From Mesostigma viride (lineage: Eukaryota > Streptophyta > Mesostigmatophyceae > Mesostigmatales > Mesostigmataceae), in contig RPFO01000587.1 in NCBI GenBank assembly GCA_009746045.1, forward strand, positions 62,001 to 126,000: a stretch of 64,000 bases of DNA, given 5' to 3'. A program made the position numbers and the translations under genes. Below are positions 1 through 64,000 of this stretch, one piece after another. Under the pieces are notes generated by a model. The model saw nothing but the letters and a program-made list of their open reading frames with translations, was not told the DNA's origin and did no database searches. How positions within the stretch are numbered: the first letter of the stretch is position 1; every line of letters starts with the position of its first letter.

Positions 1-60
1 TGCTCAACCCTGCCCCCTGCCTTGCTCTCGATCATTAACACGGGGACCTCACCTCCCTTT

Positions 61-300
61 CCCTCCTCTCTCTCCCTCTCCCTCTCCCTCTCCCTCTCCC
101 TCCTCTCCCTCCTCTCCCTCCTCTCCCTCCTCTCCCTCCTCTCCCTCCTCTCCCTCCTCTGCCTCCTCTCCCTCCTCTCCCTCCTCTCCCCCTCTCCCCC
201 TCTCCCCCCTCTCCCCCTCTCCCCCTCTCCCCCCTCTCCCTCCTCTCCCCTCCTCTCCCTCCTCTCTCCCCCTCTTCCTCCCCCCCCTCTCCCTCCGTTT
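61..300. repeat. Polypyrimidine CTCCCT tract
   Basis: About 240 bp of CTCCCT/CTCCC units, pure pyrimidine on the + strand, in front of the first visible NodGS exon. Apparent ORFs on both strands here are artefacts. Confidence 0.95.
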
Positions 301-530
301 CTTCGCCTTGATCCCACGCCACGCTCTTTCCTGCCCCTCTAGTGCCTCCTTCCTTATATAGCTTAGACTATACGCCTTCCTTTTGCGTACCTCGTGCCCT
401 GTCCTGCCGTGACGGGAGCCGGCTTCCCCCGCCACTCCATCCCCTGTCTTCTCACTTGTCCTCTGCCTCCCTTCTTCCTTCTCACCTGTCCTCTGCCTCC
501 CTTCTTCCTCTCCCGCCACCTGTCCACCAG

Positions 531-3500
531 GTTCCCGCGCCACGGCATCGCGATGGCCGACTTGCACACGGTCCCGGATGGCGCCGCGTGGGGCCTGTGC
601 CCTCGCTCGGTTCTCAAGCGAGTGCTGGCCAAGTTGTTGACGCAGCTGGGCATGGTGCGTGCGGTCGCACACGTTGTGCTATAGCTGGGCATGGTCCGTG
701 CGGTCACCCACGTTGTACTACTATACGCAGCTGGGCATGGTAACCTTGTTTGTTGCAGATTGGCACGGTGCAGCAGCATATGTTGATAGGAATACTTAAG
801 TAGGTGGCTGGGCATGGGGTGTGCAGCAGCAAATTATCATCAAGGCAGCTGGGCACGGTTTCTTTGCTGGCGAAAATCGATGCAGCTCGGCAACATTGTG
901 TGTGCGTTCTTGAACGGAATGCAGGGCACGCCAGCAAGACGCATATCACTGGAGTATGAAACTAGCACGCCAGGTTTGCGTAGGTAATGTGCTACCATGT
1001 GTCGTTGGTGCAGTTGGACAAGGCAGCTGCTACCTACCGCAGGCGTCCCGGCCCTTGTCAATCGATATAGACGTGCCTTGGACACTATAGTGCCAGCATC
1101 AAGTCGATACGCTTTGTCCCGTCATGGGGTGGTTCCCTGATTCTGCGGTCCGCTCTCATGCGTGTGCATGGCCTGTGGCACGCCGTCCACATTTGTGCAT
1201 CATGACCGGAGGACTTGTGCATTATGACCGGAGGACTTGTGCATTATGACCGGAGGACTTGTGCATTATGACCGGAGGACTTGTGCATTATGACTGGAGG
1301 ACTTGTGCATTATGACTGGAGGACTTGTGCATTATGACTGGAGGACTTGTGCATTATGACTGGAGGACTTGTGCATTATGACTGGAGGACTTGTGCATTA
1401 TGACCGGAGGACTTGTGCATCGTGACCGGAGGACTTGTGCATTATGACTGGAGGACTTGTGCATTATGACTGGAGGACTTGTGCATTATGACTGGAGGAC
1501 TTGTGCATTATGACCGGAGGACTTGCGCATTATGATGGGAGGACTTGTGCATTATGACTTGAGGACTTGTGCATTATGACTTGAGGACTTGTGCATTGTG
1601 ACTGGAGGACTTGTGTATTATGACCGGAGGACTTGTGTATTATGACCGGAGGACTTGTGCATTATGACCGGAGGACTTGTGTATTATGACCGGAGGACTT
1701 GTGCATTATGAGTGGAAGACTTGTGCATTATGACTGGATGACTTGTGCATTATGACTGGAGGACTTGTGCATTATGACTGGAGGACTTGTGCATTATGAC
1801 TGGAGGACTTGTGCATTATGACGGGATGACTTGTGCATTATGACTGGAGGACTTGTGCATTATGACCGGAGGACTTGTGCATTATGACTGGAGGACTTGT
1901 GCATTATGACTGGAGGACTTGTTCATTATGACTGGAGGACTTGTGCATTATGACTGGATGACTTGTGCATTATGACTGGAGGACTTGTGCATTATGACTG
2001 GATGACTTGTGCATTATGACCGGAGGACTTGTGCATTATGACTGGAGGACTTGTGCATTATGACGGGAGGACTTGTGCATCGTGACCGGAAGACTTGTGC
2101 ATTATGACCGGAGGTCTTCACAAGGTGCGGCACCTTACGCCACCGGTGACTCTGCCTCATGTGCATGCCACAGTGCAGGCGGCGCGCGTCGGCTCCTCGC
2201 TTACTATTCTTGATTTTGTGCTTATGCTGGCGCTCTGCATGTGCATGGCATGGGGCACTCGTGCAGGCGGTGCGCGTCGGCACGGAGCTGGAGTTTGTGC
2301 TGCTGCGGCGTGTCATGGGGGACAGGTGGGGTTGCCATGAGGCGATGCAAGGCGTGACAGGGGACAGACAGATCTGCCTTGAGGCCTTTTGGCAGGCAAC
2401 AGGGGGCCGGTTGGAGGCTATGTGGCAGCGTGGCAGCAGCTGGAGACGTGCGACCCAGTCGTGCCGGCAGCATGGCAAGAATTTTACATTCTTCTTGCCA
2501 TCCGTGTGCTGCCTGCAGGTTGCGTCCAGGGTATGCCAATTGGCACAGCCAGCGCTCCTGGAAAATGTAGTAATGCAATGTATTACTCATGTGCGGAGTG
2601 GGACACAACAACTACTACTCCTACAATGTATTACTCCAATGTTATGCTGCAACGCAGTACTGCAAGGTAATGCACGGCGCTATTAGGCACGTCGTTGCGT
2701 CGCCCGTCGAGCGCGTGAGGGTTGCCTTCTGCGGTTGCTGGGATGGGACCCGGACCGCCGGTGAAGCCTTATGGCCGGTAAAGCTTTATGGCCGGTGAAG
2801 CCTTATCGCCGGTGAAGCCTTATGGCCGGTAAAGTCTTATGGCCGTTGAAGCTGGGTGACGCCAGGTCAGGGACATGTCCCATGCGACATCCATCCACAG
2901 GTACCCCCCTCCCGATATCCTTCACATAGGTACCGCACACCCCCTTCGTTGGCCTGTTTACGTCTTTGTGGATTCTCCTAGATGATCGAAGTGTGTGGTC
3001 TCCTAGATGATCGAAGTATGTGGTCTCCTAGGTGATCGAAGTGTGTGGTCTCCTAGATGATCGAAGTATGTGGTCTCCTAGATGATCGAAGTGTGTGGTC
3101 TCCTAGGTGATCGAAGTGTGTGGTCTCCTAGATGATCGAAGTATGTGTTCTCCTAGATGATCGAAGTGTGTGGTCTCCTAGATGATCGAAGTGTGTGGTC
3201 TCCTAGGTGATCGAAGTGTGTGGTCTCCTAGATGATCGAAGTGTGTGGTCTCCTAGATGATCGAAGTGTGTGGTATCCTAGATGATCGAAGTGTGTGGTA
3301 TCCTAGATGATCGAAGCATGTGGTCTCCTAGGTGATCGAAGTGTGTGGTCTCCTAGGTGATCGAAGTGTGTGGTCTCCTAGATGATCGAAGTGTGTGGTC
3401 TCCTAGATGATCGAAGTGTGTGGTCTCCTAGATGATCGAAGTGTGTGGTCTCCTAGATGATCGAAGTGTGTGGTCTCCTAGGTGATCGAAGTGTGTGGTC

Positions 3501-6500
3501 TCCTAGATGATCGAAGTATGTGGTCTCCTAGGTGATCGAAGTGTGTGGTCTCCTAGATGATCGAAGTGTGTGGTCTCCTAGATGATCGAAGTGTGTGGTC
3601 TCCTAGATGATCGAAGTGTGTGGTCTCCTAGATGATCGAAGTATGTGGTCTCCTAGATGATCGAAGTATGTGTTCTCCTAGATGATCGAAGTATGTGGTC
3701 TCCTAGGTGATCGGAGTGTGTGGTCTCCTAGATGATCGAAGTGTGTGGTCTCCTAGGTGATCGAAGTGTGTGGTCTCCTAGATGATCGAAGTATGTGGTC
3801 TCCTAGGTGATCGAAGTGTGTGGTCTCCTAGATGATCGAAGTGTGTGGTCTCCTAGATGATCGAAGTGTGTGGTCTCCTAGATGATCGAAGTGTGTGGTC
3901 TCCTAGGTGATCGAAGTATGCGGTCTCCTAGATGATCGGAGTATGTGGTCTCCTAGATGATCGAAGTATGTGGTCAGACTATGCATCCAGGGAACATGGT
4001 TACCCCCATTCAGTTATTGACTCCCGTTCAGTAGTTGCATTTACCGCTGCCCCCATTCGGAAAGCTTAACTGCCGCCTCATGCGCGTACCTGACCGCCTG
4101 CGTGCCTGCGCACCAGCCTGCCTACCTGCCCACCAGCCTGCCTACCTGACCGCCAACCTTCCTACCTGACTGCCTGTGTGCCTGACCACCTGCTTGTATG
4201 TGTCTGCCTGTCCGCCCGCTCCTCCTGCCAGGGAGTTTGAGCCCATCACGCACAGCATGTACTGCAGCTCTGTGGCGGTGAACGCGGCCGCGCCCGTGCT
4301 GGAGGACATTGCGGACGCGCTCAACGCGCTGGGCATCCCGTATGAGCAGGTGGGTTTCTGGTGGTGGGTTTCGGGGCAAGGGTTTCGGTGTACGACGTGC
4401 TGGGCATCCCGTACGAGCAGGTGGGTGGCTCGGCCGCATGTTACCAAGCCCATACCGAAGCATGTCCGTCACAAAGCCTATACCAAAGCATGTCGGTCAC
4501 AAAGCCTTATATGAAAGCAAGTTGTAAACCCCCAAACTACATGACCACCCACTGCGCGCGGGACAGCCCCTCACTAGAGCGCACTTTTACATGCCCCTCG
4601 TGCGCCCGGCCCCATCCCTTGCTCCTTTAGACTGTTGTACCGCACTTCATGTTACTATTTAGTGCACTTCTACTAATATTCTGTTATACTGCACACATCT
4701 GTTCTGCTCATATACCCCACGTTTGTCCAAGCTCACGCATGTGTCCTATTCCACGACACCATGCATCGCTGCCACGTATACTATAGAGCCCCCAAGTATA
4801 TTATAGAGCCCCCAAGTATACTATAGAGCCCCCCAAGTATACTATTGAGCCCCCCACGTATACTATAGAGCCCCCCATCATAGTTCGGCGGTTTCCTCCC
4901 CTGGCGGAATCCATTACTGTCCTAATATTCCCCATCGCTCCATCTTCCATGGCTGATCTCATCTCCCCTTCCCCCCCCCCCCGTCTCCCACCCACACACC
5001 CACATACCCCGACCCCAGCTCCACGCTGAGTCAGCAGCGGGGCAGTTTGAGGTGGCCATCGGCCACCTGCCCGCGCTGGAGGCGGCCGATGCGGTGCTTC
5101 TGGCCAAGGAGGCGATTCAGGCGGTGGCCATCACGCACGGGCTGGTCGCCACTTTCCTGCCCAAGTAAGGCCTACTAAAGGTTGCCGCTCAAAAGTAAAG
5201 GGTGGAGGAGGGCAATGGGGGTGAGGGTCAAGTAAGGCCCTGGTAAAGGTTGCTGTCCAAGTGAGTGGGCGGGACATGTTGACAGGGGGGCCAAGTGAGG
5301 TTGGATTTGCTTGAATGGCGAAACGTGTTGGTTCTGCAAGGCGGCACTTTGGATCTGCACGGCGAGGCAAGTCAACCCTTTGCAAGTGGTTGGACTCCAG
5401 CTTCACAACAAGTGGATGCATTCTGCCCCTGTCCTGTACGGCACCTATCTTCATGAATCGATACATTTCCTGCGCTGGTTGTCTCCTCGATACATTTCCT
5501 CGTGCTATATATGTGCAGTATATTCACCTTGTGCTATGTGTGTGCAGTGTATTCACCTCGTGCTATATATGTGCACTATATTCACCTTGTGCTATATATG
5601 TGCAGTATATTCACCTTGTGCGATATATGTGCACTATATTCACCTTGTGCTATGTATGCCCTGACGCGGCCCTCCCCTCGCCATCCCACGATCTCGCCAC
5701 GACGTGGTTCCTGTGGCCTTGCCTGGCTGTATGCCACAATGGTGTCATCTTTGTGCCACGCGGCACGTCGTCAACTTGTCCCAACCGCCCCACACCTTGC
5801 TACGTGGCGCACGGTCACCGCCATTACGCATGCCACAATACATAACACGGCCACCGCCATAACGCATGCCACGTGGCGGGCCATCGTCGTCCAGGTACCT
5901 GGAATCCGGCGCGGGGAGCGGCGCGCACATGCACCTGAGCATCTACCGACGCTCCACAAACCTATTCCCTGTCAGCGCAGAGATCGAGTCGGCAGGCCAG
6001 AGCCGAACGACCCAGTCCTCGTGCGGTCTGCTGCCCTCGCCCCTCTTCACGCCAAAGTCCGGCGTTCAGCCCAGTAGCTACTGCCGCACAGGCAGCAGTA
6101 GCAGCGACACGAGTGCGTCCGGCAGCGATGATGGCGGGGACGTGAATGGGAAGGGGCGGCCGGCGAGGGACCCGCTGGGGGAGCGGGGGCACTTCAAGTT
6201 TGGCAAGCGCAAGGTCAAGGGCCCGGAAGGAGAGGATGAGTTTGAAGGGTGGCCGGATAATTACGACGCGGGTCATGGTCATGGGTACGGGATATCGTCA
6301 GTGGCGGAGCAGTTTGTGGCGGGTCTGCTCGCGCACCTGCCTTCACTGCTGGCCATCATCGCGCCATGTTGCAACAGGTGCGTTCCAGTATTTTCCTATC
6401 TTGTATTTTTTTAAAAAAATAGGGTACGTTTGCTTGGGATAGGTACTAGCGTTTGCAAGAAGTAGCGTGCTGCAGTGGAATGAAACGATGTACCTCGCAG

Positions 6501-9500
6501 CAGGCACGTTGCGAGATGTATTGTGCAGCGAGTGTGTGTGCAAGAGTAGCTCGCAAGTTAAGCCAGGAAATTGGCATGACGTGCTTTGCGACGTGTGCTT
6601 GACTTTGGAGCAGGTACTTGCAAGTAGTGACTACCTGACGTCACAGCAGAGTTTTATGTGTGCACGCACTCAATGGTACTCATGTGACAACATATGACAT
6701 CGCACACATGGTCTTTTGAATTATGAATATACTGCTATTAATAATAATAATAATAACATTAATATACTGCTTTTAGCTTATTATCTTGGATGTCGAACTT
6801 GTTTCTGGAAACTTGGACATCAACCACCCCAGCTACGCCCGCTTCGTCCCCAGCCACTGGGCGGGCGCCTACGCCTGCTGGGGCGTGGGCAACCGCGAGG
6901 CGGCGCTGCGGCTGCACTCGTCTAACGGGCGCGACATCAACAACGTCGAGTGCAAGAGCGTGGACGGCTGCGCCAACCCGCACCTGGCGCTCGCCGCGCT
7001 GGTGGCCGCCGGCATGCGAGGGATCGCGCAGGACCTGTCGCTGCCACCCCCCGTGGGTACGTGTGTGGGCGGGCCATGTTTGCGGGCTGTTGGGGTATGT
7101 GTGTTTGCCCTCTTTGCCCCATGCAAAGGGTGTGTGTGGCTCACTGTTCGGTCACGTACCAAACTCTGCGTGCTCAGTGGTGCCACTGCCCGCGGGTATG
7201 TGTGCATGCAGTTGACGTGTGTGGGCTGCTTTTTGCCCGCGTCGTCCTGTGGGCGGGTGACGTGCCAACCCTTCCTCCCCCACCTAACAGTTTACATGCC
7301 GAGCGCCCGTGGGTACGTCTGTTTGCCCACTTTGTCACGCGCATAGGTTAAGGTTTAGCGTCCTCTCGATCCCATCGCAAATAGTGCGTGCCCAGTGCTG
7401 CCGCCGACCATGGGTGGGTGGGCGGGGGGTCATGTTCGCCCACTGGCGGTGTTGGCGGGCATGGGTCCGTGCGTTTGTTGGTTATGTGCCAACGTTTCGT
7501 CCCCCACCCAAATAAGCCGCGTGCTTCACACTAGTGTCATGTGCTGAGATTGCATATTCGCGTGCTATTAATGGACATGGAATGCATCAAGCTAGTTGCT
7601 ACCGTTGTCATGAATATCAGAAGGTCACGGTGGGCTGAAAATCTTGGCTTATGTGCCACCTCTGTTTCGTCCTGACAGTATGGGCTACCTGGGTCGTAGG
7701 GTTGTGTGTGACGTCACCATGACAAAGGTTTTTTAACACGGCGGCCAGATGGAGGGGTAGGGGGGACACGTTCATGGCCCCGTGCCAGGGTATGTGGACC
7801 CTGGCGATGTCTGCGGTTTTAGTTCAACAAAAAAAGGCGCACGGTAGGCGCACAAGGAACAGTTGATAAGCGGAACCAACAAGCTAAAGCAGCAATGGCG
7901 CGCAAGCAAGGTAGATGCAAATCATACCGGCGTGGCGGCGGTCCCGTCGTGGTGAGGAGCCACAGCGCCCCGCCGACTGACAAGAGACCCCACAGGTCTT
8001 TGACCTGACCGCTCTTCCGTCCCATCCATCCTGTTTCGCCTCGTGCCCCCTTGGCCCTCTTGTCCACGTTCTTCCTTTCCCCTCCTCCCCTATAATCCCT
8101 TCGCGTCTCCCTCTCCTTCTCCCCCCTCTCCCCCCTTCTTCTCCTTCATTCTCTTCCTTCACATCCCCCCCCCCCAATAAAAATGGTGCAGACGGTGACC
8201 CGGCGTCCCTCACCGACGCAGAGCGCGAAGAGCTGGGCATCGCGCGGCTGCCGTTGACATTGCGGGCGGCAGTGGCGGCGTTCCAGGCGGACGTCGGTTT
8301 AAGGGAGGAGCTGGGGGAGGAGCTCTGCACCGCGATTGACGCCATTCGGAAGGTGAGCGCGCCCATGCTATAATTATTAAGGGAAACGGTCATGGTCATG
8401 ATGAAGAGTAGCCCCTTGTAGCTGTGTGTATTCGCAACGTAGCGCTATGTGACGGATGCCATATGCAAGGTGAGCTGCTGGATGCTATCTGTAAGTAGCA
8501 TTTGGAAGGTGAGCTGCTGTCTACTTTCTGTATTAGCATGTGCGAGGCGGGAGCGGCCATCGGGTGTCGGTAATTAGCATGTGTGAGGGGAACGGCCGTC
8601 GGGTGTCGGTAAGTAGCATGTGCGAGGGCAGCGGCCGTCGGGTGTCGGTAAGTAGCATGAGTTGTCCATGGGTGCATGCGTGTATCCGCCACCAGCGTTA
8701 ACGCCAGTCGGAAGGTGCGCGTTTTATGGCTGTGGAGAAGTATCGCTTTGCAAGCAACCCCTATACGGTGGTGTGTAGTAGCTGTAAGCTGACTGTATGT
8801 ACAATTTTGGCGCCAGTTGGATGTTGACACCGTTCCGCTTAGGGACTCAGTCGATGGTATTGGGAAGGCCGTTGTAGCGACTGGCTGCCGTTTATAATCC
8901 CCTTTTTCTCTAATACATACGGACCTTATTTCCCCCCCCCACACACGGACAGCTGGCAGCATTCAGTTTTATATATGATGCTGTTGTTTATCCCGACAAG
9001 CATGAGCTGCGGGTGTTTGCACACAGGCCTTGCCACCTATGCATGGACACGATCCGCAAGGTGAGCTCATGAATGGGTGGTGCTGCAGACGAGTTGGGCC
9101 CAATTGTTGCATGTAAGTCTCAGTTGTGTCGCATACGCGCACGGCCGATCATCCACACGAACATGGGCATGTTCTGGCTACCCCTATGCATATCCGTCAT
9201 AACTGATCTGCATAAGGACTGACATAAGGACTACCATAGTGGCCGAAAAGAAATCGCAAACAACTGTGTTTTCAACCCAAGTCAAACCCAGTACTGTAGT
9301 TTTGCGAGGAAAGAAGGCCACGGTTCGATAGTTTTTCGAGGTATTATACCCTGTACCTCCTGCACACTGTACAGGGGCGTTATCCGAAACAATTGTCCGC
9401 GATGTAATTTTAGCCACTACGGTATTCATGCATAAAGCTTAGTATTTTAGCCACTACGGTATTCATGCATATAGCTTAGCATATTAGCCACTACGGTATT

Positions 9501-9795
9501 CATGCATATAGCTTAGCATATTAGCCAATACAGTATTCATGCATATAGCTTAGTATATTAGCCAATACGGTATACATGCATGTAGCTTAGCATATCTCTC
9601 CTACGCTCTGTGAGGTGTTTGCGCCTGGGAGCTCACTGATGCGTTTTTCATGAGTTTGTGTGGTAAGGATGACAGATACATGCTAACTTCTTCCGGCTTT
9701 TCTTGTTCCTGGCATGTGTGATGCAGGCTGAAATCGAGGCTTTTGAACACAAGTCGCATGCCGAGCAAGTGAAGGCCTTTATCGAACGCTATTGA
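531..9795 (+). CDS. NodGS: NodGS/FluG-like protein, glutamine synthetase domain (5' partial)
   Basis: Exons: 531-654, 2267-2325, 4232-4349, 5019-5164, 5895-6377, 6833-7056, 8192-8352, 9727-9795 (stop TGA). All joins are GT-AG and phase-consistent, giving about 460 residues. Signatures in order: CPRSVLKRVL, VGTELEFVLLR, YCSS, HAESAAGQFEVAIGH (ATP/glutamate site), HGLVATFLPK, GSGAHMHLSI, NSY, NREAALRL, VECKSVDGCANPHLALAA, and the plant-like C-terminus RKAEIEAF..FIERY. Plant NodGS/FluG proteins carry an N-terminal amidohydrolase domain; that part and the start codon are not seen and probably lie left of the window. Exon 5 carries an extra Ser/Gly/Asp-rich insertion of about 85 residues (about 5985-6295) before the helix VAEQFVAGLLAHLPS. 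The biochemical role of plant NodGS is uncertain; classical glutamine synthesis is not assured. A TGTAA signal lies at 10012-10016. An ATG at 553 exists but homology continues upstream of it. Confidence 0.9.
642..862. repeat. Echoes of the NodGS exon 531-654 donor junction
   Basis: The exon end and donor CAGCTGGGCATG|GTGCGTGC (643-662) recur downstream as AGCTGGGCATG|GTCCGTGC (682), CAGCTGGGCATG|GTAACC (729), a weaker TGGCTGGGCATGGGG (806) and CAGCTGGGCACG|GTTTC (845). GT is retained after three of the copies. Confidence 0.75.
1191..2115. repeat. 22-bp minisatellite, ~42 copies
   Basis: Tandem unit GGAGGACTTGTGCATTATGA plus CY, varying mainly at a C/T position. It lies in NodGS intron between exons 531-654 and 2267-2325. 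Confidence 0.97.
2164..2305. repeat. Echo of the NodGS exon 2267 acceptor junction
   Basis: The true acceptor and exon start (GTGCAG|GCGGTGCGCGTCGG, 2261-2280) is preceded 84 bp upstream by GTGCAG|GCGGCGCGCGTCGG (2173 onward), and similarity continues at lower identity to a matching TTTGTGCT. Confidence 0.75.
2757..2850. repeat. 17-bp tandem repeat, ~6 copies
   Basis: Unit GCCGGTGAAGCCTTATG with A/G and C/T variants, within a NodGS intron. Confidence 0.85.
2974..3975. repeat. 25-bp minisatellite, ~40 copies
   Basis: Unit TCTCCTAGATGATCGAAGTG plus TGTGG, almost invariant except two A/G positions (GATGATC/GGTGATC and GTGTG/GTATG). Length is 1002 bp, exactly 40 periods, inside a NodGS intron. 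Confidence 0.97.
4326..4428. repeat. Echo of the NodGS exon 4232-4349 donor
   Basis: Original GCTGGGCATCCCGTATGAGCAG|GTGGGT (4328-4355) and copy GCTGGGCATCCCGTACGAGCAG|GTGGGT (4399-4426) differ by one base, 71 bp apart. Use of the copy as donor is possible; the 71-nt gain would break the frame. Confidence 0.9.
4771..4880. repeat. ~21-bp tandem repeat, ~5 copies
   Basis: Units of the type GTATACTATAGAGCCCCCAA in the intron after NodGS exon 4232-4349. Confidence 0.85.
5158..5300. repeat. Echoes of the NodGS exon 5019-5164 donor
   Basis: Original CCCAA|GTAAGGCCTACTAAAGG (5161 onward); copies GTCAA|GTAAGGCCCTGGTAAAGG (5227), GTCCAA|GTGAGTGGG (5255) and GCCAA|GTGAGG (5290). All keep a usable GTRAG donor. 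Confidence 0.85.
5501..5658. repeat. ~30-bp tandem repeat, 5 copies
   Basis: Units such as TGCTATATATGTGCAGTATA followed by TTCACCTTG in the intron before NodGS exon 5895. Confidence 0.9.
7042..7425. repeat. Echoes of the NodGS exon 6833-7056 donor
   Basis: Original CCACCCCCCGTGG|GTACGTGTG (7044 onward). Copies: CCACTGCCCGCGG|GTATGTGTG (7183), GAGCGCCCGTGG|GTACGTCTG (7301) and a weaker GACCATGG|GTGGGTGGG (7406). The following TGGGCGGGCCATGTT is also partly repeated at about 7423. Confidence 0.8.
8336..9068. repeat. Serial echoes of the NodGS exon 8192-8352 donor
   Basis: Original GACGCCATTCGGAAG|GTGAGC. Copies: GATGCCATATGCAAG|GTGAGC (8455), GATGCTATCTGTAA (8481), CATTTGGAAG|GTGAGC (8500), AACGCCAGTCGGAAG|GTGCGC (8699) and GACACGATCCGCAAG|GTGAGC (9046). 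A 45-bp tandem repeat (8533-8658, 3 copies) sits between them. Confidence 0.85.
9411..9596. repeat. 37-bp tandem repeat, 5 copies
   Basis: Unit TAGCCACTACGGTATTCATG plus CATATAGCTTAGCATAT, in the last NodGS intron. CACTACGGTA also ends the elements at 35726 and 43110. Confidence 0.95.
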
Positions 9796-10534
9796 TGTGG
9801 GATTTCTATCACCAGAGCTCGACAGTGGGTCATGCCCTGCCAAGTCCTGAGTCTGGCGCATACCCATATCATGCCTCTGCCAATGCCCCCCATCACATAG
9901 GGTCGTTGTACTACCGTAATAGTGTCTTGCTAACACGGCAAGCTTGGTTCAACTTGGGTGCTTTGCGACCCCCAAACAGGGGTGTGCAAGTATAGCCTAG
10001 CTGGTGTTGGATGTAACATTTATTTACGTTACAGGATGTAGACACGGGTTGTCTCGCGTACATTCTGTCAAGCTTCTACGTCTTTAATAAATGAAACAAC
10101 CCAGATGAGACATGTTGCTCTCTCGTGTTCAAATGTGCATATGGGGTCTCAAAGAGGGCTGCGACCTTGTGCAGGCCCATGTAAGTAGTGAGTATTCGTG
10201 TGTCCAGCGCAGAGGCGTGTGAAGTACTATGCTAATCTCCAAAGTACAAAAATTGAATTTGAAGATTGTGCATCATGCCTCGTGACCCTAGCTGCGCCCA
10301 GGTACACATGCTGATGGGCCCAATTACACATGCACATGCTTCTAAGTCACGCATGCCCCTAAAACCCGGGCGATCAGGCGCTCCGTGAGATCGAGGCCTT
10401 AATTACGTATTCTCTCGACGATCCGGTGCCTGTAAATGTGTTCCAAGCCTAGATTTGGGGGCTCTGGACCATGGGGCAGCCTCAGTTAAACCATATTAAT
10501 TGCTTCCGGCCGGTTGGGGGATCACGGAGCACTG
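9796..10534. other. NodGS 3' flank, no gene seen
   Basis: Contains the TGTAA signal at 10012-10016 and, from about 10490, part of a dispersed repeat in minus orientation (reading ...CAGTGCTCCGTGATCCCCCAACC on the minus strand) interrupted by the palindromic element at 10535. Nothing else recognised. Confidence 0.6.
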
Positions 10535-11091
10535 AGTTAGGTTAATATTGTGCGGAAACCTTTTGCCACTTGGGCTTCTCAGGTTCCGCACAATATTACC
10601 GGCGATAACCACTCGCCGGACACTCAAGTTCACACCGGTGTGAACTTGAGTGTCCGGCGAGTGGTTATCGCCGGTAATATTGTGCGGAACCTGAGAAGCC
10701 CAAGTGGCAAAAGGTTTCCGCACAATATTAACCTAACTAAGACCTGGATCCTTGCGGGGCGCAGGTTCGAATCCACTCGGAAGCGGATTATTTGGGGAAT
10801 AATTCGTTCCGATTTGGCACCCGGCTCTAATCATATGCGCACCAAGGAGATGCTCATATTCGATCATATTCATATCGATATTTGCACCAACGAGATGCTT
10901 ATATTCGATGATATTCATGCATACGGGTGTTCCGAGCCTAGTGATTCGTCCTCGCCCCAAGAGGCTAGGTTTTAGTTAGGTTAAGCACCGGTGTGAACTT
11001 GAGTGTCCGGCGAGTGGTTATCGCCGGTAATATTGTGCGGAACCTGAGAAGCCCAAGTGGCAAAAGGTTTCCGCACAATATTAACCTAACT
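10535..11091. mobile_element. Palindromic transposable element with 102-bp terminal inverted repeats
   Basis: 10535-10738 is a perfect 204-bp palindrome centred at 10636/10637 (CACACC|GGTGTG). The right arm recurs at 10990-11091, so the whole 557 bp has perfect 102-bp inverted ends starting AGTTAGGTTAATATTGTGCG. It is flanked by a 5-bp direct repeat CACTG (10530-10534 and 11092-11096), the likely target duplication. Each arm itself contains a 15-bp inverted repeat (10543-10557 with 10584-10598). The internal part 10739-10972 ends in AGTTAGGTTAA (10973-10983), the element's own terminus, next to the third arm, so this looks like a dimer in which the second copy lost its left arm. A Pol III B-box-like GGTTCGAATCC lies at 10769-10779. 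No transposase; family not recognised. Confidence 0.9.
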
Positions 11092-11180
11092 CACTGGTCA
11101 GAGTGCTTTTAATGCCTGAGTGTCCACAGCGGGCAGGGGGCAGAGACCCCCCCTTCCCTCATGCCACAGGCATGCAATGC
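11092..11180 (-). repeat. Dispersed repeat, part split by the palindromic element
   Basis: TCAGAGTGCTTTTAATGCCTG...GCAGAGACCCC matches 11388-11430 and, inverted, 56888-56950. Together with 10490-10534 it rebuilds one copy of the family, which dates the palindromic insertion as later. Confidence 0.8.
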
Positions 11181-11337
11181 AGGGGGCACAATCGGACCCG
11201 TCGAAACGATCGCGAGGCATCCCCTGTAGGTGCTTAATAAAGCTTCGACATAGCAAAAGCCTTGCCCCCATGCATAGCAAGCTTCGGCATAGCATACAAG
11301 CCTAACAAAATCCTTGCCCCCATGGCCCCCTCATTAA

Positions 11338-11432
11338 TTAATTAATTAAACTCGTGCTCCCGTTGGGGAGTCACGGAGCACCGAAGTGCTTTTAATCCCT
11401 GTGTGTGCACAACAGGAAGGGCAGAGACCCCC
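11338..11432 (-). repeat. Dispersed retroelement-type 3' end with hairpin and TAAT tail
   Basis: On the minus strand: GGGGTCTCTGCCC...AAAAGCACTTCGGTGCTCCG, hairpin CTCCCCAACGGGAG, then GCACGAGTTTAATTAATTAA. Second well-matched copy on + at 56890-56995. Confidence 0.85.
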
Positions 11433-11449
11433 TTTCTCCCTCATAGGCG

Positions 11450-11690
11450 AGCTCTGGCTGGAGGTCCTCCGCCTTTCCCCGCTCCCGATGCTCCCCGGCC
11501 CTAGCTTTGAGTACATGTAGAGAAGCTGCTGCTCCTCAAGCGTCGCAAGCGGCTGGTGGGGACTTCCTACCCGCTGGACGACGAATTGACCCTGGCGCGG
11601 CAACAACGGCGACGGGAGCTATGGCCGACCTACCTCCGGCTCCATCAGACAGCAGGGAAGAAGCAGGTACACTGGAGCTAGGGGCCGGTA
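11450..11690 (+). pseudogene. Retrotransposon ORF1-like fragment
   Basis: Translated frame around 11523-11690 includes LLKRRKRLVGTSYPLDDELT, then LARQQRRRELWPTYLRLH. The pattern R-x-L...LDDxLTxxQQxxRRxLWPxY matches the fragment at 56340-56575 and resembles the nucleic-acid-binding segment of L1-type first ORFs. No intact start, no long frame. Confidence 0.45.
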
Positions 11691-11769
11691 ATCTACGTTG
11701 TTGAGACAGACAGACCACAAGCCCTGGCAGGCGACCCCCGCCGCCCCAGCACCTTAAAAAAATTAAATT

Positions 11770-11940
11770 AAATTATAACACATGACTCCGTTGGGATCGA
11801 TCATTAATTAAGTAATTAATGGACACCTGACTGCGTACGTCACGTGAGCATAAGTCCTCACTTTATACTCCCAACGGAGTTATTAAAATTAAATTATAAC
11901 ATGTCTCCGTTGGGAGATCATGTAGCACATTAAGTCCTTG
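11770..11940 (-). repeat. Two hairpin/AT-tail repeat ends
   Basis: Minus-strand hairpins at about 11784-11800 (CCCAACGGAGTCATG) and 11905-11935 (GCTACATGATCTCCCAACGG), each followed by ATAATTTAATTT-type tails. The second abuts the 3' side of the non-LTR element. Confidence 0.75.
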
Positions 11941-14900
11941 CTGGATGGATGGAGGTGGGCGAAGCCGCGTAATATCCCATGGCCGCCACATCTGCAGCGA
12001 GGGGGGCCATGTGCTGCTCGAGGGCCTCCTTAAGGACTGAGTGAGCGGATGGAGGATTCGTTCAACCGTTAGGTGGTGGTGAGGGGCTGGAGGGGCCAGA
12101 GCTCCTCGATGGAGCGTCCAAGGAGTCAGAGAAGAGGGCGTATTGCTGAAGGTGGAGGCGGCGGAGTTTGAGGATGTGAGTCGAAATTGTAGGTGCGCCT
12201 CCGGAAAGCATCGACGAGGCGACCCTGGATGAAGAGCTGCTTGCACAGTTCCGTCAGAGAGGCGTGCGATCCAAAACCCACGCAGGCCAGGATGCGATTG
12301 TGGGTGAGCTTGTCAAAAAAGCCGGGCTGGCGTCGGCCTGGCTGGCCAAGCCGCTGGGGGCCTGCCAGACCACGGGCGGTGTCGACCTGGCTGGTGCGAG
12401 CAAGGTGTCCTACAATTAATGCTATCCTACGCTGTCTAATCTCGTCCGAAATACAAGGCATGCCCTGATACAAAGGCTCTAATGACGGGCGCTCTAGGAA
12501 AACCCTGCGTTCAGGACCTGTCGGAGCATCCTGTAAACTGTGCCGTCTAGCTTAGCTGCCAGTGTGGGTGTGAGTGTCCACGCCTCGGCGCCATACGTGA
12601 GCACAGTCTGTGAGGACGAGGACCTTGCTTGAAGAGCATGCTCTTGCGGTGCTCGCCCAGGCCCTTGGAGCGCCAGTAGGTGTTGAGCGAACGAAGCCTA
12701 GCCCAGGCCAGGCCGATGCGGATGTCCACATCGTCGGCGGTGTCAGGGAGCCAACTCCCCAACAGTTTGAAGCGATCGCGGAACGGGACCTCCGTCCCGT
12801 CGAGTGCTCAGCTGGCGCGGCAGAGGCGGTGTGCTGGAGGCCCCAATCACCATCGCCTCAGTTTTGACACTAATCTCCAACCCCACCGGCCGCCCGCGCC
12901 TCCAGGCCCAGACAGTCCAGCCAGGTCTGAATGTGCTCGGGGCTCGCGATGAGGGTGGTGTCATCCGCATAAATCAGGTCGGCCAGGCGGTACTAAAACA
13001 GGTTTAACTGACCCCGCCGCGTGCATGCTCGCGCTGGTTATTAAAGGATGTCCAAGCCTGGCTCGAACCCCTTAAGAGCAGTAAAGCGCGCACGTGCCCG
13101 GCGCATCAGTGACGTGATCCACGACAATAATGAACAGGTATGGGGACAGGACACAACCTTGCCACACCCCGTGGTGAAGGGGGAATGGTGGGGTGGTGCC
13201 TTCCGCAGTCCGCACTACTGCCTGTGAGCCCTCAAACAGTCGATGAATGGCAGCAATAAACGCTGGTGGTACCCAATCCAGAGCTAGGATGGCCCAAAGA
13301 GCCTCCCAGAGGACCGTGTCAAAGGCCTTGATATAGTCATGCAACAAAAATGAAGACCAGCGGCAAACTGTCAGGGCAAAGGCGACGCACCTCCTCCATC
13401 AACCGGCGCGCGACAAATACAGCCATGACAGTGTTACGACCACGACGGAAACCCATCTGAGACTCACCCAGGTGTGGGTCCAGCGCGGCGCGGAGCCTGT
13501 GCAGCATCATGCGCATGAAGACCTTCAGCGCGGCGCTCTGGACTGGCAGACACCCCGGTAGTTACTGGGGTCAGCAGCAGAGCCCTTCTTGTACAGCATG
13601 GCGCGGATGGCCGTCTGCCACTCAGCAGGCGGAGGCTCGTCAGAGAGCAGGACACGGTTGCAGAACGCCAGCAGAAGATCCCCAACCGCCGGATCAGGGG
13701 TCTTCAGCAGCTCAGCAGAAAGGTGGTCGGCACCGACCCGGCCGCATCGTACCGCAGGCGAGCAAGGGCGCCGTCCAATTCCTTCAAAGTGAAGGGGTGG
13801 ACGACGTCGTTGGTGGCAAGGCAGCCCTCCTGCAAGGCGGGGACTTGGTAGTCCGCGGCCGATCGAGGAGGGGGGCATTCGGCGGCGGCGGGGGTCCGGC
13901 AACCCCGAGGCGGGCGGCCGTCTCGGGGTGAAGCGGCCGGGGGGGGGGGCCGCGAGCCCCACCGGTCAAGGAAACATTGTGGGCCAACCAGCGGTCAAGG
14001 CTGACCGGCGCCGTGCCATGACTGCCATCCCCCGTGTGCTCCACCGGGGTGCGCTGCCGCCGGCCGCCGAGCCGGTGACGAGGTGGTACCACATGTCCTT
14101 GCCCTGCATGGTTGCGACTTTCACAGGCCTTGGCATCTGCGATGCACTGGGCCGCCTCCGCGTCCTGAGCGTGCTCGTACTGGCCTCCACGAGGGCGGCC
14201 TTGAGCACTGTGTTCTGCAGCGGGTCCCGGTTACGCTTGAGGCGGTGCCGGCCGGGCGGCGCCAAGACCTTGGGGTCCTAGCTGGTGGTAGAGCGGGCCG
14301 GGGCGGCGGCGGGGCATGACCGGCAGGTGCCGGGCCGCCAGCAACGGGGCCACGGGCCGCAAAGCCCGCAAAAATGGCAGCGTTGGGGGCACCCTGGTCC
14401 AGAGCTCGTCGACGTCCGCCCGGGCATCCAGGGCCGACAGGTACTCCAGTCGGCACCGGTTCCGCGCGTGCTCGGCGTCCGTCCAGTCCTCAGGATCTCC
14501 CCGGACCGGGCGTAGAGCAGACCAGTCAGGGCGGACCACTGGGGCGCGGCGCTCGGGGACGTGGAACCGGAGCCGAATGGTCGCGCGCACCAACCGGTCA
14601 GTCAGAGCACACCGTGGGCGTACACGTCAAACACTCGGGTGTCCAGAACCGAGGTGCACATGGGCTGCCGTACCACCACATAGTCCAAACACTGGGCCTG
14701 ACGGCCGTTAGGGCCACGAAAAGTGACCAAGTCCTGTGAGGGACGTTGGAAGTGGCAGTTGACAGCAACCATCCTGAGCTATCCCGCAAAAAGGCAGAAA
14801 ACAGGGGAGTGTTGTCGTTAGCAGCCGTGTCAGCAGGCGCAAAGCGACTGCCAGCAGTGCCCACGGGGAGCGTGGCATTGGCGTCGAGCAGCATAACCAA

Positions 14901-15573
14901 AAAGTGGCGGGCCGGAGTGACCCCCTCAAGGCTATGCAAGGACTCGTGAAAACTGCTGGCGTTCCAACTCAGGTAGACCACTATGGGGTGCGTAGCCCAC
15001 CCCCACCGTGAGGTGGTGCTTAGACCGCCCCTCGACGGAGGTGAAATGTGCTACCATAAGGCGTGGGGTTAGAAACTTAAGCGTGCTGAGGCTAGCAACT
15101 GCCAGCGCGGCGAACACAAAAGACCAACACCACCTTGGCCTGGTCAATGTGCCGCTGCCAGCGAAGTAAAACCGCCAGCCACCCGCCAGGCCGGATCAGT
15201 GCTCACCATGCCAAGTGGCACCGGGCGGCTATGCTCTTGAACGCCTAGAATAGATACACGATGGGCTATGCAGAAGGCAACGAGCTCTTCTACCCGATAG
15301 CTATGGCCGTCGTCTGCTAGTAATGTGCGTGCATTGAAGGTGGCAAGGGCCAAGGATGCCTAGCTGCTGGCCCACCAGGGGAGAACGGCGATGGATGATG
15401 GGGGTGGATGCGGCGGGGGGTGGAGGTGGGGGTGGAACGGGGGGAAGGGAAGCGAACGAAATAGTGCTTTTCATCGCATTTATTTTGTCCTGCAGGCGTA
15501 GGATGCGAGCCTGCCGCCTGCTCTGGGTATTCGGGGATGCTTGCGCAACGCAGAGGCGTAGAAAATCTAGCAT
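11905..15573 (-). mobile_element. Degenerate non-LTR retrotransposon (LINE) with APE-type endonuclease and reverse transcriptase
   Basis: Read 15573 to 11905 on the minus strand, in several frames broken by stops and shifts. Endonuclease start LATFNARTLL near 15345, ILGVQEHSRP near 15245, LLDANATLPVG near 14885. RT: GADHLSAELLK near 13730, AIRAMLYKKGSAADPSNYRG near 13600-13540, YIKAFDTVLWEALWAI near 13335, HGVWQGCVLSPYLF near 13175, and YADDTTLI at 12970-12947. C-terminal part RRIALIVGHLART near 12440 resembles the usual LINE post-RT motif. The minus-strand 3' end terminates in the hairpin and ATAATTTAATTT tail at 11905-11880. No intact ORF, so not autonomous. 15573 is only the first visible Met of the upstream frame; the true 5' end is not defined. 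Confidence 0.85.
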
Positions 15574-17320
15574 GCGTTGGGTGTTGCTAATCTTGCATGC
15601 TGCTGAGAGCTGTCGTTCTAGCCCGAAATACCGGCACCACCATGTGTCTCAGTTGACTGTTAGGTCGATGCATGGTAGTGGAACGGGGGACTAATTAGAG
15701 GCTGTCCCCGAAGCCAGTTAGCCGCGGGCCGACGAGGAAGGTTGTCTACCTACTGTAACCCACCAGAGTGGCCAATTATAGCTAGTCTAAAGAGGACAAG
15801 TAAGTACATGCTTGCCAAAACTTCCGTGAATGCTGGCGTGCATGTCACGGAGCACTATGCTAGCCTCATTACGTCTAACACCACAGAAATAAAAAACAAA
15901 CATTGTCACGTGCACGCATGCGGTCGATTTGTGTATGCAATCTAAGAGAATTAATTCTCCATTCTATAGTAAGTTTACAAAACGAATGTACAAATGGCAA
16001 ACCTGTTACTTGAGAATGAATAAACATGCTGCTCAGGAGATCCAGGCAGTGTTGCAACCACCTCATGCGGTGGGCACTATGTCACCCACCTGCAATAGTT
16101 CTGGTGTTGCTGCATGAGCAGTATCACAGCATCCACAATGTATTCTACTTAAAATGATCAGGATGGAAACGCGGTGGTAACCGGTAACGTTCCCTCCATT
16201 AAGTATCGTTCCCCGGTAACACCTCAGACACCAACCCAACTTGCTCCAGCCTAGTTTGAAACATGCCGGCACTAAAGGTGCCTGTGACCTGCCAGTTGTG
16301 TCGCCAGCCATTCCGTTCATGCTTGGCCAACCTTTGAGTTTGAGCCCGCGCCACCAAGCCTCCAGAAGCACAACCCAGAGCTGCTGCCTCTCCCTGGCCA
16401 TTCAGCAGCCGCAGAAAATAATAGCAACCAAATGGTGATGTTTGCAGAGCATGTCTCATAATCCTTGCCTCTACAACAGACGGAACAAGTGTGCCTTGGA
16501 GATCACCAAGGCAGCACCACTACCCTGGCCATACGAATACTAGGGTTCTGGCCAGGGATTAGCTGAGATCTGTCATTACCATCAGACACGTGTCCACCTC
16601 CACCCGACGCCGCCAACACACGTGGCAAGCACGCGTGTGGGAGCATGCAACTGCCATGGGAGCCTCTTCCTGAACACGGTTCCGTATGCAAGCGGTGGGC
16701 AAGTGTCCGTACGCAAGCAGAAGCGCGACTCAACGGACAACCACCATCCACCGGCTGCTGCGTGTCTTGTGTCCTCCAGAAGGAGCGAGGGGGTCCCTGG
16801 CATGTGGGTGCCAGGGCTTAGCCCAGGATCTGACCTGATGCGGTTTCCTCCCGGCATCAGCAGCGGGTGTGGTAATCATACACGGGACACAGCCCAGAGA
16901 ACACCCCACAAGGCTCCCAAACACGGCCAGGCCGACTAGCTGGACATCTGCTGCATATCTCTTCATCAGCAGTCTGCGGTTGGGCTTTGTAGCGGCTGGG
17001 TTGTGTCATATGGGGGACCCCATGTGTTATATGATCTGTGAATACATGATCTATGACGTCCCCCAGATCATAGAGTTATTAGCGGACAGGCGGTTGAACA
17101 ACGGGAGGCGATGTATGTGTCATATGCTCACTTGTAATCAGTTACTAGTAATGGTTACTAGTAATCAGTCACTATGTGCATGTACAAGGGCATCCCACGG
17201 AGTCTGCTACCTACAGCGCATCGTCCATGTGAGCACAGGGTGGAGGGCCCGCATGCGCACAGCTGGCACGCCTCACGACACCGTGACGTATTCAGTATTC
17301 CGCTACTTGGCAGGTACGAA
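15574..17320. other. RPA1 3' flank / upstream of LINE, no gene recognised
   Basis: Short frames exist on both strands (for example 16459-16199 and 16857-16582, minus) but none resembles a known protein and none is long. No tRNA or clear repeat seen, apart from the RPA1 stop-codon echo at 17271-17294. Confidence 0.5.
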
Positions 17321-17343
17321 TCACGACACCGTGACGTATTTCG
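17271..17343. repeat. Echo of the RPA1 stop-codon region
   Basis: TCACGACACCGTGACGTATT occurs at 17321-17340, covering the last RPA1 codons and stop, and again at 17273-17292, 48 bp further 3'. Shows that the echo habit is not limited to splice sites. Confidence 0.85.
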
Positions 17344-20300
17344 CGATCTCCTGCAGCAAAAAGTGGCTCTCCGCCACCGGGTCGGTCGGCTGCACCGCCA
17401 CGATGGTCACCCGCTGACGAGTCTCCCCGTTGTACTCGTGCTTGCGCACCGACACGCTGCGGGGGGGCAGCAGGGGAAGGGGAGGGCGGGGCAGTGGGCA
17501 TTAGGTGAGAGGGCAGCCACAGAGCGGCGAGGCAAATGAAAAATGGGTATCTGTCGGACAAATATCAACTCATCTAAGATAGCCGATAAAGCACCTTCCG
17601 GGGAAATCTAAGGCTGCGTCATGAGGTCTGTTGGCCGCCAGAGCTGCTGCCTTGTTCAGGGTCATGCAATGCAGACAGGAACAATCTTGTGGCCCAGCGA
17701 TCCCCCCCCCCCCCCCCCCCCCCCACACCTTATTCCATTCATTGCTTCCCCCTTTCTCCACCCCCACCCACTCCTCCCCCTTCCTCCACCTCTACCGACT
17801 CCTCCCTCTTCCTCCACCTCCACCCATTCCTTCCCCCTTCCCACACCCTCCTCATTGCTCGCCATTTGCACACGCCCACCCACCGGAAGGACAGGTCCTG
17901 GAAGAGCGCCTCGTGGATGCGTTTCTCGTACTGCTTGGGGTCCTGTCGCACGTCACCCGGGTGGGGGGATTGGGGGGGAGGAGAGATAGAGTACAGTACC
18001 AGAGGCAGAGGCAGGACATGAGGAACAGTCGGGCGTGAGAGCTAGGCAAGGGGAGGCACAGGTGAAGATGGCGAACGGCGCGGATGGTGCTGGTGGGACG
18101 GCTCGAATCCGCTGGGATCGCCTCACGTGCCAGATCAGCGCGTGAGGGGATTCAGCGGTGGAACCGTGCAGTTATGAATTCCCATTTCCAAGTCTCCCGT
18201 TTCTATTTGCGCTCTGCTGAGAACTGCTAGTGCTTAACAGCGGGTGCTTAATACTCCGCATTCATGGAATAGAAGAGGAGCAGGGCAGGCCTGATCTCAT
18301 AGGCACGAGCGTTCGAGAAACTTCCACTGGCCACGTTCAAGAGATCAGCGGGTGAGAGCGCAAGTGATGATGGCATTAGCGTTTACTGTGGACATTCACT
18401 TAGCCACGCAAGATAGCAGCCCACGCATAGCGCGTAATGGTCCCTCATTTGTAAACCCACTTCCATACGTCCTACGACTCTTCGTGTCAGGTTTCTTGAC
18501 TTACATGACAGCGACGCAGGCACCCAACGTGGCCATTTACTGGGCCATGCGACGCAGCTGTGCACCATAAGTGTATAGGCAACATCATACGTTAGGTCAT
18601 ACAACATCACAAGTACTTTACACCAATATATAAACTACATAGCAGCGTGTGCACCCACCGCGGCCATGGTGTCGGCAAGCTCATTTGCGGAGGAGTGGAA
18701 GATGGTCTGGACTTGCTCGTGGAAACCGTTCAACCAGCAGCCGCCCGAGTAGTCGGATGCCAGTAGGGAGGTGACAAACCTGCGGGGTGGGGGGGGATGG
18801 AGGATGGAAGGAAGGGGGAAGGGGACAGCAAGGCATGCGCGCGCATGTTCTTATGGTATGTAATACATGAATGGGGGAAGAAAAGGAGCATGTACAAGCA
18901 TGCTTGTGGGCTCGTGTGATGGCAATTATACTACGTACTTGTGGGGAGGAGAGAGGAAAGCCATGCTGGAGGAAACATGCTGCATTACATAAAGCCCATA
19001 GCTGCCAGAGAAGAATGAGATGATCATACGTTAACACGCATACATGAGTAGATATACACATACATAAATAAACACTTTTAAAGATTATCACACGTTGACA
19101 GCCTACTGCCAGGGGGAAAAAAAGTGACACCTCACCTAAACAGGTCAGGCTCCCTAGTTTCAGAAATACATGCTACCCAAGCACAGGGTCACGATGACCA
19201 TCGCCCTTCCGATCTTCCAAACTACGGTCCCAAGCCAATCCATCTGCCATTACTCAAATCTGCTGCATGAGGCTATAGCCAGCGCACCCACCTGCGCGTG
19301 AAGTTGGGGAAGCTCTTCTGGCATCCCTCGCAGTGGAACTGGCCCGACCCGTCATCCGTCACCTTCTTGTTGCACTTGTCGGTCGGGCATGCATTGTACC
19401 AGAGGGGGGCATCCTTCTTGACAAACGTGATCACCGCCCGTGTGTTGAAGTACTCGGGCTGGGAACAAGAGGGGCAAAGGGGGCGGGGGGGGGGGGGGCG
19501 GGGGGGCGGGGGGCGGGGAGGCAGGGGGAGGGGGGCAGGGGATGGGGGGGGTCAAAAATGGCAGGCAGGGAGGCAGGCCAAGGAGGGCAGAGCCCAGGTT
19601 AAGTGGCGCAAGGTCAAGTGGGCCAAGGGTAAGTGGCGCAAGGGGGGCAGTATCGAATGGCAATGGCCACGGCGAGAAACAAAACAAGCGTGAGGCGACC
19701 AAGGGTGTGACAGCACACCCATGAGTTGGCTACTTGTATGCCACTACCAAGGTCAGTCCCCCTCACACTATCTCCCGTCACCGCACGCTGCTGCAGACAT
19801 AGCCTTATTGCACGACATCCACCCTCACCTTGTCGCCCGTGACCACATGCTGGGAGAGCTCCAGCAGGCTCTTGCGTACCGCCGGAGCCGACCGTGCGCC
19901 CCGCCCCTGCGCGCCACCGCCCATCGCCATGCCGGCAGAGAGGGGCTCCAGGTGGGCGGTGCCGCCCTCTGCCTCCCACCTGCAGGGTACGAGGCATGCG
20001 AAGTGAGATGAAGAAGAAGGGAGCCTTGCCATGAGTACTCAGCCTCCATGTCACCAACTGCATCCATGCCTCCATGCCACCAACTACAACTATGCCTATA
20101 TGCCACCAACTACAACTATACCCACCCGTCTCTTCCAATCCACTCAGTTTCTTGTTAGACAGACAACGAAGCCTATTTACCCGCTTCCAGCCTATCTCTC
20201 CTGTACCCAATCGCTGTGCTGTGACGGGTGCATGCCCTGTGGGAAGAGGCCTTCCGACATGGCAACGAAGGGGGGCATGAGCTGTTCACAGCAATCGCGT

Positions 20301-23300
20301 GGCACCACAGCAATCGCGTGGCACCACAGCAATCGCGTGGCACCACAGCAATCGCGTGGCACCAGCTGTTGTGTACGGTATGGTCGGCGTGAACCCACCA
20401 CTCGCGCAGCGCAACCGCTTCCTGGCAGTCGGGGGAGAGGATCACTTGGGACTTGGTGACTGTGCTCAGGGAGATGCCTGCGGACGAAAACAAGGCGCAG
20501 GAATACCGGAGATTCAACGAATAACAAAGGAGAATGAACAAATAACAAAAGAGAGTTTACAGCAACAAAGAACAAGAACAAGAACCGCCCTAGTGTGCAG
20601 AAGCCGCTCAAGTTGCACCGAGGTACCAGCCATGCAGGGCGCTGCGTCCCTCGACATCATGACCAAGTGCACCAAGCCACCTACGGTACGGTGCTGTAGG
20701 GCAGCGTGGAAATACTGAAAGACCGTCGTGCCGCGCGGAGTGCTGGGCTGCTGCGGGCTGGCCACTGCTGGCCCGCTGGTCAGCTGAGCAACGGCCGGTG
20801 GGCAGTGCGCAGCGAGCAGTGAGAATTGAGCAGTGGGCGATTGAGCGTAGCGTAGTGTCGCGCCGGACCAGTCTACCCTGTAGTTTCTGCGCCAGGGAAT
20901 CACTTCGCTGCACCAACGAGGGCAGTATCCCCATGGATTAGCCCACCGCATGTGGCCGTGCCGAGCCTGCGCTTATTGGCTAAAAGCCATGCAGTGACGA
21001 AGTCAACATGAATTCTGGAAGTTTGAAACGCCACATGTGGCTTTGTGCAAATCCCCTACAGAAAAACCTGGGGCTGTCCCCTGAAAAAGGGGCGCAAATG
21101 CGTCCACGCACCATTGAAATCTGAGGGCCTCACGCCGCGAATGGCGATGACGCTGTTGACGTCGCCCTCAAACTCCTCCGCCAGCTTGTTCCACAAAGTG
21201 ACGGTGACGGTTTTAGCGCTGAGGTGAATCATGGGTATATACAACAAAGGGTGGGGAGGCGACAGTGCATCGCATTGATCAGCGGACTGGCGATGATTCC
21301 ACGGCGTTGACAGGGACAGCTTAAGCCTTCAGGTGTTGGATGGGCACAACAGCAAGGGATACGAATGGACAGCGGGTATAAGGACCATAGGCATCGCTTG
21401 AAATGATAAAAGGCCTGCCTATTGCTATACCCATGATGATGATGCTTCCGATGTCAAAGAGAGATCACTATAGCCGCGAAATCATGCAAGAGGCCCTGTG
21501 TTCGAATCCGGTAGGGTACCAAACTATTTCACTATATCCTGCTATCACGATATCACGACACCACCATCACGATACCACTATACTAGTATCACGATATCAC
21601 TATACTACTACTACTATCATGATATCACTAAACTACCATCATGATGTCACTATACTACTATCATGATATCACTATACTACTATCATGATATCACTATACT
21701 ACTATCACTGTATCACGACATCACAAACAAGCCACCCCGCCTTGTGTGTGCAAAGGACACCTCACAACGCGATTCACAATGGACCGCACAGCAAGCCTAT
21801 CACCCATCTGCCATGCGTGTGGAGTTGCAAGACAAACCATCATCAAACTACCACGAACGTCACAGGGAATGCTGATCAGCTGCTGTTCGTGACGGTCACT
21901 CAAAGCTATTAAGATTCCTCACACACAATTATATGGCTAGTCACTAACCTGCTGTCCATGATGGTCCATGCCACACCCTTTGTGTATTGGAACTGACAAC
22001 TATCACATTACACGACAAACCACCCACTTGCTGTCCACAATGGTCCCAACAAGCAATTGTCCTAACAATCAATAACAGCAAATAGCCCGCACCTGCTGTC
22101 TGCGATGGTCACATCGCGCTTCGGCAAGCTCTTGCCGTCTGACTTGCGAGTGATCTCGTCCAGGTTGCCGACCGACGTCACCACCCCCAGCACATCCACC
22201 AGCTTGGCATAGGTGTTGGCCGCGTCCGGCGCCGGCAGGTGCAGGCCGAGCTCTGGGATGGGAACCAAGTGATAGACGGCCTTAGGCACGGCGACGCACT
22301 CGGCGTCCTCGCACTCCTCGATGATGCTGGTCTCGCCAAGGGTCATCTCGTACTGGTTGTTCACGTTGGTGAAGTTGCGGTTGGCCATGCGCAGCTTGCC
22401 GCCCGTGATGTAGTACACCTGTGCGAGGCGATGAGAGATGGCGATGGCAGAGAGCAGGTGGAAGGAGGGGGAGGGCGACCAGGGGAAGGGAAGGGGGGGG
22501 GGGGGGGAAGGAGGACGGGGGGGGAAAGTAGGAGGGGGAGGGGGGGATGGAAGGGCCAGGGGATGGAGAAGCGGACCAGCGGGCAAACATAATAAAGGAG
22601 AATAAATAAGGCGGTTTGCAGGGTCAGAGGCAAGGAGGATTAAAAAGTTAATGTGCGAGGTTTTATACTCCAAAACGTGGGTGTGGGGGTGGGGGGAAGG
22701 GAAGGCGTGACGCACGGGATCCGTCTGCTCCCTTCCCACAGCACCACCTTTATAGTATTGAGTATGTTTGACCTCATTCCCGTTCATGTAAATATTCATT
22801 AATTAATTAATTAATTAGGAACATAACTCCGTTGGGAGTACATGTAGCACATATCCCTGAGAAGGGGCATATGGCTTTTAATATATTCTGGGCTACTTCC
22901 TGCAAGGATAGCATGTAAACTACACCTGCTCCACAAAGGCACCTGTACCACTATGATGTAAATATGCACACCCATAATTCACCTAGTCGTCATCAGTTCA
23001 CCTAGTCGTGCATCTTCAATGAATGCATTCAGCCCTATTTATGATAGGCATCATACAAAATACGCACAACCGACGCTTACATAGTCGACATCTGAGTAAA
23101 TTCACAAAATGTATTCATGCATGGTATGTCTAAGGTACGGTTTCCTCCCAGTCACCTTGTGGAGCTGCAGCAGCGGAAAACCTAATATACTTATGAGGTG
23201 CGGCTATGTGTATATACTTATGAAGTGTGGCTATGTGTATATACTTATGAAGTGCGACTATGTGCATAATGTACTTATGAAGTGTGGCTATGTGTATAGA

Positions 23301-26107
23301 ATGCTTATGAAGTGCAACTGTGTGCATAGGAGGCGCTCACGTAACATACACACACAACCCTTACCTTGTTCAGCTGAAGCAGTTCGAAAAACTTGTCGGC
23401 CGCCTCACGAAACATGGTGGCCTGGATCTGGGTGCCCTGTGGACGTGGCAAACCACAGGCAAGGGGAACCACGCTTGCACATGAGGGGAAGAAAGCTGGT
23501 GAGGGGCCAACGCAATGGGGGGCGTGCATGGCAGCCGACCCAATGGGGGGGGGGGAAGAAGACGAGTTGGAGCAGCAGGGGGGGTTAGGGCGGTGAGGGT
23601 GTCCCGGGCGATGGCGGCATTGGGGTGGTATGGAAGTTAGGGCAGTGGGAGCGTGGGCGGATGGCGAAGGGCAATGCGAGGAGAGATGGGGGCGTAAGTG
23701 CATGGTTTACATGATATAACGGTGTTGCCTGCTCATTGATAAGCAGCACACTAGTGCAGTAGGGATGCATCACCTGCTCATCCGTCCACTCCACTCTGAA
23801 AAGTTGCCCCTTCCCCCCCCCATCGCGCTCGTGTGATTTATGATCACGCTGCCTGCTCGTCGGTCCGCAGAACACTAGTGCAGTAGGCGTGCCTTACCTG
23901 CTCATCCGTCAGCTCCACGCTGAAGACTTGCCCCTCCCCCCTCGCGTTCTTGTAGCTGCGCAGGTCCCCCTTGCTCGTCACGCGCGCCTTGATCGTCCAC
24001 TTGTCAAAGTAGGGGTTGAGCGACTCAATCGGCTGTACACGGCGGCTTGACGCCAGGCGGGTGGAGGTGGACGGGCTGGGGTTGGTCGGACGCCAAGAGT
24101 GTATGAGAGGACGCCAGAGCATAGGGGGGGGGGACAATGAACATATGAGTGGGAGGGGGATGGGTTGCGGGTGGGCAGGAACCAAGGTGCCCCTCTTAAT
24201 GGGAGGAACCGTGTTTCGTGGGCGCGGGGGGTGGGGTGGGGTGGGGTGGGGGGGGTGGGGAGGGGGGACGAGCCACAGGAGGATGCCAACAGCGAGCGTG
24301 TTGCGGTGGGAAGTAATACGTGTCGATAATGCAACATAGTACATTAGAGGAGCTGGACAGGCTGGGGGCTGGGGGTCAGGGGGCAGATGCCAGTGAGGTT
24401 GTGGACGCTAGAAGTGGACTGGATGGTGGGCGGGAAGCAACCCTTCTACGGGGAATCAATGAATATTCATGGTTGGGGGGGATGTTACGTTGGGCAGACT
24501 GCGGGTGTGTGCGACGGGCAGACGACCGAGCGCAGGCGGACACAGGATGCAGGGGGGGAGGGGAGCCTTGGGTGACGCACAGGCTCAAATTTGGGCCATG
24601 GGCTCAACGTGTGGGGCATGGGCTCAACGTGGGGGGCATAGGCTCAACGTGGGGGGCATGGGCTCAACGTGGGGGGCATGGGCTCAACGTGTGGGGCATG
24701 GGCTCAACGTGTGGGGCATGGGCTCAACGTGTGGGGCATAGGCTTGATGTGTGCTTATCAACCCCTTTGTTTTTTTAGCATACCTGGGCCGAGACTCGTC
24801 CGAGAGACGTGGCTTCTTGGCGATGGGTGTCTGTTCCGCCACGGGGGCAGCGGGCGCCTTGCTCTTATTGCTGGCCTCTGCTTTCACGGCCGCGGATGCC
24901 GCGGGTGCCGTCGAGGGATTGCCGATGACAGCCCCAAGGGAACGGGAGACGACCTCAGCCTCAAGCAAAATCATGACACTGGTGCACGGAGGGGGAGGGG
25001 GGGGAACGGGGGGGGGGGGCGGGGGCGAATGGGGTGACATAAATAGCCGAGGGCCAGTCGGGTAAACAATATAGCCAAGGGTGGCAGTGTGACTTGCGTC
25101 ACGTGGGTACAAATATTCAACACCTATGCACAACGAACAGGAGAGAGCGGGCCCTAGCTTCTCTCACTGATAGCTAAGCATGCACAAGGAGCTCCCAAGG
25201 AAATCATGAAGTAATGGCTAAAGAAGAGATATCTAACCAGGTATTGTTTTAGGGATATCTAACCAAATTAGTTCATTTAAAAACATGCGTCCGTTGGGAG
25301 GATACATGAGCAGTTGCTGCATCTGCAAAGAGGGAACCCTATTATCAAGGAAAGGACAGCTTAGGGCGCATTTGACAGGTAATTTGCAGCCAAACGCATC
25401 AGGGAGATTTGATACAGCATGACCTCAACACGCAGGATTTCCATTTAACATTTTATTCCAGGATTTTTTAAAAAGGGGTTGGCAGACCGGGTTTGCAGCG
25501 GCGTTGCCATTTCATCAACGTACAGGCTCCCATGAGCATTCTCGTTCAGCTGAGCTTGTTTAATCCGGATGACGCCGGTCTCCTCAAACTCGCCGTTATC
25601 CACCATGTCCTTCAGGCATGGCCCGAACACGGTGTCCAAGCGCTTGGTCCCGTCGCTGAGCTTAACCCTGTTAAAAAAAGAAAAAAGGTTTGTTTCATGG
25701 CAGGAGTGAAGCAAAGATAGACCTTCTCGTGAACCTTCTCGTGAATTAAATGTGGATTTCTGTAATTAGCTTCTGCCGAGTCGTCTCGGCCGCGTAAGAC
25801 GTATGATTGTGCAATTGAAACTTTGCTGCAGTGCACTGCTAAGGCCTGGCATCAACTGCGAAAGCAGGGAAACGGAAGACACACCTGATTTGGGGTCGTC
25901 CAGCGCTGCTTTGTGAATTGGTGACGTCGAGGACCTGCAGCAACCAACCAACGTTGACGAAGCAAGGTTAGCGCCTGCTGTGGACTGTAAGTGACCGAAT
26001 TGAGCTGAAACAAAGTCAGAGGCACAAAATACCTGGAACACAAGTCCCGTAATATCGCTATCCTTTCCGAGCTTGGCAATGGCATTGTGGGAAATTAGGT
26101 TGGCCAT
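17321..26107 (-). CDS. RPA1: Replication protein A 70 kDa DNA-binding subunit (RPA1), complete
   Basis: Fourteen exons read on the minus strand: 26107-26033, 25934-25885, 25667-25524, 24978-24784, 24075-23898, 23436-23365, 22418-22093, 21218-21112, 20477-20399, 19979-19829, 19458-19292, 18779-18659, 17942-17884, 17456-17321. They total 1860 nt, 619 residues plus stop, against 616 in human RPA1. The start ATG sits in a GCCACCATGG context. Domains: N-terminal OB fold (VKLSDGTKRLDT, VMILLEAEVV), Pro/Ala/Ser linker, DBD-A (IESLNPYFDKWTIKARV, EADKFF-like segment, GGKLRMANRNF), DBD-B (TVTVTLWNKLAEEF, VIAIRGVRPSDFN), DBD-C with zinc ribbon CPTDKC...FHCEGC in exon 11, and the C-terminal trimerisation helix region. 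It binds single-stranded DNA with RPA2/RPA3 during replication and repair. Divergent from the methyltransferase gene. Several introns carry junction echoes. Confidence 0.96.
18500..18670. repeat. Echo of the RPA1 exon 12 donor
   Basis: On the minus strand the junction ATGGCCGCG|GTGGGTGCACACG (18667-18646) has a diverged copy ATGGCCACGTTGGGTGCCTG (18534-18515) about 130 bp into the intron; similarity continues into CGCTGnCATGTA. Confidence 0.65.
20287..20366. repeat. 19-bp tandem repeat, 4 copies
   Basis: Unit ACAGCAATCGCGTGGCACC in the RPA1 intron just after exon 9. Confidence 0.9.
21530..21735. repeat. ATCACGATATCACTATACTACT-type tandem repeat
   Basis: Imperfect repeats built on TATCACGATATCAC and ACTATACTACTATC in the RPA1 intron between exons 7 and 8. 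Confidence 0.85.
21878..22115. repeat. Three echoes of the RPA1 exon 7 donor
   Basis: Minus-strand original GACCATCGCAGACAGCAG|GTGCGG (22110-22087). Copies: GACCATCATGGACAGCAG|GTTAGT (21968-21945), GACCATTGTGGACAGCAA|GTGGGT (22044-22021) and GACCGTCACGAACAGCAGCT (21896-21877, donor lost). Confidence 0.85.
22810..22935 (-). repeat. Dispersed hairpin-tail repeat copy A
   Basis: On the minus strand: TTGCAGGAAGTAGCCCAGAA...GATATGTGCTACATG, hairpin ACTCCCAACGGAGT, then a TAATTAATTAAT tail. About 115 bp are shared with 27548-27662. Confidence 0.85.
23146..23395. repeat. Echo of the RPA1 exon 6 donor plus ~28-bp tandem repeats
   Basis: Minus-strand original CTGCTTCAGCTGAACAAG|GTAAG (23382-23360); copy CTGCTGCAGCTCCACAAG|GTGAC (23172-23150). 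Between them are five units related to CTTATGAAGTGTGGCTATGT plus GTATATA (about 23188-23332). Confidence 0.8.
23723..23955. repeat. ~110-bp tandem duplication of the RPA1 exon 5 donor
   Basis: Blocks 23723-23834 and 23849-23955 align along their length. The minus-strand exon 5 end encodes QVFSVELTDEQ| and its copy QLFRVEWTDEQ|, each followed by GT (GTAAGG in the real donor, GTGATG in the copy). The intron sequence CTGCACTAGTGTnCTGC is duplicated too. Confidence 0.92.
24590..24745. repeat. 19-20 bp minisatellite, 8 copies
   Basis: Unit GGCTCAACGTGTGGGGCATG (G/T variant) in the RPA1 intron after exon 4. Confidence 0.95.
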
Positions 26108-27059
26108 GGTGGCCAAAGTACTGGGCTAAGAATCAAATCGTCTTTGTAGTTGCTCAGCTTTCTAATGGCCCCTTGGTTGCTAAACTCTTTCAATGGCAGC
26201 GCGCAGTGTTACGACTTTGAACGACGTCCCATTGCTTTTGGCGCGAGCAGGGCGAGCTCAAATTTCAAGCGCTTTCGCGCCAATGGATTTACCGGTGCAT
26301 CGCGCTTTGCAGGAGTTTGCATGCCTGTGCAAAGGGCGGCGGCATGGACGGAATCGGGAATAAAGAACACCACTCTCCGCAATTCCTGTTGGTTCAGATA
26401 TGGCTGTTCTCAAGGATTCGTCAAATACTAAGGTAAGTATCATGCACTAGTTAGCAGATACATTAATGGTTTGGTACGATACCAGATTCGAACATTCGTA
26501 GGTACTTCGCGCCTGTTCTATCTCTTCGGTGCTGCCGGCCGCACCGAAGTTTGGCGGAGAAAAAAATCGCCCAGTCGCGATGGCCAAAAAATAAAAATTA
26601 TTACGCCGGCGTAGCCGACACCATTCCTCCAGTCCTTGCTACTATGATAATATAATCATGAGGTACTAGTTACGCGAAGCAATTATCATTCTTCCGCATG
26701 CATCGTGTTCTGCATTTTAGTAGTTTGTTCAATCGGCAGGAGCCAGCACCTAGACACGATGGCACGCTTATTTAGCCCTGAGGCGGCGTTTATGAAATTC
26801 CGTCGAAGTTGATATTGCTGGTTCACCTTTGATTTAAGTTGCTTGCACTGCTAGGCAGACAGCTGACTTGTTCGTCATACAAAGGCGTTCTTGTTGCTGT
26901 GTTACTCTTAACAGGTGCATGTACGTGACTCGCTACCACATTTCGTAAGCTGCTACTTTGGATTCGTTGAAGAGACGTTGGTTTGTGCGCGCGAAGCCGG
27001 TGTTACAGTCTCATTGGCATTCTCGAATCGCAGGCTATCATATAGAAGCGGGTGTTTCA
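26108..27059. promoter_or_regulatory. Divergent intergenic region between RPA1 and the methyltransferase gene
   Basis: Only 952 bp separate the two start codons. A good donor (AG|GTAAGT at 26432/26433) and an acceptor at 27033/27034 suggest the methyltransferase transcript begins in a 5' exon before 26432, leaving about 300 bp or less between transcripts. ATGs in that exon (26321, 26344, 26400) do not open into the downstream frame, so it is called non-coding. A shared bidirectional promoter is inferred; no TATA box stands out. Confidence 0.5.
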
Positions 27060-30000
27060 ATGGGCGACGTGGCGGCTGCCGCGCTAGGGACTCTGCCAGC
27101 CCTACCCCAACAATTGGCCAAAGCACATGCCAATTACAAGTTCGTCGTATTTTCGGCGGTGAGACCTGAACCCGTGGCTGAGGGCGATGAGGTGTTCGTC
27201 GTGCTTCGGTCCAACAAGAACACCGGTGAGCGCCGCGTGTCCGCACCGACGTTTTTAAGGCTGGTGGCCCTCTTAATTTGCGACCTTGGTCGCGCTTCCC
27301 TGGATCACCACATGACTGGTTAGGAATTTATAGTCTACCTTCGTTATAATAACTGCTTTTCGTGAACTGCGTCCGCCTGTTTCGTGATGCCTGTACACCA
27401 GGTGTTATCTATCTCGCTACCCGTACTACAGAACAGTCTTCTATTTTTACCATATCACACCCCTTCCCGCTACAATCGTTGTGGAGTAACGCATTCGCGA
27501 TGCCCCAGGGCATGGACACCCACAGTGACTTGAATTGAATTGAATTGTAACATAACTCCGTTGGGAGTAAATGCAGCACACTTCCCTGAGAAGAGGAATA
27601 TGGCTTTTAATACACTATGGGCTACTTCCTGCAAGGGTAGAGTGTAAACTACACTTGCTCTGGGTGCACAATGTGCACCTGCACACCACTGTGTATTCCA
27701 GCACCTAGGGGCGCAGACATAGGGGGGAAGATATGGTGATGGCAAACATAGGGGGGAAGGTATGGAGAAGACACCCACAGTGACCCCGACCCAGCTGGCC
27801 GATCTGCTGGTGGTTTCTTAACAGTGGCATGTAGTTTAGCCAATGCTCATCATCAGCTACTTATTTTTTAATATAACCTGATTCTCGATTAGTTCGGTAC
27901 GGCTGTGCTGACCCACTTGGACGGTCAACTGGCCCACATTACCCCACTTTTTATTTTATTTTTCTTTCATCGTACGGACTTGAGAGCCCTTGACATCGCT
28001 CCACAGCCTCCAAACAGAGACGTGTGTCTAGTTGAAATCACTTAACCAAGTCAGCATTGATGCTTCTCGTGTGTTCACCTCATTGAGATGTGTGCCCTTT
28101 CCCTGACCCATTACATGGCAAGTCCCTTTGGCCAAATCGCCCGGCCCATTCCTTGGCAGGTTCCTTGGGCCTTTCCTTTACCCATTCCTTTGGAAGCGTA
28201 CCCTTACTTGGCCCAGGATTTGGGCCTATACGTCCCCCCCCGGGCACGCACATGCCATGTCTTTGTCTCACGCTACCTGGCATGCTCTCCACTACGCTTA
28301 CGTCTTTTTCCACTCCTTGTCATGCATACCCGTGCACACCTGGCCTCTTAACTCGGCCCTGTGGTGGCCCCAGGTCGTGCGCGCGCGCTGGGCGGTGTCA
28401 TCCAAGACCCCGGCCACCCCCACTACGGCCGCATCCCTGTGTTGTATCATGACAACCAGGCCACCTACCACGTACGGCCGGGCCGTGTGAACAAGGTAAA
28501 GCTTGAACAAGGTAAAGCTTGCCGCGCGCCACAGGGATGTGCTACATACCATGCATGCCCCTGAGCAGCTAGATAGATCCCAGTTCTGGATATTGTGGGC
28601 CCGTGCCCGCGCAGCAGCAGCCAGGGCGGTACTTGCATCCAGGCTTAGAGTCACGTGACCGTGAAATATTGGCTCCATGGCCCTCCTTGGGGAACTAATT
28701 GTTCAATGTAATCAATAACGTGTGTGCCGCACCTCAACAGTCCTTGGGCCATGACCATTGCAACCGAACGCATTCATGCAAGCTCAGGGATGATGTGTTT
28801 GCCAAGATTGCTACTAATAGCTGCAGCAGGGTCGCTCTTCAGCGTGCCTCGGGTTTATTTCTGCTGCCTGTGTTTTCGTCGTGCTGCCCTCATGGTTGGT
28901 GTTCACCAACCAATTTGCGGACCAGGTTGCCACCTCCCTCCGCACCCACTTGATGCCCCTGGCCTTCCTGGATGGCCATGCCCGCCCATCTAGTGATGCC
29001 CATTCGCCCTTGCACCCCGCCCGTGGCTCCCAAACCTGCGTGCCCAGCCACCCGTATGCCACCTCCCACCACTGCCACCACCCCCAGGTGGTCATGGGTG
29101 ACCGCCCTTTACACTTGTGGTCCATTCCCACCACCTTAACAAGACGTGGACTGTTAACAGACCCACTGCGTGCCCATGCATGTTCCTAGTCTTCCTCAGC
29201 ACCGCCCCACAGATAAAAGATACGAAGAGGAATAACCCCGCACCGTCATTCCTCCACCTGCAACCTTCACTATCGTCCCCCACCAGGTGGTCATGGGCGA
29301 CCGCCTCGTCATCATCTGTGGCGACACCGAGAACTACCGCCACCTCGCGCGCTGCCAGGTGGCCCCCCACCATTTTGTCCTCGACCTCGGCTCGTCCTAC
29401 GGCGTGTCCACTCACATTCTATCGCAGCACTGCGGGCGGGTCATCGGGGTCGACTTGGCGCGTGACCTCGTGGAGTCAGCCCGCCGGCAGTACCCCCACA
29501 TACCCTTTGAGTGCCTTGACATCCTCCAGAACCCGGCGCGCATCACCGAGCTGGCGCGCGGGTGCGACTCGGTATTTATAGACATCGGCGGGGACCGCCA
29601 GCTGGCGCAGGTGGTGCCCACGGTGGAGTTTGTCAAGCGACATCTGGCGCCCGCGACCATTGTGGTCAAGAGCCGCGAGCTATTGAAGGCGGCGGTCACG
29701 TGCATCAAGGGCCACCGCCGGAAGGTGGATGCCGGTGGCGGTAGTGGGGCCAACCCGCTTGTGACAGATGCCAGTGGGGTCAACCCGCCTGTGTCAGACG
29801 CCAGTGGGGCCAACCCGGTCGCAGTGGGGGAAGCTGTGATGGATGCCAGTGGCAGTGTTGGCGACCCGTGTGTGTCAGATGCAAGTGGTGGTGGGGCCGC
29901 GCCGCTTGTAACAGATGACAGCAGTGGCGCCGAGGCGGGCGCAACGAGGCTGGGCCATGGCACGTGGCTGGCTGGGTTCTTTGCCGGGACCAGCGCGGTG

Positions 30001-30522
30001 GATGTGCCTGGGGACGAGGTGTGGTGGGACCAGCTGTTTGCACACGTCACGGGCTTGGGGGGCGACCCAGCAGTTGCCGCTAGCAGTGCCGGTGCGGTTG
30101 CGTGTGACTCCAATGGGATTGCTTATGACCCCAATGCGGTGGCGAGCAGTTGTGCGGTGTCCGATAGCAACCCTGCAGTGACAGCTAGCGACCCTACGGT
30201 GACTGGTATAGAGACTACAGTGACCGCCGGGGACCTTACAGTGACTGCTGGTGAGGAATTGAGCCGGGATAGCACGGGTGCATCCCAGGAGCCACAATAC
30301 GCACTTCCCAAATATGACCTGCCCAAACCAAAGTACCCGCTCTACTACCCGACGCGGTACGCTTCCAACGGCGTCAAGATTTGCCGCTTTCACAACTATC
30401 GCACGTGCTTGAAGGGTGCCGAATGTGAGTTTGACCACGTCCACTGCCACCGGTGCGGCAAGCCGGGCCATATCGCATTGAAGTGCGACAGCCGGAAAAC
30501 GTGCTCCATACTTGACAACTAA
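27060..30522 (+). CDS. Putative SAM-dependent methyltransferase with C-terminal CCCH and CCHC zinc fingers
   Basis: Exons 27060-27225, 28374-28495 and 29287-30522 join in phase to 507 residues plus stop. The N-terminal ~95 residues (FVVFSAVRPEPVAEGDEVFV...) I do not recognise. A Rossmann methyltransferase core follows: motif I FVLDLGSSYGVSTH (~residue 127), GVDLARDLVESARRQYP, then CDSVFIDIGGDRQ and a TIVVKSREL strand. A low-complexity stretch of degenerate SDASGANP repeats (29730-29930) and TVT-type repeats leads to a C-x7-C-x5-C-x3-H finger (CRFHNYRTCLKGAECEFDH) and a zinc knuckle CHRCGKPGHIALKC, suggesting an RNA-bound substrate. Start chosen at the first in-frame ATG of exon 27060; a likely 5' non-coding exon ends at the donor at 26432/26433. 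TGTAA signals at 30583 and 30604. Substrate unknown. Confidence 0.85.
27536..27662 (-). repeat. Dispersed hairpin-tail repeat copy B
   Basis: Same 115-bp block as 22820-22935 (ACTCCCAACGGAGT hairpin, TGGGCTACTTCCTGCAAGG on +), with an AATTCAATTCAATTC tail. Lies in the first coding intron of the methyltransferase gene. Confidence 0.85.
28487..28521. repeat. Immediate echo of the methyltransferase exon 28374-28495 donor
   Basis: GAACAAG|GTAAAGCTT occurs twice back to back (28489-28504 and 28505-28520). The second donor is 16 nt downstream and would shift the frame if used. Confidence 0.85.
29081..29325. repeat. Echo of the methyltransferase exon 29287 acceptor
   Basis: CCAG|GTGGTCATGGGCGACCGCC at 29283 onward has a copy CCAG|GTGGTCATGGGTGACCGCC at 29084 onward, one substitution in the first 21 bases, 199 bp upstream. 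Similarity decays over the next 25 bp. Confidence 0.92.
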
Positions 30523-30780
30523 CCGAGACTCTGTCGGCCGCCATGGTCATACGGAGCTTCTATCAGTCAGTTCATGTACTACTGTAAGTCAGTTCATGTA
30601 GTTTGTAAATGTGATCGATCAGATGTTGCATATGATCATGTGATGTGAGTTGTCTCACTTCATGTGATGTTGCTTTCTTAGCTAAACCATTTAGGTCTGG
30701 CTGTGAATGTTAGTCAACCATAATTTTAACGTACAAGGCTACATGCAGCTCCAACTCCATTCATCCCCATCATCCTAAAC

Positions 30781-31017
30781 ATGGATAACATAAAAAATAA
30801 ACTGGATCAATACTCTATTCCTAATATTGAAGGCGGTAAAGTGAAGAATATTACGGCTAACGCTTATATTGGAGATCCTAAAGAATATAGTTCTGATGTC
30901 ACAAAATTACTTAAAAATATGGGGCCTGCTTCTGTAAGTTCCGGGGTTCAGCAGATTAATTTAACGGCATGGGCTCGAGCAACCATGGTCCAGATTCTAC
31001 AGACTTCTGGCCTATAG
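30781..31017 (+). CDS. Small AT-rich ORF of foreign composition inside a dispersed repeat
   Basis: A 78-codon frame starting MDNIKNKLDQYSIPNIEGG. Codons end mostly in A or T, unlike every conserved exon in this window. Its flanks (30722-30780 and about 30960-31015) match a second copy of a dispersed repeat at 45236-45365, where most of this ORF is replaced by about 22 unrelated bases. The last ~20 codons therefore come from the repeat rather than from an original protein. No family recognised. It could be a captured fragment of a mobile element, virus or organelle. Confidence 0.4.
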   Translation: MDNIKNKLDQYSIPNIEGGKVKNITANAYIGDPKEYSSDVTKLLKNMGPASVSSGVQQINLTAWARATMVQILQTSGL

Positions 31018-31152
31018 CTGCACTAGCTAACCTTGTCTCATGGCAGCAAAGAACTGCAAACCATAGTTGCTAACTTTACAGCGGCCGACCAGTTTCACAA
31101 CGATGATTGGCCTGTGTACATGGCCAATAAATCGTTAACTAGAATGATTACT

Positions 31153-31340
31153 TAGCAGCACCCACTTCTGTAACAACCACAGGAAAAAGTTTTCCCGGAA
31201 GACCACCAAACCGTGACCACAAAAAAGTTGTGCAAAAAGCCTTCGCCAATACTCTTAAGTCTCAACTCCAGAAAGAACTCTGGCCTGGTCATAAGTCTAA
31301 AGCAACTGCAACTGAGCAACACATCCACGGAAAAATTTAA
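31153..31340 (+). CDS. Possible degraded basic ORF downstream of the AT-rich ORF
   Basis: A frame from about 31167 to the TAA at 31338 reads TSVTTTGKSFPGRPPNRDH followed by a Lys-rich stretch (KKVVQKAFANTLKSQLQKEL). Composition is intermediate between host and the AT-rich ORF 150 bp upstream. It has no clear start and may be the remnant of the same insert. No family recognised. Confidence 0.2.
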
Positions 31341-31752
31341 CGCAATTGGCCAAACAAACGGCCAAAGCCGCTAAGCTGCCCAGACTGTACCAGGCGAACT
31401 AAAAAAGGGACACGGAAGCACGTCCTAGCCAGGACAGAGAAATGCATTCCCACGAGGGTCGCCATTAACCAGGAACCCTCCCAACACTTTGGACTGCAGC
31501 GCATTAATGGAGGACTCATCTGTCCATGACAGCTGGGGACGTAAACCCCAAGGCCACGAACAGAACCTTCCTGCCCCCCCCTTGAAATGTCCGCATCTGG
31601 CACTCCACCAGGGGCATGCATCCTCCCCAACCACACACCCAGCGACCACATCACACTGTGCCGCAGCAAATGCTGTGGACTGGACTTTGCTCTGGGCCCA
31701 CCGGGATACCCGATATCACGCCATAGTCCAACCGCAAACAGCGTTACCGGCC

Positions 31753-32105
31753 ACACGTGCCACCAGCATGGCCCGTAACGGCACCTACGGGCACACGCGC
31801 CACCAGCATGGCCCTCAATGGCACCTACGGCCACACGTGCCACCAGCATGGCCCGTAACGGCACCTACGGCCACACGTGCCACCAGCATGGCCCTCAACG
31901 GCACCTACGGCCACACGTGCCACCAGCATGGCCCGTAACGGCACCTACGGGCACACGCGCCACCAGCATGGCCCTCAACGGCACCTACGGCAACACGCTC
32001 CACCAGCATGGCCCTCAACGTCACCTATGGCAACACGCGCCACCGGCATGGCCCTCAATGGCACCTACAGCCACACGCGCCGCCAGCATGGCCCATAATG
32101 GCGAC
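31753..32105. repeat. 40-bp minisatellite, ~9 copies
   Basis: Unit GCCACCAGCATGGCCCGTAA plus CGGCACCTACGGGCACACGC, with limited substitutions. Confidence 0.95.
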
Positions 32106-34541
32106 CCCCTATGATGGTCCACTGGTCCACCAACGCTTCACCGCTGGATTCGCGAATAAGCCCCTCGGTACTGCATACTCGAATAGAAGCGGAGATGTCC
32201 CCAGCTCCCCGCATGGCCGCCAGGTAGGCGACCGAGCAGCATGCTGCCAGGCAGGTCTTGCCCTCCGATGCATGCATATGCTGGTTGTCTTATTGTTATG
32301 CCCAAGGATGCAGGCCATGACCACGTACGAGTGCAAGCAAACGTGACCAAGTGCAATCAAACACTCAGCTGTCCTTGTGAACCTAGGCCACTGGCCTGCG
32401 TTCATGGGGCACAACGCGCTGCCAGCAGCGGGCGGCCGCGAGTACTGCGCTTTCCTGTCCGCCACCCACCGGCCAATCATTCATTTGTTCATTGATGCAT
32501 CCATGCCCGTGGCCAATCATTGGCCATTCATTTGTTCATGCATTCCCGTGCCTCTGTTGGCAGAGTCACAGGGCACCAACGGCCCATGAGGGAGGGCTGT
32601 CGTGGAGCACAGGGGCGGCATCACCGGGGGCCAGATTGATGGGGAGGATCAGCCAGCGGTGCCGTGCGACAATTGCAGCACCGACAGCAGCGGCTCCACC
32701 CAGACACGCCATCACCCCCGGCTGTACAGGACTCGACGACGGCGCCATGCCGAACTCCTCCGCCCCATGAAGCGCTGCGACCTCCCCATGCATTAAGCGT
32801 GAGGAGCATCAAGCATGTGAGGAGCATGAAGGACGTGAGGAGCTTGCAGGTCCCTCGGTGGGCAACGGTGGGCAAGGAGCGACCGACCTCCGCCGCCCCA
32901 TGAATGCACACGCGGCTGCTGCGCTCACGAGCGCGGGCGTGCGCAAGAAGGTGCAACCATGATGCATGCTGCTCGCGATGGGAGCCAGGAACGGGGATGA
33001 CCCTTGTCGCCCACAGCAGAGGGTACATGGGTGCCTCTCCGAGGGAGGCACGAACAGAGGCCCACCCCCATACTGCAATAACGCCACCCACCCCCATCAC
33101 GCTGGGGGGGGGGGGGCGTGTGACTTGAGGCACCGACGTGAGCCCCCAGGGGTAGCCTCCCCCTTCCCTCTGCCGGAGCACGCACACGCCTCGCTGGCCT
33201 TCCCGTTAGGCGACGTTTACACCAACCCCTTGAAGGTTGGAAAACAACCCCTGTACAGGGCTGGCCAAGTGAAGCTACAGTGTGAGCAGGGTCTCAGACA
33301 CCCACCCCTTTCTAAAAGGGGTTGCCTTTCGGGGCGCCAAGGGCCACGCCATCGCCCATCGGCAGACGGCACGTTGGCCACACGTGCGTGACAGCCGTCA
33401 GAAGATACCAGGCGTGCCGCCACATGACAGTCGCCGTCACGGGGGGGTGCGTACAAGGGCTTTGGTGCGAGAATCGAGCGACCGCGGGGCGGATACACCC
33501 AGGCTCCTGACCTGGCAGCGGGGCTTGGGGGGTATCTTTAGCCATGCCCATGCATGTGCTGGGACCTAACGCACGCGGCAGCAAGCTCTGGGGATGGCTC
33601 AGTTTATACGCGCGCATGGCGTAGACAGACGACACGCGGGAGCATTGAACACGCTGGCTGCCGTCGCAAGGGTTCTGACGCAGCAACTCCACGGCGTGAT
33701 TCGTTCCCCTTGAATGACGCTGGCCCCCGTGGCATGCCACACACTCATCCACGCAGCGACGGTCGACGCCTCCCAAACATAAATTTTGATGGGGGGGGGG
33801 GGCAGTAGAGCATGGGGGAGCACGCGGGCACAGGGTTGTGTAGGCGCGCTCACATGGAGGCATGGCATTTGCCCCCTGATAAGAAAAGTGGGCTCTCTTG
33901 CAACGCCCGCGGCACGTGGAGGCGCGTGGTGCCAGACTGTAGTGCAGGCGAGCCCAGGGGGGCACAGGATGCAGCCCACAGGGGCACGGGAGGGGTGTGG
34001 GGCGGCCCGGTCCTCAACATGTTGCTGTTGTTGTTGTCATTGTCGTCGGCAGGCGCGCACCCAAAGGCAAGAGATGGGGACACGGTAGGGGGTAGGACCA
34101 GCCCAGGTGACGTATTCACGGCCAGGTGACGCATTCACAAGTTAATTGCGCACGCCTCCACATGGTGGCGACCCGCGGGAGCCGTCTCGGGTGGAACGAC
34201 CCGCAGTACATGCGACCGTTGCGCCACGACCCGTACACCACAACTCGCGCTTGGCTCCAGGGAAAATGTCTTGCCGCTGGACCAGGGGGGCGGGGCGGAT
34301 GTCTCAGGAGGGGCTGCCGCCATACAAACGTAACGACCACCCGGACGGCTGCCTGCGAAGCAAAAACCACGAGCCACCCTGCCCACCAGTGCAGGGGGAG
34401 CAGGCCGCCTCCATTAGTTTGTAGGGCCATGCCAAAAAAAAACACCCCGCCGCCTTTCCTCTCCCAAGGACTGCATCCGGGAGGTCGATTCACGTTTCCA
34501 TGACCCACGAGTCCCTACGGATCCGCAAGGCAAACGTTGCC
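32106..34541. other. No gene recognised
   Basis: Moderately GC-rich DNA with short overlapping frames on both strands, a G10 run near 33110 and a G12 run near 33792. None of the frames resembles a known family. Confidence 0.5.
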
Positions 34542-35171
34542 CTAGATGGTTCCGCTGCCCACCATCACCGTAGATGATGCGGGAGCGTGCATGCCCTCAA
34601 CTCCAGGCTCATCGGTGCCATGCAGATCATCCACGCACATTGCGTCCCCATTCGTTGCCCCCGTTGTAGCCGATGGCGACGCGTGCCCGTTCATCCGCGC
34701 CCCAAGAGAGCTCCCATTGGCGCCCGCACCTGGCGCATGGGCTCCAAGGCTCGAGCAGGTGTCGTTAGCGGTGGAGCCGTTTCCAGCTTTGGCCGCCCGC
34801 TTCGCGGCCAGACGCATCTTTCGCTCCCGTCGGCCAATGCTGCAGCCGCGATTGCTGATCCGCCACATGTGCCGCTGGCTCGACGTATCCTCGACTTGCT
34901 CGGAGCTCAGCCACATTGTTTCTGACTCGGATGAGGATGTCGAGCTATCCCCGCTTTCCGTCTGCGGCGCACGCTGCTGGTGGTCGGACGAGCCGCTGCT
35001 GGCCGCCGCGTCCGTCTGCCGCGGGCGCGCTCGACCACCCGCACGGCGTCCGCGCACCTTTTTCCGTCCGGCTTTCCTTTCCGCAGCCTTTACATCGTCA
35101 TCACTATGGTGGCTCACATCGCCATCATGGCCAATTTCAACCTTTGGGTCGACTACTAGTGGCGATGGCAT
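34542..35171 (-). CDS. Hypothetical basic/serine-rich protein exon
   Basis: Open frame of 209 residues starting MPSPLVVDPKVEIGHDGD. It is composition-biased but protein-like: a run of acidic DDD, a KAGRKKVRGRRAGGRARPR basic cluster (nuclear-localisation type), a Ser-rich patch SSTSSSESE, and a second basic patch GRRERKMRLAAKRAAKAG. An acceptor-like site (TTGTAG at 35188) precedes it, so it could be a 3' exon of a longer gene. The opposite strand is also open here, so the call is weak. No family recognised; it lies in a transposon-rich zone. Confidence 0.35.
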   Translation of the reverse strand: MPSPLVVDPKVEIGHDGDVSHHSDDDVKAAERKAGRKKVRGRRAGGRARPRQTDAAASSGSSDHQQRAPQTESGDSSTSSSESETMWLSSEQVEDTSSQRHMWRISNRGCSIGRRERKMRLAAKRAAKAGNGSTANDTCSSLGAHAPGAGANGSSLGARMNGHASPSATTGATNGDAMCVDDLHGTDEPGVEGMHAPASSTVMVGSGTI

Positions 35172-35457
35172 GTGCGGTTCTACAAACAAGAATCACCCGT
35201 TAAACTTTATCCGCCAATTTCTCGTCTTGCTTGCAGATATGTGCCCAAGTACGCCTCAAGCCTCAAAATGAACCATCCACATCATTCGACTCTGAGCGTC
35301 ACACCAAGCAAATAGGCAATTCGATAACAATCACATTCGGCAACCCCATGGGCAGTTAACCTATATCCGCCAGGACCAGGAAACAGGGAGGCGGCATTCG
35401 CATGACTAGAGAGGTTCAGGAAAAGCCACCTCCGGACTTGCCGGGCATGTTGCACAC

Positions 35458-35755
35458 TTATGAACACTTGTCAAAGCCCCGATATGCGCAAGGCAATGCC
35501 GAGGAAGATGTTACAGTTTTCAGCTCCCGCCTCGATGACTGCCGCGAGTAGCTCAAATCGACTTGCATGAGTCGCATCGCGTACTCGACGGCCATAGCGG
35601 GAATTTGATCTTGACGAGTCGATGTCGTCACCGTCAGGTCCAAGTTGCGCTGTTGCTTGTGCGCGGATCTGCGTGGCTGACAGCAAAAGGTACTTAATAG
35701 ATATTTTTGCTGCCAAACGGTACATACCGTAGTGGTCAAAATCACTTTGCGACAA
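35458..35755 (-). pseudogene. Open frame within a repeat bounded by CACTACGGTA
   Basis: A minus frame beginning SQSDFDHYGMYRLAAKISIK runs for about 90 residues, but its first bases are the dispersed motif TTGTCGCAAAGTGATTTTGA found also at 43080. It is probably transposon-derived. No family recognised. Confidence 0.25.
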
Positions 35756-35978
35756 ACCTACTTTGCGACCCCAAAACAGGGTGAAATTTATAGTTTGCGA
35801 CCCAAAATGAAGGCAAAGTTTTAGGTTTGCGAGCCCATCGACTTGTTTATGGTCAGTGGCAACTGGCAGGTACTCGATGTTGTAAATTTATAGGCCAGTA
35901 GGCTTGACTGCCTGCTGGCCTGCCGGCCTCCCCGCTCTTCTGCCATCGTGCCAAGACAACGTGCATGGCTGCACAAGC

Positions 35979-36202
35979 TAGGGTTGTACCGAATAGTGTT
36001 CCGAATACCGAATATCCCCCGAATACCGAACCGAACACCGAATATGTTCAGTATACGGCGAACGGTCTGTCCGTCTGAACATATTCGGTATCGGTATCGG
36101 GAGGCAAGCTCTACTTCCGAATATGTTCGGTATCGAAATCGGGACACCCTACTATTCGACGAATATATTCGTAGTTCCGAATATCGAATAGTAGTATCCC
36201 TA
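35979..36202. mobile_element. MITE-like element with CCGAATA-rich interior, copy 1
   Basis: Begins TAGGGTTGTACCGAATAG and ends CGAATAGTAGTATCCCTA, imperfect inverted termini. The interior is a series of CCGAATAT / ATATTCGG motifs on both strands, able to fold on itself. Related sequence lies inverted at about 42710-42896. No target duplication found. Confidence 0.65.
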
Positions 36203-36329
36203 CTAGCGGGCGGCGCAGCCTCCAGCCTCCACTCACCAGCTGGCGCGGTCATGCCTCCGCCGACTCAGAGTTAGGCCAACGCCCAAAAGCTGAATGCACA
36301 ATGCAGGGAAGGCAACTGTGCTCGTCTAA

Positions 36330-36670
36330 GTATCAAGTAACGTGCGTTGTAACTTTCACGTTAAAACTTTCGTCGGCGGAGCCCATTTTCGGAAGAACAG
36401 TCTAGTTCTAGAGTTAGTATTGCCCCGCCACCCCGCCGCGCCGCGCCACGCCACGCCGCCGCCCCCCCCCCCCCCGTTAGGAGCGATAACCACCCAGGCA
36501 GATGAGGTGAAGTTGGAGAAGGATGGTCATAAACTCCGTGACAGTAGGTGCTTTGCTTTTAAAAAATAAAATTAATTAAATAAAGTAACGTGCGTTGTAA
36601 CTATCACGTTAAATTAAATGTTAACGTGCGTTGTAACTTTCACGTCAAATTCAATTATAACATTGGGAGG
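36330..36670. repeat. Repeated AACGTGCGTTGTAACTTTCACG units
   Basis: GTAACGTGCGTTGTAACTWTCACG occurs at about 36341, 36585 and 36622, and in diverged form at 42382. The last copy runs into the hairpin-tail repeat (GGACATGTAGCACATATCAG at 36670). Confidence 0.7.
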
Positions 36671-38451
36671 ACATGTAGCACATATCAGTCCGTCAGTTCC
36701 ATGGACAGGTGGGGGTCATGGATACTGTAGCGGAGCCGCGAAAAAAACTACCTACAAAATCCTAGCTAAACTAATGTAACCTACGCCCCTGCCGCCTGGT
36801 AACAGTTTAGTCAGGCTCATCCTGTCCTATGACGTGCACGATTGTTATCCGCGTTTAATGATCCGTGACTCCCCAACGGGAGCACGTTAATTAATTAACG
36901 GGAGCACGAGTGTAATTAATTAGTTATCCGCGTTTGCTGTCTCTTTTCCTAAGTAGTGTCGGGCTCCTTGCTATAGATTTAATAATCCGGTCGGACAGTG
37001 TGCACCGGCCCACCCATCCATTCACCGGCCCCGGGGGTGAATACCACGTGACTACCCACCAGGACTGAGCACGAGTTCAATTATTTAATTCATTGTGACG
37101 TGGAACGAGAAGGACCAACTGAAGTCCGACACCAATTGGGCGTAGTGTCAGTTAATTGTGAGTTGACTAGCCTTGAAGATGACTCTAACATGGGCTTTCC
37201 CTATATGCACTGAGATCAATTGAGATTGACACCCTCTTGTCTACCGCTGATGCATAATTGAATCAAGGCAGGTTGTTAATTCAACAAACCTGGGAATGAA
37301 TTGAAGGATGGTAACGAAGCAAAAGAAGACATTGTATTATCAATAGACTTGCATGTCACCTTTGAGCCTGAGAAGTTGCAAATTCCAGCAGCATTTCCCC
37401 TAACTAACTCAATGCTGGGAATGAAAAAAAGGATGGTAACGAAGCAAAAGAAGACATTGAATGCGCGGATGGCACAACGCACCGTTCTGCGGGAGGCTCG
37501 GTATATTTTAAACGGAAAATGTGAGCTCAAGGTGCGTGGTACATGGCCCGCGCGCGGAGGGCCTGGCGAAGGGGCCACGGTACCGGCGAATATACGCGGG
37601 TAGTTGGAAATCCAGGCGCGCGATAGCGGATGGCCTGAATGAAACGCAATCCCGACATGCCATAAAGAATGCATTACAAAATGCGATGCGGTCATGAGCA
37701 GCACGAAGGAAGACGCACATCAATTGATGACAGCACGTGAAGAGAGCTGCAACCCTTCAGGAACCCTATAATCTTGATGTTAGTCAGGGCGCCCAAGGCA
37801 ACATATCGGACATATCGGATTCAGCGCACCTGTAGATGCGAGTCAAATAGACGTGCCGCCGGACCGGACGCTCATGGACACATAAGAAATGAAATGATGA
37901 ATGCCTCTCAACATTCTCATCTGATGAATTGCCGATGAAGTCCGATTGCTATCGCATGCAGCCTGTGCAGACGAATTCAATGGCATGCAGCCTTGGCGGA
38001 AGCGATGGGTGGGCAGGGTAGGGTATTTTTTTTTCTTATGGCTTCGCTTCCGAAGCTTCGCTCTAGGGTAGGATGACACCTTCGTGACGGGCGAGCCGGA
38101 GTGCGGACCTGGACGCAGGCTTGACAGCGAATCTGGGAATCTGGGCTTTGGCGCATGCTAGCCGTTTGCAGAAAATACAACTAGCCGTTTGCAGAAAATA
38201 CAACTAGCCGTTTGTCCGAAATTCGGTTGATGGTCTACTCGCCGGTTGAAGTTTCCCAAAAAACTGGACCTTTTTCTACTGACCGTACCACTACAGCCGC
38301 AGATGCAAAAACTTTAAACAAAGATCCACCGTCGGCTAAGTTTCCTCCAATGGTAACGCTAATCGTGCATCCCCCTTCTCACGCACCTCTCCAACTAAAT
38401 TGGCTTCGCCCTTTCTTCGAACCTTTGGTTCTTCCGAAAATGGGCTCCGCC
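36375..38451. mobile_element. 2.1-kb segment with 24-bp inverted ends
   Basis: GGCGGAGCCCATTTTCGGAA (36375 onward) is the inverted complement of 38428-38451. A 197-bp relative with the same ends is at 42421-42617. The interior carries a direct duplication (37290-37333 and 37416-37459), further hairpin-tail copies near 36870, and no recognised gene. Confidence 0.6.
38157..38218. repeat. 23-bp tandem repeat, ~2.5 copies
   Basis: Unit CTAGCCGTTTGCAGAAAATA plus CAA. Confidence 0.9.
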
Positions 38452-38793
38452 GGATTAAACACTAAGGCCCTTTCCACAATCCACATTCGTCAGTTCCGGG
38501 GAGTTAGGGTCCTAATTCGGCAGTCGGTTCCGGAACTAGAGGTTTCCACATTGGGCCGTCCAATTAGAAATGTAATTCTAATTAACCGCTAATTCGACCG
38601 GAACTGGGGTGGAACTCCTGGAACTCGAAAAAAGCAGTTCCGGCCAGTTCCAGTCAGAATTAATTTTTTTTTTTTTGTCGATGCACGAAAAGGGCGGGGA
38701 ACACGACGTGAAAAGGGCGGGGAACACGTGCACGCCGGGAAGACAGTGCGGCCACCATCGCTGCCGCGCGTTAGTGGATGAAAGTGCGTAGCC

Positions 38794-39273
38794 ATGATCG
38801 CGAGACTAATAGTTATATTTCTCATCGTGCTGGTGCGCTACCTGCAGCTACGCAGGAAGCAGGCCGCGATACGCATTATTCAGGAAAATGCGGCTCGCGA
38901 GGCGGAATACATGGCAACCGCCACACAAGTGATGATGGGGATGGCAATGGACGACAAGCCAGACGACCGACGAGGCGGGTGGCAGCCCGGTCGCCCGTGG
39001 GCATATGATAGGGCCGCAGGACGTGGATTTTGGGAATCAGCAAAGCGAGGGGGTGTCATGACGGACGCGGACTTCCGTGCAACATTTCACATGACCCGTG
39101 ATTCCTTTGATCGTGTAGTGTGTATGTTGATCGCGTTAGCTAAAATTAGTCAGCCATGGTTAAGTAAGCTAATGGAATTTGAAGGCACGGTAAAACCAGT
39201 ACTGAAAAGCTATCAGCCCAGTTCTCTCGCGTGTAGATTGTTTGCTTTCTCGACATTTTGTTCGGACGCGTAG
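38794..39273 (+). pseudogene. Harbinger-type transposase, N-terminal part only
   Basis: Frame of 159 codons: hydrophobic start, RRKQAAIRIIQENAAREAEY helix, then WAYDRAAGRGFWESAKRGG, MTDADFRATFHMTRDSFDRV, which matches the conserved segment before the DDE nuclease of PIF/Harbinger proteins (F-R-x-x-F-R-M-x-x-x-x-F). After about residue 120 the similarity stops and a TAG follows; catalytic residues are absent, by truncation or an unrecognised intron. Confidence 0.6.
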
Positions 39274-40440
39274 TGCATTATCACGGGAAGCATAGCGATT
39301 GGTAGCCAACGATGGCGACGTACGTGAAGCCTCTGCTCTATGACGGGAAGGCATCTGGCGTTGCTGCAACTGGAATCAGGCCAGTGCCATGTTCGGCACC
39401 GTGCACGCGGAAATAAGGCGCCGTCACGTTAGATAGCACTGCTGAGGACGAGCTGCGCCTGCCTGCCCATATTTACCGAGTTTGTCTCGCATCGCACTGC
39501 ATTATTGCTGGCCAGACTTTGCTGTCTTTATGCCCGACAGACTGGTTCACGAACCGTTTTAATTTGCTGCGTGCGTGGCTCCTGCCCTTCCATGGCAATG
39601 TTTGCAATTTCGCACGTTTTCGTTGTGATTGTTGGCACATACTACATAGCCATGCACATGACATACTGCATGAAGGTCGCAAAGTTAGGTATAGTTTCTG
39701 TTTGTAAATCCTGAGTTCTTGCTTCACACACGGTTCCTTGAAATGAAGGCCCTGGCCGAAGCTCGTTGCTTGCCAAAGCCTTCTTGTGTCGAAGAACAGC
39801 GGTTCTCAGTGGGCACATGAAAGAGACGTTGCCAGGCATTGTAAGATTTCCAACCACACGCTTGTCCTGTAACCATGCAATTCATTCCATGTGCGTTATG
39901 AATCTGGCAGCTTGTGAGCCTGCAACCATTAATTGCAGTTTGGCACATGTTACAAAAAGTAGGCTCCTTGAATTTAGGCTGCTTTCTCGCTTATTTTTGT
40001 TGATGCTATAGGCAACATTGGACTTAACACTAACTTGAGTCCCACCCGCATCCAACCCCCCAATCATCCATCCACTCCGTCCCTACCCACCCAATTATAC
40101 CACCGTCTTCCCGCCCACTCTTGAACTAATCAGCCCAACGCCCCAGCCCAAGACACAGGCAAATGCCCATGTAGCCACCCATGTGCGCGTGCCTAGAGAC
40201 ACTCAACTAGCTAGGCTGCATGTATGTGCCATGGGGGCATAATAGGTGCATGGGCGCAGGTGCACATGCAGGCCCGCAGGCATGCACACAAGCAGGCAGG
40301 CAGGCAGGTTGACAGATGGGTGGGCAGATAGGCGGGTGGCAGACTTGCAGGCGGGCAGGCGGGAGGATGGGCAGAACATTGGGTGGACAGGCGAGTAAGA
40401 AGGTCGTTGGGTCCAAGCAACCCGTTTATTGGTGATGGAT
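39274..40440. other. Interior of the Harbinger-like element, no gene recognised
   Basis: Short frames on both strands; none could be matched to the missing transposase catalytic domain. Confidence 0.5.
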
Positions 40441-41190
40441 TGATGTGTGTGGCGCATGTGTGCAAGTCGGCCTGTGTTTGTGTGCGTTTGTATGCATGTG
40501 CACGTGTGCTCGTGGGTGTGTGCACATGTTTGTGTGCACGTGTTAGCGTGCATGTGCGCACGTGGGTGTGTGCATGTGTGTGATATTGTGTGCATACATG
40601 TGTATGTCACAGTGTGCATGTGTGTGCGTGTGTGCGTGTGTGCGTGTGTGCGTGTATGCGTGTGTGCGTGTGTGCGTGTGTGTGTGTGTGCGAGTGTGCG
40701 AGTGTGCGTGTGTGCGTGTGTGCGTGTGTGCGTGTGTGCGTGTGTGCGTGTGTGCGTGTGTGCGTGTGTGCGTGTGTGCGTGTGTGCGTGTGTGCGTGTG
40801 TGCGTGTGTGCGTGTGTGCATGTGTGTATGTGTGCATGTGTGTATGCGTGCGTGTGTGCATGTGTGTATGTGTGCATGTGTGTATGCGTGCGTGTGTGCA
40901 TGTGTGCATGTGTGCGTGTGTGCATGTGTGTATGTGTGCATGTGTGCGTGTGTGCGTGTGTGCGTGTGTGCATGTGTGTATGTGTGCATGTGTGTATGTG
41001 TGCATGTGTGCGTGTGTGCATGTGTGCATGTGTGCGTGTGTGCATGTGTGTTTGTGTGCATGTGTGTATGCGTGCGTGTGTGCATGTGTGTATGTGTGCA
41101 TGTGTGTATGCGTGCGTGTGTGCATGTGTGTGTGAACATTTATGTGCATGTGTATGTATGTGGGCGTGTGGCCATGTGTGTGCTGGGGGG
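40440..41190. repeat. 0.75-kb TG/CA-rich tract
   Basis: Alternating purine-pyrimidine TGTGTGCGTGTGTGCATGTG-type sequence over about 750 bp. It leaves all frames open on both strands (Cys/Val or His/Thr proteins), which are artefacts. Candidate Z-DNA. Confidence 0.95.
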
Positions 41191-41903
41191 TAGGATGGAT
41201 AGGGAAAAGAAAGAGTGAAAAATGCAAGGTGTGGGGGAGTTAAATGTTTCACCTCACGGCAAAAGTCGTTGTGCCTGCCGCGTGTATTGACAAGCAGCTG
41301 TGGGCACGGTTGCAGCAAGTGAGTACACGCCAAGGGCCTACACGGTTCATGCAATAGCACACAGCCAGTGGGACGAAACATCTGCACATATTACTTGGGT
41401 TCATCTATTTTGCACATTACCTGCTTGGGTTCATCAACTGAATTCTGCACCTTACACGTGCATGGCTCATGGTTTCAATCGCTGCTCAATTGACGGAAAA
41501 TGAACAGGCAATCAACATTCAGATATGTTAATCCTGAAAAGTGACCTTCCACGTACACCAGGAGAATGAAGGTCGATGCTGCTGTGACGCATGAGCCTAA
41601 TCCACGTGCTCTCGGAGGTCTCCACCTCGGCAGGAGCACCTGCAGGCGTCGTGGCTCGCTTACCTCAAGCAATATGCGCGTGCTGAAAGCTACCGGGGTC
41701 TAGGCAGAGTTACATTATCTGCCCGGAAAAAGCACCTCTTAAACCTTTCTCGGCAACGAAGCTCTGAGCAACGCTATATTGTCGTGGCCGGACTTCATTG
41801 TCGCCATTAAAATGTCAAAAGCTGTTTGATTCATCCAAGGAAAATGCGTGCATGGTAGACAGATCATGAGATGCCCGGGCGTATAGACATGACAAGCAAC
41901 TGC

Positions 41904-42068
41904 TTAGATGGCGCTCATCGCGTCCCCTCCTCGCTTCCCTCGACTCAGTTCGTTAAGGCGCCTAATCCAATGTATGGCATAGGCCGCTGTGATCTGGCCG
42001 CGCACCTCGGCCTCAAGAACATCTTCTTGCGTCTTAAACGTGAGCGCCGCAGGCGGCGGCTCAGCCAT
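41904..42068 (-). CDS. Possible second ORF of the PIF/Harbinger element
   Basis: Minus frame MAEPPPAALTFKTQEDVLEAE then VRGQITAAYAIHWIRRLNEL. Two-gene PIF/Harbinger elements carry a Myb/SANT-like protein beside the transposase, and the position near the opposite end fits that, but no Myb motif is visible. Further minus-strand sequence with a donor-like GAG|GTAAGC near 41662 could continue it. Confidence 0.3.
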   Translation of the reverse strand: MAEPPPAALTFKTQEDVLEAEVRGQITAAYAIHWIRRLNELSRGKRGGDAMSAI

Positions 42069-42420
42069 TGCAAGGCTTAAAATCACAGCGATGCCAGATG
42101 GTTATGGCGTGTAATGCTGGGCGACGGGGTGCAGTTTTCACTTTTAGGGTCAAGCACGTGCCATGATGCACACAAAAAGGCGGGAACTTGTTCGCCGCCG
42201 TTGGATCGGAACTGAATGTGGAAACCCCGTCCCGACTAATTCACCGCTAATTCATTCTAATTCGCCGCGCCGAATTAGACCTCGAGCCTGGAACTGCGGT
42301 CCGGACCAATCCGAGTCCTCCTAATTCGCACTAATTCGTCACCATATGTGGAAAGGCTCTAAGTGTATCTCAATATATCAAGTAACGTGCGTGTTTGCAA
42401 CTTGCCCGTTGAAACTCTAC

Positions 42421-42617
42421 GGCGGAGCCAATTTTCGGAAGAACCTCACCCTTATGCTTGCAAATTCGGGACAAATTCGGTGGATGGATGGATGGATGTA
42501 TGTATGGATGGATTGACGGATTTTCATCCCCTATTCCTATGTTTTCTCACGTGTACGGCCTTATAAGCTTCGCCAATTCTGGCGAACCTAACGGTTCTTC
42601 CGAAAATTGGCTCCGCC
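42421..42617. mobile_element. 197-bp inverted-repeat MITE
   Basis: Perfect 25-bp inverted ends GGCGGAGCCAATTTTCGGAA plus GAACC, complementary to 42593-42617. Short GGATGGATGGAT run inside. Same family as the ends of 36375-38451. Confidence 0.8.
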
Positions 42618-42709
42618 TGATAATTGATACAAAATAATTAATATAAGTCTCATTAATATAAATGATACAAGTTATCTACCTAATACATTATAGTAGCTAC
42701 TGTCGTCAT

Positions 42710-43112
42710 TATTCGATCGGCGTCCGAATAGTTCGGAGAACTATTCGGTGTTCGATTCGGGAAGGGCCCTTCAGCTCCGAACATATTCGGTATCGGTATC
42801 GGGAGGCTCCAAATATATTCGGCATCGGGTTCGGGGCACCCCCCTGGTCCGAGTATCCGATTCGGCAAGCCAAAACGCTATTCGGTACAACCCTAGCACA
42901 AGCCTAAACCTTTGGCTTTCGCATGATAAGTGACAAAAGGCGCGAAAGTTTTGGCGCCACGCGTTCGTTCTACCTGTCTGCGTGCGGCACGGCGCAGGCG
43001 CGACGCGGTAAGTTTTGAACTTTGCGACCCAAAATGAAGCCCATGAAAAGTAGTTTGCGAGGTCGATTCGCAAAGAGGTTTGTCGCAAAGTGATTTTGAC
43101 CACTACGGTACC
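42710..43112. repeat. Inverted copy of the 35726-36202 repeat arrangement
   Basis: ATTCGG-rich block ending GCTATTCGGTACAACCCTAG (42877-42896), then TTTGCGACCCAAAATGAAG (43020), then GTCGCAAAGTGATTTTGACC ACTACGGTA (to 43110). The same blocks occur in reverse complement from 35726 (TACCGTAGTGG) through 35800 to 35979. Confidence 0.75.
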
Positions 43113-44146
43113 TTATTAACGGGACCCGATCTCTTGTATCCGGGGAGGGGACCTTTGAACAGCATTGTGGCATATTCTATCACCTGGCACAGCCCAACCT
43201 CCACGTGGATACCCTAATTTTTGGATTAGCTGATACTAATTACCCATTTTACATCTTTGGTTAATAATTGGATGAAAATGCACACTTACACCCGTAAAAC
43301 AGCATTTCGGTAGTGTAACATAGTACCCACTAATTGTTTTAGTGTCAGAGTCTTACAGTTGAGATGGACTATCTTAGATACTTATATCCTGCACGTTCCA
43401 TGATACTGAACTCGTCACCTGGGTCGCAGGCCAGGGGGGTTGACGAACTCGTCAACCCCATTTGAGGCCGAGCGGCGAGCGCGCACGTCGCGTACAGCTG
43501 CAAGAAGAAGGCCCCTTCGTCATAATTAGACTTGCATCTCGAGCGAACTGAGATCGAAGACTTGAAGCCAGCTTGAACGGCTCACTAGAACCACAAGATC
43601 CAAATTCCAGCTTTTCCAAATAATGCATACTGGGATTCCTCGATCAAAAGACTGGATTCCTCGATAACATTCGATACCAAGACTGGGATTCCTCGATGAG
43701 CCTAGAGCAGTACTAGTGGCCTCGAGCGTCAAAGTCAAGCCAACAATGGAGACATGACAGGCACGAAGGAGCCACTTTGATGCTCGTTACATGTCGAATT
43801 GCCAATGTGGTCCGCAGTCTGCGGTCTGCGGTGCCACGAGCAATTAAGGATATAAATAACAGGGCCTGTATCTAAACATATTAAACGCCGACGGTCTAAA
43901 TAACAGGGCCTGTATTTTCCAGGAAGTAAGCACTTAGCACTAATACAGGGCTTCCATGTGGCATAATTTAGTTGCATGGCCTGTAGCCTGGCAGTGCAGA
44001 CATGGTGTGGTGAAACGTAGTTGTTTCGCTTGACAGATAATCCCAATCTAGGGTTGTTCCCTAAGTGATTCCTTATGCCCTGGTAAATTCTGCAGCAGTT
44101 CGGACTCCCCTTAATTTGAAATACATCATTCTTCTTTCGTCAAAAA
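43113..44146. other. XRN 5' flank, no gene seen
   Basis: Includes a short internal duplication (GACTGGATTCCTCGAT near 43651 and GACTGGGATTCCTCGATG near 43681, and again CATACTGGGATTCCTCGATC at 43627). No clear promoter element. Confidence 0.5.
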
Positions 44147-47100
44147 ATGGGAATCAGCGGTTTTAACACATGGATGCTGGAGGAATTCACGGAAGCGTTC
44201 GTGCCCATGCAAGATGCATCGGTGTATGACCACGTCTATGTGGACATGGTGGGTTGGGGTGCAACCACGCTCCTTGGTTGTCTTAGGAATTGCCCTAGAT
44301 AATTTGCCATGAGGCATTTGCGCGTGCACCCCCAGATCTGCCTTTGCTTCCATGATAGCGGACAATGGTTTCATCCGCAGAGCCGCTGCATATCCGTCTC
44401 ACACTGGTGCCGGCTAATCTTATGCCTTGCTCTGGTTGCTGGTTTGTCTTGCAGAACACAGTGCTGCATGCTAGCATAAGAAGCTCCAAGACGGAACCCC
44501 AGTTCTACTTGAAGATCTTCAAGGAACTGGACCGATGCTTCAGTATCTGCACCCCCGCGGTAAGCCTAGCTGATGTCACACCCTATACCTTCTCTCGAGG
44601 TTAGCATAAAAGGCTCTTTCCGTGGCTGGGCTTAAAATGTTTGGCCCATGTTACAAACAAAGTTTTGTCACCATTTATTTTTGGACCACCAGCAGTACCG
44701 TTGTCGCGAACATTGGTGCGCTTGGTAGACCATGTGTATTAATTTGCTTGTGTTGTGCATGAACTTGTACTAGCTTAGCCTTCCTCTATCTCGGGCGAAG
44801 GACTTCCATGCTGCGGCAAGTGTCGGAAGGCTCGTCACCACTGCTTGAGTTGCCACTCCGTACACTGTGAGCCTGCACAAGCCATCGTGCCATCACCTTT
44901 GCAACTTGAATCATTCGTCGTTCTTCCTTCCACAATCTGCCATGATTATCTCAAATATGTTTCCAACCATCCTCCCACTGAATGTCAACGGGATACAGAA
45001 TGTCAACGTGATCACATTGACATGACCTTTTGACATGACTGACTAGCTAGACCTTTTCAGTGGTTTTCCATTTGCGGGTATTTCCTCGTAAATGGTGGGA
45101 GAGCGATCGCAGCAATGGTGCTCACCACTAGACACTCCCGGCCAGTTAGGCTCGAAACACACGCCCTGATCAAGCAAGCTGTTTCCGGCCCCACCGTCTA
45201 GGTCATCTAGTCGCTCTACACGTAAGCCAGCCATAATTTCAATGCACAAGGCTACACATTTCCATCACCATTCATATTCATCATCCTGAACGACTCGAAC
45301 ACGCGGACACGATAACGGCAGGCTCGAGCTACCATGGTCCGGATTCTCCCGATTTCTGGCCTGCGCTGGTTGTCTCCTTGACATTCTCAATCTGTCCTTG
45401 GCGGGCTGGTCATTGGTTGTCATAGTCTTGTATACTGTCGGTCATTCATCCTAACTGCCCTGCCTATCATCGATGCTTCTGCGAGAATATATTTTCCCTC
45501 CTTAGTTACGTTTGTCCCCCTATCTTATCTACATCCTTGGGCGCCACTGCCCCTCCCCCCCCCCCCCGGGCCCTTGACGGTGCACCCTCGGACTGTGCCC
45601 ACGGTCTGCAGAAACCTGCAATTATAACCCCCCCTGTCTGCATTGCGCCTCCTCCCCACCCTGGGCAGTATACTGTTATATGCTACCATGAATGCTCGTC
45701 GCCCACCCACTGTGGAACTCATCAGACCCTATTCAAAACCCCATTCCCAAACCTGCCTATACCCGCTGCGCCCCCCAACCCACCCCCTCAGCGCCAGAGA
45801 TCGCTCGTCCTGTGCATCTATTAAATTACGAACGACCACATTTAAGTACTGCTGCTACTTCCCATCCCACCTGGCCTGTGTACCGATGCATGCTGCAATC
45901 TTGTACTTGCATCAAGAAAAGGTCGTCTTCTGGGTGTGGTTCATTTTTTCTGACACTTAAACGCATGGACAGCCCCGCGTAAACCAGCTACTCAACCCTC
46001 ATCCCCGGCCCCTGTCGCTTCCCCCCATTCCCCCCCCCCTGCATGCTATCGTCTTTCTTCTGCACCAGAAATCAGTCGTCCTCTGCATGGACGGACCCGC
46101 CCCCCTGACCAAGATCATCACGCAGCGCAAGCGGCGCGCCAGCTCGCACGCGCGCGACGTGGGGCGGCAGCTCGACTCCCTCTCCTCCCTGGGCCTCACG
46201 CCGGGCACCCGCTTCATGTCCCATCTGGGCGACGCACTGGCCTACTACGCGTGCCAGCGGCTGGCCACGCGCAAGCAGTTCGCGGGCGTGCAGTTCGAGG
46301 TGTCGTCCGCCAACGGTGGGTGGGCAATTTCAGCTGGGGGCAGGCCGCTGCGGGGGGGGGGGGGGGGGGGGGGTATGTGGGTGCACGTGAGAGAAAGGGT
46401 GTCTTCTGCCAATGGTGGGTGTGCGATAGTGTTGCAAAGGTGTGCAGAAGACAGGGAGAGAGGAAGAAGGTCTCTTCTGAAAATGGTGTATGGGGGGGGG
46501 GGAGGTTTGTGGGGGGGGGGTGAGAAAGAAAGCGGGGGTGCGCAATGGAGAGAGTAGACCCCTTCTGAAGACCGCCAACCCCGACTATTTACCCCGACTA
46601 AATTCCTGGCGCGGCGCGTTTTGGGGAAAGTAATCGGACCACGACTAATCTACCCCGACTATTTTCGCGTTAGTCGGAAAATAGTCGGGGTGGATTAGTC
46701 GGGGTCCGACTAATTTCGTCGGGGTGCGCCTCTGGACCTGCTGGCGTCTGTACCGATTTGCGCACCAACTCTGCTGGTCTGAACTGAACTGAACTGAAAA
46801 ATACTCTAGTCATAGGTCAAATATATACGTCCAGTGGCGTCAGAGGCCACTTACGCGGTCTCAGAGTGCACATGCTACCTGCTGCCGTCCGACCCGTGTC
46901 CGTGTTTTCAGAAGGGGCGAAACGTGCCGTTTCGACCGGTGTACCCCGACAAAACCCCCGACTAATTTAGTCGGGGTAGTTTAGTCGGGGTAGGTTTTTT
47001 CAGAAGGGGTCTAGTGGGGGCGCGGTAGTCTGAACTATCAGTCTAGTCAAATATAGCCCACATCCGACCGTCCTAGGAGAGGGCGATCACAATAATAATA

Positions 47101-49270
47101 ATAGTAATAACAATAATAAATAATAATAATAATAACAATAATAGTAATAATAATAACAACGATACTGATAACAAGAACAGGAACAAAAATATTAATAATG
47201 CTTCTCCCCTGCCTTCGTGTCAAGTCTGCCCTCCTACCTGCCACCTCACTCGGCATCTGCTCTGCGTGTATGCCGCATCACTGTGCACGTGGGCCCTGTT
47301 CACTGCTGCCTACCGCAGTCCCGGGCGAGGGCGAGGTCAAGATCCTGCGCCGCATGCAGCGGGGAATCCACCACCCTGGCAGGGGCCAGGGGCCCCGCTG
47401 GCTCCCCACGGACACGCACGCCATCATCGGCAGCGACAGTGACTTGATGCTGCTGGCGCTGGCGTCTCCCGTCCGCGATGTTTACGTCATCACGGGGGGA
47501 GGTGGGCCCGTTATTGTGAACCCTTGTAGTGGCCTTTCCTTCCTTTCCTTCCTTTCCTTCCTTTCCTTCCTTTCCTTCCTTTCCTTCCTTTCCTTCCTTT
47601 CCTTCCTTTCCTTCCTTTCCTTCCTTTCCTTCCTTTCCTTCCTTTCCTTCCTTTCCTTCCTTTCCTTCCTTTCCTTCCTTTCCTTCCTTTCCTTCCTTTC
47701 CTTCCTTTCCTTCCTTTCCTTGAAAGCGGTCGTTCTTATTGTAGACAGCGACAGCCTGCGTCTGGCCCTGGCACCGCCCGTCACGACATCGTTGATGTGT
47801 AAAGTGATCCAAGGGGAGGTGCGTCTTTATGGTGACCTGCCATCCGTCCATAGTGACCAGCAAGAATTCTCCCCTGTCTGGGGGGACATTAAGCCTTTCT
47901 AGTAGTAGATATAGGCCAGCCATCCGCACTTGGGAGCATTTTCATCTCACGGCCGTGTGTCTTCCACACGCCCAATGGCCTTGTCTCCGTCTTCCCCACG
48001 GCACTGCTTTCGTCTTCCCTGCCCCCATTCCCCACACCGCATCTCTCTCCGCCCCCACCCCCTCCACCCCACCTGACCCCACCACCCCTACCCTCCATCC
48101 CACCCCTAACACCTTACACCCCTCCCCGCCCTACCCCTGCCACCCTACGCCACTGGCTCGACCCCAACCCATCAGGTAGCCCCGCCTCCATGCGCCGCCA
48201 CGCCCACCTAGCCTCCAGCGACGGCAAGCTGCTCTGTTTCTCCAGCGCCGCGCTGTCCTCCGTGCTGGCACGCGACGTGCTGGGTCAGCCCTGGCCCGCG
48301 ACCCGTGTCGGCCCTCGGCAGCGGCGCGGCGACCCGATGCCAGGAGACACGGCCAATGGCCCTGACGGTGGGGTGCCACAAGATGCCCTTTATGGAAATG
48401 GCCGCGAGAGAGCTGCGCCGCGTGACAAGAGCGATGCGACTGATCGTGCAGATGATGCCCTGATGGAATTAGAGGCTTCTCCCGGCGCGAGGGGACCGCG
48501 TGCTGCTAGCGCTACCCCTGCTACTAGGGCGGGTGCGGGCCGGGATGAGAGCATGGTGGGGGCATGGAGGGAAGGGGCCTCCAGGGGTGGCAGGGCTCCG
48601 GCCCACGCGGCTGCCCCCGCGCAAGTCCACCTCATCATGCACGACTTTATCGTGCTGTGCATCCTCTGCGGGGGCAACGACTACCTGCCCAAGGTGTGTG
48701 CGCATGCACTGAACGAAGTTAATGTCGTGTCTGTGCCATCTTACTGCGTGTGCAGTAGGGTGCGTGCATGTGATGTAGGCATCGATGATCACGTGCCCAA
48801 GGTGGGTGCTTTCCCCCTACCCCCCTCCCCCCTACCCCCCCCCCCTTTTCAGTTGCTTGGCCTCCATTAACTAAGACCATCACCCGCGCATGCAAGCTTG
48901 CGCCCTGTGGCCTGCTGCTGCTGCGGTTGCTTCCTTCTGCCCCAGGGCCTCACCTGCCGTCGCCAGCGCCCGCCGCCTTATTGGGCCTATTCCCCACGTC
49001 ATCCTCAGATGCACACCCACACACACTTGATGTACCCTTTGGGGCAGGGCTGGGGCGTGTATAGATGCATCACGCTTGTATAAGTAAGGAAGGAAGGAAG
49101 CAAGTAAGTAAGTATGTATGTAAGTAAAGTAAGTCAGGCAGGCAGGCAGGCAGGCAGGAAGGAAGGAAGGAAGGAAGGAAGGAAGGAAGGAAGGAAGGAA
49201 GGAAGGAAGGAAGGAAGGAAGGAAGGAAGGAAGGAAGGAAGGAAGGAAGGAAGGAAGGAAGGAAGGAAGC

Positions 49271-49303
<33 letters not shown>

Positions 49304-52300
49304 GGTACTTGCGTGTCATGCGCATGGGCATGCCACGGAGTACTGTGCTAATCTCATTCAAAAATAATTACACGAAAGTTACAAATATCGTATGCACCAT
49401 ACGTACGCTTGTATAGCAGTGGGGAATTAAGACAGCTTGTACACCGTGGCATACCTCCGCCATGCACACGCAAGTACTTCCTTGCCCCCAGAACCCTGCC
49501 CCTCCCACGACCCCACAAACTCTGAACCCCACTACCCCAACCCAGTAGCTTGAGAATCAATTTATTATTGTTTTCAACTTGGACCCGGGCAGGTACTCTT
49601 TGCCGTGTGCCAGTACTTAGTTTACCCCGTAACCCCACCCCGCCCCATGGACCTGGGCAGGTGCAAGGCCTCAGCATGTGCAAGGTGTGGCGCTGGTACG
49701 CCATGCTGCTGGCATCCCCCACGTTCCACGGCCAGACCATCATCACGGCCGACCGACACCTCAACGGCCCCCTCCTCGAGGCGCTGCTCATCACGGCCGC
49801 GTCTGGTGGAGTCCGTGATGGGGACCAGCAGGATGCCGACGACTACACTCCGCGCCGATCACCATCGCGCGGTAGACGCCGAATGAACGGCAGGCAGGGC
49901 CGCGGTAACCAGAATCGGTCTCGCAGCGCACCCCCTGCTACATCGCGCGGGCCCTCTCGCGAGGGTAAGGACAGCGCCAGCAACGGCGCTGAGTCGAGAA
50001 GCTGTGACGATGCCTCGGTGGACCGGGGGGATGGGGATGGGGGCAGGAAACGGGATCGGAACGAGGCCAACTTTGGTGGAGGGGTAGGGCAGGATGGGGA
50101 TGAGGATGGTGGCGGGGTAGGGCGGGATAGGGATGAGCCTGCGTCGGACCCCGGCGGCTACCTCCAGGGCCTGCTATGGAACTTGGAGATGTACCTGGAC
50201 GGCCAGTGCTGGGACTACGGGTGGCAGTACGCGGCCACCGAGGCGCCCTCGGTGGCACAGCTGCTGCGCTACTGCCGGGCGGGAAAGCGGGGAATGATGG
50301 CGGGGGAAAGGGAAATTGGACAGGTCGTGACGGGAGGAGGAGAGGAAGGAGGAAGGGGAGGGATAGTGGCCAGGGAAGGAGGGGTAGGAGCGGGGAAAGG
50401 GGGGGCAAGTGACGGGCGCCAGTATGTGCCGGTATCGGAGCTGAGGGCGCCGCGTTCGCTGGCATTACCGCTGGAGCCACACAAGTGCGCGCTTGCGTTG
50501 CTGCCGCGCGTGGGTGGGCGGGAGATCCTTCCCTCGGCGCTGCGGCATTTAATGGACAGTGACTCGGTGATTCGGGACGTGTTCGAGTTTGGCGTGTGCG
50601 AGACGGTGCGTGCGGCAGAATTATCATTACTTTTATCGTCAATTCGTCATGATTATTATCTATGGTATTGTTACTTCGATAATGACTTTTGCTATTGCTA
50701 TTACTGTTACTGTTACTCTTTCCATGACTATTACTGCTAGTACTGTTAGTACTAGCAATACTATCACCGTTACCATGACTGTTACATACTACTGCAGTAT
50801 GTATGAAATTTATATGTGTGCGCAGTTGCACAGGTGCCGTAGCGCTGGAACGACGGAATCCCTTCTTCTCGGGGTCACCTCTGCGAAGCCTTGGTGGCAA
50901 TTTGCATCGTAGTACATGCACAGACCATCGGGAAGAAAGTTTTCAGACAGGGTGGGCGTGACGGCAATGGTATTAGTTAGCAGGTAGAATGTGGGTCGGG
51001 CGCCGGCACCGGGAAATCGATGAGGGAGGGAGGGAGGGAGGGAGGGAGGGAGGGAGGGAGGGAGGGAGGGAGGGAGGGAGGGAGGGAGGGAGGGAGGAGG
51101 GAGGGAGGGAGGGAGGGAGGGAGGGAGGAGGGAGGGAGGGAGGGAGGGAGGGAGGGAGGGAGGGAGGGAGGGAGGGAGGGACGGAGGGAGGAAGGGAGGG
51201 TGGGCTTTTGTGAGGTTTTAGTTGATGTTAGATTGGAATCCAATGGGCCTTGCCCGCACATTGCGAACCAACCTTTGAATGCCAGCATGCTCGTGACATA
51301 GAAGACAATGTTACGCAGCCACGTGCGTAATTGATCAGACAAATGGCCCCTTGTTGCGTCCATTTTCTTTCACTTTGTGGCAAAGGCCATTCGCCATGTG
51401 GCATCAAGGTTCGCGCTTTCTTTCATGTCCTGCAGCTTTCTTTCATACGTTCGCGCAATTTCTCCTATTCCTATTCCTTTTCTATTCCTTTTCGTATTCG
51501 CCCATGTTCTCATTCCTATTCGTTCTTCCTCTTGTCTTCCCATGTGTGCATGCGGCGTTCCTCTCAACCACCAGTGGCTCTGATACTCCAGTGTGTGCGT
51601 GCGCGTCCTTCCTCCCCCCTACTGCCACTTGTGCGTGTGCCGTTTGCTTCCCACCCTGTCCAGTGCCAAGGGTTCAGCGGGCGCCTCTCGGTGCTCCACA
51701 AGGAGTACTCTGCCATTCGGCGCGAGCAGGAAGCGTGAGTGGTCCTGCCGCCGTGTCGCTGGTCATGCATGGGTGGAGACGTGACTGTTGTTGTGGCCGT
51801 GTCGCTGGTCATGCATGTGTGAAGACGTGACTGTTGTTGTGGCCGTGTCGCTGGTCATGCATGTGTGGTGATTTAAGTGTGCGGATCGCTGCTCGGTGCC
51901 CCCCACGCCCGTCCCATGTGCTTGTGGGCCCCAGTCCAACATCTCGCAACCCATGTTTTGCCACCCCAAGGCTTTCGTTACGGCACTGTTGCGCCACCCG
52001 CACTGTCCTGGGCTCATCACCCCTCACCCCTCTAGATAGATCTTCGTCAGCAACCCTCTACACCTTTCGTTGCTCTGTCAAGCACCCACATCACTGCCTC
52101 GGCTTGTCAACCCCCCCACACACTGCCTCAGCATATTCCCCCCCCCCCCCGAACCATGTCCTCGGCCCCTTCACCCAATTGTACCCTCTCAACCCCCAGC
52201 CTGTCGTCGCTGCTGCAGGAGGAGGCCGAGCTGGCCATGTGGCACGGGCAACCACAACCAACCGGCGGCGCTACGCCGTCAGCGTGGCCGCTGGCCTCTA

Positions 52301-54909
52301 CGGACCCGAGCGCGGCGGCGATGGATGCCCGAGAAGACGGCAGCAGCGACAGAGGATACGGCAGTGGCAGCGGGGCTAGTGACGGAGGGGACAGCCGAGG
52401 GGTGAAAGGCGGGGACAGGCAAGGTGCTGACCGTGGCGTTGGGCGCGTGGTTGATGGTGGCGCCAGACAAGGTGTTGACAGCTGGGATGGGGAAGGCAAC
52501 GGCCACCCTTTGTCGGCGTTGGCGACGCGCCGACGCGAACTCGGGAGACTCCGAGAGCGCGCCCGGCAGAAGCTGCGGGTGGAAGATTCAAAGCTGCTGG
52601 AGCACAAGGTGAGGCTCTGACAGCGGCTGCACCAGTACGCTGGGTGGCTTGGAAGGTAACGGGGTTTGGCTTGGAAGATAATGGGGGGTTATTGCAGCTG
52701 CTGGAGCACCCGGAGGGGCTATTCAAGCTGTTGATGCACAAGGTGGGGCTACTGGGGGAGGTTCTTACCGGGGGAGGTGGGGTTCTTACTGGGCGGCGCT
52801 CTGGTCCAGGGTCATCCTGTTGCAGCCTTGTAATCCCTGTACTCCCGCGCCTGTTGCCACCTCACCTTTGTGGGTGTCTTGTTCTGCTTTCTGCCGTATC
52901 TTGCCATGCTTTGTTATGTTTTGTTTGTTGTATTTCCTAATCCATCCAATGGTTCTATTTTCATCCTGGGCCTCACCATGCTTCTATTGCAACCTCGGCT
53001 GCCTCGCCACGGCCCCCCACGGCTCGTGCAGAAAGCGGCCCACTCCACCTACATCCCCTTTCCCCGCGAGCGCCTCGAGGCGGCCGTGGACGCGGTCCCC
53101 TTATCCGCATACGATGCGGAGGACGTAACGTGCACCCGCTTCAGCCGTCCGCTGCTCTTCCTACGGTCAAGGAAACCACGGCCGGAGGGTGACGGCCACG
53201 GCAGTAGCGGCTATGAACCATCGAAGCGCGCGGGCAACCACCCATCATTGCAAAATAGTGGCGCTAGGCCTCGCTGGGACAACTCTACCTCTGAAGGGGT
53301 GGGACTCCTCGGTTCTCCCAACGCCTCCATGCACACGAGCCGCGACAACTCAAGGTACAGCGACGGTGGCCCCATGGACGAGCAGACGCTCTTCACGCCG
53401 CCGCACGCACCCGGGCTGACGCCTCTGCGTCGCACTTCTGGCATCCGGCGCGTGGAACTCCCGGTGGAGGACGCGGCACTGCTGATGGCGGCCAGAACTG
53501 GGGATGGGAGCACAGGTGCCATCGTGACGACCAGCGATGCCACAGTGACCACCAAGGCCACGGTGACCGCCGAGGCCACGGTGACCGCCGAGGCCACAGT
53601 GACCGTCGAGGCCACAGTGACCTGCGATGGCTCCGGGGCCACCCATGCTACTGTGGCCGTGACCGCCACTGTGACGACGAGAGCTACAGTGACCATGAGA
53701 GGAATGGTGGCCGCCGATGCCACGCCTGGGTTGGCGGGCAAAGCGGATGAAGAGAATGGGACATCTCGTGCGGTTCCCGGCTCTGTGCAGGAAGGGGCGG
53801 ATACGTCGCCTTGTTGGGCCAAGGATCCTGCGGGGTCGAAAGCACCCGTGCGAAGGCGGGCCAAAGTGGCCAGGGGCGACGGGGGGGAGAAAGGAGTGGG
53901 GGCCAGTCCCGGGCCCGAGGGGGTGGCAAGTTACGGTCCCGACGTGCCTCTGTCGTCTGTCACCAAACGGCCGAGGGATATGAGGCGCCAGCGCGCACCG
54001 GGTACCGCAACAACCCCGACGCGTGTGAACGATGCCAGCGGGGAGATCGGCGGAGCAGGGGCGGACTTGCAAGCGGTGGAGGGTAGTGACGGTCGCGACC
54101 TGTCGCAGGCTTCTGCCGGCATCCGCGAGGGCGACGGCAACCCTGCGTGGTCGGAAGGGGTCAAATCGCCTGGCTCTGGGGGCAGCCAGCGCAGTGTGGG
54201 ACGCAGGGCAGCGGGAGGCAGTGGTGGTTTGGAGGGTGGTAGTGTGGATGAGATCGGTTTGAGGGGTGAGGATGTGTGGGCAGGGGAAGGGGAGGAGCCT
54301 GGGATGGATCTGGGTGGGCAAGTGCCGTTGCAATGGAGCTCGGGGCAGACGGGTCCATGGGGCCGGGGGAGCAAGGGGGGCAGGAGGAGGGCATCGGCCG
54401 GGGCGACGGGTGGACCGTTTGCTCGTGGCACGTCGAGCTTGTGTTCTGCTGGCAGTCACGTGCCTGTGGTGCAGCTATGGGGTGGCCTAGAGCCTGCCGC
54501 GCGCCGACGCGTGCCGGCCGTGAGGGCTTTCGCGCCACGATGTGAGGAGGTAGTGTACGTTGCATGTGGCGGGGAGGCGTGCACGCATGAGTCTCGGGAC
54601 GCCAGGCAATCGCACCTACTACCGATAGCATGTGTGCAGCTGGTCAGCCCCATGCATGTGAGTGGCATTAAGTCGGCCACACGCAGCAGCACAAGCACCA
54701 ACCCCCTGCGCCTGGGCAAGGCATGGCGCGCTCCTTCTAGGGACAGTTTCACGCATCACCGAAATTCTGAGTGGCCGCCTGTGAGGCTCTGGCGCAAGAA
54801 ACATGCCACGGCGCGGCCTCGCACGGTCATCGGTCATGGACAGCACGGCTACGGTTGGGCTGTGGGTGCCCAGCTCAGACCCCATACCTTGCATGCAGTA
54901 TTGATGTGA
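44147..54909 (+). CDS. XRN: XRN-family 5'-3' exoribonuclease with long insertions and extended C-terminus
   Basis: Exons 44147-44248, 44455-44559, 46069-46315, 47319-47501, 48176-48693, 49661-50605, 51664-51734, 52200-52608, 53032-54909 join in phase to 1485 residues. Catalytic elements of XRN nucleases are present: MGISGFNTWM start, VDMN (Asp), CMDGPAPLTKIITQRKRR, VPGEGEVKIL (two Glu), IIGSDSDLMLLAL (two Asp), ILCGGNDYLPK (Asp), then YLQGLLWNLEMYLDG, YGWQY, and LLPRVGGREILPSALRHLM. Low-complexity Gly/Asp/Arg/Ser-rich insertions interrupt exon 5 (~48340-48610) and exon 6 (~49810-50150, 50280-50410). The last exon encodes a 626-residue tail, poorly conserved, with an ATVTAEATVT-type tandem repeat at 53530-53710; it may be longer than the true CDS if an intron was missed there. 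It would degrade 5'-monophosphate RNA; nuclear or cytoplasmic location cannot be told. Confidence 0.9.
45236..45380 (+). repeat. Dispersed repeat, second copy (short form)
   Basis: AATTTCAATGCACAAGGCTAC...ATCATCCTGAACG and GGCTCGAGCTACCATGGTCC align with 30724-30780 and 30970-31015. Located in XRN intron 2. Confidence 0.8.
45788..46095. repeat. Echo of the XRN exon 3 acceptor
   Basis: True junction GCACCAG|AAATCAGTCGTCCTCTGCATG (46062-46089) and copy GCGCCAG|AGATCGCTCGTCCTGTGCATC (45791-45818). A weaker AAGAAAAGGTCGTCTTCTGGG lies near 45915. Confidence 0.8.
46298..46492. repeat. Echoes of the XRN exon 3 donor
   Basis: Original GTGTCGTCCGCCAACG|GTGGGTG (46300-46322); copies GTGTCTTCTGCCAATG|GTGGGTG (46400-46422) and TCTCTTCTGAAAATG|GTGTATG (46471-46491). 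Confidence 0.88.
46557..47011. mobile_element. 455-bp MITE with GACCCCTTCTGAA ends in XRN intron 3
   Basis: Termini GACCCCTTCTGAAGA...CCCCGACTA and their inverted complement, about 45 bp each, flanked by TA on both sides (46555-46556, 47012-47013). Subterminal and interior repeats of TAGTCGGGGT / ACCCCGACTA. TA target and short length fit a Tc1/mariner-type non-autonomous element, but the family is not certain. Confidence 0.8.
47084..47195. repeat. AATAAT-rich microsatellite
   Basis: AATAATAATAGTAATAACAA-type trinucleotide repeats in XRN intron 3. Confidence 0.9.
47430..47800. repeat. Diverged partial copy of XRN exon 4
   Basis: Exon GGCAGCGACAGTGACTTGAT...GGCGTCTCCCGTCCG encodes IIGSDSDLMLLALASPV. 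At 47740-47790 the intron has GACAGCGACAGCCTGCGTCT...GGCACCGCCCGTC, which reads LIVDSDSLRLALAPPV. The microsatellite 47531-47722 lies between them. Confidence 0.75.
47531..47722. repeat. 9-bp TTTCCTTCC microsatellite, ~21 copies
   Basis: Highly regular TTTCCTTCC array right after the XRN exon 4 donor. Confidence 0.97.
48676..48810. repeat. Echo of the XRN exon 5 donor
   Basis: CTACCTGCCCAAG|GTGTGTGC (48681-48701) and ATCACGTGCCCAAG|GTGGGTGC (48788-48809). Confidence 0.75.
49139..49302. repeat. GGCA / GGAA / AAGT tetranucleotide tracts
   Basis: Adjacent arrays of GGCA, then ~30 copies of GGAA, then AAGT, in the XRN intron before exon 6. Confidence 0.97.
49575..49685. repeat. Echo of the XRN exon 6 acceptor
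   Basis: True ATGGACCTGGGCAG|GTGCAAGG...AGCATGTGCAAG (49647 onward); copy TTGGACCCGGGCAG|GTACTCTT...GCCGTGTGCCAG (49579 onward), 68 bp upstream. Confidence 0.75.
51021..51200. repeat. GGGA tetranucleotide tract
   Basis: About 45 copies of GGGA on +, XRN intron 6. Confidence 0.97.
51755..51872. repeat. 47-bp tandem repeat, ~2.5 copies
   Basis: Unit GTGTCGCTGGTCATGCATGT...GACGTGACTGTTGTTGTGG immediately after the XRN exon 7 donor. Confidence 0.92.
52590..52752. repeat. Echoes of the XRN exon 8 donor
   Basis: Original AAGCTGCTGGAGCACAAG|GTGAGGCT (52591-52616); copies CAGCTGCTGGAGCACCCGGAG (52695-52715) and AAGCTGTTGATGCACAAG|GTGGGGCT (52725-52750). Confidence 0.88.
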
Positions 54910-55735
54910 ACGCCAGGTGTAGCTTATGCTGGGGGCAAGGTCGGTCCTCCCTGTGTGTTTTCGATCTTCATCTCCTGGTCGTGACGCATGATATGATGCA
55001 CAAAGCTGCCGAATCATGGATTAAATATTAGCGTGGTCATCTATATGTTGCTTCATCGATCTAGATTGGTGCTCTGTACCATTCCACACAAGGCCCCAGT
55101 GTTAACGTGGCGGTGCTACGCTAATATGTGTTGTGCATGCCGGATCGAGTCGGCAAGCAAGTAGTAAGACTAGTACTTGCGTGCCAAACACGAGAGCAGG
55201 TCATGCGTGGGGCACTATCTGTAAAAGATCTTTTTTAGGAAAAGAGTACTATCTGCAAATTGAGACAAATGGCGCAGGGAGCCTGACATGATCTGCGAAA
55301 TCGAGTCAGATTACACATGGATGCAGTTCAAGCTTTAGTTAGAGGGCCTTGAGGCCATAACTATTCATTCTATCCGCACGGATCGATAAGTGATCGATGA
55401 TTCATTAAATTTAATTTATTGATGTTCAAGATGAATGGAAAGCCACACAGCCTCACATATATATTAAACAATCGTTGTCTGTATCATGGGCCCCAGCCGG
55501 CGCGCCGGTCGTGCATGACAGCGAAGTGCACAATGGTCCGAGACCCTAAACAGCAAGGACAATTGAATCCCTACAAAATTATACAAAATGGGCTCTTTTT
55601 TGTGCTTACCGTATTTACTGCGTATTTGTTGCGTATTTACTAGTACTGCCGACCCTCACCGTATCGTATTAATTGACCCTACCCGTACCGGGATACACTA
55701 ATTGGGTGCATCCATCCATCCATCCGGAATCCATG
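54910..55735. other. XRN 3' flank, no gene seen
   Basis: TGTAA at 55220 is rather far from the stop. No coding region recognised. Confidence 0.5.
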
Positions 55736-56105
55736 CACCCACCCACCCACCCACCCACCCACCCACCCACCCACCGGCCACCCACCCACCCACCCACCCA
55801 CCCACCCACCCACCCTCCCACCCACCCACCCACCCACCCACCCACCCACCCACCCACCCACCCACCCACCCATCCATCCATCCATCCATCCATCCATCCA
55901 TCCATCCATCCATCCATCCATCCATCCATCCATCCATCCATCCATCCATCCATCCATCCATCCATCCATCCATCCATCCATCCATCCATCCATCCATCCA
56001 TCCATCCATCCATCCATCCATCCATCCATCCATCCATCCATCCATCCATCCATCCATCCATCCATCCATCCATCCATCCATCCATCCATCCATCCATCCA
56101 TCCAT
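55736..56105. repeat. CCCA then CCAT tetranucleotide satellite
   Basis: About 33 copies of CCCA grading into about 58 copies of CCAT. Short CCAT runs precede (55711) and follow (56271). Confidence 0.98.
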
Positions 56106-56204
56106 CATCGTTTTGATGAGTAGCGTAGACAGGCTTTTCTAGACTAGATATAGCTTAGAGTTAGGTTAGTTCGATTACGCGGCTTCCTCCACACCACCCA
56201 TCCA

Positions 56205-56270
56205 ACCTGGAATATGTGCTACATGATCTCCCAACGGAGACATGTTATAATTTAATTTAATTTTTTAATC
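56205..56270 (+). repeat. Hairpin-tail repeat copy
   Basis: ATGTGCTACATGATCTCCCA ACGGAGACATG then ATAATTTAATTT, nearly identical to the minus-strand end of the LINE at 11935-11880. Confidence 0.85.
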
Positions 56271-56289
56271 CATCCATCCATCCATGGGG

Positions 56290-56576
56290 GTCGCCTTCCC
56301 CACTCACGGGACAAGGCGGCTCCCCCACCAGTCCTGCTCACCTTCCCCTCCCCTGAGGATAAGCAGCGGTTCCTCTCTCGTCGCAACAGGTTGCACGACC
56401 TCACCTGGACGCTGGATGACGACCTGACCCCCGCTCAGCAACAGCAGCAACGCGACCTGTGGCCGGAATACCTCTGCCATAAGCAGGACCCCGGCCCAGA
56501 AGCCCAAGGTGTACTGGAGGGGCGGGGACCTGATGATCAACCACAAGATGTGGACGCCCCCAGCGGGCTAGAATAG
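56290..56576 (+). pseudogene. Retrotransposon ORF1-like remnant
   Basis: Frame with FLSRRNRLHDLTWTLDDDLT, PAQQQQQRDLWPEYL, ending in TAG. It shares the LDDxLTxxQQxxRxLWPxY pattern with 11523-11690. About 320 bp downstream is a + strand hairpin-tail 3' end, consistent with an internally deleted LINE. Confidence 0.5.
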
Positions 56577-56879
56577 CAATAGCCCTAGCTTGTAACCATT
56601 GGAGTCACTGCCGCTAAGGCAGCCATGCTTCGAATGTTTGCCTAGCTGTGCCAACATACCTAGTCACGTGCCGCCAACGCAGGGTACATAACCAGCCATA
56701 GCCTTAGCCTAGTCCTAGTACAGCCATGCTACGCCCTGGCTATGTTAATTCAGATTACTTGCCCACGCTACTTGTTATGCCACGCTCACATGGGTCTTAT
56801 TGCACCCACAGTTTGCCGGATCGTTAGCCTGTCCTTTTAGCTAGCGCGCCCGAATGCCGCTGTGGCATGCCTTTGGCAT

Positions 56880-57060
56880 GAAGGAGACTGGGGGTCTCTG
56901 CCCTTTCTCCTGTTGCGCACACACAGGGATTAAAAGCACTTCGGTGCTCCGTGACTCCCCAACGGGAGCACGACAGCACGTGTTTTATTAATTAATTAAG
57001 TAATGGGGGTTAATGCTCCGTACGTGACTCCCCAACGAGAGCACGAGTTTAACTAATTTT
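56880..57060 (+). repeat. Two + strand hairpin-tail repeat ends
   Basis: GACTCCCCAACGGGAGCACG with TTATTAATTAATTAA (56951-56998) and GACTCCCCAACGAGAGCACG with AACTAATTTTAAAATTAGTT (57026-57072). The first is preceded by GGGGTCTCTGCCC...AAAAGCACTTCGGTGC as at 11338-11432. Confidence 0.85.
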
Positions 57061-57072
57061 AAAATTAGTTAA

Positions 57073-57968
57073 TTCACCCACGCTGACACATAAGTCCAGT
57101 GGTAGATTCTTGTGTACGGCCGTCACCCCCCCCCCCCAAAAAAATGCTCCAATCTTTGAAAAGATTCTCTAGGATGTATGTGACGGCCTCCGTACCGATT
57201 TGCAGACCTAAAATCGCATGTCTACTGGGTTTGCCACGTGTCAGATTAGAACGCGATACATCGCGTTCTAACCCTAGTCCTTCCACGGCGTTGGATCGCC
57301 ATGCGTCCAGGAATAGTTGTCTCACTTAGTACAACATGATGTAGCGCGTTGTAAACAAGCTCTCTCTGTCTCACTTAGTACAACACGGGTTGATATTATA
57401 ATGAATCACAAGCCGGTGTACGTACGTGACCACAATGATACATAGCCCTGACAATGACCTGGTTCAGAGGTGCTTGCAGTTTTATTGCAAAAATAAAAAG
57501 TTGCATACAGACCCGCTTGAACTGCAATATTTATACGTATTCTGACAATAATCCTATGGAAGCACTTACTGCCAGGCTGCCGGCAATGCTTTCCTGACCT
57601 GCTTGGGTTTATTAAAATTGTCAACCATCCAAGGGAAAGAATGACATACTGCTACAGTATCGTAAACTATCTGCTAGATAAGAGCAACGACAACATGGCC
57701 CTCGCACTCCCGATTATATCCTTGACCAACAAGAAAAAATGATGCCATGACCCACGTCGTAAGCAGTGCACCTGAAACATAGGACACCGCGCTGCGATGG
57801 CGAACAGCAAAGGAAGCTGTCTCTCCAAGCCTTTCGAACGCCCACTGCCACCGACACACCCTGGGCACATCCCTTCAAACAGGAGCCATACCAACAGGAG
57901 ACCGAGGGGCCCACCAGCCAGGACCCATCATCTGTACAAGTAGGAAACGCGACCTATGCAACGCCCGC
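57073..57968. other. Hsp110 3' flank, no gene seen
   Basis: Contains a short inverted pair (GTTAGAACGCGAT-type near 57245 and 57262: AGAACGCGAT ACATCGCGTTCT, a 22-bp palindrome) and no recognised ORF. Confidence 0.5.
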
Positions 57969-60900
57969 TTAATCCAGGTCCATGCCAGTCGGCGCCTTTG
58001 GCTCCGCATCACCCATCTCTGCGTCAGTCGCATCAGGGGCGGCTGCCGATGCCCCAGGAGCCGGCGCGGCGCCCTCCTCCATCTTCACCTCGGGCTGAGG
58101 GGCCGGCTCGGGCTTGGGCTCCACCTTTGGCTTGGGCTTGGGTGTGTTCAGAATCGGCCGGCATACCCGGTCCAGCACGTCGGCCTTCTTCTGGACGTCG
58201 TTGCACAGGAACGCGGGGGCGGATGCTAGTGGCTGCGCGGCCTGCTGCGCCTGCTTCTCGTCCAGCCACGCGGCCGCAGTCGCGCATTCATCAAGCACCT
58301 TCTTCTTCTGCTCGGCGTCAATGTGCTCGTACGCAGGGTCGGTCTCGATGGCGCGAAAGCCAGCGATCAGGTTGCGCAGGTGGGCCATGACGGCGGGCCG
58401 GCCCTCGTCTTCTGTCACACGCACCAGCAGGGGGTCGCCCATCTGGATGATGGCAACCAAGAGCCCCGATGAAGCAAGTTGATGGCATTAGAAAATCGGT
58501 AGCGACACCCAACGCGCAGCAAGGGTGCCGCGAGCAACCTGAGCTTGGCACTCGTACTCCAGGGGCATTACAAACCAACTACGTACTTGTTGAATGAAAC
58601 AAAGAAGGCGAGTATGACCCTTGAAGTGGAAGAAGAAGGAAGAGGGGGACAGGGGCGAGGGGGGGCTAAAATGGGGGAGGAAGGGAATGCAGCATCAGCC
58701 TTACATGCGCACCAGCGGCCTAGACAGTAGACACCCACCCACTGCTGCAGCTATGAGCAAACCGTAGCTGTAACTCAGGTGTAGCATGTATGAGGCTGTC
58801 TGCTTTCTTTAGCAAACACAACCATCAGCTTTCTTTAGCCTGACACCCCATGAAAGGCTCACAGCACCGCCTGTTACCTACACACCCACGGGCAACACAC
58901 CCACCAGCAACACACCCCACTACCAAAGCACACGCTATCAACCCATCTTCCTACCCTCCCCCCATCCCTTTTTGTGGAAAAGGGAAACTTCCCCTGACCC
59001 CACCCACCTTCCTCATCCCTCCCCACCCCTCCAAGTGACCAACTTAATTAACCTTCCCGCACTGGGCAGGCGTCAGCCCCCATATCTTGTCTTACTTGTC
59101 TTAGTCGATGCTGCCCCCACCCACCTTCCTCAGCTCCTCCAGCTTGTTGATGTACACGCCCTTGCTCTCGTCCTCGCCCTCCTCATACAGCCAGTCCTCC
59201 GTCTCCGTCAGCTTGCGGGAGAAGGACTCGCGCTCCGCCTCCGTCACAAACTTGTCCAGCCGGTCCGACAGCTGGCGCCACGCAGGAGGTTCCATCACAA
59301 CGACGTGACGCCACCAGCCATCGCAGCAGGAACATCCGTCACAGCGTCAATCATAGCAAACACCACATGCAATGAGCGCCGCACACAACGCCAGCTTACA
59401 AAGTCATAATGGTAGCCCCGCACGAACATCCGTCACAGCGTCAATCATAGCAAACACCACATGCAATGAGCGCCGCACACCGCGCGAGCTTACAAGTCAT
59501 AATCGTAGCCCCGCAGGACGCATGGCCGATACAAATATAGTGGCACCTGGCGAGCACAACCCGTGACGGGAAAGGATCGCCTCCCCCCCCCCCCCTTACC
59601 CTACCCTTCCCTACCCCACCCATCCCCTACCCTTTCATCTTGTACCCTCCCCCCCCCCCCCCCCCCTCACCTTGGTGCGCATGTCGTAACCCTCACCTTG
59701 GCGCGCATATCGCCCCCCTCACCCTCTACCCCACCCATCTCCTACCCTCGCCTCCTTTACCCCCCCCTCCCCCCTCACCTTGGCGCGCATGTCGTACACG
59801 TAGGCCTCCACCTCGTTCTTCTTGTCCTTGGTCTCCTCCATCACGCGGTCCTGCAGCCGCATCTCGTACTCCTTCTCGATCGCCGCCTGCCGCTCCACCT
59901 CACTCAGGGACGAGGACGTCGAGGCGATGGGCACGTCCGTCTTCCTGGTGCGCTTCTTGCGCACAACCTCCTGTTGGATGAATCAATGGATGGAAAGAGA
60001 GGGCGCCGAGGGGAAAAAAGAGGGGTGGCAATGGTTGTGAGAAAAAGAGAGGCGGAAGCTACAAGAACCAGACTTGGGAGGTGCGACCGCTTCTCGCGCG
60101 CAAGCCAATTTTCAGAAAGGGCTACAGGAGCAGAAAGACGCACATGCGCCGGTGAAGGGCAGAGGCTATAACGAACCACGTCCGGTTGGGGGGGGGGAGG
60201 ATGGGGGTTGGGGTTACCAAACACACACACAAAAAAAAAGCAAGAAAAGGGGTGGGGAGGCAAAACGAGGCAGACGCGGAGGGGAGGGAGGGGCGGAGGA
60301 CTGAAGCAACAGAGGGGTAACGAACACAAAGGGAAGGAGGGAAAACACAAAAGGGAAGCAGGGCGGACAGCAGAGGGGACGACAGGGAGGTGGGGAGAAG
60401 GGTGGGCGCACGGGTCGGCCGCGCAAAAAGCGCCTACATATAGTCTGAAATATAACCAGCTACAAAGAACTAGCCAGGCAACCTGCGCTCCACAATGCCC
60501 TCCTTGCACTCACTGCCGCCACCTCACGGTTACACCGACACGGCTATACCTACACGGTTATACTTGGGCAACCTCCTTACCGCATGGTTACGCCACGCTA
60601 AAGAGCCTCCTTGTATCCTCTTTATAGCCTGGCTACTCACCGTCGCCACCTCCATTGGCGCCGCATCCGTGGCCACAGGCGGGGCCGCTGCCGCCGCTCC
60701 CGCGTCCGCCGCCGGAGCCCCACTGGCATCCGGCACCTGCGCTCCCCCATCCTCTGCCATGGGTGAGGGGCCACTGGCGTCCGCGGCAGGTGGTGGTGGC
60801 GACGCGGCGGCCGGCTTGGCGGCGGCGGGCGCCGCTTTGGGTTTCTCAACGACCGCGTCGTATTCCTCCTCCTCGTAGACTTGGGCGGACTCGACGAGCA

Positions 60901-63817
60901 GCACACCGTGCAGGTTGAGCTTCACACGCACTTTGATCTTGGCCTTCTCGCTGCCGGCAGGAACCTTGAAGGGGCCGATCTGGGGGGGATGATGGTGCAC
61001 GGGGGAAGGGGAGGTCATGGGGTCGATTGAAGGGAGGGTTAGATGACGGAACAGGGGTGGCAGTGCCAGGGGTTGCATGTGTTTGTGTGTGTGTGCGTGT
61101 GTGTGCGTGTGTGTGCTTGAGTGTGCTTGAGTGTGTGGGGGGGGAGGGGGCGGAATCACACGAAGCGTCGAGTAAGCAGCGCCTACCAAACATACGCGCA
61201 CGGGGCCGCACAAAAAAGTGTCCATGCAACAACCACATCCATGCGACACCCGCCGCGTCGCTGCCCAACCAACACAGTAACAAGGTAATCTGGCCCATCC
61301 GATTGTGTGGCTGAGCTGTGCGGCTTAAGAATTCAGTCCGTCCAACTGACGGCCACATGTACGGACACTGTACCATTGTTTATGCGCATACCAACACCCA
61401 GATTACCAGCACACCTACCCCAAAGGCACACAGAGATATTCGTCTCTACTTGCCAACGTACCGCAAACGAGCCGATGCGGTGGTCCGGCCAGTGCGGCAG
61501 CTGCTCTGGCGTCGCATAAAACGCCTCCAAATGGAACGCCTCCTTCCTGAAGAAGGTCAGCATCTTGGTGGACGGGAACGCGCACCCCTGCGTGAACACC
61601 TCCACGCTGTCAGTGGTCGAGGAGGCCATCTTGGCGTCCTCTCCCTCGGCCTCTCCCTCCTTGGGATGCATGCTGTCGCCCTCTTCGACCGTGGGGGACG
61701 CGCCCGACCAGGCGAGACGGATCGTGAAGGGGAAAGAGTCGATGATCTGGCGGGGGGGGGGGGGGGAGACGGGGGGGGGAGGAGGCAGAGAGCAAACATG
61801 AGAGGGAAGGGGGTGGGGACGAGGAAGGGAAAGGAGTAACTGATCTGGTGGGTGGGTGGGAGGGGGAAGAGAGAAAACATGACCAGGTAAGAGGATAGGG
61901 ATGCGGAAGGGGGAGGAGTTGTTGATGACTGGTGGATGCTGGGGGGGGGGGGAGGGGAGGGGGGAGGGGAGGGGGGGGGGAGGGGAGGGGAGGGGAGGGA
62001 GGGGGAGGGGAGGGGGAGGGGAGGGGGGGGGAGGGGAGGGGGAGGGGGAGGGGGGGGAGGGAGGGAGGGGGAGGGGGAGGGGGAGGGGAGGGGGAGGGGA
62101 GGGGGAGGGGAGGGGGAGGGGAGGGGGAGGGGGAGGGAGGGGAGGGGGAGGGGGGGAGGGGGAGGGGAGGGGGAGGGGAGGGGGAGGGGAGGGGAGGGAG
62201 GGGAGGGGAGGGGAGGGGGAGGGGGAGGGGAGGGAGGGGGGGAGGGGAGGGGAGAGGGGAGGGGAGGGGAGGGGAGGGGGAGGGGAGGGGAGGGGAGGGA
62301 GGGGAGGGGAGGGGGAGGGGGAGGGGGAGGAGGAGGGGGAGGGGGAGGCGGAGGGGGAGGGGAAGGGGGAGGCGGAGGCGGAGGGGGAGGGGGAGGCGGG
62401 GGGGGAGGGGGGCATGAGTGGAGAGATGAAAAACTCGCCATTAGGGCCTGAATTTGGCGACCATATCCGATGCCCCACCCACCCCCTACTCCCTACAATA
62501 CACACCCACTCTCAACAAGCTACCCTACCCACCCCCTACACCCCTACCCCACCCACCACGACGATCACTACCCCCCCACCCCCCCTCCGATCTCGCTACA
62601 CTCTACACCCTCACCCCCTCAAACTCGCTACACTCTGCACAACCCACCTCAAACTCGCGGACTTTGAACGCGGGCGACAGCATGGCGGCCTGCAGCGCGC
62701 ACCCCCTGGCCACACTCTCGCTGCTGTTCATCGTGCGCTGTGGCGGCCGCCCGAAGAAGTCCTCCACCAGCTTGACCAGCGCGGGGATGCGCGTGCTCGA
62801 CCCGACCAGCTCCACGCTCGACACCTGCTCCTTGGTGAGGCCCGACTGTTCCAGCGCGCGCTGGAGCGGGCCGACCACGCGCTGGAGAACAGGCTGCGCG
62901 AGCTGCTCGAACAAGTCCCGGGTGATCAGGCTACGGAAATCCAGATCGGGGGTCAGCGACTCCACGTTCAGGGGACCCTCCGCGTTGGCCGAGAGGATCT
63001 TCTTGAGCTTCTCGCACGCCGCTAGGAGACGCAGCATAGCGCGCGGCTGCCCGCTTACGTCCGTCTTGTGCTTCTCCTTGATCTCCGCCACAAAGTGGTC
63101 CACGAGCGCCTTGTCAAAGTCCCGCCCGCCCAGGCTGTCGTCAAACGCAGATGACAGGATCTTGACCTTGCCCTTTTGGAACGCGGCCACGCACACCTGG
63201 AGCGAGGCGTGGCCCACGTCCACAAAGACCACGTTCACGGGATCCTTCTCGGGGAGGTCTGTCTTGAAGATGCCGTACCCCAGCGCGGTGGCAGTCGTCT
63301 CGTGCAGGAGCCGCAGCACGCTAATCCCGGCGATCGCGGCCGCGTCCAGCAGGTCCCGCCGTTGCGCGTCGGTGAAGTACACGGGGCAGCCGAGCACGAA
63401 GTCGGTGATCGCGTTGCCCTGGTCCTTCTCTGCGATCGCCTTGAGGTTGCCCAGAAGCATGGCGAGGATCTTGGCGGGCGTGAACGCGCGCGTTTCCCCT
63501 AGGTACTGGACGACAACCTCAGGGACACCCCCAGGGCCCTCGCGGACTTGGAAGGGGAGGAGGGGGAGCTCTTTTTGGAGCATCGGGTCGTTGAACTTGC
63601 GCCCTAGCAGCCGCTTGATGTTGCAGATGGTGTTCTTCGGGTTCATCGTCTGGCCCGTCGCCGCGTGGTTGCCGAGAAAGCGCTGCTTCTCGGTGAACGC
63701 GACCATAGAGGGCGTCTCCCGTTTCGACTCGTCGTTGAGGACGACATCGATGCCCTTGCGACGCGCTAGAGCCACCACACTGTTGTCATTGCCGATGTCC
63801 AGGCCGACGACGCTCAT
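57969..63817 (-). CDS. HSP110: Hsp110-type chaperone (HSP70-14/15-like), complete
   Basis: Six minus-strand exons: 63817-62648, 61746-61462, 60979-60641, 59970-59779, 59271-59125, 58442-57969, all phase 0, 868 residues. Exon 1 encodes the whole nucleotide-binding domain: MSVVGLDIGNDNSVVALARR, NDESKRETPSMVAF, MNPKNTICNIKRLLGR, HETTATALGYGIFKT, FVDVGHASLQV, SLGGRDFDKAL, VELVGSSTRIPAL and RTMNSSESVARGCALQ. Exon 2 gives the substrate-binding beta domain (SFPFTIRLAWSG). Exon 3 carries RVKLNLHGVLLVESA and then an Ala/Pro/Asp-rich acidic loop typical of Hsp110. Exons 4-6 give the alpha-helical lid (MRLQDRVMEETKDKKNEVEAYVYDMR, EDWLYEEGEDESKGVY). Hsp110 proteins act as nucleotide-exchange factors and holdases for Hsp70. 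No KDEL-like retention signal is seen (ends GMDLD), so cytosolic/nuclear is expected. Convergent with XRN. Confidence 0.97.
59331..59518. repeat. ~98-bp direct duplication in Hsp110 intron 4
   Basis: ACATCCGTCACAGCGTCAAT...GAGCGCCGCACAC occurs at 59331 and 59429, with matching AAGTCATAATnGTAGCCCCG after each. Confidence 0.92.
59664..59800. repeat. Two echoes of the Hsp110 exon 4 donor
   Basis: Minus-strand original TACGACATGCGCGCCAAG|GTGAGG; copies TACGACATGCGCACCAAG|GTGAGG (59689-59666) and CGATATGCGCGCCAAG|GTGAGG (59712-59691). All three donors are intact. Confidence 0.92.
61712..61936. repeat. Two echoes of the Hsp110 exon 2 acceptor
   Basis: Minus-strand original CCAG|ATCATCGACTCTTTCCCCTTC (61750 downward). 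Copies: CCAG|ATCAGTTACTCCTTTCCCTTC (61849 downward) and CCAG|TCATCAACAACTCCTCCCCC (61933 downward). Confidence 0.85.
61940..62410. repeat. ~470-bp polypurine GGGGA tract in Hsp110 intron 1
   Basis: Nearly pure purine on + (GGGGAGGGGA, with GGCGGA near the end); polypyrimidine on the transcribed-sense strand of Hsp110. Candidate G-quadruplex or triplex DNA. Long Gly/Arg/Glu and Pro/Ser frames here are artefacts. Confidence 0.97.
62589..62672. repeat. Echo of the Hsp110 exon 1 donor
   Basis: Minus-strand original CCGCGAGTTTGAG|GTGGGTT; copy GTAGCGAGTTTGAG|GGGGTG (62632-62614, donor GT lost) and a shorter GTAGCGAGAT near 62597. Confidence 0.6.
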
Positions 63818-64000
63818 CGTGTTGGGCTGGGGGGACACGCGGCAGCAACGGCGACAAGAACAATGCACCGGAGGGAGGGTAAATAGACGGAATACACAGG
63901 GGTGGCCTGCCGCACCCGAGGCAGACGACCACTGCATAGTAGGGCTGGTGATAATTAAACGAAAGTGACTGCGACAGCTATGGAACAATGGCACCCTTGC

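Follow-up and report, generated by a model that had tools for sequence, protein, structure and literature searches.

The introns of the streptophyte Mesostigma viride carry diverged copies of their own exon–intron junctions, and the source of these copies is probably recurrent local direct duplication, largely tandem, acting across the introns and followed by decay. In the window (the whole stretch of 64,000 nucleotides of contig RPFO01000587.1 that was analysed), the junction matched its own intron better than it matched other introns at 21 of 58 junctions (p ≤ 0.01; 29 introns in five genes), much as a sequence-only reading of this DNA had suggested in putting the number of junctions with intronic copies at about twenty. 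The excess was seen again on a second scaffold, the copies are in direct orientation, fresh tandem units cross several junctions and donors are affected more often than acceptors.

Gene models and sequence sets

Exons in the window were curated by hand because ab initio gene finding over-predicts, returning one chain per strand for the window as a whole. The curated set comprises 29 introns (seven in NodGS, 13 in RPA1, two in a methyltransferase gene, two in XRN and five in Hsp110), all 29 of which are GT–AG and in frame; it covers NodGS from 531 onwards and XRN as far as 48693, limits past which the models are uncertain or leave the window. The Hsp110 model (868 amino acids, six exons, minus strand) and the RPA1 model (619 amino acids, fourteen exons, minus strand) are each identical over their full length to a published Mesvir1 protein, a match that covers these two genes only, with the NodGS, methyltransferase and XRN models being the product of hand curation. 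The Mesvir1 proteins are probably those of strain CCAC 1140 (PMC7027972). An early draft of RPA1 (611 amino acids) aligned across residues 4 to 594 with the solved RPA 70-kDa subunit 8rk2. Some proposed exons were dropped, one of which (23774–23827) is itself a copy.

The replication set also comprises 29 introns, drawn from three multi-exon genes on a second scaffold of the M. viride assembly that were named by eye as encoding an ankyrin-repeat kinase, a TBL1-like WD40 protein and a coiled-coil protein. These introns were obtained with a gene finder trained on the window, followed by curation by judgement rather than by comparison with published proteins. Where the frame permitted, predicted pieces resembling copies or repeats were discarded (13400–13450, 9639–9671, 45245–45253, 46880, 47466–47825, 48894–49309, 17863–18211 and 18933–19074), and one exon of the set has a GC donor. 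The M. viride NIES-296 assembly, from which the window probably comes, was built from PacBio, Illumina and optical-map data and comprises 442 Mb in 2363 scaffolds, with a mean intron length of 1141.9 bp and repeats accounting for 30.1% of intron space (PMC6947507).

Junction copies within introns

Each junction was represented by 25 exonic and 10 intronic bases (35 bp) and aligned to its own intron, with significance taken as p ≤ 0.01 and with 200 equal-length random stretches of other introns, 200 dinucleotide shuffles and the reverse complement serving as controls. When shuffles were used in place of other introns, 20/58 junctions in the window were significant. The reverse-complement control gave 2/58, and one of these two junctions, the acceptor of Hsp110 intron 3, belongs to the 21 as well. 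These three controls rule out chance or base composition as the source of the copies, and similarity through the splice consensus alone is countered by the use of other introns in the same sense. The significant junctions of the window comprise 15/29 donors and 6/29 acceptors. In the replication set, 16/58 junctions were significant (donors 11/29, acceptors 5/29), with 1/58 in the reverse complement. With both sets taken together, copies are found at 26/58 donors (22 of them spanning the junction) and 11/58 acceptors (seven spanning; Fisher p = 0.005); when the donor test was repeated on all 58 introns together, 25 donors were significant as against the 26 from the separate tests.

The copies had been described as straddling the boundary, as lying 16 to 700 bp away, as mostly keeping the splice dinucleotide and as affecting five unrelated genes, and each of these descriptions is borne out. 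Of the 21 significant alignments in the window, 18 extend four bases or more into both exon and intron, the shifts measured there run from 16 to 708 bp (with several copies at some junctions), GT is kept in 20 of the 24 donor copies mapped in the two sets and altered in the other four, and at least one junction is significant in each of NodGS, RPA1, methyltransferase, XRN and Hsp110. The list of copies leaves aside shift-0 self-matches (Hsp110 intron 1 and intron 4 donors) and two overlapping repeats. Preservation ranges from tandem units that are still identical to similarity that can barely be seen, in keeping with the earlier proposal that copying has been repeated over time.

On the plus strand, 640–859 holds the donor of NodGS intron 1 (last exon base 654) together with copies at 657–720, 725–741, 746–771, 807–859 and 845–859 with shifts of 39, 85, 112, 162 and 203 bp; TRF identifies a period of 39 at 644–720, p takes its smallest possible value (0.005), the identity is 0.82 and the unit identity 0.87, and this donor also fits the tandem-unit test. 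The acceptor of the same intron (exon start 2267) has a copy at 2158–2193, shifted by 86 bp, in which the CAG is kept. At the intron 3 donor (exon end 4349; 4324–4426), the source at 4324–4355 and the copy at 4395–4426 are identical at 30 of 32 positions, lying 71 bp apart in a spaced rather than tandem arrangement. The intron 6 donor (exon end 7056) has three diverged copies, at 7181–7228, 7297–7390 and 7381–7452 (shifts 139, 255 and 358), and the donor of intron 7 (exon end 8352) has four, at 8455–8488, 8499–8514, 8690–8721 and 9043–9066, intron 7 also containing a 39-bp array.

In RPA1, on the minus strand, the end of exon 5 and its donor (exon end 23898) are matched by a 92-bp copy at 23726–23817 (76/92, shift 124). 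Older copies are quasi-regularly spaced, as seen for those of the intron 7 donor (exon end 22093; 21735–22048), with shifts of 65, 145, 213 and 352, and for those of the intron 4 acceptor (exon start 24075; 24152–24367), with shifts of 88, 178 and 286. A perfect 16-bp tandem duplication crosses the methyltransferase intron 2 donor (exon end 28495; 28488–28521, plus strand), and the acceptor of that intron together with the start of exon 3 (exon start 29287) has a copy at 29057–29120, shifted by 202 bp, with the AG kept. The Hsp110 gene, on the minus strand, has two copies of its intron 1 acceptor (exon start 61746) within 61824–62006 (shifts 100 and 187), copies of its intron 4 donor (exon end 59779) at 59611–59723 and a copy of its intron 5 donor (exon end 59125) at 58994–59022 (27/30 identical, shift 118). 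The copies of the intron 4 donor lie beside a 26-bp array, and their best-matching segment is identical at 27 of 28 bases, which is the single mismatch in 28 that had been reported.

In XRN, on the plus strand, the intron 1 donor (exon end 46315) is copied twice, at 46398–46427 and 46468–46494. The copy of the intron 2 donor at 47746–47835 is unusually deep, extending 65 bases into the exon; this donor is significant in the test on the window and absent from the 25 of the pooled rerun. Further along the gene (52560–52745), a 45-bp in-frame cassette (52698–52742) with its own acceptor and donor comes after an exon end, CTGCTGGAGCACAAG/GTGAGG, of which it looks to be a copy; the cassette is a candidate new exon.

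Local duplication as the probable source, and competing explanations

The repeat content of the introns has the direct and nearby orientation expected of tandem duplication. Pairs of 11-mers no more than 200 bp apart, with words of more than six copies and simple words excluded and overlapping words counted separately, number 849 direct versus 11 inverted in the window's introns; six direct pairs are present in 8,323 bp of exons. TRF arrays account for 12,312 of 49,296 intron bp (25%) and occur in 44/58 introns, and outside them the direct excess is modest (33 direct versus 13 inverted partners among 1143 tiles). Fresh tandem units that straddle a junction measure 16 to 61 bp, and include the 16-bp unit in the methyltransferase gene, units of 46 bp (two copies) and 40 bp (twelve copies) in the TBL1-like gene and a 60-bp unit (three copies) in the coiled-coil gene. 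Intron 10 of the TBL1-like gene (stretch L015, 7351–7875) opens with an array in which the 40-bp unit is made up of the exon end plus the donor; eleven extra copies are present, of which ten keep an intact CAG/GTACGT and the last has GA. Among the 21 donor copies that are 85% identical or better, a simple tandem unit at the present shift fits only five and the others are spaced; either later insertions have driven them apart or some of the copying may have been spaced from the outset.

Several further repeats were observed. In a stretch upstream of the window (L002, minus strand, ~1080–1520), a whole exon encoding VGGRRILTPRDNSVRPMMEVVRAAVFSMLQ is present twice, ~310 bp apart and by eye unchanged, with a third diverged piece between the two; judged by eye, this is a recent duplication of the whole exon including both splice sites. 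A stretch of a chaperonin-like gene (assigned by family match) is present in two assembled copies, L016 and L017, that diverge by 1.6% (50 mismatches over 3055 aligned bases) and are either alleles or the product of a recent duplication; among the 16 gaps between them are a 7-bp tandem duplication that is perfect and an 18-bp one that is nearly so, and, judged from exon positions, one intron is ~3 kb longer in one of the two. Within the window, broken frames at 12000–15700 (minus strand) look reverse-transcriptase-like by eye, with similar ones in several other stretches, and appear to belong to a common retroelement, and three near-identical arms of ~105–114 bp, direct and inverted, are found at 10527–11099.

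The sequence-only reading had proposed a mechanism that duplicates junction-spanning DNA. Recurrent copying is supported, but the junction as the object of that copying is not, given a similar rate in intron interiors and a simulation blind to junctions that comes near the data in one of five settings. When 30-bp sliding segments were compared with their own intron, matches on the donor side of the window were found for 2/164 segments at least 30 bp inside the exon, 28/58 at the junction, 9/58 just inside the intron and 249/830 in the interior; the corresponding figures for the replication set are 2/121, 20/58, 19/58 and 86/260. Combined, junction and interior stand at 48/116 and 335/1090 (Fisher p = 0.02), and on the acceptor side the junction, at 14/116, lies below the interior, at 267/1090 (p = 0.002), both p values being optimistic because the segments overlap and the replication interior was sampled more sparsely (offsets 60–300). 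Acceptor-side segments at least 30 bp inside the exon matched in 5/164 and 4/121 cases (9/285 combined). Self-similarity away from junctions is thus about as high as at junctions, and junctions are not clearly special as targets of copying; the counts are compatible with a modest donor excess over the intron interior.

Under the explanation we favour, short-range direct duplication would act throughout introns and make them grow, with units of the fresh sizes given above across junctions and one whole-exon unit near 310 bp. A unit wholly inside an exon would lengthen the exon and alter the protein, and would be purged, whilst one straddling the border would leave the exon intact and add a second exon edge and splice site within the intron. 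Since exon-internal units would be lost and straddling units harmless to the protein, any exon sequence found in introns should be border sequence, a step of reasoning backed by the rarity of exon-interior copies (4/285 and 9/285 on the donor and acceptor sides). Repeated duplication of a straddling unit would generate a minisatellite starting at the exon, which point mutation, indels and insertions would then turn into spaced, diverged echoes. The exon side would decay slowly because selection holds the exon, leaving border copies visible for longer than copies of intron within intron. Copied acceptors, and copies near acceptors, would be tolerated less well than copied donors; the donor bias could reflect the rules of splicing, or what the branch site and pyrimidine tract require in the vicinity of acceptors.

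Simulations (eight, six and five settings over three rounds) were exploratory and unfitted and used assumed unit lengths. One setting that is blind to junctions, with units of 12–70 bp, insertions of foreign DNA and an acceptance of 0.3 for duplicated acceptors, approaches most of the observed rates: donors.36 (observed.45), acceptors.09 (.19), spanning 17/20 (22/26), far exon.04 (.01), intron edge.29 (.24) and interior.26 (.31). Every other setting misses one or more features. The tandem-unit share was.44–.78 in the tandem simulations and.46 of 13 in the nearest setting, as against the 5/21 observed.

Copying might instead be tied to splice sites or transcription, with breakage or template switching at borders favouring donor-spanning DNA, a proposal that we regard as improbable. 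The donor bias and the donor peak in the window speak for it, as do some copies of at least 90% identity that stop 2–7 bases into the intron (NodGS introns 1 and 3). The replication set, however, has no such peak. The observed donor/interior ratio, about 1.35–1.45, is higher than most simulation settings produce: donor junctions did not rise above the interior in the eight settings of the first round (ratio at most 1.0), and the other four settings of the last round gave donors of.18–.36, interiors of.19–.47 and ratios of 0.8–1.2. Only the nearest setting, itself blind to junctions, reaches the observed value (1.4, or.36/.26). That 5′ splice sites attract or favour duplication, with nearly half of donors duplicated and acceptor duplicates mostly eliminated, is likewise doubtful. 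Duplicate donors would on that proposal be tolerated because M. viride splicing picks the exon-proximal donor and, if it were true, donors would compete in tens of thousands of natural experiments across the genome (extrapolating from 26/58 donors).

It is similarly unlikely that the copies arose, not by tandem duplication, but as dispersed short templated insertions made during break repair, in which end joining takes filler from nearby DNA. Such an origin would suit the 16/21 high-identity donor copies that fail the tandem-unit test, most of them short and spaced, as exemplified by the 32 bp copied 71 bp away in NodGS intron 3. Filler copying in end joining is expected in both orientations, an expectation at odds with the scarcity of inverted copies (11 against 849 direct). 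Spaced-insertion simulations also give too many far-exon copies (.10–.18) and too few that span the junction (13/24, 9/13 and 3/12, as against 22/26 observed).

Very improbable is the retention of copies by selection as functional decoy or back-up splice sites: 13/24 mapped donor copies reach the 10th percentile score of real donors or better, compared with 6% of 3390 GTs in introns, but high scores are expected of copies of donors in any case, mismatches fall in all codon positions (33/208, 30/209 and 47/218), GT is changed in 4/24 and the published RPA1 and Hsp110 protein models use the exon-proximal site at all 12 copy-bearing junctions (eight donors and four acceptors; p ≤ 0.01). Coding selection on the copies was also set aside, the differences between codon positions (p = 0.047) being about what a constrained source would give. 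The 13 high-scoring copies do imply, as far as sequence scores go, that strong duplicate donors exist. Duplicated splice sites have been the subject of classic in vitro work.

Relation to known systems and significance

Local direct duplication across borders has points in common with several known systems. Introner elements, like the M. viride copies, add splice-site-bearing DNA to genes (PMC9860276). They share a sequence common to many introns, whereas the copies described here are specific to their own intron (29 introns per set), and in this one respect the earlier claim that the two differ is upheld; introners also insert whole introns, an event not seen in the M. viride sets. Minisatellites share with the copies their direct, short-period, local arrays and decay, and multi-copy arrays are present here, but differ in that the first unit in M. 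viride is partly coding and contains a splice site.

Tandem duplication is an established source of splice sites, as set out in a review (PMC3443670) and a report of Drosophila cases (PMC2891723). In the intron gain described there, an exonic segment is doubled and a new intron arises between the copies, whereas the M. viride unit straddles an existing border. Nor do the copies follow the Rogers model, in which an exonic AGGT duplicate supplies both ends of an intron: they resemble one border only and mostly include intronic bases. The closest precedent is the potato RdRp gene, where tandem duplication likewise crossed an intron–exon boundary with its splice signals (Ma, Lan and Niu 2016, PMC4974935). 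That is a single, acceptor-side case that made a new intron, whilst in M. viride many junctions are involved, most of them donors, and neither a new intron nor a new exon has been demonstrated. No report of a genome with junction-crossing duplication at a large share of donors was found among the matches listed, mainly open-access literature. Junction-crossing duplication has been published as a single case in potato; here, in one genome and on two scaffolds, copies are present at 26/58 donors.

If local duplication of this kind proves to be genome-wide, it would provide a concrete route by which introns lengthen and, for work on how splice sites are chosen, a natural set of duplicated donors that range in age; it may also feed intron gain and change at the edges of exons. 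The bias of donors over acceptors offers a testable quantity.
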